From Primulina eburnea (taxonomy: Eukaryota > Streptophyta > Magnoliopsida > Lamiales > Gesneriaceae): 64,000 bases of DNA. Position 1 is the first letter of the stretch. Each line of letters opens with the position of its first letter. Positions 1-64,000 of this stretch are shown here, in pieces. A model generated the notes under the pieces. It worked only from the letters and a program-made list of their open reading frames with translations. It was not told the origin of the DNA and searched no databases. Where the stretch lies: NCBI RefSeq assembly GCF_022965805.1, contig NC_133108.1, positions 20,675,545 through 20,739,544 on the forward strand, read 5' to 3'. The position numbers and the translations under genes were made by a program.

Positions 1-1560
1 ACTGGCGCTGTAGTGAGTGCTTGCTTTAATTGATCAAACATCTTTTGAAATTCCAGCCCCCAAACAAATTTCACATTTTTCTTCGTCAATGTCGTCAAGG
101 GTACTGCAATGAATGAAAAACCTTGATGAACTTGCGATAGTAGCCAGCAAAACCAAAGAAACTACGTATTTTTTTCACACTTTTAGGCACTAGCCACTAC
201 TTGACTGACTCAACCTTAGATGAGTCAACCTCTACTCCTTCTTTCGACACGATGTGGCCTAAGAATGCCACCCTCTCTAACCAAAACTCGCATATAATTT
301 CCGCTTTCGTAAAACTTGCAAGGTCTTCCTCAAGTGCTGATCTTGCTCCTCACGACTCTTGGAATAGATCAAGCTATTGTCGATGAAAAGAATAATGAAC
401 TTATCAAGATACCACTGAAATACGCAATTCATGAGATCCATGAAATTTGTTGGGGCGCTAGTCAGCCCATATGGCATCAATAAAAACTCATAAAGTCCAT
501 AACGCGTTCGGAACACCGTCTTATGTACATCCGTCTCCCTAACCCTGAACTAGTTATTTCCAGACCTAAGATGTATCTTTGCAAATGCCGAAGCTCCTTG
601 CAAATGATAAAATAAATCCTTGATTCGAGGCAATGGATACTTATTATTCACTGTCACTCTATTTAGATCCCTATAGTCGATGCACAACGTCATAGTTCCA
701 TCCTTATTTTTCACCAATAGCACTGGTGCGCCCCATGGGGAGAAACTAGGCCGTATAGATCCTTTGTCTAACAGCTCTTGAATTTGATCATTTAATTCCT
801 TCATTTTAGCAGGTGCTAATCGATATGGTTAGATCGGCATTGTACCGGGCATCAACTCAATAGCAAATTCTGCTTTTCTTTCAAATGGTCTACCAGAAAC
901 ATCGTCAGGCAACACGTCCGGAAAATCCTTGACAACATCCACATCCTCGATAGATTGACTGTCAATGTCGGGTGCATATATAATACTAGTAAAAAAACTT
1001 TGGCAACCCCTTTGAATAAGTTTCTTGGCACACATGCATGCATGAAATGATATGCGGCTTTTGATTGTTTCTTGTAGCCTCAAAGATGAACGCTTTTTCA
1101 ATTAGGCGGTGAATAAATATTGTCCCTCGTTGAAATTCAATAGTAGCTGCATTCAGTGTGAGCCAATCCATGCCCAAAATAGTGTCAAACTCGGCGATCG
1201 GTAGCACAATAAGGTCTGATCGAATATTATTCTTTTGTAATTTTAGCTCCACGTTCTTAACCGTGCTCTAGAGACCATATGTTTTCCAGAAGATACTGTA
1301 ACTCTGAATCCTGACTCCACATCAACTGGTAAGATTCCCAATTTCTTCACGAAGGAATCAAATATGAAAGAATGTGTAGCTTCAGAGTCTAATCAAGCGT
1401 AAGTAGCTATTCCCGCTAGCAAAATTCTTCTTGTAATAAGCGTAGTGTCTGGCTATGCTTGCTCAGCATGCATCACATATACCTTTCCAGTCGTGGGTTG
1501 CTTGAGCTTCGGTTAATCCCCAGCCTTGTGTCCCAACCACGTTACCAACATGCACTTAAC
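1..1560 (-). pseudogene. A1 gypsy pol fragment (PR-RT-start of RNase H), degenerate
   Basis: This is polyprotein remnant of a Ty3/gypsy element read on the minus strand. From right to left it shows the protease neighbourhood (about 986-1500), the protease-RT linker (829-1101), RT palm and fingers (277-804, with the [22 protein letters not shown] block) and the RT/RNase H connection (1-276, [12 protein letters not shown]). Frameshifts and stops separate the blocks. Two catalytic sites are damaged: the protease DSG reads DSE (near 1390) and the RT FIDD box reads FIDN (codon 376-378). Gag is missing, because coding similarity stops near 1560 and is followed at once by leader and primer site. In intact chromoviruses these domains mature and copy the genomic RNA in the virus-like particle. 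The window cuts the element on the left. Confidence 0.9.
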
Positions 1561-1731
1561 ATTTTAAAATAACATGCATCTAACCTCTATATCACGCATC
1601 ATGTATGCATTAGATAATTTTAGCATATAAATATATAAAGCAGTTAAACTCGCGTACTTGAGGCATGACTCCTTGAGCTTCTTGGAGTAGCAGTACAAAA
1701 CTCTTTGGGGATCCTTGCCTCTGATATTAAC
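1561..1731 (-). other. A1 5' leader with degenerate primer-binding site
   Basis: This is untranslated leader between the missing gag and the 5' LTR. The minus strand next to the LTR reads GTTAATATCAGAG (1719-1731), a worn form of the initiator-tRNA-Met primer site TGGTATCAGAG. The same leader (CTTGAGCTTCTCGGAGTAG-type text) recurs at 11328-11398 and 30655-30798, which ties the three A copies together. Confidence 0.75.
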
Positions 1732-2130
1732 TGAAATGACCCTCACTTTTTACTTTAAATTTCCACTAATTTTTTTTCCATTAATTCGAAACCAACAATT
1801 AATATTACTTAACATTTTCCATAACTCAAAATAATTTAACAATTTAAATCTCAAATGCATAAAATCCCTGAACATAGTCAATTACAAAAATTCAACTTCT
1901 ACCTTTGAAATTATCAAAACCAACTTTGAATTAAAGCATACAATCTCTAATAAAATCCATAACAAAAATCCTTTAGAACTTTTAACTAACAAACTAATGC
2001 GGAAAATAAATTCCCCCGGGACTGTACTGTACTACACGATCCACTCAAACATCAGCACCTCCCTCAATATCATCATCACCTGCAGCATTCAAACCTAGTG
2101 AGTCTAATGACTTAGCACGTCCTAAAAATA
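1732..2130 (-). repeat. LTR A1 (5' LTR, 3' portion), cut by element B
   Basis: The LTR starts on the plus strand with TGAAATGACC beside the primer site, so it is the 3' end of a minus-strand 5' LTR. It aligns with 11399-11794 (roughly 88-90% by eye) and 30799-31195. It stops at 2130 in the pentamer AAATA, where the LTR of element B begins. The remainder is absent on this side; equivalent sequence appears at 14934-16677 after the second A copy. Confidence 0.8.
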
Positions 2131-3044
2131 AGATGGGAATCCTCGTACGAAAAGAAAGGAAAACACAATTAAAATCGAACCGTGTCCTCAATTCAAATAC
2201 GAACAAGGATCGTTGTGTTGTCCCGATCTTTTAAAGCAAATCCGCAATCTTCACCACAAAACTACGTGGTTTAGTAATAAATGATCACAAAAGAACAACC
2301 AATAGTGAAATGAACCTTCAAAGAACTCGTCTTTGACAATCCGCGTAAGAAACGAACGACAAACACCACAAAGTTAAAACTTTAATTTGATAAGTTTTTT
2401 TGCACAAAGCTAAAGTCTTGAAAAATGTTTGAGAGAAAAGTCAAAAGTTTGATAAAATATTAATAATAATCTGAAAGTGTTCCAAATTTCGTCCAAAATA
2501 TGTTTACATACCCAAAAGATACTAAATCTAGTTGCCAAAATAATTAAAACTCTAAACTAGGAAAGTCAATATTTCTCGCAACTAGCATGCGCATATGCGC
2601 GCCCAATACTGGCGCATATGCACGGAATCCACTGTTCCGTTGCTCTGAAAATCCTTCATGCTCACATATGTGCGCCTCGTCTAGCGCATGTGCACGATAC
2701 CTTTTGTTTTGTTATCTTCGATGGTCACTTCTTGCGCATATGCACGGCATACATCACACATGTGCATGAGGCTCTCTGTCTTGCTTTTTGTTTTTCTGTG
2801 CACGGGCGTTCGGAAATTTTCATCATTTATTGCTTGAATAATGTTCCTATGACTTCCAAACTTACTTCCCTGCATCACGAACCCTTTGGCACTTTGCACC
2901 TTGCTCGAAAGCCCATCTTGATTGCTCACGAATCCATTCAATGCCTCCTTGAATTTCTTCAGTGGTCCCCTCGTAATAGGTCCCTCCGACAGCTCTAACG
3001 GATCCCATGCTTTCCTCGGAGCTTGTCCTACCATGATCATATCA
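2131..3044 (-). repeat. Element B 3' LTR
   Basis: LTR of a minus-strand chromovirus. The minus-strand 5' terminus TGATATGATC (3035-3044) follows a polypurine tract at 3045-3063. The opposite terminus reads AGATGGGAATC at 2131, where the solo copy B2 has TGATGGGAATC, so the terminal TG has mutated. Unusually, the first part of the LTR encodes the C-terminus of pol (see 2681-3136). It carries a three-unit CATATG hairpin array. It is about 92% identical by eye to B2 (11795-14928 without its insertions). Confidence 0.85.
2586..2775. repeat. Hairpin array, CATATG type, three units (B LTR)
   Basis: There are three units of paired, mutually inverted arms of the form GCGCATATGCGC. First-arm CATATG cores sit at 2592, 2665 and 2737 (periods 73 and 72). 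Second-arm cores follow 22-23 bp later, at 2615, 2687 and 2759. The second unit is CATATG/CATGTG and the third CATATG/CATGTG, so pairing is imperfect. The same layout recurs in other LTRs with other stem sequences. Confidence 0.85.
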
Positions 3045-3136
3045 TCCTCCCCTTCTTGAAAAGGATTTTTCCTAAAATCTTGTTCATCTCCTTCATCAAA
3101 CAACGACACATCACTAACATTAAAATTAGAACTCAC
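2681..3136 (-). pseudogene. B pol C-terminus reading through the polypurine tract into the LTR
   Basis: An open frame runs from integrase C-terminal sequence across the polypurine tract (3045-3063, read as acidic/Gly residues) into the LTR. The LTR-encoded part contains a GPITRG...KKFKEALNGF block, which I recognise as the usual C-terminal tail of plant gypsy polyproteins. The frame then enters the CATATG array before its stop at 2681. Copies of the tail in B2 (minus, about 14763-14928) and in Q (plus, about 17934-18060) confirm that it belongs to the LTR. The remainder of pol is broken, so this is a remnant. Assignment to the CRM or Reina clade is inference from the integrase wording. Confidence 0.75.
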
Positions 3137-4829
3137 GTTATACTCACCTGGTAGATCGAGTTTGTAGGCGTTGTCATTGATCCTTTCAAGGACTTATAAT
3201 GGTGCATCACCCCTAGGTAATAGCTTTGAACGTCTCTTCTCGGGGAACATTTCCGGCTGTAAAATGCAGCCACATCCAATCACCCTTTTCAAACAACACC
3301 TTTTACTTCCTTTTTGTTGTCTTGCTTGGTGTATTGCTCATTTTTCTTTTCTATGTTGGCCTTGACCTTCTCATGCAAACTCTTAACAAATTCAGCCTTC
3401 TTATTGCCATTTATGTTTAACCTTTCACTCATGGTAAAGACATCAAATCCAACGTATTTAAAGGATTAAAACCGTACAGAATTTCAAATGGCGAAAAATT
3501 GGTAGTAGAATGCACTCTACAGTTATAATCAAACTCGACAAATGGTAAACACTTTTTCCAATTCTTTAAGTTCTTTTTAAGAATAGCACGTAATAAAGTT
3601 CCTAACATTAACCTCAGTTTTTCCCATCAGTTTGAGGATGATAGGTCGTAGAAAATAGTAATTTAGTGCCAAGTTTAGCCCACAATGTTTTCCAAAAGTA
3701 ACTCAAGAATTTAACATCAAGATCAGAAACAATAATTCTAGGCATACCATGCAACCTAACGACTTCTCTAAAGAACAATTACGCAATGTTAGAAACATCA
3801 TCAGTTATATAACAAGCTATAAAATGTGACATCTTGGAAAATCTTTCCACAACAACAAATATAGAATCCCTCTCCTTCTTTGTCCTAGGCAACCCCAAAA
3901 CAAAATCCATAGAAATATCACACCCAAGGTTCACTAGGGACTGGAAGTGGTGTATACAAGCACTTATCACACACTAGTTCAACATCACGCTTCATATGTG
4001 GCCAACAAAAATGTTCTTGTAAAGCATTCAATGTTTTAGCCACAGCAAAATGTCCAATCAAACCACCCCATGTGCCTTCCTAACAAGTAATTCACGAATT
4101 AATGATTTAAGGATGTACAACCTATACATCTTCTCTAAACAAGAAACCATTATGCAATTAGAATTTTTCATGTGGACCATTATTACAAGTTTCAAACACA
4201 CCCTTAAAGTCCTAATTTAGCACATATAACTCTTTCACATGATCAAACCCTAAAATTTTAGAATCTAAAGTAGAAAATAGTGTGTACGTTCGTGATAGCT
4301 GGTCGGCCACTACGTTTTCCTTACCTTGCTTATATTTGATAATGTATGTGAATGTCTCCACCACTTGGCATGTCTCTTCTTCAACTTATGTTGTCCCTTA
4401 AGATGCTTTAAGGATTCATGATCCGTATGAATCACAAACTCCCTAGGCTCAAGTAGTGTTGCCACGTTTCAAGAGTCCTCACAAGCTCTTAGAGCTCCTT
4501 GTCATATGTTGGATAGTTAAGCACTGCTCCATTAAGCTTCTCACTAAAGTACGCCACCGGCCGTCCTACTTGCATAAACACTCCACCAATACCTACACCT
4601 GAAGCATTTCATTAAATTTCAAAAGTATTAGCGAAATCAGGCAAAACAAGTAAATGAGTATTAATTAATTTTTTCTTAATATTATTAAGACTTCTCTTGC
4701 TCCTCGTCCCAATGGAATGGAACGTTCTTCTTAATCAACGCGGTCATCGGTGCTGCTAGTGTGCTAAAATCCTTTAGAAACCTCCTATAGAAGCTTGCAA
4801 GACCATGAAAACTTCGTACTTGACCAACA
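3137..4829 (-). pseudogene. B pol: integrase and RNase H, degenerate
   Basis: Minus-strand gypsy pol without an intact frame. Integrase catalytic-core text is clear at 3779-3970 ([18 protein letters not shown] and [15 protein letters not shown]), which contains the first catalytic Asp. The RNase H region lies around 4280-4500 ([24 protein letters not shown] residues), and the RT/RH connection reaches 4829. Stops and frameshifts interrupt all domains. The coding sequence continues at 6173 after solo LTR S. The [10 protein letters not shown]...DRFSKM wording is typical of chromoviruses of the CRM/Reina side rather than the Tekay-like E/F/J elements. Confidence 0.85.
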
Positions 4830-4834
4830 GTAGT

Positions 4835-6167
4835 TGTAATGACCCGAATTCTTATTTTGAATGAAGTATTAATTAAGACATAATTAATGAGTTGTTAATT
4901 AAGTATTATTAAGGAATTGATAATTCGAGATTAATCTGTTGGTATCCACCGAATTTTAATGGATAACCCGACCTACTTCAGATTACATTATCTCGAGAAA
5001 TCCAAATAGACCAATGAGTTTCTGACATGTGGCAGATAAGATTGGTTCGGATTTTCTGGAATAGTGCGGATGCAGCCTATAAATGGAAGCCGATTCTTTT
5101 GTTTCCTTCACTGCATTCTTCATAGAGAGTTTCAGTTATACCTTAGATTTTCTAGCCAGTTTCTAGGGCACTTTGGTGTCGGGAAGTTTTGGAGCTAGTA
5201 TCGACTCGAGAAGGGGTCGGTGAACTGAGATCGAGACATCATCAGCGGGCTAACGACGGACGCAGGTATAATCCTAAATCCTTAGATAGTGATTTAAGGA
5301 TCTTTAGGGAGATCTTTGTAGCATGTTTGATCTGGTTTGTTAGTGATTTCTCTATGTTGGTATTGTCTAGGTTCAGAGCTTTTTGTCAGATTGTTTTAGT
5401 GAGGTACGTGATGTACTGACTGAGATATCCAAGCATAGTATATACACTTATATGCTGCATATTTATCTGTTGCATGATACATGTTTTACTGCTTTGGCAT
5501 ATTATGCATGACATAACATGTTGAGCCTGATATCTTTTGAGATATACCTCATTTGTTGGGGCCGCTCAGCCCTATTTTGTATTGTGGACGATGGGGCATC
5601 GAGAGCTACAGTGTCCGACGGGACCCGCGGGCTCTGATGACCTGGACATTGCAGGTCCACGTCTTGATGATGAGTGTGGGAGCCAAAACATGCCTAGGGC
5701 AGATCAGAGACTACACACTCAGGCGCCTCTAGACTGAGCATGAGATTCTTGACTTGATCATTGATATCCGAGCATATTGCATTTTGCATGCATCATATCA
5801 GTTTGTACACTCGTACATTCTCGTATTGGGCGATTGTCGCTCACGTCCTTGTTTTCATCTTGGGCACCCCATTCCACGGGGTAGGTCTTAGGTTGGACGG
5901 TTCGGACGACCAGGGCAGTGGCTAGAGCAGTTGGGTTTTCGGTGGTGATCCAGTGGAGGTTTTCTGTTGTTTATCGTTTTCTCGTTCAGGGTTATGTTTT
6001 GTATTTGTTATGGTTGTATTAATGTTTAAGGCTGCTGTTAGTATTTTGTTTTCATTTGGGTTGTAAGATGATTAAGTTTTTGGTTTCCGCTGTTTAATTG
6101 TGGGTATTAAGTTTAATGTTGCATGTTTATTAGTCTGTTTAGTAGTGGCTCGGGTAAGGGCGCTACA
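4835..6167 (+). mobile_element. Solo LTR S (gypsy type) in B pol
   Basis: A 1333-bp solo LTR runs from TGTAATGACC to GGGCGCTACA. It is flanked by a perfect 5-bp target duplication GTAGT (4830-4834 and 6168-6172) and splits the B RT/RNase H region. Plus orientation is supported by the TGTAATGACCCG start and a TATAAAT box at 5078. No polypurine tract, primer site or coding sequence adjoins it, so it is the product of LTR-LTR recombination. The open frames inside it (for example 5189-5419) look like chance. Confidence 0.92.
5078..5084 (+). promoter_or_regulatory. TATA box of solo LTR S
   Basis: TATAAAT lies in a GC-containing context (GCCTATAAATGGAAG) 243 bp into the LTR. That position and the downstream pyrimidine-rich text fit a Pol II U3 promoter. 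Activity cannot be judged. Confidence 0.55.
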
Positions 6168-6172
6168 GTAGT

Positions 6173-6904
6173 AGCTGTTGGCCAATCTCGAATGGCACTT
6201 ACCTTGTCTTCATCCACTTGAATACCCTTTGAGCTTACCGTAAAACCAAGAAAGACAAGTTTGCTTGTAAAAAAATCACTTTTCTTCAAGTTAGCATATA
6301 AATTTTTTTCCCTTATTGTGATTAGCACAAGTCGCAAGTGTTTAACATGCTCATTCAAGTTTTTGCTATACACTAGGATATCATCAAAGTATACCACAAC
6401 AAATTTTCCTATGTATGCACACAAGACATGGTTCATTAATCTCATAAAGGTGCTAGGAGCGTTAGTTAAGCCAAAAGACGTGACCATCCACTCGTATAAC
6501 TCGTATTTGGTTTTAAATGTAGTTTTCCACTCATCACCTTCCCTCATCCTAATTTGGTGATAGCCACTCTTCAAGTCAGTCTTGCTAAAGACACATGCAC
6601 TATGCAATTCATCTAACATATCATCTAGCCCCGGTATGGGATGCATATACTTGATGGATATATTATTAATTGCCCTACAATCCACACACATACGCCATGA
6701 GCCATATTTCTTATGAACTAACAAAACAGGAACAACACAAAAACACATGGACTCACGCACAAAACCCCTTTCTAACATCTCCCTTACCTGTCGTTGAAGC
6801 TCCTTAGTCTCCTTTGGATTGCTTCTATAAGCTAGACGATTTGGTAATGCACTTCCGGGCACAAGTCAATTTGATGCTCAATCCCCCTTAGTGGTGGTAG
6901 TCCT
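6173..6904 (-). pseudogene. B pol: reverse transcriptase
   Basis: An almost uninterrupted minus-strand RT domain begins with GIEHQIDL near 6880 and [20 protein letters not shown]. It continues through [31 protein letters not shown] and [13 protein letters not shown] to the catalytic YFDD box ([13 protein letters not shown]) and the [13 protein letters not shown] thumb. The polymerase Asp pair is intact. Solo LTR S cuts it on the left. On the right it ends at 6904, where copia fragment P begins; the protease and the gag-pro joint are gone. Confidence 0.9.
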
Positions 6905-7943
6905 GCTTATTCAAAGTGGATTCCAGCTGTACGTGAAGGTACAAAACCAGTGTCCAGTCAAAGGACAATAATGAACGTTGCATCAAAGCATTAAATACAA
7001 AACACTTCAGAAGGGCAGTCAAAAAGTCGAGACATAAAGTCCAAAAAGCCGATTGAAATTGCAATGGATACAATAAATGAGTCTCACTGTACGATCTAAA
7101 CTCTACGCTTATAAATGGAAGATGAAGATCGGTGAAGACTCAAGAAGAGGCATATACAACAAGAAGAAGCCGAATAAAAAGAACCCGATACAAAACAAAA
7201 TACTTCTTCAAAAGAGAAATGAAAGGGCACGCGCATTGCACATCTGCTTTCAGAAGCATTCAGCCCTGAGGGCACTTTATCGTGTTACCTGCTTAGTTTA
7301 GAAGCCATTTTCCCTCAGTGTGTGAGAACATCCTTGTTCAGTTCTCACACACAAACTCTCTAAACCACACATATACAGTCTTGAAAAAAGACATTAAACT
7401 TGTGTATGTAGTCTTTGACTCATGACGTTAAAGAATTGTTGGTGGGAAGGTGCTGCTTTCAGTCGTAGCTAGGAGTTCAGTTTAGGAAATAGTATAAGTC
7501 ATAGCTGAGTGGGTTTGTTCAAATAGTTGAATAAATCAAAGTCTTCTAGTATATCCTACCCAAGGCGGTAGAAGGGGTGACGTAGGAGGAGTTGAAGTCT
7601 CCGAATATCCATAAATATATCTTGTGTATTTAACTGATTAACTGTTGTTTTTAAACTGTTTGGATCAGTTGGAGTATTTGTCAGTTTAGTTGTCACCATA
7701 ACTGAACTGATGAATGTAAAAACTAATCTACCCTTTTTCGGTTATTCAATTTATATAAGTTAAAATGTTTTCTAATATAACAGTTCTTTTCACAAAGGAT
7801 TACTTCGAGTTTCTTCCGCTTGGTTTAACCAAAATCGATTTAATTCATCAGTGTTAATATTCTTATAACACGAGCTATTGCAGCTCATTGGAAAACATAG
7901 TGATTGAAATGCCTTCGAAGGCACTAGCACACTCGATCCTTCA
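6905..7943 (+). repeat. Element P (copia type) 5' LTR remnant
   Basis: This aligns along its length with 9411-10430 of the 3' LTR, starting at GCTTATT..AAGTGGATTCCAG. The first roughly 420 bp of the LTR are missing, so the left junction with B is a deletion rather than an insertion edge. It ends GATCCTTCA and is followed directly by a primer site. A TATAAAT box lies near 7111. Many small differences from the 3' LTR indicate an old insertion. Confidence 0.85.
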
Positions 7944-8983
7944 GTTGGTATGAGAGCGGGTTGTTCTAAGAAGAACATCAGAAGAAAACTGTGTTTTAAA
8001 ATTTGCTACTTTAAAATAATGTTAATTTCAAAACTGTTTGAAAATATTTATATGTCGCTCTTTGGTAAAGAGTTGAGAGGATTGGTTCTGCAAGTATCAT
8101 TGTGGCCACTTCTCTAGATTCCTTGCTTTGGTGTTTTAATCAGCCTGCAAGGTACTGAGAATCATCTGTAAAGATGCACAGCTAAATTGCTCGTTGAACA
8201 AATTCAGTTGCAAGCCTACCAGATCAGCTGTTCTTCACACGAAACTCATCCATTCTGGGACGTTTGTTGATTAAATCACCAGCTGTATTCCAGTTGAGCC
8301 TAGTCAGAGTCTGCTCGACCAGTTAGACTACGAAGAAGTCAAGTTCAAGCAATTTAACTCGTTTCTCTAGCAAATTGAACTCACAACCAATGCAGGAGTT
8401 CAAGCAGCCAGTTGATGGTATATCCAGTTCTGTCGATAAACCAACTGATATATGATGTTGTTTAAAATATGCTATTGTTGTAGTAATTTTTCTTGTTCAA
8501 CTGTTGTATGTACTCAGATGTAAATACAAGGAAATTTATTTAAATAATCATCATGTTCGTTCAGCTATGTTTTGTTGTGACTGAATGGATATTTCCAGAT
8601 TCTTGTCTATATTGCTTGAATTATTATAATTTCTAAATAAATGATTATGTAAATATTTTTAAAATACGAGTTTTTATTCAGTTTCTGAAGGGGATTTTTA
8701 ACCTTCCTCTCAAACTGAAATTATTTTCATTCAGTTTATAAAATTCAGTTGTTGGGAAAAATTCTTTTCTTTTCATCAACTGAAGAATATTTTCTTAATT
8801 CTGATTATCATTCTTAGTAGTCTTTCAATTAAGTTTAAAGGAGGAGTTTTTTTTGTTTTCAAAAACTTCTATAAATTCAGTTATAAAGGGGGAGCTTTTA
8901 ACGACGTTTGAATGTACTAACCCTTGAACTTAATATATTGTGCTTAACTGCTCAAGTTTTGTGATCATCAAAAAGGGGGAGAT
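7944..8983 (+). other. Element P internal remnant with primer site and polypurine tract
   Basis: The sequence after the LTR reads TTGGTATGAGAGC (7945-7957), a copia-style initiator-tRNA-Met primer site with one change. The region ends in the polypurine tract AAAAAGGGGGAGAT before TGTTGGAA. Only about 1 kb lies between, and I could not recognise gag, protease, integrase or RT in it. Nearly the whole coding region is deleted. Confidence 0.8.
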
Positions 8984-10430
8984 TGTTGGAACTTTTCAAA
9001 TTCACAATATTGATTTTAATGTTAACAAAACCTGTTATCTTGTTACTGATAATTTACCTTAGCTCGCAGGCAGCTAAAACTGAAATAATCAGTTCACGAA
9101 GCCACAACTGAAGCTATCGGAGATTCCAACTGATTGCGGAAAACTTAATCAGTCAAGCTGGTTTATCAAAAAGCAGTTCAGTTGACTGTCTAGCTGATAA
9201 GTGATTCAGCAGGAAGATCTCAGAAGCCTGGCCAGCCGATGTTGTGTCCAAATGTCAAGGAGCCCAACTGACCAGTTGAACTGAAGGAGTGAAATCAGTT
9301 CAACTGACGAGTCAACTAATTTCACTAGCCCAACTGAAGATCAATCAAGCTGACCAGTTCACAGCATCAGTCAGAATCTTTCAATTGCATATCAAGACAA
9401 GCTTATTAAAAGTGGATTCCAGCTGTGCGTGAAGGTACAAAGCCAGTGTCCAGTCAAAGGACAATAATGAACGTTGCATCAGAGCGTTAAAGACAAAACG
9501 CTTCAAAAGGGCAGTCAAAAAGTCGAGACATAAAGTCCAAGAAGCCTATTCAAATTGCAACGGATACAATAAATGAGTCTTACTGTACGATCTAAACTAT
9601 ACGCCTATAAATGGAAGATGAAGATTAGTGAAGAATCAAGAATAAGCATATACAACAAGAAGCTGAAGAAAAAGAACTAGATACAAAACAAAAATATTCT
9701 TCAAGAGAGAAAAGAAAGGTCATTCTCATTGCACATCTGCTTTCAGAAGCATTCAGCACTGAGGGACACTTTATCGTGTTATCTGCTTAGTTTAGAAGCC
9801 ATTTTCCCTCAGTGTATGAGAACATCCTTTTTCAGTTGTCACACACAAACTCTCTAAACCACACATATACAGTCTTGCTCAAAGACGTTAAACTTGTGTA
9901 TGCAGTCTTTGACACATACACGTTAAAGAAGTGTTGGCTGGAAGGTGCTGCCTTCAGTCGTAGCTAGGAGTTCAGTTTAGGCAGTAGTGTAAGTCCTAGC
10001 TGAGTGGGTTTATACAATGAGTTGTATAAATCAAAGTCTTCTAGTAGATCCTACCCGAGGCGGTAGAAGGGTTGACTTAGGAGGAGCAGCTGAAGTCTCC
10101 AAACATCCATAAACATATTTTGTGTATTTAATTGATTAACTGTTTCTTTAAAACTGTTTGGATCAGATGGAGTATTTGTCAGTTCAGTTGTCACCGTAAG
10201 TGAATTGATGAATGCAAAAACCAATCTACCCTTTTTCAGTTATTCAGTTTACAAATGTTTTCTAATATAACAGTTTTCTTCACGAAGGACTACTTCGAGT
10301 TTCTTCCGCTTAATTTTAACCAAACTTGATTTAATCAGTGTTAATATTCTTAGAACACGAGCCATTGCAGCTCATTGGAGAATATAGTGTTCGAAATGCC
10401 TTCGAAGGCACTAGCACACACGATCCTTCA
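8984..10430 (+). repeat. Element P 3' LTR
   Basis: A complete copia-type LTR of 1447 bp runs from TGTTGGAACTTTTC to GATCCTTCA and directly follows the polypurine tract. Its U3 (about 9076-9360) is packed with AACTG/CAGTT pentamers: I count at least 13 in about 285 bp, where about 0.6 would be expected by chance. A TATAAAT box lies at 9606. The sequence right of it resumes the gag of element B, so P sits between B gag and B RT. Confidence 0.9.
9606..9612 (+). promoter_or_regulatory. TATA box of P 3' LTR
   Basis: TATAAAT occurs in CGCCTATAAATGGAAG, 622 bp into the LTR and downstream of the AACTG-rich block. The 5' LTR remnant has the matching box at about 7111. Confidence 0.55.
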
Positions 10431-10940
10431 CTTGAGTTGTTGCTCCACCTTTATGGCCATTTGCACCATCTCATCTAGATCCAAGTAGTTCCAAAGCTCC
10501 ACTTGATCTTGAATCTCCCTGTTCAAACTACAAAGAAAACGTGCCATCATCGCCTAACTATCCTCCTCTATATTTGCCCTAATCATGACTACTTCCATCT
10601 CTTTAGAGTAGTCCTCGACACTCTTTACTCCTTGCCTCAAAGTTTGTAGTCTCTTAAACATCTCCCTATAATAGTGAATGGGCACAAACCTCTTCCTCAT
10701 AACCCTCTACCTCGTTCGTTCCTACCCCAATTCTCATTTTGGCTCTCCTCGTCTCCTCTTAAATCATATTCCTCATCTTCTTCCCCTTTACCCACATCTT
10801 TAGGCTTAGATTTATTTCCACTATTACTAACCTCAAGCCTATCCAACCACACATGTAATGGCTCCAACTCGGTCCTCATCATTCTATTGAAATGACCGAC
10901 TGGTTCGAACTATCTCCTGCCTCCCTCTCCATTTTACTTT
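10431..10940 (-). pseudogene. B gag (capsid region), degenerate
   Basis: Minus-strand gag of element B. Recognisable blocks are RFLCSLNREIQDQVELW near 10500 and MVQMAIKVEQQLK beside the P junction. Further right is a YREMFKRLQTLRQGVKSVEDY stretch, followed by an N-terminal region of Asp/Glu/Lys-rich and MMRTELEPLHVWLDRLEV text (10697-10882). Stops and frameshifts are present. The zinc-knuckle part and protease that should follow were lost at the P junction. Gag forms the particle shell in functional relatives. Confidence 0.8.
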
Positions 10941-11327
10941 TCGGAGTTATACTTGCAAGAAAACATTAGTATAAATAAAAGATATTACTCACCAAAATCC
11001 TCACGGTCACTCCAAAGAAAATTCGCTCGTCTCTCCTCTCTATTGTTTTCTCACCACAAATACTCGTCGGTCACTCCAAATAAATAACGCTCGCACTCAA
11101 GTGTTTCACTCGAATTTGATAGTTCTCTCGAAAGTGTGCTCAAGCTTTGTATTTGTTTATATAAAACAATCAAGTTCAACTCGTGAACAATTGTGATCGA
11201 CTCACTTGGACTGTGCATACAAGAAATATGAAAATAATATTTTTTTTGTTTTACTGTGAAAGACTATTGAATATGAATCACCAAAGGGAATATAACAAAA
11301 TATCAAAACAAAATACCAAAAATATTG
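10941..11327. other. B leader-side sequence, nothing recognised
   Basis: This AT-rich stretch upstream of the B gag presumably belongs to its leader. No LTR B terminus and no primer site lie here. Instead the sequence passes into A-type leader at about 11328 (TTGAG shared at the junction), so the 5' end of B is missing. Confidence 0.5.
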
Positions 11328-11794
11328 AGGCCTGAATTCTTGAGCTTCTCGGAGTAGCAGTACAAAACTCTTTGGGGATCCTTGGCTCTGATATTAACCA
11401 AAATGACCCACATTTTTTTACTTTAAAATTCCAAAAATATTTTTTTCATTAATTTGAAACCAACAATTAAAATAACTTGACATTTTCCATAATTCCAAAT
11501 AACTAAACAATTTAAATCTCAAGTGCATAAATTCCCTAAACATAGTCAATTAAAAAAATTCAACTTCTACCTTGAAATGATCAAAACCAACTTTTAATTA
11601 AAGCATAAAATATCTAATAAAATCCATACCACAAATCCTTTACTTTTAACTAACAAGATAATGCGGAAAATAAATTCCCCCGGGACTGTATTGTCGTACT
11701 CGATCCATTCAAGCGTCAGCGCCTCTTTCAATATCATCATCACCCGCATCATTCAAACTTAGTGAGTCTAATGACTTAGCACGTCCTAAAAATA
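11328..11794 (-). repeat. A2: leader, primer site and first part of LTR
   Basis: This repeats 1660-2130 of A1: leader text, a worn primer site (CTCTGATATTAAC on plus, 11386-11398), then the LTR from 11399 to 11794. The LTR ends in AAATA, where solo LTR B2 begins. The same A-LTR position is therefore occupied by a B LTR in both A1 and A2. Similarity to A1 is about 88-90% by eye. Confidence 0.8.
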
Positions 11795-12390
11795 TGATGG
11801 GAATCCTCATACGAAAAGAAGGCAAACACGATTAAAATCGAACCACGTCCTCAATTCCAATATGAACAAGGATCGTTGTTGTGGGGACCCGGACGCTAAT
11901 CAAGTTCTTAATCATCATTGGGACTAATTAATCAATTATAAAACAGGGTCTAAAATTTTTTTTAAAATGCGGAACGTAGTGACATCAAACTAATATACAA
12001 CTCAGTATTTAATAAAGTACAAGTCCTGTACCGTCTACAATTCATTAAAACTAAAGTTCAACATCTAAATATCAAGTGTCGAAACTCTATATACATCCAA
12101 GTCCGAAGTATCCACTCTATCACGATCTCTCCTCATCTCCTGGACCCTGATCTTGCCCCACCTGTTGTCATGTACACATACAGACAAGACAACAGCCGGA
12201 TAACTCCGGTGAGAATAAATCCCAGTATAAATCAACGAAACATGCAATCATATAAACAAATATAAAGCATGTAATCAGGTAACAGATATATGTATCAAAA
12301 TCTGAAACATAAACAATCATAAAACTGCCTAACATATACGTGACTCCACGTCTCAGACTAGACTCGATCCTAGTCTAGGGATCCCGGTTT

Positions 12391-12524
12391 CCAAATGTGG
12401 TGTTCCTATATCGAATTCCGTAATAGAAGGAACCCTGATCCTATTACTCGATATAACCAAATATGGTGTTCCTATATCGAATTCTGTAATAGAAGAATTC
12501 CAATCCTATTTACTCGATATAACC
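12391..12524. repeat. 67-bp direct duplication in M
   Basis: Two adjacent copies of about 67 bp each begin CCAAATGTGGTGTTCC and CCAAATATGGTGTTCC and end ACTCGATATAA. They differ at several sites. A second, looser duplication follows at about 12585-12715 (GACATCGTGCAATGT twice). Confidence 0.8.
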
Positions 12525-13434
12525 AACATCCGGTATCCTGACCTAACCGTCATGGACTGTAGCTCTATCGCTAATATTCTTATCTTGAGACATCGTGCAA
12601 TGTGCCCGTGGCGATCCCGCCACTATCAGGCACTTCCGTCCCAAGATTTCTATACTATCTTGTGACATCGTGCAATGTTCCCGTGATCAGGAACTTCTGT
12701 CACAAGATTTCTTGTCTGATACTTGCTATCTATAATTCAAGAGAACAAGTACATCAATCAAATCAATGCAAATATCAATGTAATAAAGTAAAGTATGTGA
12801 TTTAGGAAAACTCAAGTCTAAACCGACTCAAGTCGAGCTCCCAATACCACATTGACTTATACCTTTCTTTCGTTGGTTTCTGGCTCAGTCGAAGTCCTGA
12901 ATTCACAGTCTCTCTGGCAATGACAATATCAATAATCTCATGTCAATATACCTTTCAAATCAATAACAATCTGATCAATCTGGATTTAATTCAAAATCAC
13001 CGGCATAACGGTACAATTTCAATATCCCCCTCAATACAATATCCTCAGATCACAGTTACAATCTATAACCCATATTCAATACAATCCGTAATCCAATCAC
13101 AATTCAAATCTATCTGGTATAAATCAATATACCCTAAAAATTCATAACAATTCCATAATCAGTCCGTTTCTCAATCTGACTTCGATTCTACGATGTCTAA
13201 CATGTCAAGAACATCATATATGAATTCCATTCAATTCTGACAATAGCATAATTTCAAAGCATGTCAAAACGTAGTAAACTTACGTCCAGTTGTAGCCTAC
13301 GTTGCTAGGAACTCGGTATCGAAGTCGGATTTAAAATCAGACGGACGGATTGATCGTAAATCAATTTTGGAGTCAAGGATCAAAGCTTTCCCCTCTATTT
13401 CTTTTTTCCCTTTTCTGAGGAAAGCTTGCATGTT

Positions 13435-13503
<69 letters not shown>
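13435..13503. repeat. TA/CA-TA microsatellite in M
   Basis: Nearly uninterrupted TATATA with three CA interruptions. The short frames reading IYIYIY in both directions across it are not genes. K LTRs have a much shorter TA run at the matching place (near 56070 and 61310). Confidence 0.9.
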
Positions 13504-13504
<1 letters not shown>

Positions 13505-13547
13505 CGTAACATGCAAAATGGCAAATGGCTCACTCTTGGCCAAACAC

Positions 13548-13836
13548 GTCTAGCGCATATGCGCGAGACATTCTGTCTCGGCACGTAGCTTCACGGGGAC
13601 TCGCGCATATGCGCGACACTCTTCCGCGCATATGCGCGAGGATTTCTTCACAACTCTCGGGTTGTGTCGCGCATGTGCGCGAATCCAAGTCGCGCATGTG
13701 CGCCAACCTTTCTGGATTGCTCGCGCATGTGAGCGCTTAAAGTCGCGCATGTGCGCCGATGCTACTGTCTTGCATCATGGGCTACTGCCTTACTCGCGCA
13801 AATGCGCGCCTACTCTTCGCGCATATGCGCGAGACC
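13548..13836. repeat. Hairpin array, CATATG type (M)
   Basis: CGCGCATATG/CGCGCATGTG arms occur at 13602/13625, 13668/13691, 13722/13744 and 13795/13818. The arm-to-arm offset is therefore 22-23 bp throughout. An unpaired arm sits at 13553. Unit spacing is 66, 54 and 73 bp. In LTR orientation the array lies about 125-410 bp from the 5' end, the same place as in N, L and K. Confidence 0.85.
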
Positions 13837-14317
13837 TTCGGCTCTCGCCCATACATTTTCATACATATTCTTATTTCGTGTCCCGATTAATCCTCTCATA
13901 ATCATATCAAATTATAATTCAATAATTACAGATTATTAGGATTAAATTTCCGGGCATTACAGTTGTGTTGTCCCGATCTTTTGATTCAAGAAAATGCGCT
14001 ATCTTCACCCCTAAACTACGTGGTTTAGAAATAAACGATCACAAAAGAACAACTGATATTCAAACGAACATTCAAAGAACTCGTCTTTGACCATCCGCGT
14101 AAGAAAACGATCAAGAAACGCCACAAAGTTAAAACTTTGATAAGTTTGATTTTTGCAAAAACCTAAAGCCTTGAAAAGTTTGATAAACTATCAATAATAA
14201 TATGAAAAGTGTGCAAAATTTCGTCCAAAATATGTTTACATACCCAAAATATACCCAATCTAGTTGCCAAAATAATTAAAACTATAAACTAGAAAAGTCA
14301 ATATTTCTCGTAACTGG

Positions 14318-14503
14318 CGTGTGTTTATGCACGCCCAATACTCCCCCATATGCGCGGAGTCATCTGTTGCTTGCCTCTGAAAATCCTTCGTGCACGCATA
14401 TGCGCGCCTTGTCTAATGCATGTGCGTGATACCTTCTGTTTTGTTATCTTCGGTGGCCACTTCTCACGCATATGTGCGGCATACATCGCGCATGTGCACG
14501 AGG
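14318..14503. repeat. Hairpin array, CATATG type (B2)
   Basis: Three units match the array of the B 3' LTR, with cores GCATATGCGC, CGCATATGTGC and CGCGCATGTGC and several decayed arms (for example TTTATGCACGCC at the start). It lies in the same LTR position as 2586-2775. Confidence 0.75.
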
Positions 14504-14606
14504 CTCTCTGTCTTGCTTTGTGTTTTGCTGTGCGCGGGCGTTCGGAAATTTTCATCATTTATTGCATGAATAATGTTCCTATGACTCCCAAACTTGCTCC
14601 CCTGCA

Positions 14607-14766
14607 TCTCTATAGAAGAACTCTCTTCCCTTGCCAATGCGGGTCACTAAAGTCACAATCAGAACCTTCTTATTTTTCATTTTTTTCCTTGAAAAAGTAA
14701 TAAGAATGAGAGGTGTTAATACGTTCTTGAATCGATAAACACCTTTCGGCTAACCTAGCCTGCTAC
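14607..14766. other. About 155-bp segment present in B2 but not in the B 3' LTR
   Basis: Text identical in the two LTRs up to CCCTGCATC is interrupted here by unrelated sequence before resuming at GGCACTTTGCACCTTGC. I see no terminal inverted repeats, poly-A tail or clear target duplication. It could be a small insertion in B2 or a deletion in B. Confidence 0.55.
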
Positions 14767-14933
14767 CCTTGGGCACTTTGCACCTTGCTCGAAAGACCTT
14801 TTTGATTGCTCATGAATCCATTCAATTCCTCCTTGAACTTCTTTCGTCGTCCCCTCGTGATTGGTCTCTCCGGCAGATCTAACGGATCCATTGCTTTCCT
14901 CGGAGCTTGTCCTACCATGATCGTATCAAAATA

Positions 14934-16677
14934 AGTAACAAGTAATACATATACAAGCAAATGCATTAAAATCGTATTTTTATTTAAAATAATTTAAGCA
15001 TAAATAAATTATATATCGTGAAATCATGAAATCTTAAAGATTTGCATCATATATCATTTTGGGTGAAGTTGATCCTTGAAAGTGACTAGCCTTTTATTCT
15101 CTGGTCGACTGATCAGTTTTAGCTCACAACTGCGCATGGGCACGGGCGCTAGGCACCGACATAAAAACATGGAAATACGATCGTCGGGATCCCTCTGGGG
15201 CCTTGTCCCGTATACGGGCTCCCTCTAGGGGCTTTTCCCTCACGATATTCCCATAAAATTGTAAGTTAACCATTCTTTTTTAAAACGGATCCCCCACGTA
15301 TCTTCTATCTTCTTTGTCACCGTCAATTCATATCCTTCAAAATATTTTTCATTTCTCCTTTTTTTTCATAAAATATCATGACTTTCCAAAAATAGCATTT
15401 TTACAGTCAAAATTTAACACCTTTACAATAAATCGTAAATTATCATGTTTTCATCAAAATCATTATACTATATCATTTAACAAGTGCTATGACCCTTCGG
15501 GACACTGCCAACCCTTTTCGTATTAACAATGTGTAAAATGATCGTTTTTCCCTTGGACGTAAAATTTCTCGTTTTTAACTTTTTCTTATTTTCGTTGACT
15601 CTAGACCATCCCAAATAATTTTTTAAGCTTAAATTAAATTTTTAATATTTTTATTTGGCTTTAATTCGATACTTTAGTTTTAATTTCATATTTGCTGATT
15701 AGTGAAACGTTTAATTCTCGAATTATTTCAAACTTGATAATTTCTTCCCGAATTTAAACATAGACTTTTTATACCTAAATTACCCTCGTGAATCATAAAT
15801 CGACCCCTGTGGACCATGGTTCTACCATTTTCTTTCCATAAAACCTAAAAATTCGAAGCCTAAACCTATTCTGCCTCTTAATTTCCAAATTCTTCGAACT
15901 AGTTAGGACCAGACCCTCGTAGACTATCAAGGGCTCGTACGGAATAGCACCAAACCAGCCTAGGTAGCCCGACCACCTCAACTTTTCCCTTCCTAGAGTC
16001 CACGGTGGTCATGCCTCCTCCTAGCCACGCATGACCAGGACTCAACCACTAGCCCCAGGCCCCTGCCCCTACCTAGGACCGCCAGTCTGGACCAAACCTA
16101 ACCATCGAGACCTCCTCCTAAACAGCCTGCACAACCCTCGTGCAAGTATCTTACTTGTGCGGTTTTGGTTCCCAAGTATACGCGGCAGTGCCCAACTGCC
16201 CTAGGACTCTTCCTAGCCTCTCAAAATAACCCACACCGAACATTTTAGAAGCGTTTTGAAGCGTGCCTTTGCATTTTAGAACGCTCAAAAACATGATCGT
16301 CGGTGTGGGGTGCGAGGAAAAATGAACTGGCGACGAAGACTCCTTGTTTTTCCTCGTCCAAATTTTCGAAAATATGTGGTGATGTGTTTGTAGTGTTTCG
16401 TCATGTATGGTTCTCCACAAAGACCTAGGATTCTATTTTATAGGTTTTAATTCACATGATAATGGGCTTGGGTTTTTAGCTTTCAAGTTTAGGAATAATT
16501 GGGCCTACTCTTCCTAGGTAAATTGGGCCAATAACACCTATTTTTTTGGAAAATCAAAGTTTATAAAATTTAGTTTTCAAAAATAATGCATTTGATATTT
16601 TAAAAGTCCATATTTTGTCCTAAACCGGTTTCCCGGATAAAATTGAGCTCGTCTCGTAAAATAATTTGAACTCTATT
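14934..16677 (-). repeat. LTR A2, second part
   Basis: After the AAATA duplication the A-LTR resumes (AGTAACAAGTAATACATATAC, as at 31205 in A3) and parallels 31200-31802 (CTGGTCGA.AGATCAG, CATGGGCACGGGC, GGCACCGA). It extends beyond the point where A3 is cut. A minus-strand TATA box lies at 16435. It ends at CTATT, the left target duplication of element E. Open frames here are short and do not resemble proteins. Confidence 0.8.
16435..16442 (-). promoter_or_regulatory. TATA box of LTR A2
   Basis: TATAAAAT occurs on the minus strand within AACCTATAAAATAGAATCC, in the orientation expected for the A elements. Confidence 0.5.
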
Positions 16678-17302
16678 TGTAACGTACCATACTTTTAAAC
16701 TATTATAAATTTGCGAAAAAATAAATTTTTTCTTAAATAAGTAGTCATCATCCAAATTGCAATAAAAATCATCCGTTCGTATAAAATATTTGCAATAAAA
16801 CAACCAAAACCAAAGTTTGCAAAAGCACTTGTTTAAACATCGTCAACAGTATCATGAAATCAGAGTATTTGAAACAATCATAAAGTTCTCATAAACATGG
16901 GCGGTCCTCGGGTTTAGCCTTTTGCGCAGAACGAGCCGGCTCATTGGTCCCCACCCCTCGTCTCCTTATATTCGTCCTCACCTTCATCGACCAAGTCTAG
17001 TGAGTCTAAAGACTCAATATGTATAAACTGGAGATAACAAGTAATACGTTATGAAACGACATGCAACTTAAAAGTAGAACGTACATACATAAACTTGAAT
17101 GTAATAACATAAACATAGACGTGCCATCATCATAAAACTTTTCATAAACATACTTGCATGGTACATTCTAGAACATGCATAACATCATCATTTTGAGTAG
17201 AGATATGTTTCAAAGCAAGTGACCCATACATAATTGTGCCTGATCAAACTAAACCATAGTACTAGGCTGGTAGGCAAAATCCACTACCACATACATGAGA
17301 TC

Positions 17303-17412
17303 CCCAGTCATGCTTTACCAGGTGGATTGGTCTCTGGTCATGCTTTACCGCTTTCTAATCCTGATATAAACTTGGCCATGCTTTACCGGGGTGGAAAGGT
17401 CACCGGCCACGT
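17303..17412. repeat. CATGCTTTACC hairpin triplet in E LTR
   Basis: Three degenerate repeats share the loop CATGCTTT, with stems such as TGGCC.../TTACCGGGG. The E 5' LTR (29728-29815) has cleaner versions (CCCGGT-CATGTTTT-ACCGGG). F has CCCGTT-CATAATTT-AACGGG three times at the same LTR position. Confidence 0.65.
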
Positions 17413-17752
17413 TCACCGACCTCCAAAGCCGTTCATAATTGGTCACAAGACATTTAGCATACCTCAAAAATAAAATATTTTCTCATTTTGAACGTCGAAC
17501 ATACTTACATGGCGTTGAGGGATTCGTTGGATCTCGTTTGGGGCCACTACTGCACGTACTAATATGAGTTCAAACACTTATCTTGCATAACTTATACGTA
17601 TTATTCATGCTGACACCCAAAAATGACAAATTTCCTTATAACGTCCTAAATCTCTCGGGAGTCGAGCTTGTTTAATCGTCGTACAAAACCATGACATCGA
17701 ACCCCAAAACAATCTTTATATGAAGTGTGAACCTTTCCCTAAACATGGAAGA

Positions 17753-17870
17753 CACGGACCCCGTGTACACATCTGAGTCTGGGTCCATGTAGCTTCGGCA
17801 ACTCAACCCACTGAATTAACAAAGGCACGGACCCCATGTCAAGGTCCGGCTCCGAGTCCATGGTAAACCA
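17753..17870. repeat. Hairpin array, CACGGACC type, two units (E LTR)
   Basis: CACGGACCCC starts at 17753 and 17826 (period 73), each followed by decayed inverted partners (GGGTCCATG, GAGTCCATGG). This is the counterpart of the four-unit arrays in F. Confidence 0.75.
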
Positions 17871-17933
17871 ACGGAAATCACTACAATTGTGGCTTAATCC
17901 TCCTAACTCAATCATACGGACCGTGAACCAACA

Positions 17934-18662
17934 TGATGTGAATCTAGCCAGCCACTATGCGTTCCAAGAACCAATCCCGAGAGGACGCTTGAAGATGTTG
18001 AATGTTGCACTTCATCCAACCAATGAAAGCTTGGAAACAAGGCTCGAAGGGTTCGGGTTGCATCACAATGAAGTAGAAGTTGACCTAGGCTACACGGACG
18101 TGTACACGGACCTGTACACGGGGTCCGTGTCCCTTACATTCGAGATCAAGATTTACAGAGCCTACACGGACCCCACTCCGGACCTGTACACGGGGTCCGT
18201 GTCCTTTACGAATTGGAGAGAATATTTTTCTTAAATTAGAGTTATAATTATTTTGGTTAGAGTTTTAATTATTTTGGCAAGTAGATTTGATATCTTTAAA
18301 AATGCAATCTTTTATATTTAGGGTTTTGTTACCTATATATGCTAGACTACCATGTAAACTTTTAACTTTTGTTCATTATTGATTTGTTATCAAATTTGTG
18401 AGTTTTTTTCTCTCAAACTTCTTCAAGGCTTTAGCTTTGTTCAAAATCAAACTTATCAAAGTTTTTAACTTTGTGGCGTTTGTCAATCGAATATCACGAG
18501 GTTTGCCAAGGGCGGGTTCTTTGGAAGGTCTCTTGAACGCGATTGTTTCTATCGTTGATTAATTGTTGCTAGACCGCGTGATCTAGAGGCGATTATCACA
18601 CCTATCAATTACTTGTTTCAAAGATCAGGACAAATCAAGATCTCGTGGGCGGGATCGTATCA
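17934..18662 (+). mobile_element. Solo LTR Q (B-related) in E LTR
   Basis: A 729-bp solo LTR runs from TGATGTGAATC to GGGATCGTATCA. It has a perfect target duplication CAACA (17929-17933 and 18663-18667), in plus orientation. Its termini and its LTR-encoded pol tail (EPIPRGRLKMLNVAL at about 17970-18015) match the B LTR family. Instead of the CATATG array of B, it carries two units of the CACGGACC array, with starts at 18093 and 18165 (period 72). This array is otherwise seen here in the E/F LTRs. Confidence 0.9.
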
Positions 18663-18786
18663 CAACACCTCAAAACCCATCCTAGGATTCTATGGCAATG
18701 ATTCAAACTCCCATGACGCCTCAAAACAACGATACAAATCGTACAACGCAACTTAAACCGTGAAAACGACATTTTGACACCAAAAT

Positions 18787-20654
18787 TGTAAGGCCTTAGA
18801 TTATATCATTGTAATCCGAAATTATTTAATTGACAAATTGACATGATTATTGAAGGAAAAGCCCTAAGGGAGACATGAGAAAGCATGGAATACATGTGAC
18901 GCGAGAAGACCTCGCGCATATGCGCGGAGAAGAGGCGTGCATATGCGCGAGCAGCCAATGCCGAGGCAGAAGACATCGCGCATATGCGCGAGACTAGGTG
19001 GGCATATGCGCGAGCTGGTGAAATTCAAGTGCCGAGACAGAGAGTCTCACGCATATACGCCGGTGTTGGATGCGCATATGTTCGAGAAGTGCTGGACATA
19101 AATTTAGAAGAGGACACATGTCTTGCCATGCAATAAATGATAAGCTTCTTCATTCAACTTCAGAAGTTCAGTCAAGAACCGAGACTCCATGGTTGAATCT
19201 TTAAGTTTCCTTAGATTTTAAAATTTTATTGTGCAAGATCCGGTCGTCCGATTTTCAATGTGAGTTTAGTTCTGTGCTTCTCTCGTCAAGAGCCTCAAAT
19301 GGATGTTACTTTTATTACTTTCCTGCATAGTTCTAAAGTTGGAAGTTGGAGAAATCATAGTTTGATTGATATTATGTGTTCTTGAGATAATGGTAATCGT
19401 ATAATCAAAATCAGATCGAAGAGCGGACCATGTATGCTATTGTTATTAATTTTCAGCCTATAGTTGAATGGGTTTGTGCAGAACTTAGAGTTGTGGCTTA
19501 TATTTGTTGATGATTATGAGTTGTTGAGATTGGCCTCTTCTTGTTTTCATTAGTGGGATCTCGAAATTGTGCCGTTATGCCGTCGAAACGTACTTAGAAT
19601 GAGGTTTCTTGCTTGAGTTGTATGTTGATTGTGTCTATCGCAACATGAAATTCCAGATTTGGTATTGAAGGCTTCGAACTCGAGAATTCAACTTCGAAAT
19701 CGGTAGAAGAACGAGCCAAAGCCAAACCCTGAGAAAAGAAATATATAAATCAATGTTAAACCGGGATAGATAACTCGAGTAAGATATAACTCAAGTTTAC
19801 CGAAACCACATACTTACTTGTTATTGTTTTGATATATTTGAACTCTTTGAATGTACGTGCTTGTTCTATTGAGTTATAGAAAAGCATGGAGTACAAGATA
19901 GATATCGTAAAAGAGTCTTTGACAGATGTGTCAAGTCACTGGACGTTTGGTTTATATCGATGCGCTTTGGAGAAGATCGACTCGTATTGTAGATACTCGA
20001 TATAGTGTGTGGAAGTTCGGGAATAAGAACGTACCACCATCTAGAAGGGAAGAGTAGGTGGGAGACTTGTTACGTTCTTGTTCAAATCGGGATCCCTAGA
20101 TAAGAGTCAAGTTTAAAGAGTTTGATTTACAGCTTTGTATCAATTTATGTTTTCTTAGACTACGATACATGTTGTTTGACAAATGTTTATGCTTTTGTAT
20201 ATGTGTATATGAAATGCATGTATACATTGTTTATACTGGGAAATATATTTCTCACCGGAGTTATCCGACTGTTGTTGTGTTTGTATGTATGCATGACAAC
20301 AAGATAACAGATGAGACATGATCAAGGTCGACAAGAGAATGAAAGATCGAGATTAGAGTGGTGATCCGGGCTTAGATGTAGAACTGGTTGTTCAACACTG
20401 ATATGTGATTGATAAACACTAGTTTGTTATGATTTTATTTTGAACAAGTTTTGTACCTTGGATCATGTTGTAGATATTGAACTTGATCTTGTAAATTAAA
20501 TAAAATGAAACATTACTTGTTGTATTATTTTGTACACTTGTTTATGAGGTGTTCAACTTTAAAAGAAAATAAAAAATTCGACCTAGCTTATTTAATTGAT
20601 CCATTTAATCCCAATGATGATTTAAGAAAATGAGTTAGCGTCTGGGTCCCCACA
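18787..20654 (+). mobile_element. Solo LTR N in E LTR
   Basis: An 1868-bp solo LTR runs from TGTAAGGCCTTAG to TGGGTCCCCACA with target duplication AAAAT (18782-18786 and 20655-20659). It is a close relative of the L LTRs (31803, 33490) and shares its 3' end with M and K. A three-unit CATATG hairpin array lies 120-300 bp from its start. No coding sequence is present. Confidence 0.93.
18909..19088. repeat. Hairpin array, CATATG type, three units (N)
   Basis: Arm cores lie at 18917/18940, 18981/19003 and 19052/19075. The stem of unit 1 is CTCGCGCATATGCGCG against CGTGCATATGCGCGAG (15 of 16 pair, the exception being a G-T). Units are separated by the spacer CCGAGGCAGAAGAC or CCGAGACAGAGAGTC. A very similar spacer separates the unrelated stems of K. 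Confidence 0.85.
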
Positions 20655-21199
20655 AAAATGCTTCCTACGACTTCAAATGCAAACAAGTGCCTTTCGACAT
20701 GAAACGAAGCACCAAAAATCATCCCAACATCATACTCACAATACTTAAATGCAGCAACGATCACCCAACGGTTCCCAGCGAAGCCTGCGACAACTAAACT
20801 TCATGAACACGTCAACAACACATTTTCAGAAAATTACAGTTTGAGCAGTCCCACGAAAACGATCATAACTTACCCGTTTCTTGTATAAAAATTTCGAATT
20901 TACTGTCAAATCGAAGATATCAAAAAGTTATACGTTTTATATGTTGAAAGCTTTCCCAAAAAGTCGACCTAATTTTCATAGAAATCGAAATGACAGAAGA
21001 ATTCGGGTTTCCAAATTTAAAATCATTTCAAAATCTATCTAACAATTTTTTTTGCTCAAAATTTTACACAACATACATAGATTTTCATGTATAATAAAAC
21101 AAACATATAATATGACGAGATCGATGCAAAAACGAAAGATAATACATGCCTTGATCTTTAAAGTTATCGAAACGACGATACCGAAGCGGGAACTCAGAC

Positions 21200-22556
21200 A
21201 AATAAAGCCTTTGTCTAATAGATCCCGCAACTTATTCTTTAGCTCCTTTATCTCAGTCAGGGCCATTCTGTAAGGAGCTTTAGAAATTGGAGCAGTACCT
21301 GCAACCACGTCAATCACAAACTCAACTTCACGGTCAGGTGGCAATCCAGGCACATCATTTGCAAATACATCAGGAAAATCTCGAACTACCTCAATCTCGT
21401 TCAACTTCATCGTCATCTTAGTATTCACATCTATCTTAACAGCTAAAAACCCCTGGCTCCCCTTTGATAACATTCCCTGAGCTTTGAAACAAGAAATAAA
21501 AGGAGTGCCAAGCGAAATACCTGAACTCTGGAAAATCCCGCTATCATCATCTTCTATAGGAAATCACACCGTTTTCGCCACGCAATCAATCACGGTACGA
21601 TATGACGACAGCCAGTCCATTCCCAAAATAACATCAAACGCCACCATGGGAATAATAATAAGATCAGCAAAATAGATTTTCTCGTTCACTTGTACTGTAC
21701 AACCTTTAAGAATACTAGAAGGCCATAATTTGTCTCCCGATGACAACAAAATACTATAGTGGAGGGGTTCATAAGATGGAACAACATTCAAGGAGCGCAA
21801 GAAAATTTCAGACATAAAATAATGCGTAGCACCAGTGTCAATCAATGTAATAGTGGTCTTGCCTGAAATTATGATAGTACCTAATCTAACAGAAGAATCA
21901 GGATTTTCGCCTTCTTTGGTCATTGTGGAGATTCTGCCTTGAACCCTATCTTTCCCTTTCTCACCTTTTACCGGACAATTTTTTATAACTTGTCCAACAC
22001 CTCCACAACGAAAGCATCGATTACTTCCAACCAAACACTCACTTGTATGCATTTTGCCACATTTTGGACATACAGGTCGATCATATGTAGGCGGTGGCAT
22101 AGGAGCTTTGGGTCGATGTTCCTCTTTTTCTTTGCCTCTGAACTTGCCCTTACCTTTACATCCGGTTCCTTGGCCCTTAGCAGAAAAATCTTGGAGCTTC
22201 AGTTGTCTTTCTCTTTCGATTTCCTTCTCGTCCTGCTCGACCAACCTTGATTTTTCAAAAATCTCTTTATATGAAGCAGCTTTAGACATTCGAACGTCTC
22301 TTTTAATTTCAGCTCGGACACCTATCAGAAAATGCTCGCCCTTTTCTATTTCATTGCTAGCCAGATATGGGGAAAACTAACACCCCTCTTCAAATTTGAG
22401 AATATACTCTTGCGTTGTCGTATTTCCTTGCTTCAATTCTAGAAATTCCTTCACTTTCTGACTTCGAACATCTCGAGGAAAATATTTGTCATAGAATAAA
22501 TCTTTAAACTCCTGCCACTTGAGTGCCGAGACATTAAATGATACCTTCGTGGCGTC
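21200..22556 (-). pseudogene. G block: gag-PR-RT start of a different gypsy element
   Basis: Minus-strand coding in order gag capsid end (SALKWQEFKDLFYDKYFPRD, 22440-22556), zinc knuckles (about 22000-22070), protease with intact DTG (LIDTGATHYFMSE, near 21840), linker and RT N-terminus (APYRMALTEIKELKNKLRDL, near 21250). The second knuckle is CFRCGGVGQVIKNC, with Gln where the zinc-binding His belongs. There is no gag/pro intron. Both edges are abrupt: the left joins E LTR and the right joins E integrase (shared TCATA). It has replaced the integrase C-terminus, chromodomain, polypurine tract and U3 start of E, and looks like a recombination or repair filler. Confidence 0.85.
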
Positions 22557-22973
22557 ATAACACCGTTCATGGGTGCTATCTTCACGAAGACTTGATCACC
22601 TACGGCAAACTCAAGATCCCTTCTCCTCTTGTCAGCATAACTCTTTTGACGACTCTGAGCCATCTTCATCCTGTCTCGAATCTTGACCACCACATCTGCA
22701 GTCTGCTGAACAATCTCTGGACTAAGTTCTGATCTCTCACCGACTTCATCCTAATGAATCGATGACCTGCACTTCCTTCCATACAATGACTCGTAGGGAG
22801 CCATACATATAGATGATTGAAAACTGTTGTTGTAGGTAAACTCCATTAGAGGTAGCTTAGATTCCCAATTCCCATGGAAATCGATCACACAAGATCTCAA
22901 CAAATCCCCCAAAATTTTGATCACTCGTTCAGACTGACCATCTGTCTGCAGGTGAAATGCTGTACTGAATAGC
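22557..22973 (-). pseudogene. E integrase, C-terminal half of core and GPY/F start
   Basis: Minus-strand residues include STAFHLQTDGQSERVIKILGDL (third catalytic acid Glu present), FTYNNSFQSSICMAPYESLYGRKC and KSYADKRRRDLEFAVGDQVFVKI. It ends abruptly after APMNGVM, where F continues with MRFGKRGKLSPRFIG. Solo LTR O bounds it on the right. Confidence 0.85.
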
Positions 22974-25096
22974 TGTAACACTCGTGACTGAATTTCATAA
23001 TTAGAGCAGAAGCTTTTAAATATAATTTGGAGAAAATGTGTAATTTTACAAAAATTAGGCAGCATCTCCCCGCAAATAGGACATGCCACCTAACTCAAGC
23101 AACACATAAAACACATACAAAAGATTTCCATATCCATCAAATACCATTGAATGCAGTAACTACACATATTTCTGATTCAAATACAAAACAAGATTTTCAA
23201 TATTTCCCGAAATAACCAAAAGCTTAACATATCAAAGTAGCATCCAACCACTATCTCCAAAGTTTGGCATATTCCCTTCTCTCGCTTTGACAATTCAGGA
23301 ATGATCAGACTTTTTTACCTGTGCCTGCATCACATGAACATAACTTGAATGAGTATAAAACTCAACAAATGGAATCAATACTATAAATGTACATATATAT
23401 AATTTTATTGTAAAACGTAAAATGTATAGCCTCAATTTCATTTTGTTTAAAAACATTATCCATCTTATTTCGTAAACGTCGAATCATCATTAATATCATC
23501 TGTCAAGAATCATAATACAACAATACATAGGTATGATATTTATTTAATTGATTAACTGAAGAATTGATAGTTCTTATAAGATAGTTCATTATTTGTTAAC
23601 CCTCTTCGTAAAAACGAATCTTATAGGAGGGACATGTACCTCTGCATAAAATGCATCTTATAAGAGAGCACATGTTTTCATCATTAATTGACCAATTACA
23701 TTGCGGATTTAGAATTGTCAGAGACAACACCGCTACTATCACTATCAAGTTAATCATTCAATCATATAAAACTTCATTCAGACATTTTATCAAACACATT
23801 AGAGGCATCATTTAAAGTTTAACTCCTTTCATTCAAAAATGAATATAATTGCACTACCATATATACATATTTACATATATATCATGAATGGAATTTGAAA
23901 GGAGTTAACGTCATAAAATCATCAAAACTCATACATATAGGATAATGTGATGTGTTGAATAAATGATTCCACTTACTACACTTGGAGCACTTGGTTTCCT
24001 AAACCTTGACGATGATCCTACAACAATAAACCCAATAACTAACCATAAACACCCAAATAATAATCTTAACCATTTAATCCAATACATCAATCATAACTAT
24101 CATCCCCAAACTTCACCATCTATAAATAACTCAAGAACAAGAACAAAAACCACTTACCTTAGCTCCTTGCACTAAAAAGGTGAAGTTCCAACTCCGGATT
24201 GAAGATTATTTGCTTGATTGAAAGAGAGGATAAGAAGAAGATGAAGAACCCTGGCCTAGAATTGATGGAGAAGAGAAATGAAGAGAAGGGAAATGAAGAA
24301 AATGAGAGTCTCATTCGATTTTATGCATTAATTCACCCAAAACACGCTTTTCCATTGTACAGGGCACTAGGGCAGTCAAGTTTTACCGCCCTAGCGCAGA
24401 ACTTACTATCCGAAACCCAAAAATACAGCTCCAGGCACGTCGGTGCAGTCAAACATTACCGCCCTATCGCAGTATCTGTTGTCCCAATGCGTGCTCTGCA
24501 CACAGCTTCTCCAAAGATTGCTCAAGAAATGCCTCTTCCCTTCATGATCTGAGAAAGTGGTAAACATGAAAGTTGTAGCTCTATGTCTTGGCTTGCATCT
24601 CTGATTCACCCCATGTCATTTGAAGGACTGAGTAAAAAGTTATTCTCAATCTTCAAACATGTGTCACTGGAGGAATGATGATACATACGACACATTTCGG
24701 GGCGCTTTTGGCTTGTCATCCACAATGATTTGAACAAAACTCCAAACATGAAAGTTATAGCCTTATGTCTTATCTTTCTAATGGAAGTGGCCTCACATCA
24801 TTCGGGTCAATATAAAAAATATTATGCTAAAAACCACAACTACTGCCACAGTTTTATACCGTTTCAGCACTTCCATTACTTATTTAGCTCAAAATCAACT
24901 TTCTATTTTACCCATACATTCTCTGTTTCATTCTATATCATTCAATACCATTCATATCATATCTTGAAGCCATAAACCATCATCATTACATCACATATTC
25001 CAAACGATCATCTAATAAACCATAAAAATAATAATGACCATAATTAATCATAATCATTACCTTACGTCATATGCATACGAATGTGTGGGCGTTACA
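22974..25096 (-). mobile_element. Solo LTR O in E integrase
   Basis: A 2123-bp solo LTR reads TGTAACACTCG to GGGCGTTACA on plus, flanked by ATAGC (22969-22973) and ATAGA (25097-25101). E and F share AATAGC/AAAAGCAACTTCGTC here, so the right copy has mutated once. Minus orientation is inferred from the TGTAACGCCC start on that strand and from the position of a two-unit hairpin array nearer that end. It is not closely similar to the other LTRs in the window. Confidence 0.85.
24361..24472. repeat. Hairpin array, CTAGGGC type, two units (O)
   Basis: Unit 1 is CTAGGGCAGT, loop CAAGTTTT (8 nt), ACCGCCCTAG, with 9 of 10 pairs plus a G-T. Unit 2 starts 71 bp later (GTCGGTGCAGT, loop CAAACATT, ACCGCCCTATC) and is more decayed. 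This is a fourth stem sequence with the same loop length and period. Confidence 0.7.
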
Positions 25097-25800
25097 ATAG
25101 AAACTTCGTCCCTGTGGCTACATGTAAACTCTTCCAAAAGAACGATATGAACCTCGGGTCTTTATCGGACACGATAGAAAATAGGATTCCATGCAATCGG
25201 ACTATCTCCCTGATATTGAGCTCTGTATACTGAGTCATGGAAAAAGTCTCCTTCACCGGTAAGAAGTGCACTGACTTAGAAAGTCGATTCACTCTAACCC
25301 AAATGGCATTGGATCATATGACTGACCTCGGCAAACGGACCACGAAGTCCATGGTGATATTCTCCCATTTCCATTCGGGGATAGGGAGCGGCTTAAGCAT
25401 TCCTGCTGGCTTCTAATGATCTGCCATAACTTGCTGACAAGTGAGGCATTCAGACACAAATCGTCAGATGTCTCACTTCATACTTGGCCACCAATATAAA
25501 ATCTACAGATCCTTGTACATCTTGGTACCTCTTGGATGGATAGAATATGGAGATGCATGTGTCTCGGTCAAAATATCCTCTCTGATCGAATCAACACTAT
25601 GCACCCACATCCTTCCTCTCTATCTCACAATTCCATCGGACATTGTGTAGAGTACGCTGCCCTTGGCTTCATCCTTCGGTCTCCATTTTTGTAATTGCTC
25701 ATCCAAAGGCTAACCTCTACGGATTCGGTCTAGCAAAGAAGACTGGACTGTCTGATTAGACAGCTTAGGAGCTCTGCCCTTGGGATAAACCTCTAAACCA
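25097..25800 (-). pseudogene. E integrase N-terminal and core
   Basis: Minus-strand integrase continues on the other side of O with RLSKSVHFLPVKETFSMTQY and FSIVSDKDPRFISFFWKSLH (second catalytic Asp). Near 25400-25500 follow the zinc-finger region (Cys-Gln-Gln and His residues in the mirrored order) and its YWWP-like approach. Frames are broken by stops. Similarity to F 42850-43500 is obvious by eye. Confidence 0.85.
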
Positions 25801-27682
25801 AACCTATGAATCTATGACTGGATATATCTCTGCATTGACAGTTGTGCTACGACTGTAACTTTTCTGCTCAAAGCATCTGTCACAACATTAGCTTTCCTCG
25901 GATGGTAGCTAATCTCGCAATCGTAGTCTTTCACTAACTCTAACAGCCATCTTGGTCTCATATTCAGCTCTTTCTGTGTGAAGAAGTACTTGAGACTCTT
26001 GTGATCAGTAAATATTTGGCATTTCTCGCCATACAAATAATGTCTCAAAATTTTCAACACAAAGACAATGGCAGCTAACTCGAGATCATGAGTCGAATAA
26101 TTTTTCTCGTGCACTTTCAACTATCTGGAGGCATAAGCTATGACCCGACAATGTTGCATTAAAACTGCGCCTAAACCGACCTCAGAAGCATCGGTGAATA
26201 ACACAAAATCGCCTTGCCCTGCTTGCATGGCTAACACTGGTTCTGAAATAAGAGCTTGCTTCAAAGTATCAAAGCTCTTCTAGCACTCTCCAATCCATAT
26301 GAATTTAGCATTCTTCTTAGTCAATGAAGTGAGTGGCACTGCAATTGAAGAAAATCCCTGAATAAATTTCCTGTAGTAGCCTGCTAAGTCTTGGAAACTT
26401 GGATCCAAGATGCATTCTTCGGCTCAATTCATTCCTTAACTGCTGTCACCTTAGTTGGATCCACCTCAATACCACTGTCAGATATTATATGACCCAAAAA
26501 CGCTACCTTCTCCCACCAGAATTCACACTTACTGATTTTTGCAAACAACTTGCGACTCTGTAAGACCTGAAAAACTGTAGCCAAGTATTGACTGTGCTCG
26601 TCATGGCTCTCCGAGTAAATGAGAATGTCGTCAATGAATACTATGACGAACTGATCTTGGTAGGGTTGAAATACTCGATTCATGAGGTCCATAAATATCG
26701 TTGGAGCATTCGTCAGTCCAAAAGGCATTATTAAGAACTTGTAGTGCCCATACTTGGTTCTGAAGGTTGTCTTATGAACATCTGCATCCTTTACCTTCAG
26801 CTGATGATACCCCGATCATAGATCTATCTTAAAGAACACTGTGGATCCCTGCAACTGATCGAACAAGTCCTCGATCCTTGGTATTGGTATTTATTCTTGA
26901 TCGTTACTTTGTTCAGTTATCGGTCATCGATACACAACCTCATGCTCACATCATTCTTCTTTACGAAGAGCACTGGTGCGCCCATGGTGAGAAACTAGGG
27001 TGGATAAATTCTTTATCTTGGAGCTCCTGAATATGTTGTTTGAGCTTTAGCATCTCATATTGAGCTAAACGGTATGGTGTCTTTGAGATCGGCACAGTGC
27101 CTGGCACAAGGTCAATGGAAAACTCCACCTCTCTTTCTGGTGGAAGGACTGTGACGTCGTCTGGAAAGAAGTCAGGAAAATCTCTGACTACCGGTACATC
27201 AGATATCGATGGATTGGGTTCGTCAGGCACTGAAACAATGCTGGCCAAGAAGGCCTGGCAACTCTTATGAATAATTCTATGTGCCTGCATGCAAGAGATC
27301 ATGCAAGGGAAACTCCTCCATCTATCCGGCTCAAAGAGAAACTGCTCCATTTCCAACGGCCTTACCAACACTAATCTTTTCTGAAAGTCAATAAGAACTT
27401 TGTTCTTCATCAGCCAGTCCATTCCCAAGATGATATCAAATTCTGGCATCGGCAACACAATCAAATTGGCATACACTAGGTGGCCTTGCAATTCAAGATC
27501 AATGTCTCTGACCATGCTAGTAGCTGATAATTATTCCCCTGATGGGACTGTCACTAAATAGCTCACGTCGAGTCCAATAGACTTGACGTCCAGATTATTA
27601 GCAAACGTCTCCAAAATAAAAGAGTGAGTGGCCTCGGAATCTATCAAGGCCTTCGTGGCTACCCTCTTAATGAAAATATTTC
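25801..27682 (-). pseudogene. E RNase H, RT and protease
   Basis: RNase H at 25812-26120 shows [31 protein letters not shown] and DALSRK. RT at 26429-26980 shows [13 protein letters not shown] with the Asp pair intact and [19 protein letters not shown]. The protease/linker (26961-27682) has [12 protein letters not shown]. The protease active site reads DSE instead of DSG (near 27640), which should abolish activity. Multiple stops and at least one frameshift (around 26940) occur. The homologous F region is far better preserved. Confidence 0.88.
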
Positions 27683-27866
27683 TTGAGAGACGTTGGTACA
27701 ACACAAAAACTTATATCCCAAAAATTCAAATCTTAACCTCATGCATAGTATAAAAATCTCTACACGAGTCACCAAAAATACTAACTAGCACACTAATAAT
27801 CCCAAATAAAATTCAAAACATGCATAGCAAAAATAATGCAGTGCTGAATTGAATAAGTTAACAGTC
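27683..27866 (-). other. E gag/pro intron relic
   Basis: This non-coding stretch of about 184 bp sits exactly where F has a GT-AG intron and is alignable with it (both contain TAGCACRCTAATAATCCCA on plus). In E the splice dinucleotides are eroded (donor region ACTGTTAAC, acceptor region CTCAAGA). Its presence in both relatives dates the insertion of this segment to before their split. Confidence 0.65.
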
Positions 27867-28880
27867 AACAGGGTCGTCTTTCGGTTCGCCTCCTCTGCCT
27901 GAATGGCGAACACTCTACCCTGGGTCGGCTGCCTCCACTGTGGGAAGTCCTTCAACATATGATCGCTGGCTCCGCATTTGAAGCACTTGCCTGATCCCCA
28001 TAAGCAATGTCCCGAATGCTGTCGGTGCCACTTTGAGCATACTGGATGCTCTCCGAGCTTCTGTGGAGCCTTCTGCTGAGTAATGAAACCCTTGCCTTTC
28101 AGTTGTCATTGAAATTGCCTCTTCCCCTGCTGTTCTTGGAAAGGCCTCTTAAACTGCGGTCGATGCTGCTGCTACTGCTGGGGTGCCTGATGGACCTCTT
28201 GCCCTGCCTATCACTCTCGATGTCCTTTTGGTCATTCTCTTCCGCCAAGGCTCTAGATACGGCAACAACATATATAGTCGGACCAGCAACTCTCACATCA
28301 TAGCGCAAGATTGGCAGCAAACCATCAATAAAATGCCTCAGCTTCTCCTGGGCATCATTTGAAATCGGGGGTACAAAGTGACACCCCCTCTCGAACTTCC
28401 TCACAAACTCTGCAATGCTATTGTCTCCTGTTGCAGCGTCATTAACTCCCTGGCCAGTATGGATCGTACGTACTTCATCAGTGAAGTACTTGGAGTAGAA
28501 GACTTCCTTGAAACCGTCCCAAAAAAGGGTCTGCAAATTCACCGATATAGAAGCGCTCTTCCACCACAATCTCGCGTCTCCTGTCAGTGGAAAGGTGTCA
28601 CATCTGACCATGTCTGCGTCCTGCTGCTCCATAAACGCAAAAATGACTTCGATTGACTTAATCTATCCTTCAGCTATCGTCGTAGATTGCCTCTGGTCTG
28701 AACATCGCCCCTATGTCTACTGCAGTCTGGTTCCCCACAAACTGTGCGAAGTACTGAGTCATTCTGCAAGCATCTGAGCCTGCATATCTGACGGTGGACG
28801 AGGAGGAGTGGCCCTCTCCCCATCAGAGTTTCTCTGTCCTCATCGCCTGCTCCATGCACAATCCTACATCTGGGAGGCAT
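27867..28880 (-). pseudogene. E gag
   Basis: Gag starts at the Met of MPPRCRIVHGAGDED (28878-28880), matching the MPPRR start of F and K. The capsid region (28099-28632) shows FPLTGDARLWWKSASISVNL, FKEVFYSKYFTDEVRT and ERGCHFVPPISNDAQEKLRHF. The zinc-knuckle region (27900-28100) is broken by frameshifts. It belongs to the same family as F gag, and no uninterrupted frame remains. Confidence 0.85.
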
Positions 28881-29100
28881 ACTGTTCCAAAATTTACCCA
28901 ACATGCATAGACATAATATTAATATCATAAGATGTACATAATTTGAATTTAAATATGCACATGCTGAAACCATGAGTTTATGCTTAATACATGAAAGAAT
29001 TTAAAACTTCAAAACTTACAGACTTGAGGTGTGACTTCGTGAGCTTCTCGCAACTGGTAGTAGGCATAATCCTTTACAAGAACACCGCTCTGATGCCAAC
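28881..29100 (-). other. E leader and primer-binding site
   Basis: Leader runs between gag start and 5' LTR. The primer site is at 29087-29098 (minus TGGCATCAGAGC, one change from TGGTATCAGAGC), two bases from the LTR edge. Confidence 0.8.
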
Positions 29101-30361
29101 TGTAAGATACCATACTTTTAAACTATTATAAAATTTGCGGAAAAATAATTTTTTTAAAATAAGTAGGTAATAATCCAAACTGCAATAAAAATCATCTGTT
29201 CGTCTAAAATATTTGCAATAAAAGAACCACAACAAAGTTTGCAAAAGCACTTGTTTATACATCATCAACAGTATCATGAAATCAGAGTATTTGGAACAAT
29301 CATAAAGTTCTTAAACACATGGGCGGTCCTCGGGTTTAGCCTTCTGCACAGACCGAGCCGGCTCATTGGTCCCCACCCCTTGTCTCCTCATATTCGTCCT
29401 CGCCTGCATCGATCAAGTCTAATGAGTCTAAAGACTCAATATGTATAAACTGGAGATAGCAAGTTTACGTAATTAAACCACATGCAACTTCAAAGTAGAA
29501 TGTACATACATAAACTTGAACGTAATAATATAAACATAGACGTACCATCATCATAAAACTTTTCATAAACATACTTGCATCATACATATTTGAACATTCA
29601 TAACTTCATCAATTTGCATAGAAATATGTTTCAAAGCAAGTGACTCATACATAATTGCGCCTGATCAGACTAAACCACAATACTGGGCTGGTAGAGAAAA
29701 TCCACAACCATGTACATGAGATCCCCGGCCATGCTTTACCGGGTGGATTGGTCCCTAGTCATGCTTTACCGCTTTCCAATCCTGATCTAAACCCGGTCAT
29801 GTTTTACCGGGGTAGAGAGACCACCGGCCACATTCACCGACTTTCAAACTCGTTCATAATTCGTCACAAGACATTTAGCATACCTCAAAAATAAAATATT
29901 TTCTCATTTTCCACGTCGAACATACTTACATGGCGTTGAGGGATTCGTTGGATCTCGCTTAGGGCCACTGCTGCACGTACTAACATGAGTTCAAACAATT
30001 ATATTTCATGAATTAGATGTATTAGTTTTAAAATCCTAAAATCAGTAAATAATTAAATTAGACTTTAAAAATGCTTAAAACTTAATGATATATTTAAAAT
30101 GCCTCAATCCTAACTTAAAATAAAATTCCACATTTTAAAATCTCCAAAATCGTCGACGATCTCTTTTCCTCGATCTCGCATCGAATAATCTACTGAAACT
30201 TGAAACTCGAGACAACATTTTAGCGTGCATCACAAAAGCATAATTAATTTAAAATAATGCATTTGAATAAATCATGCATCGCTAAAAAAAATTAATTTAA
30301 ACTTAAATAAACAATTTAAATAAATGCATGAGTTTTAAGTGTATTGAATTTGGGCTCTACA
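29101..30361 (-). repeat. Element E 5' LTR (internally deleted)
   Basis: It runs from TGTAAGATACC to GGGCTCTACA. It lacks the CACGGACC array and neighbouring text present in the left E LTR and in F: the text jumps after ATGAGTTCAAACAATTATA. It retains the CATGYTTTACCG hairpin triplet at 29728-29815. It is followed by CTATC, the right target duplication of E. Confidence 0.85.
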
Positions 30362-30798
30362 CTATCATTTTTAGAAAACATTAATTATTTTTAATCGTAT
30401 TAATAAGCCTTGAAATATTTATTGAAAAATATATATTTTGTCTTGGTTGTCTCCGGTCTCCTTTCTCCAGCCTATTATCGAAATTCGGGTGAAATCCTTC
30501 AATTTCATGAAATCATACCATATAATCATTTAATCATGCAATCATACATTTAATCATATAATATGCACCATGGAAACATTTAAAATCAATTAACTAAAAC
30601 AACTATGTAATTTAATGCGTTTTAAATTTTAAATGAAACAGGCTTATAACCTCCTATATCATGTATCATAAAAGTATTTAAAGTTCAGCATACAAAATTT
30701 TAATGCAACAAAAACTCACAGACTTTAGGCGTGACTTCTTGAGCTTCTCAGAGTGGCAGTAACACAACCCTTTAGGAATCCTTCGCTCTAATACCAAC
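30362..30798 (-). repeat. Probable 5' end of LTR A2, then A3 leader and primer site
   Basis: From 30362 the text seems to resume the A2 LTR interrupted by E. From about 30655 (AACCTCCTATATCATGTAT) it matches the A1 leader, ending at a primer site (GCTCTAATACCAAC on plus, 30785-30798). No pol or gag lies between, so the interior of that A copy is gone. The internal boundary is an inference. Confidence 0.55.
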
Positions 30799-31802
30799 TG
30801 AAATGTCCAGTATTTTTAAACCTTAAAATCCTACTAAAGTTTTTTTTTAATTCAAAATCGAAACTTGCGTAGAAAGCATTTCCGAAAACCAAAATTTATT
30901 TAAGATCAAAAGAATTTAAAGTGTAAAAAAATCCTAAAATCGTCAATTAAAAAAAATCATACATCAACCTTTAACATGATCAAAATTAACTTCAAAATAA
31001 AGCATAAATATCACTAAATAATTCATTAACTCAATATTTATTCCAAAGCTTCAACTATCAAGCTAATGTGGAAAATAATGTCCCTCGGAAGTATACTACA
31101 GAACTCGATCCACTCAAGCGTCAGAGCCTCCTTCAACCTCATCATCCTCAACTGCAACATTCAAATCTAGCGAGTCTAATGACTCAACACGATCTAAACA
31201 TAAATAGCAAATAATACATATACAAGCACATGCATTAAAATCATACTTTTATTCAAGTTAAGCTTGCATAAATTTGTAAAAAAAAAAAAAATTAATCATA
31301 AATCATCAAATCATAAAGCTTTCCATCATTTATCGTTTTGGGAGAAGTTTGATATTTGAAAGCGACAAGCCGTATCCTCTGGTCGATAGATCAGTCTTGG
31401 CTCATTTATCGTTTTGGGAGAAGTTTGATATTTGAAAGTGACAAGCCGTATCCTCTGGTCGATAGATCAGTCTTGGCTCACCATTACGCATGGGGACGGG
31501 CACTAGGCACCGATGTAAAATAGAAATACGATCGTTGGGCTCTCTCTGAGCCTTCTCCCGTAAACAGGCTTCCTTTAGGCCTTCTCCTTCACGATATTTC
31601 CAAAAATGATATATCATATCCTTTTTATCTCAGTCAATTCACAACCTTCAAAATATTTTTTTTCTTTTTAATCATGAAATATTGTGTCCTTTCTGAATTG
31701 TAAAATATCATTTTAACAGTAAAAATTGCACAATTTTATCATAAATCATAAAATCCCTTATTTTCATCATAATTATTTTAAAATATCATTTATTATGCGT
31801 TA
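30799..31802 (-). repeat. LTR A3, cut by element L
   Basis: It begins TGAAATGTCC next to the primer site and follows A1 and A2, but has no B LTR at the AAATA position. It therefore shows the uninterrupted state of the A-LTR (ACATAAATAGCAAATAATAC). It carries a 76-bp tandem duplication. At 31803 the LTR of element L starts. Confidence 0.82.
31327..31478. repeat. 76-bp perfect-length tandem duplication in A3
   Basis: The unit CATTTATCG...TCTTGGCT occurs at 31327-31402 and 31403-31478 with one visible difference (GCGAC/GTGAC). A2 has a single copy at about 15050-15125. The duplication is therefore recent and private to A3. Confidence 0.9.
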
Positions 31803-32250
31803 TGTAAGGCCTGAGATTTTATCATTTAAACCGAGATTAATAAATTGACAAATCGACGTGATTATAGAAGGAAAAGCCCGAGGGAGACATGAGGAAGACA
31901 AGGGATATGTGTGAGGCCAGAAGACCTCGCGCATATGCATGGAGATGAGACGCGGATATGCGCGAGCAGCCAAACGCCGAGGAAGAATACCTCACGCATA
32001 TACGCGAGACTAGGCGTGCATATGCGCGAGCAAGTGAATTTTCTATGCGTCGAGACAGTAGGTCTCGCGCATATGCGCCAGTATCGGACGCGCATATGCA
32101 CGAGAAGTGCTAAATAAAAAAAATGAGACACAAGTATAGCCATGCATATCAACATGTAATCATTTTCATTCCTTTCAGATTTCAGCCAAGAAAACCGAGG
32201 AACCTCCACGGAAATTCTCAAGCTTTTCATATTTTAGAAATTTGATTGTG
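31803..32250 (+). repeat. Element L 5' LTR remnant
   Basis: It is nearly identical to the first 445 bp or so of the L 3' LTR (33490 on), including its CATATG hairpin array (units at 31928, 31993 and 32066). It breaks at TTTGATTGTGC and passes directly into integrase coding sequence. The rest of the LTR, leader, gag, PR, RT and RNase H are deleted. Confidence 0.88.
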
Positions 32251-33393
32251 CCAGATGTTTCAGACATGAGACAACAGATTTTGAGAGAATCACACGGTAG
32301 TCGTTTTAGTATTCTTCCTGGTGGTATAAAGATGTACAATGATTTGAAGAAACAGTTTTGGTAGAAACAGATGAAATCAGATATTGCATATTTTGTGTCC
32401 AAATGCTTGAATTGCCAACAGGTGAAAGCAGAAAGGAAGAAACCAGGAGGTCTACTGCATAGCTTAGCTATTCCAGAATGGAAATGGGATAACATTTCCA
32501 TGGATTTTGTTACGAAGCTACCACGATCCTCCCGAGGTTGTGATGCAATTTGGGTCGTTATTGACAGATTGACCAAATCAGCGTATTTATTCCATATCGA
32601 AAACAAAATTACGTCTGAGTACAGCATATCATTCTCAGACTGACGGACAATCAGAAATAACTATCCAGACATTGGACGATATGCTTAGAGCTGTAGTCCT
32701 AGACTTTGCACTAGTTGGCAAGGTTCCTTACCACTTTGTGAATTCTCATACAACAATAGTTATCAGAAAAGTATAGAGATGGATCCGTTTGAAGCTTTTT
32801 ACGGCAAGAAATGCAGATCTCCTCTATACTGGGATGATATCTCCGAGGTATTTGAAATTGGGCCTGACATGATTCGAGATATGACTCAAAAATTAAAGCT
32901 GATTCAACATAGAATAAAGACAGCTCAGGATAGACAAGCCAAATATGCAAATATTCAACGTCGACCTTTAGAGTTTGAGCAAGGAGACAGAGTATTTATG
33001 AAGATTTCTCCTTTCAGAGGCATTGTCAGATTTGGCAAGAGAGGAAAGTTATCTCCACGTTATATCGGTCCGTATGAGATTCTTGAGAAGATAGGTGATC
33101 GTGCCTATCGACTCACTATTCCTCCGTCTCTATCTGGAATACATGACGTCTTTCATGTGTCTATGTTACAGAAATATATTCCTGATACTTCTCATGTTCT
33201 TCAACCTGCTGAAGCCGAACTCGATGAAACTCTGAGTTATTTTGAAAAGCCACTTCTGGATCGAAAATAAAAGCAACTCAGAATGAAGAATATTCCGCAT
33301 GTGAAATTTCAGTGGAGTCGTCATGACATGGAAGAAGCTACTTGGAATACTGAATCAGATATGAGATAGAAATTTCCAGAGTTGTTTCACTGA
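32251..33393 (+). pseudogene. L pol: integrase with chromodomain
   Basis: Plus-strand integrase begins just before the zinc finger (MRQQILRESHGSRFS). It shows [18 protein letters not shown], the first catalytic Asp region ([18 protein letters not shown]) and [11 protein letters not shown]. The next part of the core, including the second Asp, is deleted at about 32610, and text resumes at the [16 protein letters not shown] site (third acid). An open stretch 32779-33270 covers the GPY/F module (RGKLSPRYIGPYEIL) and HDVFHVSMLQKY. The chromodomain follows (VKFQWSRHDMEEATWNTESD), with an internal stop at 33366, and ends PELFH. It is clearly related to K integrase. Confidence 0.9.
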
Positions 33394-33453
33394 TGTGAGT
33401 TTCTTATTTAGCTTTTGTTATGTTCTTATTTTGTGCACTTTGATTGCCTGCGA

Positions 33454-33489
33454 TTTCGAGGATGAAATCATGTCTCAGAGGGGGAGAAT
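33454..33489 (+). promoter_or_regulatory. L pre-PPT motif and polypurine tract
   Basis: TTTCGAGGATGAAA (33454-33467) is followed by the polypurine tract AGAGGGGGAGAAT, which abuts TGTAAGACC. The first motif is a short inverted repeat conserved before the tract in H, F, K and J. Confidence 0.85.
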
Positions 33490-35306
33490 TGTAAGACCTG
33501 AGATTTTATCATTTAATCCGAGAATAAATTGACGAATTGACGTGATTATGGAAGGGAAAGCCCAAAGAGACATGAGGAAGACATGGGATATATGTGAGTC
33601 CAGAAGACCTCGCGCATATGTGCGGAGATGAGGCGTGCATATGCGCGAGCAGACAAACGCCGGGAAAGAACACCTCGCGTATATGCGAGAGACTTGGCGT
33701 GCATATGCGCGAGCAAGTGAATTTTCTATGCGTCGAGACAGTAGGTCTCGCGTATATGCGCGGGTATTGGACGCGCATATGCGCGAGAAGTGCTGAGTAA
33801 AAAAATTGAGACACAAGTATAGCCATGCATATTAACATGTAATCCTCTTCATTCCATTCAGATTTCAGCCAAGAAAACCGAGGAACCTCCATGGAAATTC
33901 TCAAGCTTTTCATATTTTAGAAATTTGATTGTGCAAGATCCAGCTGTCCAATTTTCAATCCGAGTTTAGTTCCGTGCTCCTCTCCTCAAGAGCTTCAAAG
34001 GGATGTAAGTTTTATTACTTTCCTTCATGGTTCGAAAATTAGGTGTTCGAGGAATCATAATTTGATTTATATTAGGTGTTCTTGAGATTTTGATAAGTAT
34101 ATAATCAAAACCGGATTGAAGAACGGACACCGTATGCAATTGTTATTAATTTTCCAGCCTATGTTAATGTAGTTGTGCAGATTTTGAAATGATGGGTTGT
34201 AATGTTATGGGTTAAGAGTTGTGGTTTATATTTGTTGATGATTATGAGTTGTTGAGATTGGCCTCTTGTTGTTTGCATTACCGGGATCTCGAAATTGTGC
34301 CGTTATGTCGTCGAAACGTACTTAGATTGAGATTTCTTGCTTGAGTTGTATGTTGATAGTGCCTATCGCAACATGTCATTCCAGATTTGGTATTGAAGGC
34401 TTCGAACTCGAGAATTCAACTTCAAAATCGTTAGAAGAACGGGCCAAATCCAAACCCCGAGAAAAGAAAAGTATAAATCAATGTTAAACCGGGATAGATA
34501 ACTCGAGTAAGATATAACTAGAGTTTCCCAAAACCACATACTTACTTGTTATTGTTTTGATATATTTGAACTCTTTGAATGTATGTGATGTTCTATTGAG
34601 TTATAGAAAAGCATGGACTAGGAGACAGATATCGTAAAAAAGTCTTTGGCAGAGGTGCCAAGTCATTGGACGTTTGGTTTATATCGATGTTCTTAGGAGA
34701 AGATCGAATCCTATTGTAGATACTCGATACGGTGTGCCGAAGTCCGGGAATAAGAACGTACCACCATCTAGAAGGGAAGAGTAGGTGGGAGACTTGTTAC
34801 GTTCTTGTTCAAATCGGGATCCCTAGATAAGAGTCAAGTCAAAGATTAAGAGTTAAAAAGTTTGATTTACAGCTTTGTATCGATTTATGTTTTCTTAGAC
34901 TACGATACATGTTGTTTGACAAATGTTTATGCTTTTGTATATGTTTATATGAAATGCATGTATATGTTATTTATACTGAGAAATATATTTCTCACCGGAG
35001 TTATCCGGCTGTTGTTGTGTTTGTATATGTGCATGACAACAGATGGGACATGATCAGGGTCGACAAGAGGATGAAAGATCGAGATTAGAGTGGTGATCCG
35101 GGCTTAGATGTAGAACTGATTGTTCAACACTGATATGTGATTGATAAACACTAGTTTGTTATGATTTTATTTTGAACAAGTTTTGTACCTTGAATCATAT
35201 TGTAGATATTGAACTTGATCTTGTAAATTAAATAAAATGGAACATTACTTGTTGTAGTATTTTGTACACTTGTTTATAAGGTGTTCAACTTAAATAAAAA
35301 TAAAAA
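33490..35306 (+). repeat. Element L 3' LTR, cut by H
   Basis: It begins TGTAAGACCTGAG after the polypurine tract and parallels solo LTR N throughout. It is cut at 35306, about 80 bp before where N ends in GGGTCCCCACA. It carries the CATATG array at 33609-33790. The missing end presumably lies beyond H outside the window. Confidence 0.88.
33609..33790. repeat. Hairpin array, CATATG type, three units (L 3' LTR)
   Basis: Units start with CTCGCGCATATG (33609), CTCGCGTATATGC and CTCGCGTATATGCGCG, each with an inverted CGCATATGCGCGAG partner about 22 bp downstream. It matches the remnant LTR copy at 31928-32105 and N at 18909-19088. Confidence 0.85.
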
Positions 35307-38109
35307 TATAATGGCCCGAAAATTCGTGTTTGAAAATTTGCGGAAAAATTTAAATTTTTTTTTAAATTGTTAAAAGGCCTCATTCACAAAATCAACTGAT
35401 AAATCAAGTTTATCGTTCAAAATAACAGCGGAAGAAATTATTGCTCGCAAAATAACAAGTTTAAAGTAATCCAACAACTGATAAAGTGTTTGAGCATAAA
35501 GAATAGTAAATGCTGTAAATGAGGTCCTCGGATTCTACTACTGCCGACCCAAGCTAGCTCACTGGTCCCCGCCCTCGGTCCCGACATCATCAGTACCTAC
35601 AACAATCAAGTCTAGGGAGTCAAAAACTCAGCAAGCATATATCGTAGATAACGAGTAAATAAAATAGTAAAATTGCATGGGATAAAAATATCATGTCATG
35701 AGTTATATCGTAAAATATCGTGTCATGATTAATTATAATACGTGCATAACTGCATTGAAAATCATAGTGAAAATGTTTGCTCCTTGGAGCCCTGTAATGA
35801 AATAACATGTAATAATTTTTTTCTGGTGAGATTATGGCTTACGCAAGTGGCCCCTGAACTGAACTGACCGATAACTGGCAACCGGGTGAAATAATAATCG
35901 TCTGATCAGACTAATGCAACAGTATACTGGGTAGTACAAAACTGAACTGACCGGTAACTGACGACCGAGTGAAACAATAATCCCATGATAGTAAAGTGGC
36001 CACAAGCAATATCACATAAATTTCAAAATGAATATTTTGCACGTAATATAATTAAATAACATCATTAAATATCATGTATAAATTTTACAAGTTGGGTTGG
36101 ATCGTTCCCAGGCTCGCTGCGACCTAAATTAAACATGAAAATATGCAAATGATTTTCTTGACCAAACTTTGTAATTGAATCCAAAAACGAGACATTTACG
36201 CCCAATGACTTCGTATTTAATCATGACTCCGTGCAAACCCGAACCAACACCGAACCATCATTTAGTAATGATTAAAATACACTTAAAATGATGAAATAAT
36301 GCTCCTAAAATGTTGAGGGCCGAAATTTTGGTGAATGGAAGCCAAAACATGAAACGCTCTTTCGAGAGTCAATTTGGCATATTGCACCGTAATTTCTCGT
36401 ACGATCTCTAAAATGATCCGAATTACGAATGGCCAAAAAATTGACCTTCCTAACTCAATGAGGCACTGTCCAGTCCGAGGCCATAGGCTAAAGCCAACCA
36501 AGAACTCGAACGAGAACCGACGCAGCAAGTTGCTGTCCAGAAATTCCAGCAACCGTGCCTTCGCTTCCTTGTGTCGTTTTCGAGACTACCAGCCATTGGG
36601 GCTTGAACCACCGACCAGAGGCTCTTACAAACATCCTAGGGTATGGTTTGAACCGTGGCTAAAGGCCAGAGTCCAACCAAGATCCACAACATTCCACCAA
36701 AAACCGAACAACACATGCCGTAGGGGAAGGGGCCGAGGGGCTGTTCTTGTTTCTTTAATTAAAAAAAGATTCAACCATGGACCAAGCATCAAAAGGGCGA
36801 CTTGGTCACGTCTTAGACATGATACGGAGGTAATATAACCAAGGCTATAGGCCCCTAGGGCAGCCAAGATCAGCAACTCCCCCCTTGACAGCAACATGAC
36901 AGAAATCGAGACTCAAATGGCATGAAGGTGGAGTTGCTGTCATTTTTTTTTTCGATTTCCAGCATGCATGGGCTTGAACCATTGGACCAATATGATCCTA
37001 ACATGTCCTAGTACATGTCTAGATGCAGACTTGGGAGCCTGGACACGAGCCAACACCTGAAACGATCAACACAAGCCGAACTGTGAGGAGCACAAGGGAA
37101 GGGGCCGAAAATCTGCATCTTTTTTCTTTTTTGAAAAGTTCTTGATATATTTCGGTTTTGCTAATAAGATCACGGACAAATATGGTTTAAAAACATGTAT
37201 ATGACTTTATTGAAGATCAAGGAAAAATATAAACATGCCTGGTTTCGTTTTGAAAAGAAAACGAACGAAACGACGACGCGGCACAAAGGAGACGGAGTGA
37301 TCTTCATGTTCTTCCTACTACTCGATTTTTTTCTCTCTTAATCTAGCTATGAGGCTCACGATTTTAATCTGAATTGCTCTCAGATTTTTGGTGCAAAGGA
37401 GAGGGGGAATGATGGTTCGGAGAGTGAGGGGAGTTCCAATAATAAAGAAAATTCAAATGGCATGACCAAGTCTTGCTCCCTTTTGAATTTGAAATGGTTT
37501 GATATCAAATATTCTTGGAGGGATATAGGATGTTCAATGACCGATTCTTCATGCTAAACAAGGCTAGGATAATGATCTAATATTAATAATTAAGGGTGAT
37601 TAATAAATGAAAGGATTATCATGCTAAAAATGACAAGGAAAGGGTCAAAGGTGAGTTGGCAAATAATTGTTTAATCACTAAGGGGTGGCCGAAAATAATC
37701 TAATAAATGGAGTGAAAATATTATTTAGTTAGTGTATTTTAAATCTTTAGAGCATTACCTATCCTTTAAATAATTTAGTGAATTAACACATTAATTATTG
37801 AACCTAAATGAACTTATTTCCTACTTACCTCAAGTTACTAAAATAATTTCTTAAACCTCCTTTTAACCTAAATTAAATTACTAGTTAGCTAAAATAAACT
37901 CTGGGAATTTTTTCTAAATTTTAAATTTTATCTCAAAACTCCAGCTCCAGTCCGGCCTCACTGAATTAACTGAAAAGATTAAATTAAACTACTGCATAAA
38001 ATAATTAACTTTAAATAAATCATTTAAATACTCATGCAATAAAATCATTTTAATTTAAAATACTAGAATTATGCATGGCTTATACGTAGTCTAATCTACG
38101 GGTTCTACA
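35307..38109 (-). repeat. Element H 3' LTR
   Basis: A 2.8-kb LTR of a minus element. The plus text TATAATGGCCCGAAAA (35307) is taken as the mutated terminus. The other end, GGTTCTACA, abuts a polypurine tract at 38110-38127. It shares layout with the E/F LTRs (GGTCCTCGG block, GTCTAGGGAGTC). It contains a direct repeat of CTGAACTGACCGRTAACTG at about 35854 and 35938. The left edge is less certain because the TG is not intact. Open frames inside (36374-36838 and 36625-36897) are not protein-like. Confidence 0.78.
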
Positions 38110-39202
38110 ACTCTCCCCCCTTAAAAGAAATTTCGTCCTCGAAATTAAAACTTACCGAATAACTCGGGGTACCGACTCCTCATCTCTGACTCAGACACCC
38201 ATGTAGCTTCCTCCTCTGAATGGTTGAGCCATTTGACTTTCACTCGCTTAACTAGCTTGTTCTGAAGCTTCTATTCCTGTCTGTCTAAGATCTGCACTGG
38301 TCTCTCTTCATAAGACAGGTTCAGAGTAATTTGCAACGGCTCTAAGTTAAAGACATGCGAAGGATTCGCCATGTACTTCCTCAGCATGGAGAAATGGAAC
38401 ACATTGTGTACTCCGGTTAGATTCGGCGGAAGAGCGACACTATAAGCTAACGTCCCAACTCTGTCAAGGATCTCAAATGGTCCAATGAATATCGGACTGA
38501 GCTTTCCTTTCTTCCCAAATCGGATGACACCTTTCATAGGTGCTATCTTCACAAAGACATGGTCGCCAACAGCAAACTCTAGATCTCTCCTCCTCTGATC
38601 TGCATAGCTTTTCTGTCGACTCTGAGCAGTCCTCATCCTATCCCAGATCTTGACTACTACATCGGCAGTCTGCTGAATAATCTTCGGACCCAACTCTGAT
38701 CTCTACCCTACCTCGTCCCAGTGATCAGAAGATCTACACTTGCGACCATACAGTGCTTCATACGGAGCCATACCTATAGACGACTGAAAACTGTTGTTTT
38801 AGGTGAACTCCACTAATGGCAAGTTCGACTCCCAACTCCAAGAGAAATCCATAACACAAGCACGGAGATGATCCACCAAGATCTGAATAACTCGCCATAA
38901 CTGCCCATCTGTCTGCGGATGGAAAGTTGTGCTAAATATCAACTTCGTACCCATAGTCGAACGCAAACTCTTCCAAAACGAGAAAGTGAATCTGGGGTAT
39001 CTGTCAGTACAATAGAAATGAGAATACCATGAAGTTGGACTATCTCTCGGATATACAACTCTGCATACTGAATCATGGTGAAAGTCGTCTTAATAGGCAA
39101 GAAGTGCGCTGACTTGGTAAGACGATCTACAATCATCCAGATGGCATTTGATCCCCTGACTGACTTCGGCAAACCGGTCACGAAGTTCATGGTAACATTC
39201 TC
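38110..39202 (-). pseudogene. H pol 3' part: integrase core to chromodomain
   Basis: After the polypurine tract and the TTTCGAGGACGAAA motif (38131-38144) follow, on minus, a chromodomain (about 38150-38270), then a stop. A frame at 38271-38693 has QKSYADQRRRDLEFAVGDHV, GKLSPIFIGPFEIL and VHNVFHFSMLRKY. Integrase core lies at 38700-39202 (FVTGLPKSVRGSNAIWMIVD). Several stops occur. Similarity to F pol is strong. It is cut at 39202 by F, and the rest of H is not in the window. Confidence 0.87.
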
Positions 39203-39840
39203 TGTAACGTACCGTACTTCTCATACTTAAAATTTGCGGAAAAATTAAAAATTTTCTTAAATAAAAACATCCACACGGTCGTCACCCATCATTCATAACA
39301 TATCTTTAAAATCAACCATCACAATTAAAATTTGCTAAAAGAAAAGCTGTCTCACAACCAAACATAAAATCAGAGTATAAAAGTTTTCATACTTAAAATC
39401 TTAAAATAACGTAGGCGGTCCTCGGGTCTAGCCTCCTACTCAGTCCAAGCCTGCCCTTTGGTCGCCACCTCCCGTCTCCCCATCGACATAGTCACCTGCA
39501 TCGATCAAGTCTAGTGAGTCTAAAGACTCAACACGTATAAACTGGAATAACGAGTACTACATAATAAAATCACATGCAACTTTAAAATAGGACATACATA
39601 ACTTGAAACTTGAACTTGCGTATTAAAACTTGAACATACGTACATACATACTTCAACGTGCCATAACTTAAACTTTTCATAAACATGCTGCATACTTGAA
39701 CATACTTGAACATACATAACTTCATCATTTTGCGTAGAGGATGTTTCAAAGCAAGTGACCCATACATAATAAACGCCTGATCAGACACACCACAGTACTG
39801 GGCTGACAGGGACGTATCCACTGTCGCATACATGAGATCC

Positions 39841-39926
39841 CCGTTCATAATTTAACGGGCTGGTTGATCCCCGTTCATAATTTAACGCTTTCCAACCACG
39901 ATCTAACCCGTTCATAATTTAACGGG
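39841..39926. repeat. CCCGTT/AACGGG hairpin triplet (F LTR)
   Basis: CCCGTT-CATAATTT-AACGGG occurs three times (the middle copy ends AACGCT). The loop is 8 nt each time. E has CCCGGT-CATGTTTT-ACCGGG at the matching place, a G-C to T-A change on both sides of the stem. The F 5' LTR repeats the triplet at about 47540-47626. Confidence 0.8.
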
Positions 39927-40278
39927 GCGGAGAGGTCCTCGGCCAGGTTCACCGACTTCCAAACCCATTCATAATTTGGTCACAAGTCAATTAGCATACC
40001 TCAAAAACTTAAACATATTTTCTTTGCACGTCAAACATATTTACTTGGCGTTGAGGGATTCGTTGGGCTTCGATCGGGGCCGTTGCTGCACATACTGATC
40101 ATGGATTGACATGCTTAACTTGCATACTTAGACGTAGGTAAATCATGCTCACTTACGAGTTCATTAAATTCTTAGGACGTTCTACAATTCCCCATGACTC
40201 GACTTTGTAAATCATTGTACTAACCCATGACGTCTAACCTCAAAGCATAATAAATTTTCCTTCCCCAAAAATGAAGGA

Positions 40279-40535
40279 CACGGACCCCGTACCTACATCC
40301 GTGTAGGGGTCCGTGTAGGCTCTGGACATTGACACCGAAGGAAAACAAAGGCACGGACCCCGTGTCAGGGTCCGGGTGAGGGTCCGTGTAGGTACTGTAA
40401 AAGGACTAATCGGGAAGGGAAGGGGCACGGACCCCGTGTATGGGTCCGGAACCAGGTCCGTGTACCTACTGTAAAGACGCACCAAGGGAAAACAAAGACA
40501 CGGACCCCGTGCTCGGGTCCGTGTGGGGGTCCGTC
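40279..40535. repeat. Hairpin array, CACGGACC type, four units (F 3' LTR)
   Basis: CACGGACCCC starts at 40279, 40352, 40426 and 40499 (periods 73, 74, 73). Each is followed within about 17-20 nt by GGGGTCCGTG or a close variant, giving 8-10-bp stems. The F 5' LTR has the same array at 47979-48235. Confidence 0.88.
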
Positions 40536-41986
40536 TGCACACTGTACGAAGAAACCTGCGAGAAAACTTATGCACATGCCTACACACCCAAATTGACACT
40601 TGAACACGATGATTCAACACCTTAAGGACACCATAACATTGCATAAAACTTATATAAACACTTCAAGATACGACGTCCACCATGCTACCCAATACAGCGC
40701 TAATTGGCAATTGACATCAACCGAGTTCCTACGACTTTAAACTAATTCAAACACCGAACGACGTCCAACAAAACCTTGAGACCTACAACAAACCTCAATA
40801 CTAACATACTCATATGCAGCGACGATCGCCCGTCGATTTCCAACGAAGCCTGCAACATAAAACTTCAAAAATACAATGGTACCAAACTTTTATTAAAATT
40901 TCAGTTTGAGCAGTCACACGAAAAATATCATAACTCTCTCATTTTTTGTCCAAAAATCTTGAATTTTATGTCAAATCGAAGGTATCGAAAAGTTCTACGT
41001 TTTTTCCGTTGAAAGTTTTCCCAAAATATGAACAGAAAAATCGCAGTTTTGACATGAACAGTAAAAACGAGTTTTAGATCTAAAAATTTTCCTTCGAGAT
41101 TGATCCGATCCATGATCCGCTCAAACTACTATCATCATACATAACTTTTACGCATAAAAACAACGCAATTCATTTTATGACTTGATCGACACAGCAAGAA
41201 CAGAATATACGTGCCTTTTTGATATTTAAAATACCGTAGCGACGACACCGAAGCGGAGATGGAGCGAGGCTAGATCGGTGACGAACGTGGCACCGTTTTC
41301 TTGCAATCAAATTCACCGAAATCTTGCTGGAAAAGCCTAGGGGAGGGGCGACTGCTATAAGAGTATAGAACCCTAGTTTTTCTTTCTCTCAAAATAATAA
41401 AACTTGAATTGAGACTTGTGTGTGTGTTTTGAGCGCTACAGGTGTGTGTAAACGTGTGTAATTTGTGTGTGTAGCGTGTGTTTTAAAATATTATGAGACT
41501 AACTTTTGCTAATTAATAATTAACCTTACTAACCAAGGTGCTAATAAAAAGGTTGACTCAAATAACAATTCAATTAAAAATACTATTCCCACTCATCTTT
41601 AAATAAGGTCCCCTAATTAAATTAAAGTGCACACTTGCTAAACTTTTAAAAGTTTTAAAGTCTTAAAATTACCAAATAAATAATTTAGGCTTAAAAATGC
41701 TAAAACTCCATAAATTATTTAAAATGCCCCCAACTCAACTTAAAATAGAATACCACGTTTTAAATTGCCAAAATCGTCACCGGGTCTGTTCCTCAATCCC
41801 GCTTCGAATAATCGCCTGAAACATGAAACTCGACAAACGTTTTAACGTGCATCAACATAGACATGAATAATTTAAAATAATGAGCTTTCATAAATTATGC
41901 ATGGATAAAACTCATTTAAACTAATTAAATGATTTAATAATTAAATGAATGCATGGGTTATACGTGTACTGAATTTGGGCACTACA

Positions 41987-42022
41987 GTTCCTCCCCCACT
42001 TATAAAAATTTCGTCCTCGAAA
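41987..42022 (-). promoter_or_regulatory. F polypurine tract and pre-PPT motif
   Basis: On minus, TTTCGAGGACGAAA (42009-42022) directly follows the pol stop codon. The polypurine tract AAGTGGGGGAGGAAC (41987-42001) abuts the LTR. The tract primes plus-strand DNA synthesis in LTR elements. Confidence 0.9.
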
Positions 42023-43558
42023 TTAAGTCTTACCGAACAACTCCGGGTAGCGAAGTCTCATATCTGTCTCTGATTCCCATGTGGCCTCTTCCACTGATTG
42101 GTTCCGCCACCGAACTTTGACTAGCTTAGTCACTTTGTTCCGGAGTCTGCGTTCCTGTCTGTCGAGGATTTGAGTCGGTCTTTCCTCATAAGATAAATCT
42201 GGAGCAAGCTGCAAGGGTTCATAACTCAGAATGTGCGAAGGATTAGCCAAATATTTTCTCAACATCGAGACATGGAACACATTGTGCACCCCGGCCAGAT
42301 TCGGCGGAAGGGCAACACGATAAGCTAGTGTCCCAACTCTGTCCAAAATCTCAAACGGTCCAATAAACCTCGGACTCAACTTGCCTCTCTTCCCAAATCT
42401 CATAACACCCTTCATGGGTGCTATCTTGACGAAGACGTGATCTCCTACGGCAAACTCGAGATCCCTCCTCCTCTTATCGGCGTAGCTCTTCTGACGGCTT
42501 TGGGCAGTCTTCATTCTCTCACGAATTTTGACCACCACGTCTGCAGTCTGCTGAACTATTTCTGGCCCAAGCTCTGCTCTCTCACCAACTTCATCCCAAT
42601 GAACTGGTGATCTGCACTTCCTCCCATACAGTGCCTCATAGGGGGCCATACCAATGGATGCCTGGAAGCTGTTGTTGTAGGTGAACTCCACTAGAGGGAG
42701 TCTAGACTCCCAAGCTCCTTGAAAATCAATCATGCACGCCCTTAGCAAATCCTCTAAAACCTGAATCACTCGCTCAGACTGGCCATCTGTCTGCGGGTGA
42801 AAAGCTGTACTAAAAAGCAACTTCGTCCCCATAGCTGCATGTAAGCTCTTCCAGAAGGACGATGTAAACCTCGGGTCCCTGTCGGACACAATAGAGACTG
42901 GGAAACCATGCAACCGGACGATCTCCCGGATATAGAGATCCGCATACTGCGTCATGGAGAAAGTCGTCTTCACTGGCAGAAAATGCGCTGACTTAGTGAG
43001 TCTGTCTACTATAACCCAAATGGAGTTCGATCCTCTGACTGATCTCGGTAATCCAACCACAAAATCCATAGTAATGTTCTCCCACTTCCACTCGGGAATG
43101 GGAAGTGGCTTAACCAATCCTGCTGGCCTCTGATGTTCAGCTTTTACCTGCTGGCAAGTGAGACATTCTGATACAAATCTACGGATGTCTCGCTTCATCC
43201 CTGGCCACCAATACAATAACTGTAGGTCTTTGTACATCTTGGTTCCTCCTGGGTGAATGGAATACGGAGATGCGTGTGCCTCTGTCAAAATATCCTGTCT
43301 GATCGAACCAACACTAGGCACCCACATTCTACTTCTGTATCTCACAATGCCGTCTGAAACTGTGTACAGCACACTGCCCTTGGCTTCGTCTTTCAGTCTC
43401 CATTTCTGTAACTGCTCATCTGAAGACTGACCTGCTCGGATACGGTCTAGTAAATCAGACTTGACTGTCAGATTAGACAGCCTAGGAGCCTTGCCATCAC
43501 GATAAATCTCTAGACCAAACTTCTGAATCTCCGACTGTAGCGGTCTCCGAGCTGACAA
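42023..43558 (-). pseudogene. F pol: integrase with chromodomain (open frame)
   Basis: A 511-codon open stretch downstream of the second pol stop. The zinc finger has His residues in HASPYSIHPGGTKMYKDL and Cys pair [14 protein letters not shown]. The core has all three acids: Asp in [17 protein letters not shown], Asp in FPVSIVSDRDPRF and Glu in DGQSERVIQVLEDL. The GPY/F module is RGKLSPRFIGPFEIL, followed by HNVFHVSMLRKYL. The chromodomain at the C-terminus (VKVRWRNQSVEEATWESETD) ends PELFGKT. Chromodomain integrases direct insertion to heterochromatin, which fits the nesting seen here. It cannot be translated from the normal start because of the upstream stops. Confidence 0.92.
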
Positions 43559-44146
43559 CTAAGCTACCACTGCCACTTTCCTGCTCAAGGCGTCTGCGAC
43601 AACATTAGCTTTTCCCGGATGGTAGCTAATCTCGCAGTCGTAATCTTTCACAAGTTCTAACCACCGTCTCTGTCTCATATTCAACTCTTTCTGTGTGAAG
43701 AAATATTTGAGACTCTTGTGGTCGGTGAAAATCTGACATTTCTCGCCGTATAGATAGTGTCTCCAAATTTTCAGTGCGAAGACGACGGCGGCTAACTCAA
43801 GATCGTGCGTCGGGTAGTTCTTCTCGTGCACCTTCAACTGCCTGGAAGCATAAGCTACGACTCGACCTTGCTGCATCAATACTGCGCCTAACCCGAGCTT
43901 AGATGCATCGGTGTAGAGCACAAATTCACCTTGCCCTGTTGGCATGGCTAGCACTGGCGCCGAAATAAGAGCTTGCTTCAACGTGTCGAAGCTCTTCTGG
44001 CATTCTTCACTCCACACGAACTTAGCATTCTTCTTGGTGAGTGAAGTGAGTGGCACCGCTATGGATGAAAATCCCTTAATAAACTTACGGTAGTAGCCTG
44101 CTAAACCCAAGAAGCTGCGGATTTCAGATGCATTCTTCGGCTCAAC
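43559..44146 (-). pseudogene. F pol: RNase H
   Basis: The RNase H domain is open between two nonsense codons. Connection [15 protein letters not shown] leads to [17 protein letters not shown] (first Asp), [20 protein letters not shown] (Glu), [12 protein letters not shown] (Asp) and ADALSRK (last Asp). It ends at TAG (43559-43561), where Gln is expected from context. No other lesion is visible. Confidence 0.92.
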
Positions 44147-45402
44147 TCATTCCTTGACAGCCGCTACTTTCGCTGGATCCACCTCGATTCCACTGTCAGA
44201 TACTATATGCCCCAAAAATGCTACCTTTTCTAACCAAAATTTACACTTACTGAATTTCGCAAATAACTTGCGACTCTGCAATGTCTGTAATACTGTCCTC
44301 AAGTGCTGGTTGTGCTCCTCATGGCTCTTCGAGTATATTAGAATGTCGTCAATGAATACTATGACGAATTGATCGAGGAACGGCTGAAATACTCGGTTCA
44401 TGAGGTCCATGAAAATTGCTGGAGCATTGGTCAATCCAAACGGCATTACTAAGAACTCGTAATGCCCGTATCTGGTCCTGAAGGCTGTCTTATGAACATC
44501 TGCATCCTTAACTTTCAGCTGATGATACCCTGATCGAAGATCTATCTTAGAGAAAATTGTAGCTCCCTGCAATTGATCAAACAAGTCTTCGATTCTTGGA
44601 AGTGGGTACTTATTCTTGATCGTTACCTTGTTCAGCTCTCGGTAATCGATGCACAGTCTCATGCTCCCATCCTTCTTCTTCACAAAAAGCACTGGCGCGC
44701 CCCACGGTGAGAAACTAGGGCGGATAAATCCTTTGTCGAGGAGCTCCTGAATCTGCTGCTTGAGCTCTAACATCTCAGCTGGAGCTAATCTGTACGGTGC
44801 CTTAGAGATTGGCGCTGTGCCTGGCACGAGATCGATTGCAAACTCCACCTCTCTCTCTAGTGGAAGGCCGGTGACGTCATCAGGAAAGACGTCTGGAAAT
44901 TCTTTGACTACAGTTACCTCTGATAAAGATGGAGTGGACACGTCAGGCGCTGAGATAATACTAGCCAAGAAGGCCTGACACCCCTTAGAAATTAGCCTCC
45001 TTGCCTGCATGCACGAGATCATGCGAGGGAAACTCCTCCATCTGGCTGGTTCAAAAAGAAACTGCTCCATGCCCGGCGGTCTAACCAAAACTGACCTCTT
45101 CTGAAAGTCGATTAAGACTCTGTTCTTGGTCAACCAATCCATTCCCAGAATGATATCAAACTCTGGCATCGGCAATAGGATTAAATCTGCGTATACCAGG
45201 TGGCCATGTAGTTCTAGATCAATGTCTCTGATCACACTGGTAGCCAACAGTTCTTCCCCTGACGGGACTGTCACCGAAAAGTTCACGTCTAGGCCTATGG
45301 ACTTGAGGTCCAAATGATTAGCAAACGTCTCTGATATGAAGGAATGAGTGGCTCCTGAGTCTATCAACGCGGTTGTGGATAGTCTCTTAATGAAAATGTT
45401 TC
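44147..45402 (-). pseudogene. F pol: protease and reverse transcriptase
   Basis: The second exon begins at 45402, just after the intron acceptor. The protease active site is intact ([13 protein letters not shown]), and [16 protein letters not shown] marks its end. RT runs through [50 protein letters not shown], the catalytic FIDD ([13 protein letters not shown]) and [17 protein letters not shown]. It ends in TGA (44147-44149) where TGG (Trp) is expected. Downstream coding continues in frame as RNase H. Confidence 0.93.
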
Positions 45403-45583
45403 CTGAGACGCGTTAGCACAACACAAAACTAACTTATATCTCAAAATTTATACCATAAACCTTAAGCACAATAGAACTCAATAACCTTAGGTACACAAAG
45501 TATTAATAGCACGCTAATAATCCCAAGAAGAAAAATTCCACATGCAAGGCAATATAATACTGAGCTTAGGTAGAAAATTTTAC
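45403..45583 (-). other. GT-AG intron between F gag and protease
   Basis: On minus, the 181-nt segment begins GTAAAATTTT after exon end CTGACTG and ends GTCTCAG before exon start GAAACATTTTC. Removing it joins the gag C-terminus and protease in frame through a phase-1 junction, giving an unbroken path into the DSG box. Retained, it shifts frame (181 is not a multiple of 3) and terminates at 45462. Intronless relatives here (A1, G, K) run directly from gag to protease. Spliced RNA would encode Gag-Pol and unspliced RNA Gag only. Splicing itself is inferred. Confidence 0.75.
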
Positions 45584-46667
45584 CAGTCAGTAGGGTGGTG
45601 TCTGGGTCCGCCTCCTGTGCATGCATGGCAAATACTCTGCCCTGGGTTGGTTGCTTCCACTGTGGGCACTCTTTCAGCACGTGATCTGTAGCCCCACATT
45701 TAAAACATTTCTCGGATCCCCATAGGCACTGTCCGGGATGCTGACGGTTGCACTTCTGGCACACTGGGTAAACAACGGGCCTCTGCGGCGCCCCTTGCTG
45801 CTGAACGGGACCCTTGCCCTTCGGCGGTCCCTGAAAAAGTTTCTTTCCTGGTGGCCCCTGATACGGTTTCTTAAAGTGGGGTCGTTGATTCTGCTGCTGA
45901 TGGTGTGGCTGCGGTGGAGCCTGATAGGGCCTCTTGCCCTGCCTGTCCGCCTCAATATCCCGCTGGTCTTGCTCTGCAGCCAGAGCTCTAGAGACTGCAA
46001 TTGCATAAGAAGTAGGGCCAGCTACCCTCACGTCACGGCGCAAGATCGGCCGCAAACCATTTAAGAAGTGCCTCAACTTCGCCTGGACATCATTAGCAAT
46101 GAGGGGCACGAAGTGACATCCCCTCTCAAACATCCTAACAAAATCTGCCACGCTATTGTCCCCCTGCCGCAACGTCATAAACTCGTTGGTGAGTCTGGTT
46201 CGTACTTCCTCAGTGAAGTACTTGGAGTAGAAAATTTCCTTGAAACCATTCCAAGGCAGCACCTGCAAGTTGACTGCCACAGATGCACTCTCCCACCATA
46301 ATCTGGCGTCCCCTGTCAGAAGGAACGTGGCACATCTGACCCTATCTGCGTCGGTCAGTTCCATAAAGTCAAAGATTACTTCGATGGACTTGATCCATCC
46401 TTCAGCGACCATCGGGTCAGTAGTACCCGAAAACTCCTTCGGACTCATCCTCCTAAACCTCTCATATACTGCCTCTGGTTGGGGCCTCGCCCCTGCGCCT
46501 GCTGCTGCCTGGTTCCCCGCAAACTATGCGAAGAACTGTGTCATACCAGCAAGCATCTGAGCCTGCATATCTGGTGGTGGAGGTGGTGGAGGATTGGCCC
46601 TCTCCTCCTCCCGATGCTCTCTGTTCTCATCTCTTGTTTCACGGTCGATCACACGTCTAGGAGGCAT
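45584..46667 (-). pseudogene. F gag
   Basis: It starts at MPPRRVIDRETRDEN (46665-46667), the conserved MPPRR start also seen in E and K. A TAG at 46524-46526 interrupts it after FFA, where Gln is expected. The rest is open: capsid (FLLTGDARLWWESASVAVNL, FKEIFYSKYFTEEVRTRLT, ERGCHFVPLIANDVQAKLRHF), a Pro/Gln-rich basic stretch, and two intact zinc knuckles (CQKCNRQHPGQC and CFKCGATDHVLKEC). Gag packages the RNA and forms the particle. The reading frame ends in the intron donor. Confidence 0.92.
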
Positions 46668-46902
46668 ACTGTTCCAACAAATTACCCAACACGTAAACCC
46701 AACATGCATGTATGCAATACCAATATCATAAGATGCACGTAAATCGAATTTAAAACATAGACGTGCTGAAATCATGACTTAATGCATAATACATAGCATA
46801 ACTCAAAACTTTAAAACTTACAGACTTGAGGTGTGACCTCGAGAGCTTCTTGCGACTGGCAGTAGGCATAACCCTTTACAAGAACACTGCTCTGATACCA
46901 AC
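46668..46902 (-). other. F leader and primer-binding site
   Basis: The primer site TGGTATCAGAGC on minus (46889-46900) is two bases from the 5' LTR and perfectly matches the initiator-tRNA-Met type. The leader to the gag start is about 220 nt and similar to that of E. Confidence 0.92.
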
Positions 46903-49171
46903 TGTAACGTACCGTACTTCTCATACTTAAAATTTGCGGAAAAATTAAAAATTTTCTTAAATAAAAACATCCACACGGTCGTCACCCATCATTCATAACA
47001 TATCTTTAAAATCAACCATCACAATTAAAATTTGCTAAAAGAAAAGCTGTCTCACAACCAAACATAAAATCAGAGTATAAAAGTTTTCATGCTTAAAATC
47101 TTAAAATAACGTAGGCGGTCCTCGGGTCTAGCCTCCTACTCAGTCCAAGCCTGCCCCTTGGTCGCCACCTCCCGTCTCCCCATCGACATAGTCACCTGCA
47201 TCGATCAAGTCTAGTGAGTCTAAAGACTCAACACGTATAAACTGGAATAACGAGTACTACATAATAAAATCACATGCAACTTTAAAATAGGACATACATA
47301 ACTTGAAACTTGAACTTGCGTATTAAAACTTGAACATACGTACATACATACTTCAACGTGCCATAACTTAAACTTTTCATAAACATGCTGCATACTTGAA
47401 CATACTTGAACATACATAACTTCATCATTTTGCGTAGAGGATGTTTCAAAGCAAGTGACCCATACATAATAAACGCCTGATCAGACACACCACAGTACTG
47501 GGCTGACAGGGACATATCCACTGTCGCATACATGAGATCCCCGTTCATGATTTAACGGGCTGGTTGGTCGCCGTTCATAATTTAACGCTTTCCAACCACG
47601 ATCTAACCCGTTCATAATTTAACGGGGCGGAGAGGTCCTCGGCCACGTTCACCGACTTCCAAACCCATTCATAATTTGGTCACAAGTCAATTAGCATACC
47701 TCAAAAACTTAAACATATTTTCTTTGCACGTCAAACATATTTACTTGGCGTTGAGGGATTCGTTGGGCTTCGATCGGGGCCGTTGCTGCACATACTGATC
47801 ATGGATTGACATGCTTAACTTGCATACTTAGACGTAGGTAAATCATGCTCACTTACGAGTTCATTAAATTCTTAGGACGTTCTACAATTCCCCATGACTC
47901 GACTTTGTAAATCATTGTACTAACCCATGACGTCTAACCTCAAAGCATAATAAATTTTCCTTCCCCAAAAATGAAGGACACGGACCCCGTACCTACATCC
48001 GTGTAGGGGTCCGTGTAGGCTCTGGACATTGACACCGAAGGAAAACAAAGGCACGGACCCCGTGTCAGAGTCCGGGTGAGGGTCCGTGTAGGTACTGTAA
48101 AAGGACTACTTGGGAAGGGAAGGGGCACGGACCCCGTGTATGGGTCCGGAACCAGGTCCGTGTACCTACTGTAAAGACGCACCAAGGGAAAACAAAGACA
48201 CGGACCCCGTGCTCGGGTCCGTGTGGGGGTCCGTCTGCACACTGTACGAAGAAACCTGCGAGAAAACTTATGCACATGCCTACACACCCAAATTGACACT
48301 TGAACACGATGATTCAACACCTTAAGGACACCATAACATTGCATAAAACTTATATAAACACTTCAAGATACGACGTCCACCATGCTACCCAATACAGCGC
48401 TAATTGGCAATTGACATCAACCGAGTTCCTACGACTTTAAACTAATTCAAACTCCTAACGACGTCCAACAAAACCTTGAGACCTACAACAAACCTCAATA
48501 CTAACATACTCATATGCAGCGACGATCGCCCGTCGATTTCCAACGAAGCCTGCAACATAAAACTTCAAAAATACAATGGTACCAAACTTTTCTTAAAATT
48601 TCAGTTTGAGCAGTCACACGAAAAATATCATAACTCTCTCATTTTTCGTCCAAAAATCTTGAATTTTATGTCAAATCGAAGGTATCGAAAAGTTCTACGT
48701 TTTTGCCGTTGAAAGTTTTCCCAAAATATGAACAGAAAAATCGCAGTTTTGGCATGAACAGTAAAAACGAGTTTTAGATCTAAAAATTTTCCGTCGAGAT
48801 TGATCCGATCCATGATCCGCTCAAACTACTATCATCATAGCAAGAACAGAATATACGTGCCTTTTTGATATTTAAAATACCGTAGCGACGACACCGAAGC
48901 GGAGATGGAGCGAGGCTAGATCGGTGACGAACGTGGCACCATTTTCCTGCAATCAAATTCACCGAAATCTTGCTGGAAAAGCCTAGGGGAGGGGCGGCTG
49001 CTATAAGAGTATAGAACCCTAGTTTTTCTTTCTCTCAAAATAATAAAACTTGAATTGAGACTTGTGTGTGTGTTTTGAGCGCTACAGGTGTGTGTAAACG
49101 TGTGTAATTTGTGTGTGTAGCGTGTGTTTTAAAATATTATGAGACTAACTTTTGCTAATTAATAATTAACC
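46903..49171 (-). repeat. Element F 5' LTR, cut by I
   Basis: It is near-identical to 39203-41525, with about 20 substitutions. A deletion of about 54-57 bp lies near 48838, where the left LTR has ATACATAACTTTTACGC. It carries both hairpin sets (47540-47626 and 47979-48235) and the TG-rich tract (49063-49130). It ends at TTAATAATTAACC, where I begins. The remainder should lie beyond the window. Confidence 0.9.
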
Positions 49172-50488
49172 TGTAACGCCCCGAAAATTTTAAGGTCCAC
49201 GTGAACCACATGCGCAAATTATTAAATTCTCCTGTATTTTAATTAAATGTTTTAATTTCATGAATTAATTATGTTGTGCATAATTGATATGTTTAAATCA
49301 TATTTCCTACATGGTTGCATTAAAATGGTATTTCTAGGATTATTCAAGTGACGATCGAGGAACGGGGACAGAGGGCTAAAAATGTAAAAGATTTTTATTA
49401 AATAGTTATTTTTAACTATTTAAAATGCGGTCGATGTTTTTAAGTAAATTTTTGAAAGTATCGAGTTGTGAGGTGATTTTATACGCCGGAACGTAATTTT
49501 ATCGGTATTGGCTTTTCAAATAAAATTCGAGCTTTCGAGCATCCCGGCTATTAAATTCATATTTTTATTTAAAAGAAAACTTTGATATTATGTTAATTAA
49601 TCCAAAATAGACTAATGGGCCTAATTTAATGGTTTATTAGGCCTAAAGTCTAGATTAGAGATTAAATTAGTATTTAAAGTGTAAATAAATTGCAAACCCT
49701 ACCATACCAATTATTGAAGTCTCGGCCACCCCATATTAAATTCTGAAAACTCCCCTCCCCTCTCAAACAACTCACGGCACAGCACCCACAAAATATTAGA
49801 AAGAGTTTCAAGGGAATTTTCAAAGGCAACCAAGCAAGGTAGAAGCTTTCGTCGCGTCCCGTTCTTCGCCGTCAACGGATTTTCGAGCGTATAAAACGCA
49901 AAGGCACACCCTAATCTCCTTTTCTCATCCATCATGTCATATTATTTAGTTAAATTGTGGGATGCATGAAGCACATGATTTCTTTTTCAGAAACTCGAAA
50001 CTTTTGCATGTATTGCCTTCGGTTGTTGAGTTTTGTTACAGGAAAATTGGTTCAATTATAAAAAGGGGCTGCCATGATGTCTAGGCTTAGATCATTAAAG
50101 AATTCGAGTGTTTTAAAAGTCCTACACACACACCCAAGTCGACAGAAACAAAAGGGAATCAAGGAAACCAGAACAAAAACCAAACTGCATACACTGTCAT
50201 AGAGTTTGGGGTGTCGGGTTCCCTGTGCCTAGGCTGGTTGGGTCTGGGATGGGGCTAGGACTCGGCCAGGGTCCGTCTTGGGTCAAAGGGGGAGTCCTAG
50301 CCATGCTAGGACTCGGTCTGGAAGGGGCAGGGAGGAGTCCTTGCACGCAAGGACTCCCACCCGAGAAGCTGCGCGTTTGGGGTGCAGACTTTGTGCCATC
50401 GGTTGAGGGTAGGGACTCAGCCCAGGGCTCGTGGGCTGGGTTAGAGCAAGTCCTTAGGGTCCTTAGAGAGTGTACAACAGGTGGGTTC
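49172..50488 (+). repeat. LTR-like element I, cut by J
   Basis: It starts TGTAACGCCCCGAAAATTTT inside the F 5' LTR, a typical gypsy LTR 5' terminus, and runs 1317 bp until the J LTR. The first half resembles, at low level, the U3 of the A LTRs (GAACGGGGAC block, TTTTATACGCCGGAACG). A possible TATA box (TTATAAAAAGG) lies near 50055. No coding sequence is recognised; the 50225-50572 frame is GC-rich LTR text. The right end is outside the window, so I cannot say whether I is a solo LTR. Confidence 0.7.
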
Positions 50489-51689
50489 TGTAAAACCCAA
50501 GATTTTAAGTTATCGTTTTATCATGACAGTATATTTTGGATACCAGATTTTTATTTAAATTTTAGGATATGAGATTTTGCAAGATTTTAGTGAACAGTAA
50601 TATCATGTATATTATTTAATATTAAGCAGATAAAGAGCTAAGATTTGAGATAATTTTTGATACCGGGATAAAAATCAAGCATGGGATAATACCAACCCTA
50701 GAATTTCGAATTCAAGAGTTTATATATCATACAAATTTCGAAAATTTGGTTGGATAAAGATTAGATTTTCGCGTATCACCAAGATTTAGATCACGATTTT
50801 GTTGGAGATTTGATACACGGATGATACCTATCGAGATAGCATCCAACCCCTATAAATAGGAGGGTCACCTAACTCAAAATTCACACCTCATATCATACCA
50901 TAATTTTCGAGAATCCCCTCTAGTTCCTTAGGTTTTTTTTTTCGAGCACAGCGAAGCCCTGCCGCAGTCCAGCCACCGTAGTTTTTCAAGTTTTCTTCAA
51001 GAAATTTAAGGTAAGTGGGCTATTTTAATGTTTAAAATTCCGGTTATGCATGTGGGATTATTTTCGAAAATTTTGAAAGAAAAAAATAGTCGAGTACAAT
51101 TTTTCATCTACTTTTGTGTTGTCATACGATTTTAAAAACACTGTGAGGTATCGACTGTATATGGGTGGGAATCCCAACCATGACGTACCCTTACGCGGTG
51201 GGGGACATAACCGCTATACGGCCTCGCCCCCTTAGAGGAGTAAAAATTAGGGACTGACGTCAGTAAACCATAGAAAGTAGATAAATCGCAGTGTTTGGAA
51301 AAGTTATGCAAGTATGTGTTTTTTTGAAATTTATGCATGTTGTTTTATTGTGCTCGATATTCCCCCGCTTGCTGAGTATTCCCAAATACTCACCCCCCTT
51401 ACAACCTTCCCAGATAAGTCTGAAGAAGAACTCGAGGAGGAGGAGTCCGAACAATTTTGGGGATGGTGAACGCTAGAAGAATTTAGTTTAAGTTATTTTT
51501 TACGCTTCCGCATTATAAACTCTGTCGTTTTTTTTTTGTTATTCCATTATTGTAAAGACAATATTTATTTCGGTTGAAATATGAATCATAGACTGGTTTC
51601 GGTTTAAACTGTGCTACGAAGGCTTGTTGTTTTCAATCGCGTGACTGTTAAACAACGCCGGTGTCAATCCCGAGTTTCGGGGCGTGACA
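50489..51689 (+). repeat. Element J 5' LTR
   Basis: A complete 1201-bp LTR runs from TGTAAAACCC to TTTCGGGGCGTGACA, followed by a primer site. A strong TATA box (CCCCTATAAATAGGAGG) lies at 50851. The 356 bp of the 3' LTR visible at 63645-64000 are identical to its start as far as I can check by eye. It has no hairpin array of the kind seen in the other LTRs. Confidence 0.95.
50851..50858 (+). promoter_or_regulatory. TATA box of J 5' LTR
   Basis: TATAAATA occurs 363 bp into the LTR, in a context like that of plant Pol II promoters, and is followed by TCACCTAAC and a CA-rich initiator area about 30 bp downstream. Confidence 0.65.
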
Positions 51690-53237
51690 TTTTAGTGGTA
51701 TCAGAGCAGCCAGGTTCATAATCCGAGTGGGAAAAATCGAGTTTCAACAAAAAAAAAATTCGAAAATTTTTCGGAAATTTTCGGCCAAACAGATCCTTAG
51801 CGCGCCGCCGCGTTTTTCGCCGATTCCGGCCGTGTCCGGTAGTTGCTTTTCGATCGGCGACCTTTTCTGGAATCGTCTCGACGAAACGAACAAAAGCCTG
51901 AACCAATTTCAGATATTTTATTCGGGAGAAGCCGTAATTTCAGATCTAAGAATTTGGGCATAAACCCTAAAATTCCGAAAATAATTTCGTCCAATTACCC
52001 TACCAATCCTACTCCGATTTTAAATTAATTTTACCCAAACGATACGCAATCCATGGGTAACGTTTATCTCCAATCAATTTTGGAATCTGATCAACCGATC
52101 GTAAACACCCAAATTCGAGTTTAGTTAGCGAGTTGCGCGATTTCTCCGGCGAAATTAGGTAACTTCTCGACCGATTCTGGCCGTGCCATCACCGGTTCCG
52201 TGACCCTTACCCTGTCGCCGACATGTGCCTTTACTCCGACCGTACTCCGGCGAGTCAACCCGGCGAGTCAACGAGTCAACCCGCCAGCATGTTTTCTTCG
52301 ATTTTTTTTCCGTAGGAAACTCCGAATTCGGTTCTGTCAATTGTTCTGGAACCCTCTCGACGTAATCTTTCAATCCATATATTAATCCCTAGACTTCTAT
52401 TTTTGGTAAATATCTCGAAAAAATCTCGTTCAACGCGTTTCTTGTAGTGCTTATCGGATTTTTATGGAATTTTATTAAGGAAACTATTAGTATTGACCTA
52501 TATTGTTGGGATTGTACTTATCCGAGATAATTTGATTTAAGTTTCTGACGTATGGTGAGATATTTGATTTGGGACAATAAATTATTTATGGGATGAAGAA
52601 AAAAAACTAGTATGTGAAAATCTGATATAAGAGTTATAATAAGTTTTGTATATTCCAAGATGGAAGTTGATTTTGGGCAATAGTTAAATGTGTAAACGTT
52701 AAGTTGGGGTCTTAAGAATGCTAAGCGTTAACTTTAAATATGCATGATTTTGGGTTATCTTGTTTAAATGAATTGGGAGACAATATCTTAAGGTTTAGTA
52801 ATTTATATTACTTTGGGATAACCAGTAGATTACGACCTTATGTAAAATAATTTACGAGATATTGTTGGGTATTGAGGAAAAAGACAGTATAATAAGCTTT
52901 GAATTTTGTTACGGTACTAAGAATAATTAAAGGAGAAAGACATTCAGTAGAAATAGTTGTGGTAGAGCTCTCTAAGCTAATGGTCTCGAGGAAAGTAAGT
53001 TTTAGTGCAAGTAAGATTTAGAACAAGAATTAATTGAGGATTTATTTCATTTGTTCGAGGTTGAATAAGGTTTTATGACGATTGAGTTATAATTTTTGGG
53101 ATTTAAATCAATAGAGTATAGATTGATATTGAGTTAAGTTCCAAGATTTTATATGGGTTTTAAGTTTTGAGATAATAATTGTGATAATTTCAAGATAAAA
53201 TAAAATCATCATTTATTCGCATATATTCCGTGCCGAC
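51690..53237 (+). other. J primer site and long non-coding leader; gag absent
   Basis: The primer site TGGTATCAGAGCAGCC is at 51696-51711. The following 1.5 kb has no recognisable gag, zinc knuckle or protease start on either strand. It is AT-rich, with a GC-richer patch near 51790-52310. Coding similarity begins only inside the protease. The gag must have been deleted or replaced. Confidence 0.8.
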
Positions 53238-54413
53238 TTGATTCCAAGTACTTTGGTAGATTTCAATGTCATCGTATGGATGGTTTGGCAATCTAAGAGC
53301 AGTGCAATAGCAGATTGCCGGAGTAAGAATTTCAAAATCCAAACCGTGAACCAAGAAAAAAATCAGGTATCATGGCAATGCCAAGAGACAGAAATACATT
53401 TTTCTGCTTCCGAGACTTGGAAAGCCATAAAAAAATCAGGCAAAGAAGTTACCTAGAAATGGTGAACGAAGTGCAGGAAGAAATTGAGCTCAAGCTGGAA
53501 GATACCCTAATGATGCGAGAATTCCAGAACGTTTTTCTGGAAGAATTCTCAAGATATTCTCAGACCACGAGGTTGATTTCAAATCAATGTGGTTCTCAGT
53601 GCTGCACCAATTTCAATAGCACCATACCGAATGATGCCAACTGAACTCCAAGAGCCAAAAGAACAACTTGAAGAATTGCTAGAAAAGAAGCAATTCCAAC
53701 CGAGTACGTCTCCATAAGGAGCTCCAGTACTCTTCGTAAAGAAGAAAGACGGTAGTATGAGATTGTGCATCGACTACAGAGAATTGAACAAGATCACAAT
53801 CAAGAACAGGTACCCTCTACCCCGGATAGACGACCTGTTTGATCAGCTTAAAGGAGCCGCCATATTTTCTAAATTGGATCTGAGGACTGGATACCACCAA
53901 CTGAAGGTCAAAGCTGAAGATATCTTCAAAACAGCTTTTCGGACAAGATATGGGCATTATGAGTTCACAGTGATGTCTTTTGGGTTGACCAATGCACCTG
54001 CGGCCTTTATGGACCTAATGAACAGAGTGTTCAAACCATTTCTGGACAGGTTCGTAGTGGTATTTATTGATGACATCCTCATTTATTCACCCAACGAGGA
54101 AGAACATGAAAAACACATCCGCCTTGCACTACAGACACTGAGGGAGAAAGAGCTATATGCTACGCTTAAGAAATGTGAGTTCTGGCTTAAGAGTGTATCC
54201 TTTCTAGGACATGTGATCTCGGAAGCAGGAGTATCAGTGGATCCCAAGAAAGTTGAGGCAATTACAGAGTGGCCAAAACCTAAGAACGCCACAGACATCA
54301 TGAGCTTTCTTGGACTGGCAGGTTATTACAGGAAGTTCGTCGAAGGTTTTTTTCCATAGCTATACCACTGACTAAACTCACTCAGAAGAATTCCAAGTTC
54401 ATCTTGGACGAAG
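53238..54413 (+). pseudogene. J pol 5' part: protease end and reverse transcriptase
   Basis: Protease C-terminal half (IPSTLVDFNVIVWMVW; GMDW is damaged) leads, through frame changes near 53370-53460, to the linker and RT. A TAA at 53715-53717 sits where Trp is expected. RT is then open at 53757-54359: [49 protein letters not shown], the intact FIDD ([13 protein letters not shown]) and [20 protein letters not shown] seven-T run near 54347 shifts the frame before FPSIAIPL. It is interrupted at 54413 by K and resumes at 61685. Confidence 0.92.
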
Positions 54414-55110
54414 TGTGGGGACCCGGACGCTAATCAAGTTCTTAATCATCATTGGGACTAATTAATCAATTATAAACAAGGTCTAAAAATTTTTTCTTTT
54501 AATATACAAAGCGGAAACGTAATGTAATTAAATTCAAATTACATATTAAACATAAACATACACATCCTGTATTATCTACAAGGATTCAACTAGGTTCAAC
54601 TACATATCAGTGCTGAATCCTAAGTTGCTTCGAAGCCCGGATCTCCACGCTATCTAGTCCAGCCTCTTTCTTTTCTTGACCCTGAACCTGCCCCACCTGT
54701 TGTCATGTACACATACAAAACAAGACAACAGCCGGATAACTCCGGTGAGATATAAATATCCCAGTATAAACAATGTAAACATGCAATCATATAAAAACAT
54801 ATATAAAAGCATATAAGCAATAATCATAACATGTATCAAATCAGAACATGAAGCAATATCAAGAATAACTCTTATTCTAAACATGTACCATCATCAGGAA
54901 CATAATCAACATCAAATAATATAAATCAATATCAAGCAATGAATCACACTCAGACTCAAACTCAACTCAAACAACGCGTCATCTCAGACTCAACTCAACT
55001 CTAACCTAGGGATCCCGATGTCTGGATATAGGTAATTATATCGAATCTCAGTTGATAGGAATGAATCAATCCCTAAACGGCATCGATATAATTAATATCT
55101 CCAGTGTCTG

Positions 55111-55300
55111 GGCGAATCAGCCGCAGAATTGACGACTCAGTCAATAACCTCACGAATCAGCCAGTAATTAGGCGAATCAGCCAATAATCAGACAACTCAG
55201 CCTGTAATTAAGCGAATCAGCTTAAGTTTAGACGAATCAGTCTATAACCCGACGAATCAGCCGGTGACTAGGCGAATCAGCCTATGACTCAACGACTCAA
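55111..55300. repeat. 20-bp minisatellite in K LTR, ten units
   Basis: Consensus is about RRCGAATCAGCCNRTAAYTA. Units begin every 20 bp exactly from 55111 (GGCGAATCAG, GACGACTCAG, CACGAATCAG and so on) to 55291. The other LTR has the same ten units at 60351-60540. N and L lack it. Confidence 0.93.
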
Positions 55301-56130
55301 AAATCAATACATGCAGTCAGTATCTAAGCAAATCAATCAATGACTAGCGAATCAGCAGTCATTACATGCGGTGGCTATAAATCAATAGACAACAAATATC
55401 AATCTCATCAATTACAAGAATCAATGTAATAAACAAAGTATGTGATTTAGGGAAACTCAAGTCAAACCTTCCTCGAGTTGTGCAATCCCAACACAACATT
55501 AATTTATACCTTTCACTCTGATACTCTGACTCTGTCGAAGTCTCGAACCCAAGCCTGTCAATACTCAATCTGGCAATGACAATATCGATATTCTGTATTA
55601 ATATTCAAATCAAATCACAACATCTCTGTTTTATCAAATTCTACCAGTACAATGGTACAATCTTGCGATACCAGTAATACCACTCCTGTATATACTAATA
55701 CCACTAATTTAAAATCAACCACTGTACAAATCTGACATCACATCTCAGTCAATTCCATTATGAAATTCATAACAATTCCATATTCAGTCCGTTTCTTAAT
55801 CTGACTTCGATTCTACGCTGTCTAACATGTCAAGAATAACATATCTGACGTATATTCAATTCTAACCACATCATAATTTCAAAACATGTTAAAACGTAGT
55901 AAAACTTACGTCCAGTAGTAGCCTACGTTGATAGGAACTCGGTACCGAAGTCGGATTTAAAATCTAACGGACGGATTGGAATAAAAAGGCGTAAGGATTT
56001 CTTTGAAAGATTCTCGACCTCCTTCCTCGATTTTCTCTCTTTCATTCTGAGGAGAATCGCTTGTTCTTATATATATATATACAAGTTGGTCGGTTAAAGA
56101 AACGTGGCTTGTTTTCACCATTTTCAGGCG

Positions 56131-56310
56131 GCGCTCGAGCGGTGCAAATCTACCGCTCGAGCGCGGCATGTTCTGCCCGTGTTCTTCCGGATTGCACCTT
56201 TGGCGCTCGGGCGGTCAAAAACTACCGCCCGGGCGCCAAGTCTTCTGCCCGAGACAATTTCTTGATGCACACTGGCGCTCGAGCGGTCACTTCCTACCGC
56301 TCGGGCGCCA
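56131..56310. repeat. Hairpin array, CTCGAG type, three units (K 3' LTR)
   Basis: Unit 1 is GCGCTCGAGCGGT, loop GCAAATCT, then its perfect inverse complement (56131-56164). Unit 2 (from 56202) and unit 3 (from 56273) have loops CAAAAACT and CACTTCCT, and 14- and 15-bp stems with one non-Watson-Crick position each. Unit starts are exactly 71 bp apart. Loops are all 8 nt. Confidence 0.93.
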
Positions 56311-56440
56311 GACTTTCTGTCCCCAAGTGGTATAAATCATATACTTGGTCCGATTATACTCATATTATCTTAACTCCAATAATCTCATGTTAATATAATT
56401 AAAATCTCATATTAACAGAATCAAGATCTTGGCCCTTACA

Positions 56441-56476
56441 TTTCTCCCCCCCTAAGATACGATTTCGTCCTCAAAA
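56441..56476 (-). promoter_or_regulatory. K polypurine tract and pre-PPT motif
   Basis: On minus the tract AGGGGGGAGAAA (56441-56452) abuts the LTR. TTTTGAGGACGAAA (56463-56476) is the conserved motif with one change. Confidence 0.88.
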
Positions 56477-56536
56477 TCACAAGCATTCAATCGTATCAAT
56501 AAGGAGTATATATACAAAACTGTATACAAATTTACA

Positions 56537-57681
56537 TCATCTAAACAACTCAGGGAATTTTTGTCTCATATCTGATTCTGTTTCCCAGGTTGCTTCTTCT
56601 ACACCATGACGAGTCCATTGCACTTTTACAAGTGGAATCATTTTCGTTCTGAGCTGTTTTTCTTTACAATCAATAATCTGAATCGGTTTTTCAACATAGC
56701 TCAGAGATTCATCAAGCTCGGCCTCGTTTGGTTGAATAGCATGTGAAGCATCAGGAAGGTACTTCCTTAATAACGATACATGAAAAACATCATGTATCCC
56801 GGATAATGAAGGCGGTAAAGCGAGTCGATAGGCACGATCTCCTATCTTCTCCAGAATTTCATAAGGTCGGTCTCCTACCTCAAATACCAACGGTCTACGT
56901 CGAACATTGGCATATTTGGCCCGTCTGTCTTGTGCTGCCTTCATTTTCTTCTGACTCAGCTTCACTTTTCAGTCACATCTCTGATCATGTCAGGTCCGAT
57001 CTGAGGAACTTCAGAGATATCATTCTACTAAAGAGGGGATCGACACCTCTTTTCGTACTACGCTTCGAAAGAAGTCATTACAATACTCTGTTGTGGTACC
57101 AAACTCACCAAATGGCAATGAATCTTGCCAGCTAGTGCCAATATCAAGTACTACTGCTCTCAGCATATCTTCCAATGTCTGGATTATCTGCTCAGTCTAT
57201 CCATCGGTCGATGGATGATATGTGGTACTAAGATGTAGCTTCGTACCTAGTGCTTACTGCAAACTCTGCCCAAAGTGCGATATAAACCGAGAATCATGGT
57301 CTAAAACAATCGACTTTGACACTCCATGCAATCTGACCACTTATCTGACATAAATTTCAGTCATCTGGTCATATCGGTACATCATCTTGTACTAAATAAG
57401 GCATGCGAATTGATCAATCAATCAATCACAACCCAAATTGCATCACAACCTCGGGAGGATCTCAGTAATCTCATTACACAATTCATGGAAATGTGATCTC
57501 ATTTGCTTACAGGAATAGTCAAACTCTGTAATAGTCCTTCGGGTTTCATTTTCTCAGCCTTCATCTGTTGGCAATTTAGATATTTGGCTACAATTTCAGC
57601 AATATCAGCTTTCATTTGTTTCCACCAACACTGTCTTCTATCTGATTCAAACCCGAATTCAGAATAGCAACACTTGGTCAA
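56537..57681 (-). pseudogene. K integrase remnant with chromodomain
   Basis: On minus: zinc finger with KADIAEIVAKYLNCQQMKAE (57499-57681), a badly broken core (56970-57498), then an open stretch at 56537-56965. That stretch holds the tether (RAKYANVRRRPLVFEVGD), a deletion of about 30 codons removing most of the GPY/F module, HDVFHVSLLRKYL, and a chromodomain (VKVQWTRHGVEEATWETESD) ending PELF. It is clearly the same family as L integrase. Confidence 0.88.
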
Positions 57682-58257
57682 CTAAGCACGGTTAACTCCA
57701 TCTCTCTGACTGAACTCAGATCTGAAATCTTATCAGGGGAAAACATGACTAACTTTCATATCATTGGTAAATCAGCCAATGATAGACTCAATTTTAGTAA
57801 ATCAACTGAAGACATAAGGAGTCATTCTGCTTCTTTCTGTACTAATCGAATTATAGTTAGTACGAATTATCAAGGAATTCTCAATCTAGAATCCTTATCG
57901 TACAGTACTCATCCCTTGGCCATCTCAGGTTCAATTCTCACCCTCTTCTAAAATTAATCTAGGGTAGCTCTGTACCTGATCCGCATATCAATACCCGTAA
58001 TGCAGTCCCAAACTCAGACATCATTGGTACAATACTAGCTACCATATATTCTAACTCGATCTCATTCTTATCCTACTGTAGTATACCAGATCTAACAGAA
58101 CTCACTGATACCAGATCTTTTCTCAAAGGAATAGAAACACATACTACAGTAACTAGGGATTCAACAAATAATGCATGGATCAATGCAAATTTTTTCAGAA
58201 ATAAAAATATGTGAAGCACCGGTATCCCTCAATACATATGCAGGATAATCAAACAAA
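57682..58257 (-). pseudogene. K protease remnant and deletion point
   Basis: On minus the protease active site reads RDTGASHIFISE (near 58210; DTG retained), followed by decayed protease and linker text with many stops. At about 57680-57700 this passes straight into the integrase zinc finger. RT, RNase H and the integrase approach are missing, a deletion of roughly 1.5 kb compared with F or J. Confidence 0.8.
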
Positions 58258-59366
58258 TCAGTTACCTGCAACATTATCATCTGGTGCTTCCTGAGCCTGC
58301 TCCTCGGTCAAAGCAAATACTCTGGCTTGCTGTCTAGGAGGCTGGCCGACTGTCTGGCTTCCTCCTGGCCTCTGCTGTGACTGAGATGGTGCTGGCTGAA
58401 ATGAAGGAACAGCAGCTGATCGTCTACTCCACTGTGCCGCTGATCCAGATGGTTCGGCTCCCTGGGATCTTTGGGAAACCCTCTGTGGACATACTCTGGC
58501 AAAATGTCCCTGTTGCTTACAAAAGTGGCAATTACCAAGTACTCCTTGGCATTGTTCAGTGGAATGTCTTCCGCCACAATTTCCGCAGTAAACACCAGTA
58601 TAACTCTGCTGAGAACCACTAGAGCTAGAAGAACTGCCGCCAGGTTTCTTAAACTGCTTTCCTCTAGCCTTTAGAAAATCTTTTCTTCCACCACTGCTAC
58701 TGCCACTCTCGAATCGGGGAGGTGATTGCTGTGGTCTCAACACTGGAGGAACAAATTCAGCTCCTCTCTGCCTTATCAGGCCTGCTTCAGCGCCCTTTGC
58801 TCTATTCATGGCATCAGCAAAGTTATTCGGTCGTCCTGTGTTCACCAAGGTAAATATATCGGGATTCAAGCCATTGATGAACTGATCAGCAACGGCTTCG
58901 TCATTTTCAGACACATGAGGAGCAAACTTCAACAAGGTAGAGAACTTGGTCACATATTCTTCAATGTTCAGCTGACCCTGTCTCAAATTGGCAAACTCCG
59001 CTCCCTTGTCTTTTCTGTACGATATTGGGAAAAATCTCTGATAAAACTCAGTTTTAAACACATCCCAAGTAATAATCGTACCTCGTTGCTCCAAGGCCCT
59101 CTTCATTGTAACCACCAGCTTTGTGCAACATCCAGCAACTGGTGTCCAATCAATTTAATCCGGCGCTCATCACTGTACTCCAGTGAATTAAACAGCATCT
59201 CAATGCTACCTAACCAACTCTCACACTCGACTGACGTCTCAGTACCTTTCAGAGTGGGTGGTTTGAATGACTGAAACCTCTTCAGCAAGGTTTCCATTGG
59301 AGTCGGTGTTACATCCATTGGAGGATTCGATGTACTACCCTGTTCTGGAATTCGTCTAGGAGGCAT
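58258..59366 (-). pseudogene. K gag
   Basis: It starts MPPRRIPEQGSTSNPPMD at 59366. The N-terminal capsid part (RFQSFKPPTLKGTETSVECE, LIGHQLLDVAQSWWL) is open to about 59105, where one frameshift leads to the second open stretch (58258-59115). That stretch contains FKTEFYQRFFPISYRKDKGAE, LRQGQLNIEEYVTKFSTLL, a Ser/Gly/Gln-rich basic region and two intact zinc knuckles (CGNCGGRHSTEQC, CHFCKQQGHFARVC). It ends DDNVAGN with a stop at the start of protease. No gag/pro intron is present. Confidence 0.9.
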
Positions 59367-59653
59367 ATCTGAAACTCAAAAAGATTATTGACCCAATCCA
59401 ACACATCTGTTTCAATTCAATCTCCCTCCCGATCATCTTACTGCTGATCGAGAAGCAATTCAGATTCGTGCCCAATAATACATATTACAAAATCAAATCA
59501 GATAAATCAAGTAACATGTATTATATAAAGCAGTAAGCATGCTAGCAATCATAAGCAAGGAAAGAAAACCTCAATCTACCCCGCTCACTATCCTCTTCTA
59601 TCTCAATCTCAAGAATCTACAGTTCTAGTACCTACAGCTCTGATACCACCTGT
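59367..59653 (-). other. K leader and primer-binding site
   Basis: Minus TGGTATCAGAGC at 59637-59648, five bases from the 5' LTR, is a perfect initiator-tRNA-Met-type site. The leader of about 270 nt lies between it and the gag start. Confidence 0.92.
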
Positions 59654-61679
59654 TGTGGGGACCCGGACGCTAATCAAGTTCTTAATCATCATTGGGACTA
59701 ATTAATCAATTATAAACAGGTTCTAAAAATTTTTTCTTTTAATATACAAAGCGGAAACGTAATGTAATTAAATTCAAATTACATATTAAACATAAACATA
59801 CACATCCTGTATTATCTACAAGGATTCAACTAGGTTCAACTACATATCAGTGCTGAATCCTAAGTTGCTTCGAAGCCCGGATCTCCACGCTATCTAGTCC
59901 AGCCTCTTTCTTTTCTTGACCCTGAACCTGCCCCAGCTGTTGTCATGCACACATACAAAACAAGACAACAGCCGGATAACTCCGGTGAGATATAAATATC
60001 CCAGTATAAACAATGTAAACATGCAATCATATAAAAACATATATAAAAGCATATAAGCAATAATCATAACATGTATCAAATCAGAACATGAAGCAATATC
60101 AAGAATAACTCTTATTCTAAACATGTACCATCATCAGGAAAATAATCAACATCAAATAATATAAATCAATATCAAGCATTGAATCACACTCAGACTCAAA
60201 CTCAACTCAAACAACGCGTCATCTCAGACTCAACTCAACTCTAACCTAGGGATCCCGATGTCTGGATATAGGTAATTATATCGAATCTCAGTTGATAGGA
60301 ATGAATCAATCCCTAAACGGCATCGATATAATTAATATCTCCAGTGTCTGGGCGAATCAGCCGCAGAATTGACGACTCAGCCAATAACCTGACGAATCAG
60401 CCAGTAATTAGGCGAATCAGCCAATAATCAGACAACTCAGCCTGTAATTAAGCGAATCAGCTTAAGTTTAGACGAATCAGTCTATAACCCGACGAATCAG
60501 CCGGTGACTAGGCGAATCAGCCTATGACTCAACGACTCAGAAATCAATACATGCAGTCAGTATCTAAGCAAATCAATCAATGACTAGCGAATCAGCAGTC
60601 ATTACATGCGGTGGCTATAAATCAATAGACAACAAATATCAATCTCATCAATTACAAGAATCAATGTAATAAACTAAGTATGTGATTTAGGGAAACTCAA
60701 GTCAAACCTTCCTCGAGTTGTGCAATCCCAACACAACATTAATTTATACCTTTCACTCTGATACTCTGACTCTGTCGAAGTCTCGAACCCAACCCTGTCA
60801 ATACTCAATCTGGCAATGACAATATTGATATTCTGTATTAATATTCAAATCAAATCACAACATCTCTGTTTTATCAAATTCTGCCAGTACAATGGTACAA
60901 TCTTGCGATACCAGTAATACCACACCAGTATATACTAATACCACTAATTTAAAATCAACCACTGTACAAATCTAACATCACATCTCAGTCAATTCCATTA
61001 TGAAATTCATAACAATTCCATATTCAGTCCGTTTCTTAATCTGACTTCGATTCTACGCTGTCTAACATGTCAAGAATAACATATCTGACGTATATTCAAT
61101 TCTAACCACATCATAATTTCAAAACATGTTAAAACGTAGTTAAACTTACGTCCAGTAGTAGCCTACGTTGATAGGAACTCGGTACCGAAGTCGGATTTAA
61201 AATCTAACGGACGGATTGGAATAAAAAGGCGTAAGGATTTCTTTGAAAGATTCTCGACCTCCTTCCTCGATTTTCTCTCTTTCATTCTGAGGAGAATCGC
61301 TTGTTTCTTATATATATATACAAGTTGGTCAGTTAAAGAAACGTGGCTTGTTTTCACCATTTTCAGGCGGCGCTCGAGCGGTGCAAATCTACCGCTCGAG
61401 CGCGGCATGTTCTGTCCGTGTTCTTCCGGATTGCACCTTTGGCGCTCGGGCGGTCAAAAACTACCGCCCCAGCGCCAAGTCTTCTGCCCGAGACAATTTC
61501 TTGATGCACACTGGCGCTCGAGCGGTCACTTCCTACCGCTCGGGCGCCAGACTTTCTGTCCCCAAGTGGTATAAATCATATACTTGGTCCGATTATACTC
61601 ATATTATCTTAACTCCAATAATCTCATGTTAATATAATTAAAATCTCATATTAACAGAATCAAGATCTTGGCCCTTACA
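59654..61679 (-). repeat. Element K 5' LTR
   Basis: A 2026-bp LTR near-identical to the left one. Differences include an extra T before the TA run and GCCCCAGC for GCCCGGGC in hairpin 2. The minisatellite is at 60351-60540 and the hairpin array at 61370-61549 with the same 71-bp spacing. It is followed by the CGAAG duplication and J RNase H. Confidence 0.97.
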
Positions 61680-61684
61680 CGAAG

Positions 61685-63649
61685 GTTGCGAGAAAAGTTT
61701 TCAGACATTGAAGGAAACTTGCATCCACGCCAGTGCTAATCTTACCTACTGAAGATAAGGAATTCACCATCTACAGTGACGCATCTAAAGAAGGTCTGGG
61801 ATGCGTACTCATGCAAGAGGGAAGAGTGATCGCCTATGCGTCAAGGCAGTTAAAGCCGCACGAAAAGAACTACCCTACGCATGATCTTGAGTTAGCAGCA
61901 ATTGTCTTCGCCTTAAAAATTTGGAGACACTACCTCTATGGCGCCAAGTGTGAAATTTTCACGGATCACCAAAGCCTCAAGTACTTGTTCATGCAAAAAG
62001 AACTAAACATGAGGCAAAGGCGATGGATCGAACTACTGAAGGATTACGACTTGACTATAAATTATCATCCGGGTAAAGCGAACAAAGTGGTTGATGCTCT
62101 GAGTCGGAAAAATGGAGGCAAGATCACCCTAGCTTCACTCTCCGCTCGGCCATGTCTGCAAGAGACCGTCAAGTTAAATCAGGACCGAGACCCCGAGCTA
62201 AAGAAACTTAAGGAACAAGTCGAAAGCAGGAAGTCTCAAGATTTGCAAATTGATGACAAGGGAGTCGTTTGGATGAAAGGACGACTGTGGGTACCAGACA
62301 GCGATAACCTCCGCCAAGAAATATTATCAGAAGCACACAAGTCCAAGTTTTCAGTCCATCCAGGAAGTACAAAAATGTACAGAGACCTTAAGGGTAATTT
62401 TTGGTGGAATGGAATGAAAAGAGATGTGGCAGAGTTTGTCTCAAAATGCCAAGTGTGTCAACAGGTCAAAGCAGAGCACCAGCGACCTGGAGGATTATTG
62501 CAACCTTTGGAGATACCCGAGTGGAAATGGGAGCACATCTCCATGGACTTTGTGGTAGGATTACCAAAGTCGAAGCAAGGTCAAGAGGGAATATGGGTAA
62601 TTGTAGATAGACTTACAAAATCTGCACACTTCCTACCCGTCCGGATGAAATACAATCTGGACAAGTTAGCTACACTGTACATGGACAATATCGTACGACT
62701 GCTTGGAGTGCCAGTGAGCATCCTATCTGATAGAGACCCAAGGTTTGTCTCACGTTTTTGGAAGAGCTTCCAAGGGGCCATGGGAACGAAAGTTACCCTT
62801 AGCACGGCCTATCACCCTCAAACCGATGGCCAAACCGAGAGAACAATTCAAACCCTAGAAGACATGCTGCGAGCATGCGCCCTAGAATTCAGTAGCAATT
62901 GGAGCAATCATCTACCATTGATCGAGTTTGCTTATAATAACAGCTATCACAGCAGTATTGGGATGGCTCCATATGAAGCTCTGTATGGAAGAAAATGTCA
63001 GTCACCCTTATATTGGGATGAAGTGGGAGAAAAGACAGTGGTAGGACCCGATCTCGTACAGATGACAGTAGACAAGGTTACAGTGGTCCGAGAGAAACTC
63101 AAGGCAGCTCAAGACAGACAAAAGAGCTGGGCCGACCTAAAAAGAAGGCCAGTGGAATTCAACGTTGGTGACAAGGCCTACGTAAAGGTCTCGCCTATGA
63201 AAGGAGTTGTCCGATTCAGTAAAACTGGGAAGCTGAACCCTCGCTATGTGGGACCCTTTGAAATTTTGGAGAAAGTGGGCACACTAGCATACAGATTGGC
63301 GCTGCCGCCGAACATGTCTAGAGTTCATAATGTGTTCCACGTGTCCCAACTACGGAAATATATCTCAGATCCAAGCCACGTGTTGGAAGTAGAACCGCTC
63401 ATAGTCGAAAGTAACTTGGGAGAAGAGCTGAAGTACGAAGAGGTTCTCATTAGAATCGTGGACACCAAGGACCAAGTGCTGAGGCGACGAATCATTCCCT
63501 ACGTCAAGGTACAATGGTCTAACCACACTGAAAGAGAAGCCACGTGGGAACTAGAAGAAAGGATGAGGGACCAGTACCCGTACCTCTTCATAGACCAAGC
63601 CAACCCAAGTTTCGAGGACGAAACTTCTCATAAGGAGGGAGGGATGTAA
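61685..63649 (+). pseudogene. J pol 3' part: RNase H, integrase, chromodomain
   Basis: Resumption of J pol after K. A small frameshift lies before 61733, then 638 open codons: RNase H ([55 protein letters not shown]), integrase zinc finger ([18 protein letters not shown]), and core with three acids ([39 protein letters not shown]). Then follow GPY/F ([14 protein letters not shown]), [13 protein letters not shown] and the chromodomain ([20 protein letters not shown]). The frame reads through the pre-PPT motif and polypurine tract and stops on the TAA of the 3' LTR terminus ATG-TAA (63647-63649). Confidence 0.95.
63610..63644 (+). promoter_or_regulatory. J pre-PPT motif and polypurine tract
   Basis: TTTCGAGGACGAAA (63610-63623) is followed by AAGGAGGGAGGGA (63632-63644), adjoining TGTAAAACC. 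Unlike F, H, K and L, both motifs lie inside the open reading frame. Confidence 0.9.
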
Positions 63650-64000
63650 AACCCAAGATTTTAAGTTATCGTTTTATCATGACAGTATATTTTGGATACC
63701 AGATTTTTATTTAAATTTTAGGATATGAGATTTTGCAAGATTTTAGTGAACAGTAATATCATGTATATTATTTAATATTAAGCAGATAAAGAGCTAAGAT
63801 TTGAGATAATTTTTGATACCGGGATAAAAATCAAGCATGGGATAATACCAACCCTAGAATTTCGAATTCAAGAGTTTATATATCATACAAATTTCGAAAA
63901 TTTGGTTGGATAAAGATTAGATTTTCGCGTATCACCAAGATTTAGATCACGATTTTGTTGGAGATTTGATACACGGATGATACCTATCGAGATAGCATCC
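63645..64000 (+). repeat. Element J 3' LTR, cut by window end
   Basis: The first 356 bp of the LTR appear identical to 50489-50844. It confirms that J is an LTR element whose 5' LTR is at 50489 and that K split it. Its distal end and target duplication are outside the window. Confidence 0.95.

Follow-up and report, generated by a model that had tools for sequence, protein, structure and literature searches.

Putative swappable cis-regulatory arrays, analogous to Sirevirus palindromic repeated motifs, in plant Ty3/gypsy LTR retrotransposons

Repeats of 72-75 bp are known from SV40 and murine leukaemia virus. In plants, palindromic repeated motifs have been described from the long terminal repeats (LTRs) of Sireviruses, which belong to Ty1/copia. 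According to the sections of Bousios et al. 2010 (PMC2829016) devoted to them, these motifs occur in high copy, have CGG-CCG cores and form CpG islands. They lie just upstream of the TATA box, at an average of 37 bp, and are family-specific with a common signature, more clusters being found near env (PMC2829016). An initial annotation of the DNA studied here, which reported hairpin arrays in the LTRs of several element families, held that no named system matches them; this was wrong, since the Sirevirus motifs, as far as those sections describe them, are close in kind (PMC2829016).

The window, a stretch of 64,000 nucleotides from Primulina eburnea, has the look of asterid DNA. It was searched with an ungapped hairpin scan. 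This detected 29 GC-rich hairpins, compared with 0.75±1.0 (maximum 4) in 20 dinucleotide shuffles. Clustered GC-rich inverted-arm pairs form 13 arrays, which were assigned to eight families (E, B, L, Q with its relative q3, O, F, M and N; Table 1). These arrays contain 24 of the hairpins, two further ones lie in the K region and three elsewhere, so that the existence of paired inverted-arm arrays was borne out. E and B have a common backbone.

Table 1. Positions of the arrays and associated LTRs in the window.
Feature	Position	Strand	Remarks
L array, downstream copy	2586..2771	-	CATATG type, decayed; after pol C-terminal coding sequence
B solo LTR	11880..13961	-	TSD GTTGT; inserted in L; strand via homology to E
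B array	13553..13833	-	four CGCGCATATGCGCG-type arm pairs and a half unit
L array, upstream copy	14318..14503	-	CATATG type, decayed
M array	17752..17863	-	two GGACCC-type units; strand via homology to F
N array	18092..18202	+	two GGACCC-type units ahead of L-like downstream flank
Q array, 5' LTR	18911..19087	+	CATATG type
O array	24361..24473	-	two decayed units, GCGCTAGGGCGGT-type arms; strand from head motif only
q3 array	31926..32104	+	within Q-like LTR fragment (31803-32256)
Q array, 3' LTR	33609..33787	+	about 120 nt past LTR start at 33490
F array, 3' LTR	40278..40536	-	
F array, 5' LTR	47978..48236	-	four units, CACGGACCCC / GGGGTCCGTG arms
K region	50234..50440	+	GGACTC/GAGTCC hairpins, irregular spacing
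E 3' LTR	54414..56440	-	98.8% identity to 5' LTR
E array, 3' LTR	56128..56311	-	same three units as in 5' LTR
E 5' LTR	59654..61679	-	array about 130-310 nt from LTR start; TSD CGAAG
E array, 5' LTR	61367..61550	-	three 72-bp units, GGCGCTCGAGCGGT / ACCGCTCGAGCGCC-type arms, 8-nt loops

The centres of successive units are 72-74 bp apart in 21 of 26 pairs, many of these spacings being mutual copies from LTR pairs and the hairpin limits being set by hand; at these limits most L units, the first O unit and the third Q5 unit pair poorly. In detail, the spacings are 72,72 in both LTRs of E, 66,53.5,73.5 in B, 72.5,72 in both copies of L, 63.5,72 / 64.5,73.5 / 64.5,73.5 in the Q and q3 arrays, and 73,74,73 in both LTRs of F, with single spacings of 73 in O, 73 in M and 72 in N. 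Judged by these values, the arrays first labelled M (66,54,73), B (73,72) and N (64,71) correspond to our B, L and Q, respectively. The values of 71,71 given for K were not reproduced: the array at 50230-50440 has centres 51.5, 42.5 and 82.5 bp apart, and the earlier label may denote another array. K was rejected as a 71-bp array and, as a weak member, excluded from the family counts. Arm cores of the CATATG type are 22-23 bp apart, as claimed. The deviant spacings fall 0.8, 0.65 and 1.8 helical turns off the main mode and give no clear helical phasing.

The units share more than their spacing. A constant head, CAG[AT][AG], is found in the 15 nt preceding 14 of 23 hairpins (in shuffles 1.6 on average and at most 7). 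The initial annotation had described the stem sequences as completely different; this was too strong, since the CATATG, CTCGAG and CTAGGG types have a GCGC-N4-GCG frame in common, with the GGACCC type of F, M and N standing apart. Paired positions of the two arms covary, with a score of 0.317 against 0.190 after shuffling that was reached by none of 500 shuffles, which supports the claim that the architecture is kept while arm sequences change. Pairs changed on both sides number eight, a value reached by 148 of 500 shuffles. Many arms are palindromic in themselves, above all in the GCGC types: at least five of six self-pairs are formed in 39 of 64 arms, compared with 8.7% of random GC-rich 17-mers, and aligned self-pairs amount to 79% and 84%. 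High-copy palindromic motifs are present in E, B and Q, less so in L, N, F and M, and not in O. Palindromy is accordingly not general, the self-palindromic arms numbering 0/4 in O, 3/8 in F and 1/4 in M. The ratio of observed to expected CpG in the array and in the surrounding repeat is 1.24 and 0.92 in E, 1.58 and 1.08 in B, 1.79 and 0.89 in Q, and 1.16 and 0.89 in L, and no such enrichment is seen in F (0.85 and 1.16).

Within the elements of E, B and Q, about 120-130 nt of LTR precede the array. A location in LTRs, as first reported, is thus established for these three and holds for F, but the L and N arrays follow the 3' end of pol. Interpretation of L as a simple LTR pair was rejected: its repeated stretch holds the pol C-terminus, the array and a site resembling a primer binding site (PBS), and is hence interpreted as pol-LTR-PBS junctions between elements in tandem. 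A strict TATAWA occurs within 75 nt after the array in three of the eight families (E 47, B 53 and M 32 nt; background 7.6% per 75 nt). The remaining five have none at this distance, N carrying one at 132 nt and Q, L, F and O none within 200 nt. In F a TATAWA precedes the array by 120 nt instead, and this array may be part of a transcribed leader. In ten frames of the window scanned against Pfam, the coding frames are of the Ty3/gypsy kind (RVT_1, RT_RNaseH, Integrase_H2C2, SH3_Tf2-1, Chromo). Assignment to the Ty3/gypsy chromoviruses applies to F, with its Pfam domains including Chromo (42023-43555) and a PBS (46889-46902), which we take to be of the tRNA-Met type; E offers only gag and a PBS, and L an RT frame and a pol end, both assumed to be its own. 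The PBS adjoining the 5' LTR of E is of the TGGTATCAGAGC type.

Arrays and backbones assort independently, which supports the proposal of a modular cassette. The case in point is N, an apparent chimaera in which an L-like flank carries an array of the F kind; that N is a part of the nearby M array in inverted orientation is less likely, because the N array directly precedes the L-like flank. Likeness of arms between arrays may nevertheless be plain convergence: p<0.02 was obtained in only three of 51 spacer comparisons (q3-F, Q3-F and F-N), chance alone accounting for about one, and the arms of Q-F pairs are unlike.

Our preferred explanation, with a probability of roughly 55%, is that the arrays serve plant Ty3/gypsy LTR retrotransposons as cis-regulatory, enhancer-like regions. 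Each unit of about 72 bp opens with the constant head (ACAG[AT]AG-like). Two GC-rich sites follow, many of them palindromic, which form the inverted arms and in the GCGC types lie about 22 bp from each other; a free spacer completes the unit. Where the elements are resolved best, the array occupies U3, at the distance from the LTR start given above, ending in E and B about 50 nt before TATA. Dimeric host DNA-binding proteins would occupy the palindromes and drive transcription; a dimer site is favoured because it explains the self-palindromic arms, which a plain hairpin does not need. Arms turn over in concert, and arrays would move between unrelated backbones, perhaps via template switching in reverse transcription or via recombination. 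A more elaborate version, which we consider unlikely, is a swappable address system: the head would recruit a common factor, the variable, covarying palindromic arms would encode the family for host proteins that diversify, and families of different clades would swap whole arrays, so that a single step would free an old backbone from silencing or give it a new activation programme.

An action at the RNA level appears unlikely. Genomic RNA would then carry regularly spaced hairpins in the U3 copy at its 3' end or, in F, in the leader RNA, and these would serve packaging or stability or be diced into small RNAs. Such structures would agree with the covariation between arms and with a constant head beside a variable stem, which is RNA-like, and the passages on maize Sirevirus palindromes describe these as small-RNA hotspots. 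Sense-strand mismatches, however, are divided equally between G·U and A·C (26 vs 28, and 21:21 in an earlier count, a comparison of limited power), so nothing here favours RNA hairpins; units 1 and 2 of E carry an A·C mismatch on this strand, many arms are self-palindromic, and Rfam yielded no family at gathering scores across the window. The suggestion of regularly spaced RNA hairpins in the initial annotation hence finds no support.

It is also doubtful that the arrays have no function at all, with arms and spacing produced by copying errors alone when reverse transcriptase switches templates and thereby corrects quasi-palindromes and multiplies tandem units. Concerted evolution of arms within an array, the variable unit number between families and the unexceptional count of pairs changed on both sides would fit this, as would the change after insertion: arms changed at least as fast as flanks in four of five copy pairs (e.g. 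L, 24/96 vs 48/455), F being the exception (arms 0/128, flank 17/2011). Fast change in integrated copies is, however, also expected if only active elements are under selection, and copying errors do not account for a head that stays constant and equally distant whatever the arm type, for the GCGC frame or for the recurrent position in E, B and Q. Less probable still is an anti-silencing address: a protein specific to the arm sequence would bind there and remove silencing marks, as VANC proteins do at the tandem motifs of VANDAL transposons, each family having its own code. Tandem motifs that are specific to a family and change together match VANC as described in the parts of PMC5735166 concerned, and CpG transitions in arms in three of five copy comparisons look as if the copies had been methylated. 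The ten scanned frames, however, contain gag-pol domains and no VANC-like gene; moreover, VANC motifs are arrayed in one orientation, and the string "palindrom" is absent from the main text of that paper (PMC5735166).

Relatives in viral contigs were found neither by protein nor by four DNA patterns. In line with a regulatory role, two contigs that appear to be plant contamination carry U3-type tandem arrays that stop just short of a TATA-like box: 51-bp units and then TATAAATA in L003, and 37/19-bp quasi-palindromic units and then TATATT in L007. Sites for XhoI or NdeI occur in the arms, so primers are likely matches in the literature, and a search with arm sequences gave, among the matches listed, only papers that are unrelated by title.

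We read the arrays as analogous to the Sirevirus palindromic repeated motifs, in another superfamily, and as swappable and cis-regulatory. The kind of array is already known from Ty1/copia Sireviruses; here it occurs in a second LTR superfamily, with a constant head and independent assortment of arrays and backbones in addition. Such Sirevirus-like control arrays would allow tests of whether regulatory regions pass between plant retrotransposons as modules, and of how hosts read the palindromes, as DNA sites or as RNA. Tnt1 and retroviral U3 regions likewise have tandem regulatory repeats that vary among relatives, but covarying inverted arm pairs are not part of these repeats as described in the sections concerned (PMC3601003, PMC2829016). 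The VANC target arrays of VANDAL transposons, according to the same parts of PMC5735166, are similar as noncoding tandem motifs that diverge together between families, but VANDALs are DNA transposons with a VANC gene of their own, and their single motif orientation differs from the inverted arms here. With the Sirevirus motifs, as described in the sections cited above, the arrays have in common the high-copy palindromes; by inspection rather than by a statistic, CGG and CCG also occur in the arms of E, O, F, M and N, where B, Q and L have CGCG instead. They differ in belonging to Ty3/gypsy elements, in the composite unit of a constant head and two sites as inverted arms with a 72-bp period, and in that one array type is found on unrelated backbones.

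Scanned for ungapped hairpins, the window gave 29 GC-rich ones, whereas 20 dinucleotide shuffles averaged 0.75 (sd 1.0, maximum 4). Twenty-four of these lie inside 13 arrays belonging to eight retroelement families (E, B, L, Q with its relative q3, O, F, M and N), and two in the irregular, weak K region (50234..50440). Centre-to-centre spacings within the 13 arrays were 72-74 bp in 21 of 26 cases and 53.5, 63.5, 64.5, 64.5 and 66 bp in the others, a count in which copies from LTR pairs are non-independent and hairpin limits are hand-set. The arrays are not chance products but a real, well-organised feature, and the near-constant spacing described in the initial annotation is partly borne out. 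Two 76-bp tandem copies (98% alike) at 31326-31480 have a length near the array period; no GC-rich hairpin is listed there.

The window consists of nested LTR retrotransposons, with Ty3/gypsy gag, protease, reverse transcriptase (RT), RNase H and integrase domains in ten translated frames and a chromodomain in F. Tekay/Del is the putative clade. Among the best 120 of 7970 relatives, the RNase H-integrase frame 61712-63646 showed its top identity to Primulina tabacum (83%, across 74% of the query length), followed by Cinchona calisaya (68%). These identities make an asterid host probable, perhaps one of the Gesneriaceae. M, N and O are truncated or unplaced. L is arranged in tandem, the order pol C-terminus, array, LTR end and PBS-like site occurring twice; its elements at 1550-14930 appear to have common LTRs, and solo LTR B sits inside them. 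E is probably non-autonomous; its internal part (56441-59653) measures only 3.2 kb and holds gag at 58258-59154 and a stretch matching the Q pol end. Its LTRs also carry 20-bp tandem repeats (GGCTGATTCG type in the sense strand) at 60353-60525 and 55113-55285, with 8.6 versus 6.7 copies by TRF, a difference that may be an effect of the scan's output limit alone. In contrast to the variable arrays, a second hairpin in the 3' part of the E, B and Q LTRs (CCGGCTGTTGT...ACAACAG; 59933-59976, 12157-12200 and 35005-35048) is conserved in sequence.

Placed array-bearing elements of the window
Element	Position	Strand	Remarks
E	LTRs 54414-56440 and 59654-61679	minus	98.8% LTR identity; TSD CGAAG; PBS of TGGTATCAGAGC type
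B, solo LTR	11880-13961		TSD GTTGT
Q	LTR starts 18787 and 33490	plus	
q3	31803-32256		Q-like LTR fragment
F	LTR 3' ends (sense) 39203 and 46903	minus	

Each array unit is composed of a head, a GC-rich inverted arm pair and a spacer. In one array from each of the eight families (23 hairpins in total), the motif CAG[AT][AG] occurs on the sense strand within the last 15 nt upstream of the hairpin in 14 cases, compared with a mean of 1.58 and a maximum of 7 in 2000 runs with shuffled spacers; in the 15 nt after the hairpin it occurs in 3 of 23, and the window background is 4.2%. Agreement across families in the last 12 columns was 4.78, as against 3.05±0.11 (maximum 3.43) in 500 shuffles. Coding frames fix the strand of E, Q, F and L, and homology gives that of B, M and N; in these families the head lies on the same, upstream side. 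The strand of O was picked by the head itself.

Head and a GCGC-N4-GCG frame are common to 25 aligned hairpins of E, B, L, Q, q3 and O, an alignment that leaves aside the different arm type of F, M and N. Here 84.6% of 350 inter-arm cells are paired (75.4% when shuffled), and all pairing measures drop when the partner is shifted by 1 to 3 columns, although about 65% remain paired at slides of 2 columns because the arms are CG-repetitive. The earlier claim that architecture is kept while arm sequence changes gains support from an inter-arm covariation score of 0.317 versus 0.190, reached by none of 500 shuffles, a comparison in which kinship between sequences alone can exceed shuffles. No excess was found for pairs changed on both sides (8 of 14, equalled by 148/500 shuffles) or for further pair types (116/500). 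Each arm is also self-symmetric: 79.4% and 84.0% of aligned self-pairs form, with covariation of 0.271 and 0.227 (0/500 shuffles each) and no excess of both-side changes (250/500 and 71/500). At least 5 of 6 self-pairs are present in 39 of 64 unaligned arms (E 4/6, B 7/8, L 6/12, Q and q3 15/18, F 3/8, N 3/4, M 1/4, O 0/4), compared with 8.7% of random 70%-GC 17-mers. The GCGC types thus show both inter-arm pairing and arm self-symmetry, with neither marked as primary by the data.

The arrays had also been proposed to be a modular cassette. Arrays and flanks of 51 cross-family array pairs were aligned locally, each score being compared with the maximum of 100 shuffles. L and N are alike in their downstream flank (196 vs 70 for the downstream copy L3, 152 vs 67 for the upstream copy L5) and unlike in the array (23 vs 26; 18 vs 28). 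F and N are alike in the array (118 vs 28) and unlike in the flanks (21 vs 28; 28 vs 37); their spacers alone are alike (z 4.3, p 0.003, the floor of 300 shuffles). Spacers of Q3-F (p 0.003) and q3-F (p 0.007) are alike too, despite different arms, among 51 comparisons. As for F-N, M-N shares the array (79 vs 23) and not the flanks, and the same holds for B-L (58-60 vs 28-32) and E-O (41 vs 28). L and Q arrays are alike (84-114 vs 28-36); their upstream flanks are unlike, and the downstream flanks are at most marginally similar, for L5 only (44 vs 37 with q3, 48 vs 45 with Q3). L spacers resemble neither Q nor B spacers. The downstream flank of E is common to B (133 vs 37) and full Q LTRs (61-82 vs 36-38); its array is unlike theirs in plain alignment (29 vs 43 with B, 23-26 vs 30-34 with Q), although anchored alignment does bring out the head and GCGC frame. 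Array and flanks are shared in part by B and Q. These alignments support the cassette idea: whole-array transfer is likely for N, and for the other families either transfer or convergence on the arms is possible. The RT frame 6113-6865, taken as belonging to L, is 47-52% identical to frames 44147-45409 and 53718-54356, themselves 74% alike, which suggests that different clades carry arrays.

Regularly spaced RNA hairpins, another earlier suggestion, gain no support from mismatch counts. A selected sense RNA hairpin should show G·U above A·C; counts were 26 and 28 in the arm alignment and 21 each in the wider set including F, M, N and K, the test being low in power because post-insertion decay blurs the counts. 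E units 1 and 2 carry a sense-strand A·C mismatch, with the exception of unit 2 in the 5' LTR. Within families, arms changed at a rate at least that of the flank in four of five copy comparisons (E, 2/96 vs 20/1842; L, 24/96 vs 48/455, with CpG transitions making up 13 of 24 arm changes; Q3-q3, 12/96 vs 20/271; Q3-Q5, 13/96 vs 186/1591), F being the exception (0/128 vs 17/2011). Once integrated, copies leave the arms unprotected, so arm upkeep probably comes from the active lineage.

Arrays start 119-129 nt past the LTR start in E, B and Q. A TATAWA lies no more than 75 nt past the array in E (47), B (53) and M (32), with a background of 7.6% per 75 nt; these are not three independent cases because E and B have a common backbone. 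In N it lies 132 nt after the array and in F 120 nt upstream; Q, L, F and O have none within 200 nt after the array. Between the LTR start at 50489 and CTATAAATAGG near 50849 sequence inspection found no palindromic array and hairpin scans were empty, so arrays are not obligatory. This LTR start, lacking a palindromic array ahead of CTATAAATAGG, was noted at 50489-50860 and 63645-64000.

For comparison, 12 foreign-retroelement loci in bacterial assemblies were scanned for hairpins, and seven of them for tandem repeats. Loci L001-L007, in records of Mycobacterium, Streptomyces, Geminicoccus, Solirubrobacter and Labilibacter, among others, have RT 61-74% identical to that of the window and are probably eukaryote (mostly plant) contamination. 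L003 has 51-bp repeats (5831-6055) about 245 nt past the inferred LTR start, directly before TATAAATA, and L007 a quasi-palindromic array (701-805) directly before TATATT; tandem repeats also occur in L001 (63-bp units) and L004 (35-bp units). These scans found the 72-bp paired-arm design in none of the 12 loci. Judging from the two cases L003 and L007, tandem arrays that evolve fast and sit right before the TATA box may be the wider pattern, with paired arms as a local form.

Among the papers listed by a literature search, with subscription journals mostly outside its reach, no title or abstract opening described palindromic arrays in Ty3/gypsy LTRs. Sirevirus LTR motifs are described as palindromic, high-copy and CpG-rich with a CGG-CCG core; their mean distance to the TATA that follows is 37 bp, and further clusters occur near env (Bousios et al. 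2010, PMC2829016); the palindromes are reported as fast-evolving small-RNA hotspots (PMC5311732, PMC10760457). Tandem repeats are stated to be frequent in retroviral U3 and present in Tnt1 (PMC3601003), and VANC to bind family-specific motif arrays (Hosaka et al. 2017, PMC5735166). In kind the array is ordinary, probably an LTR control array; its form is new, with a constant head, covarying inverted arm pairs and likely exchange between unrelated backbones.
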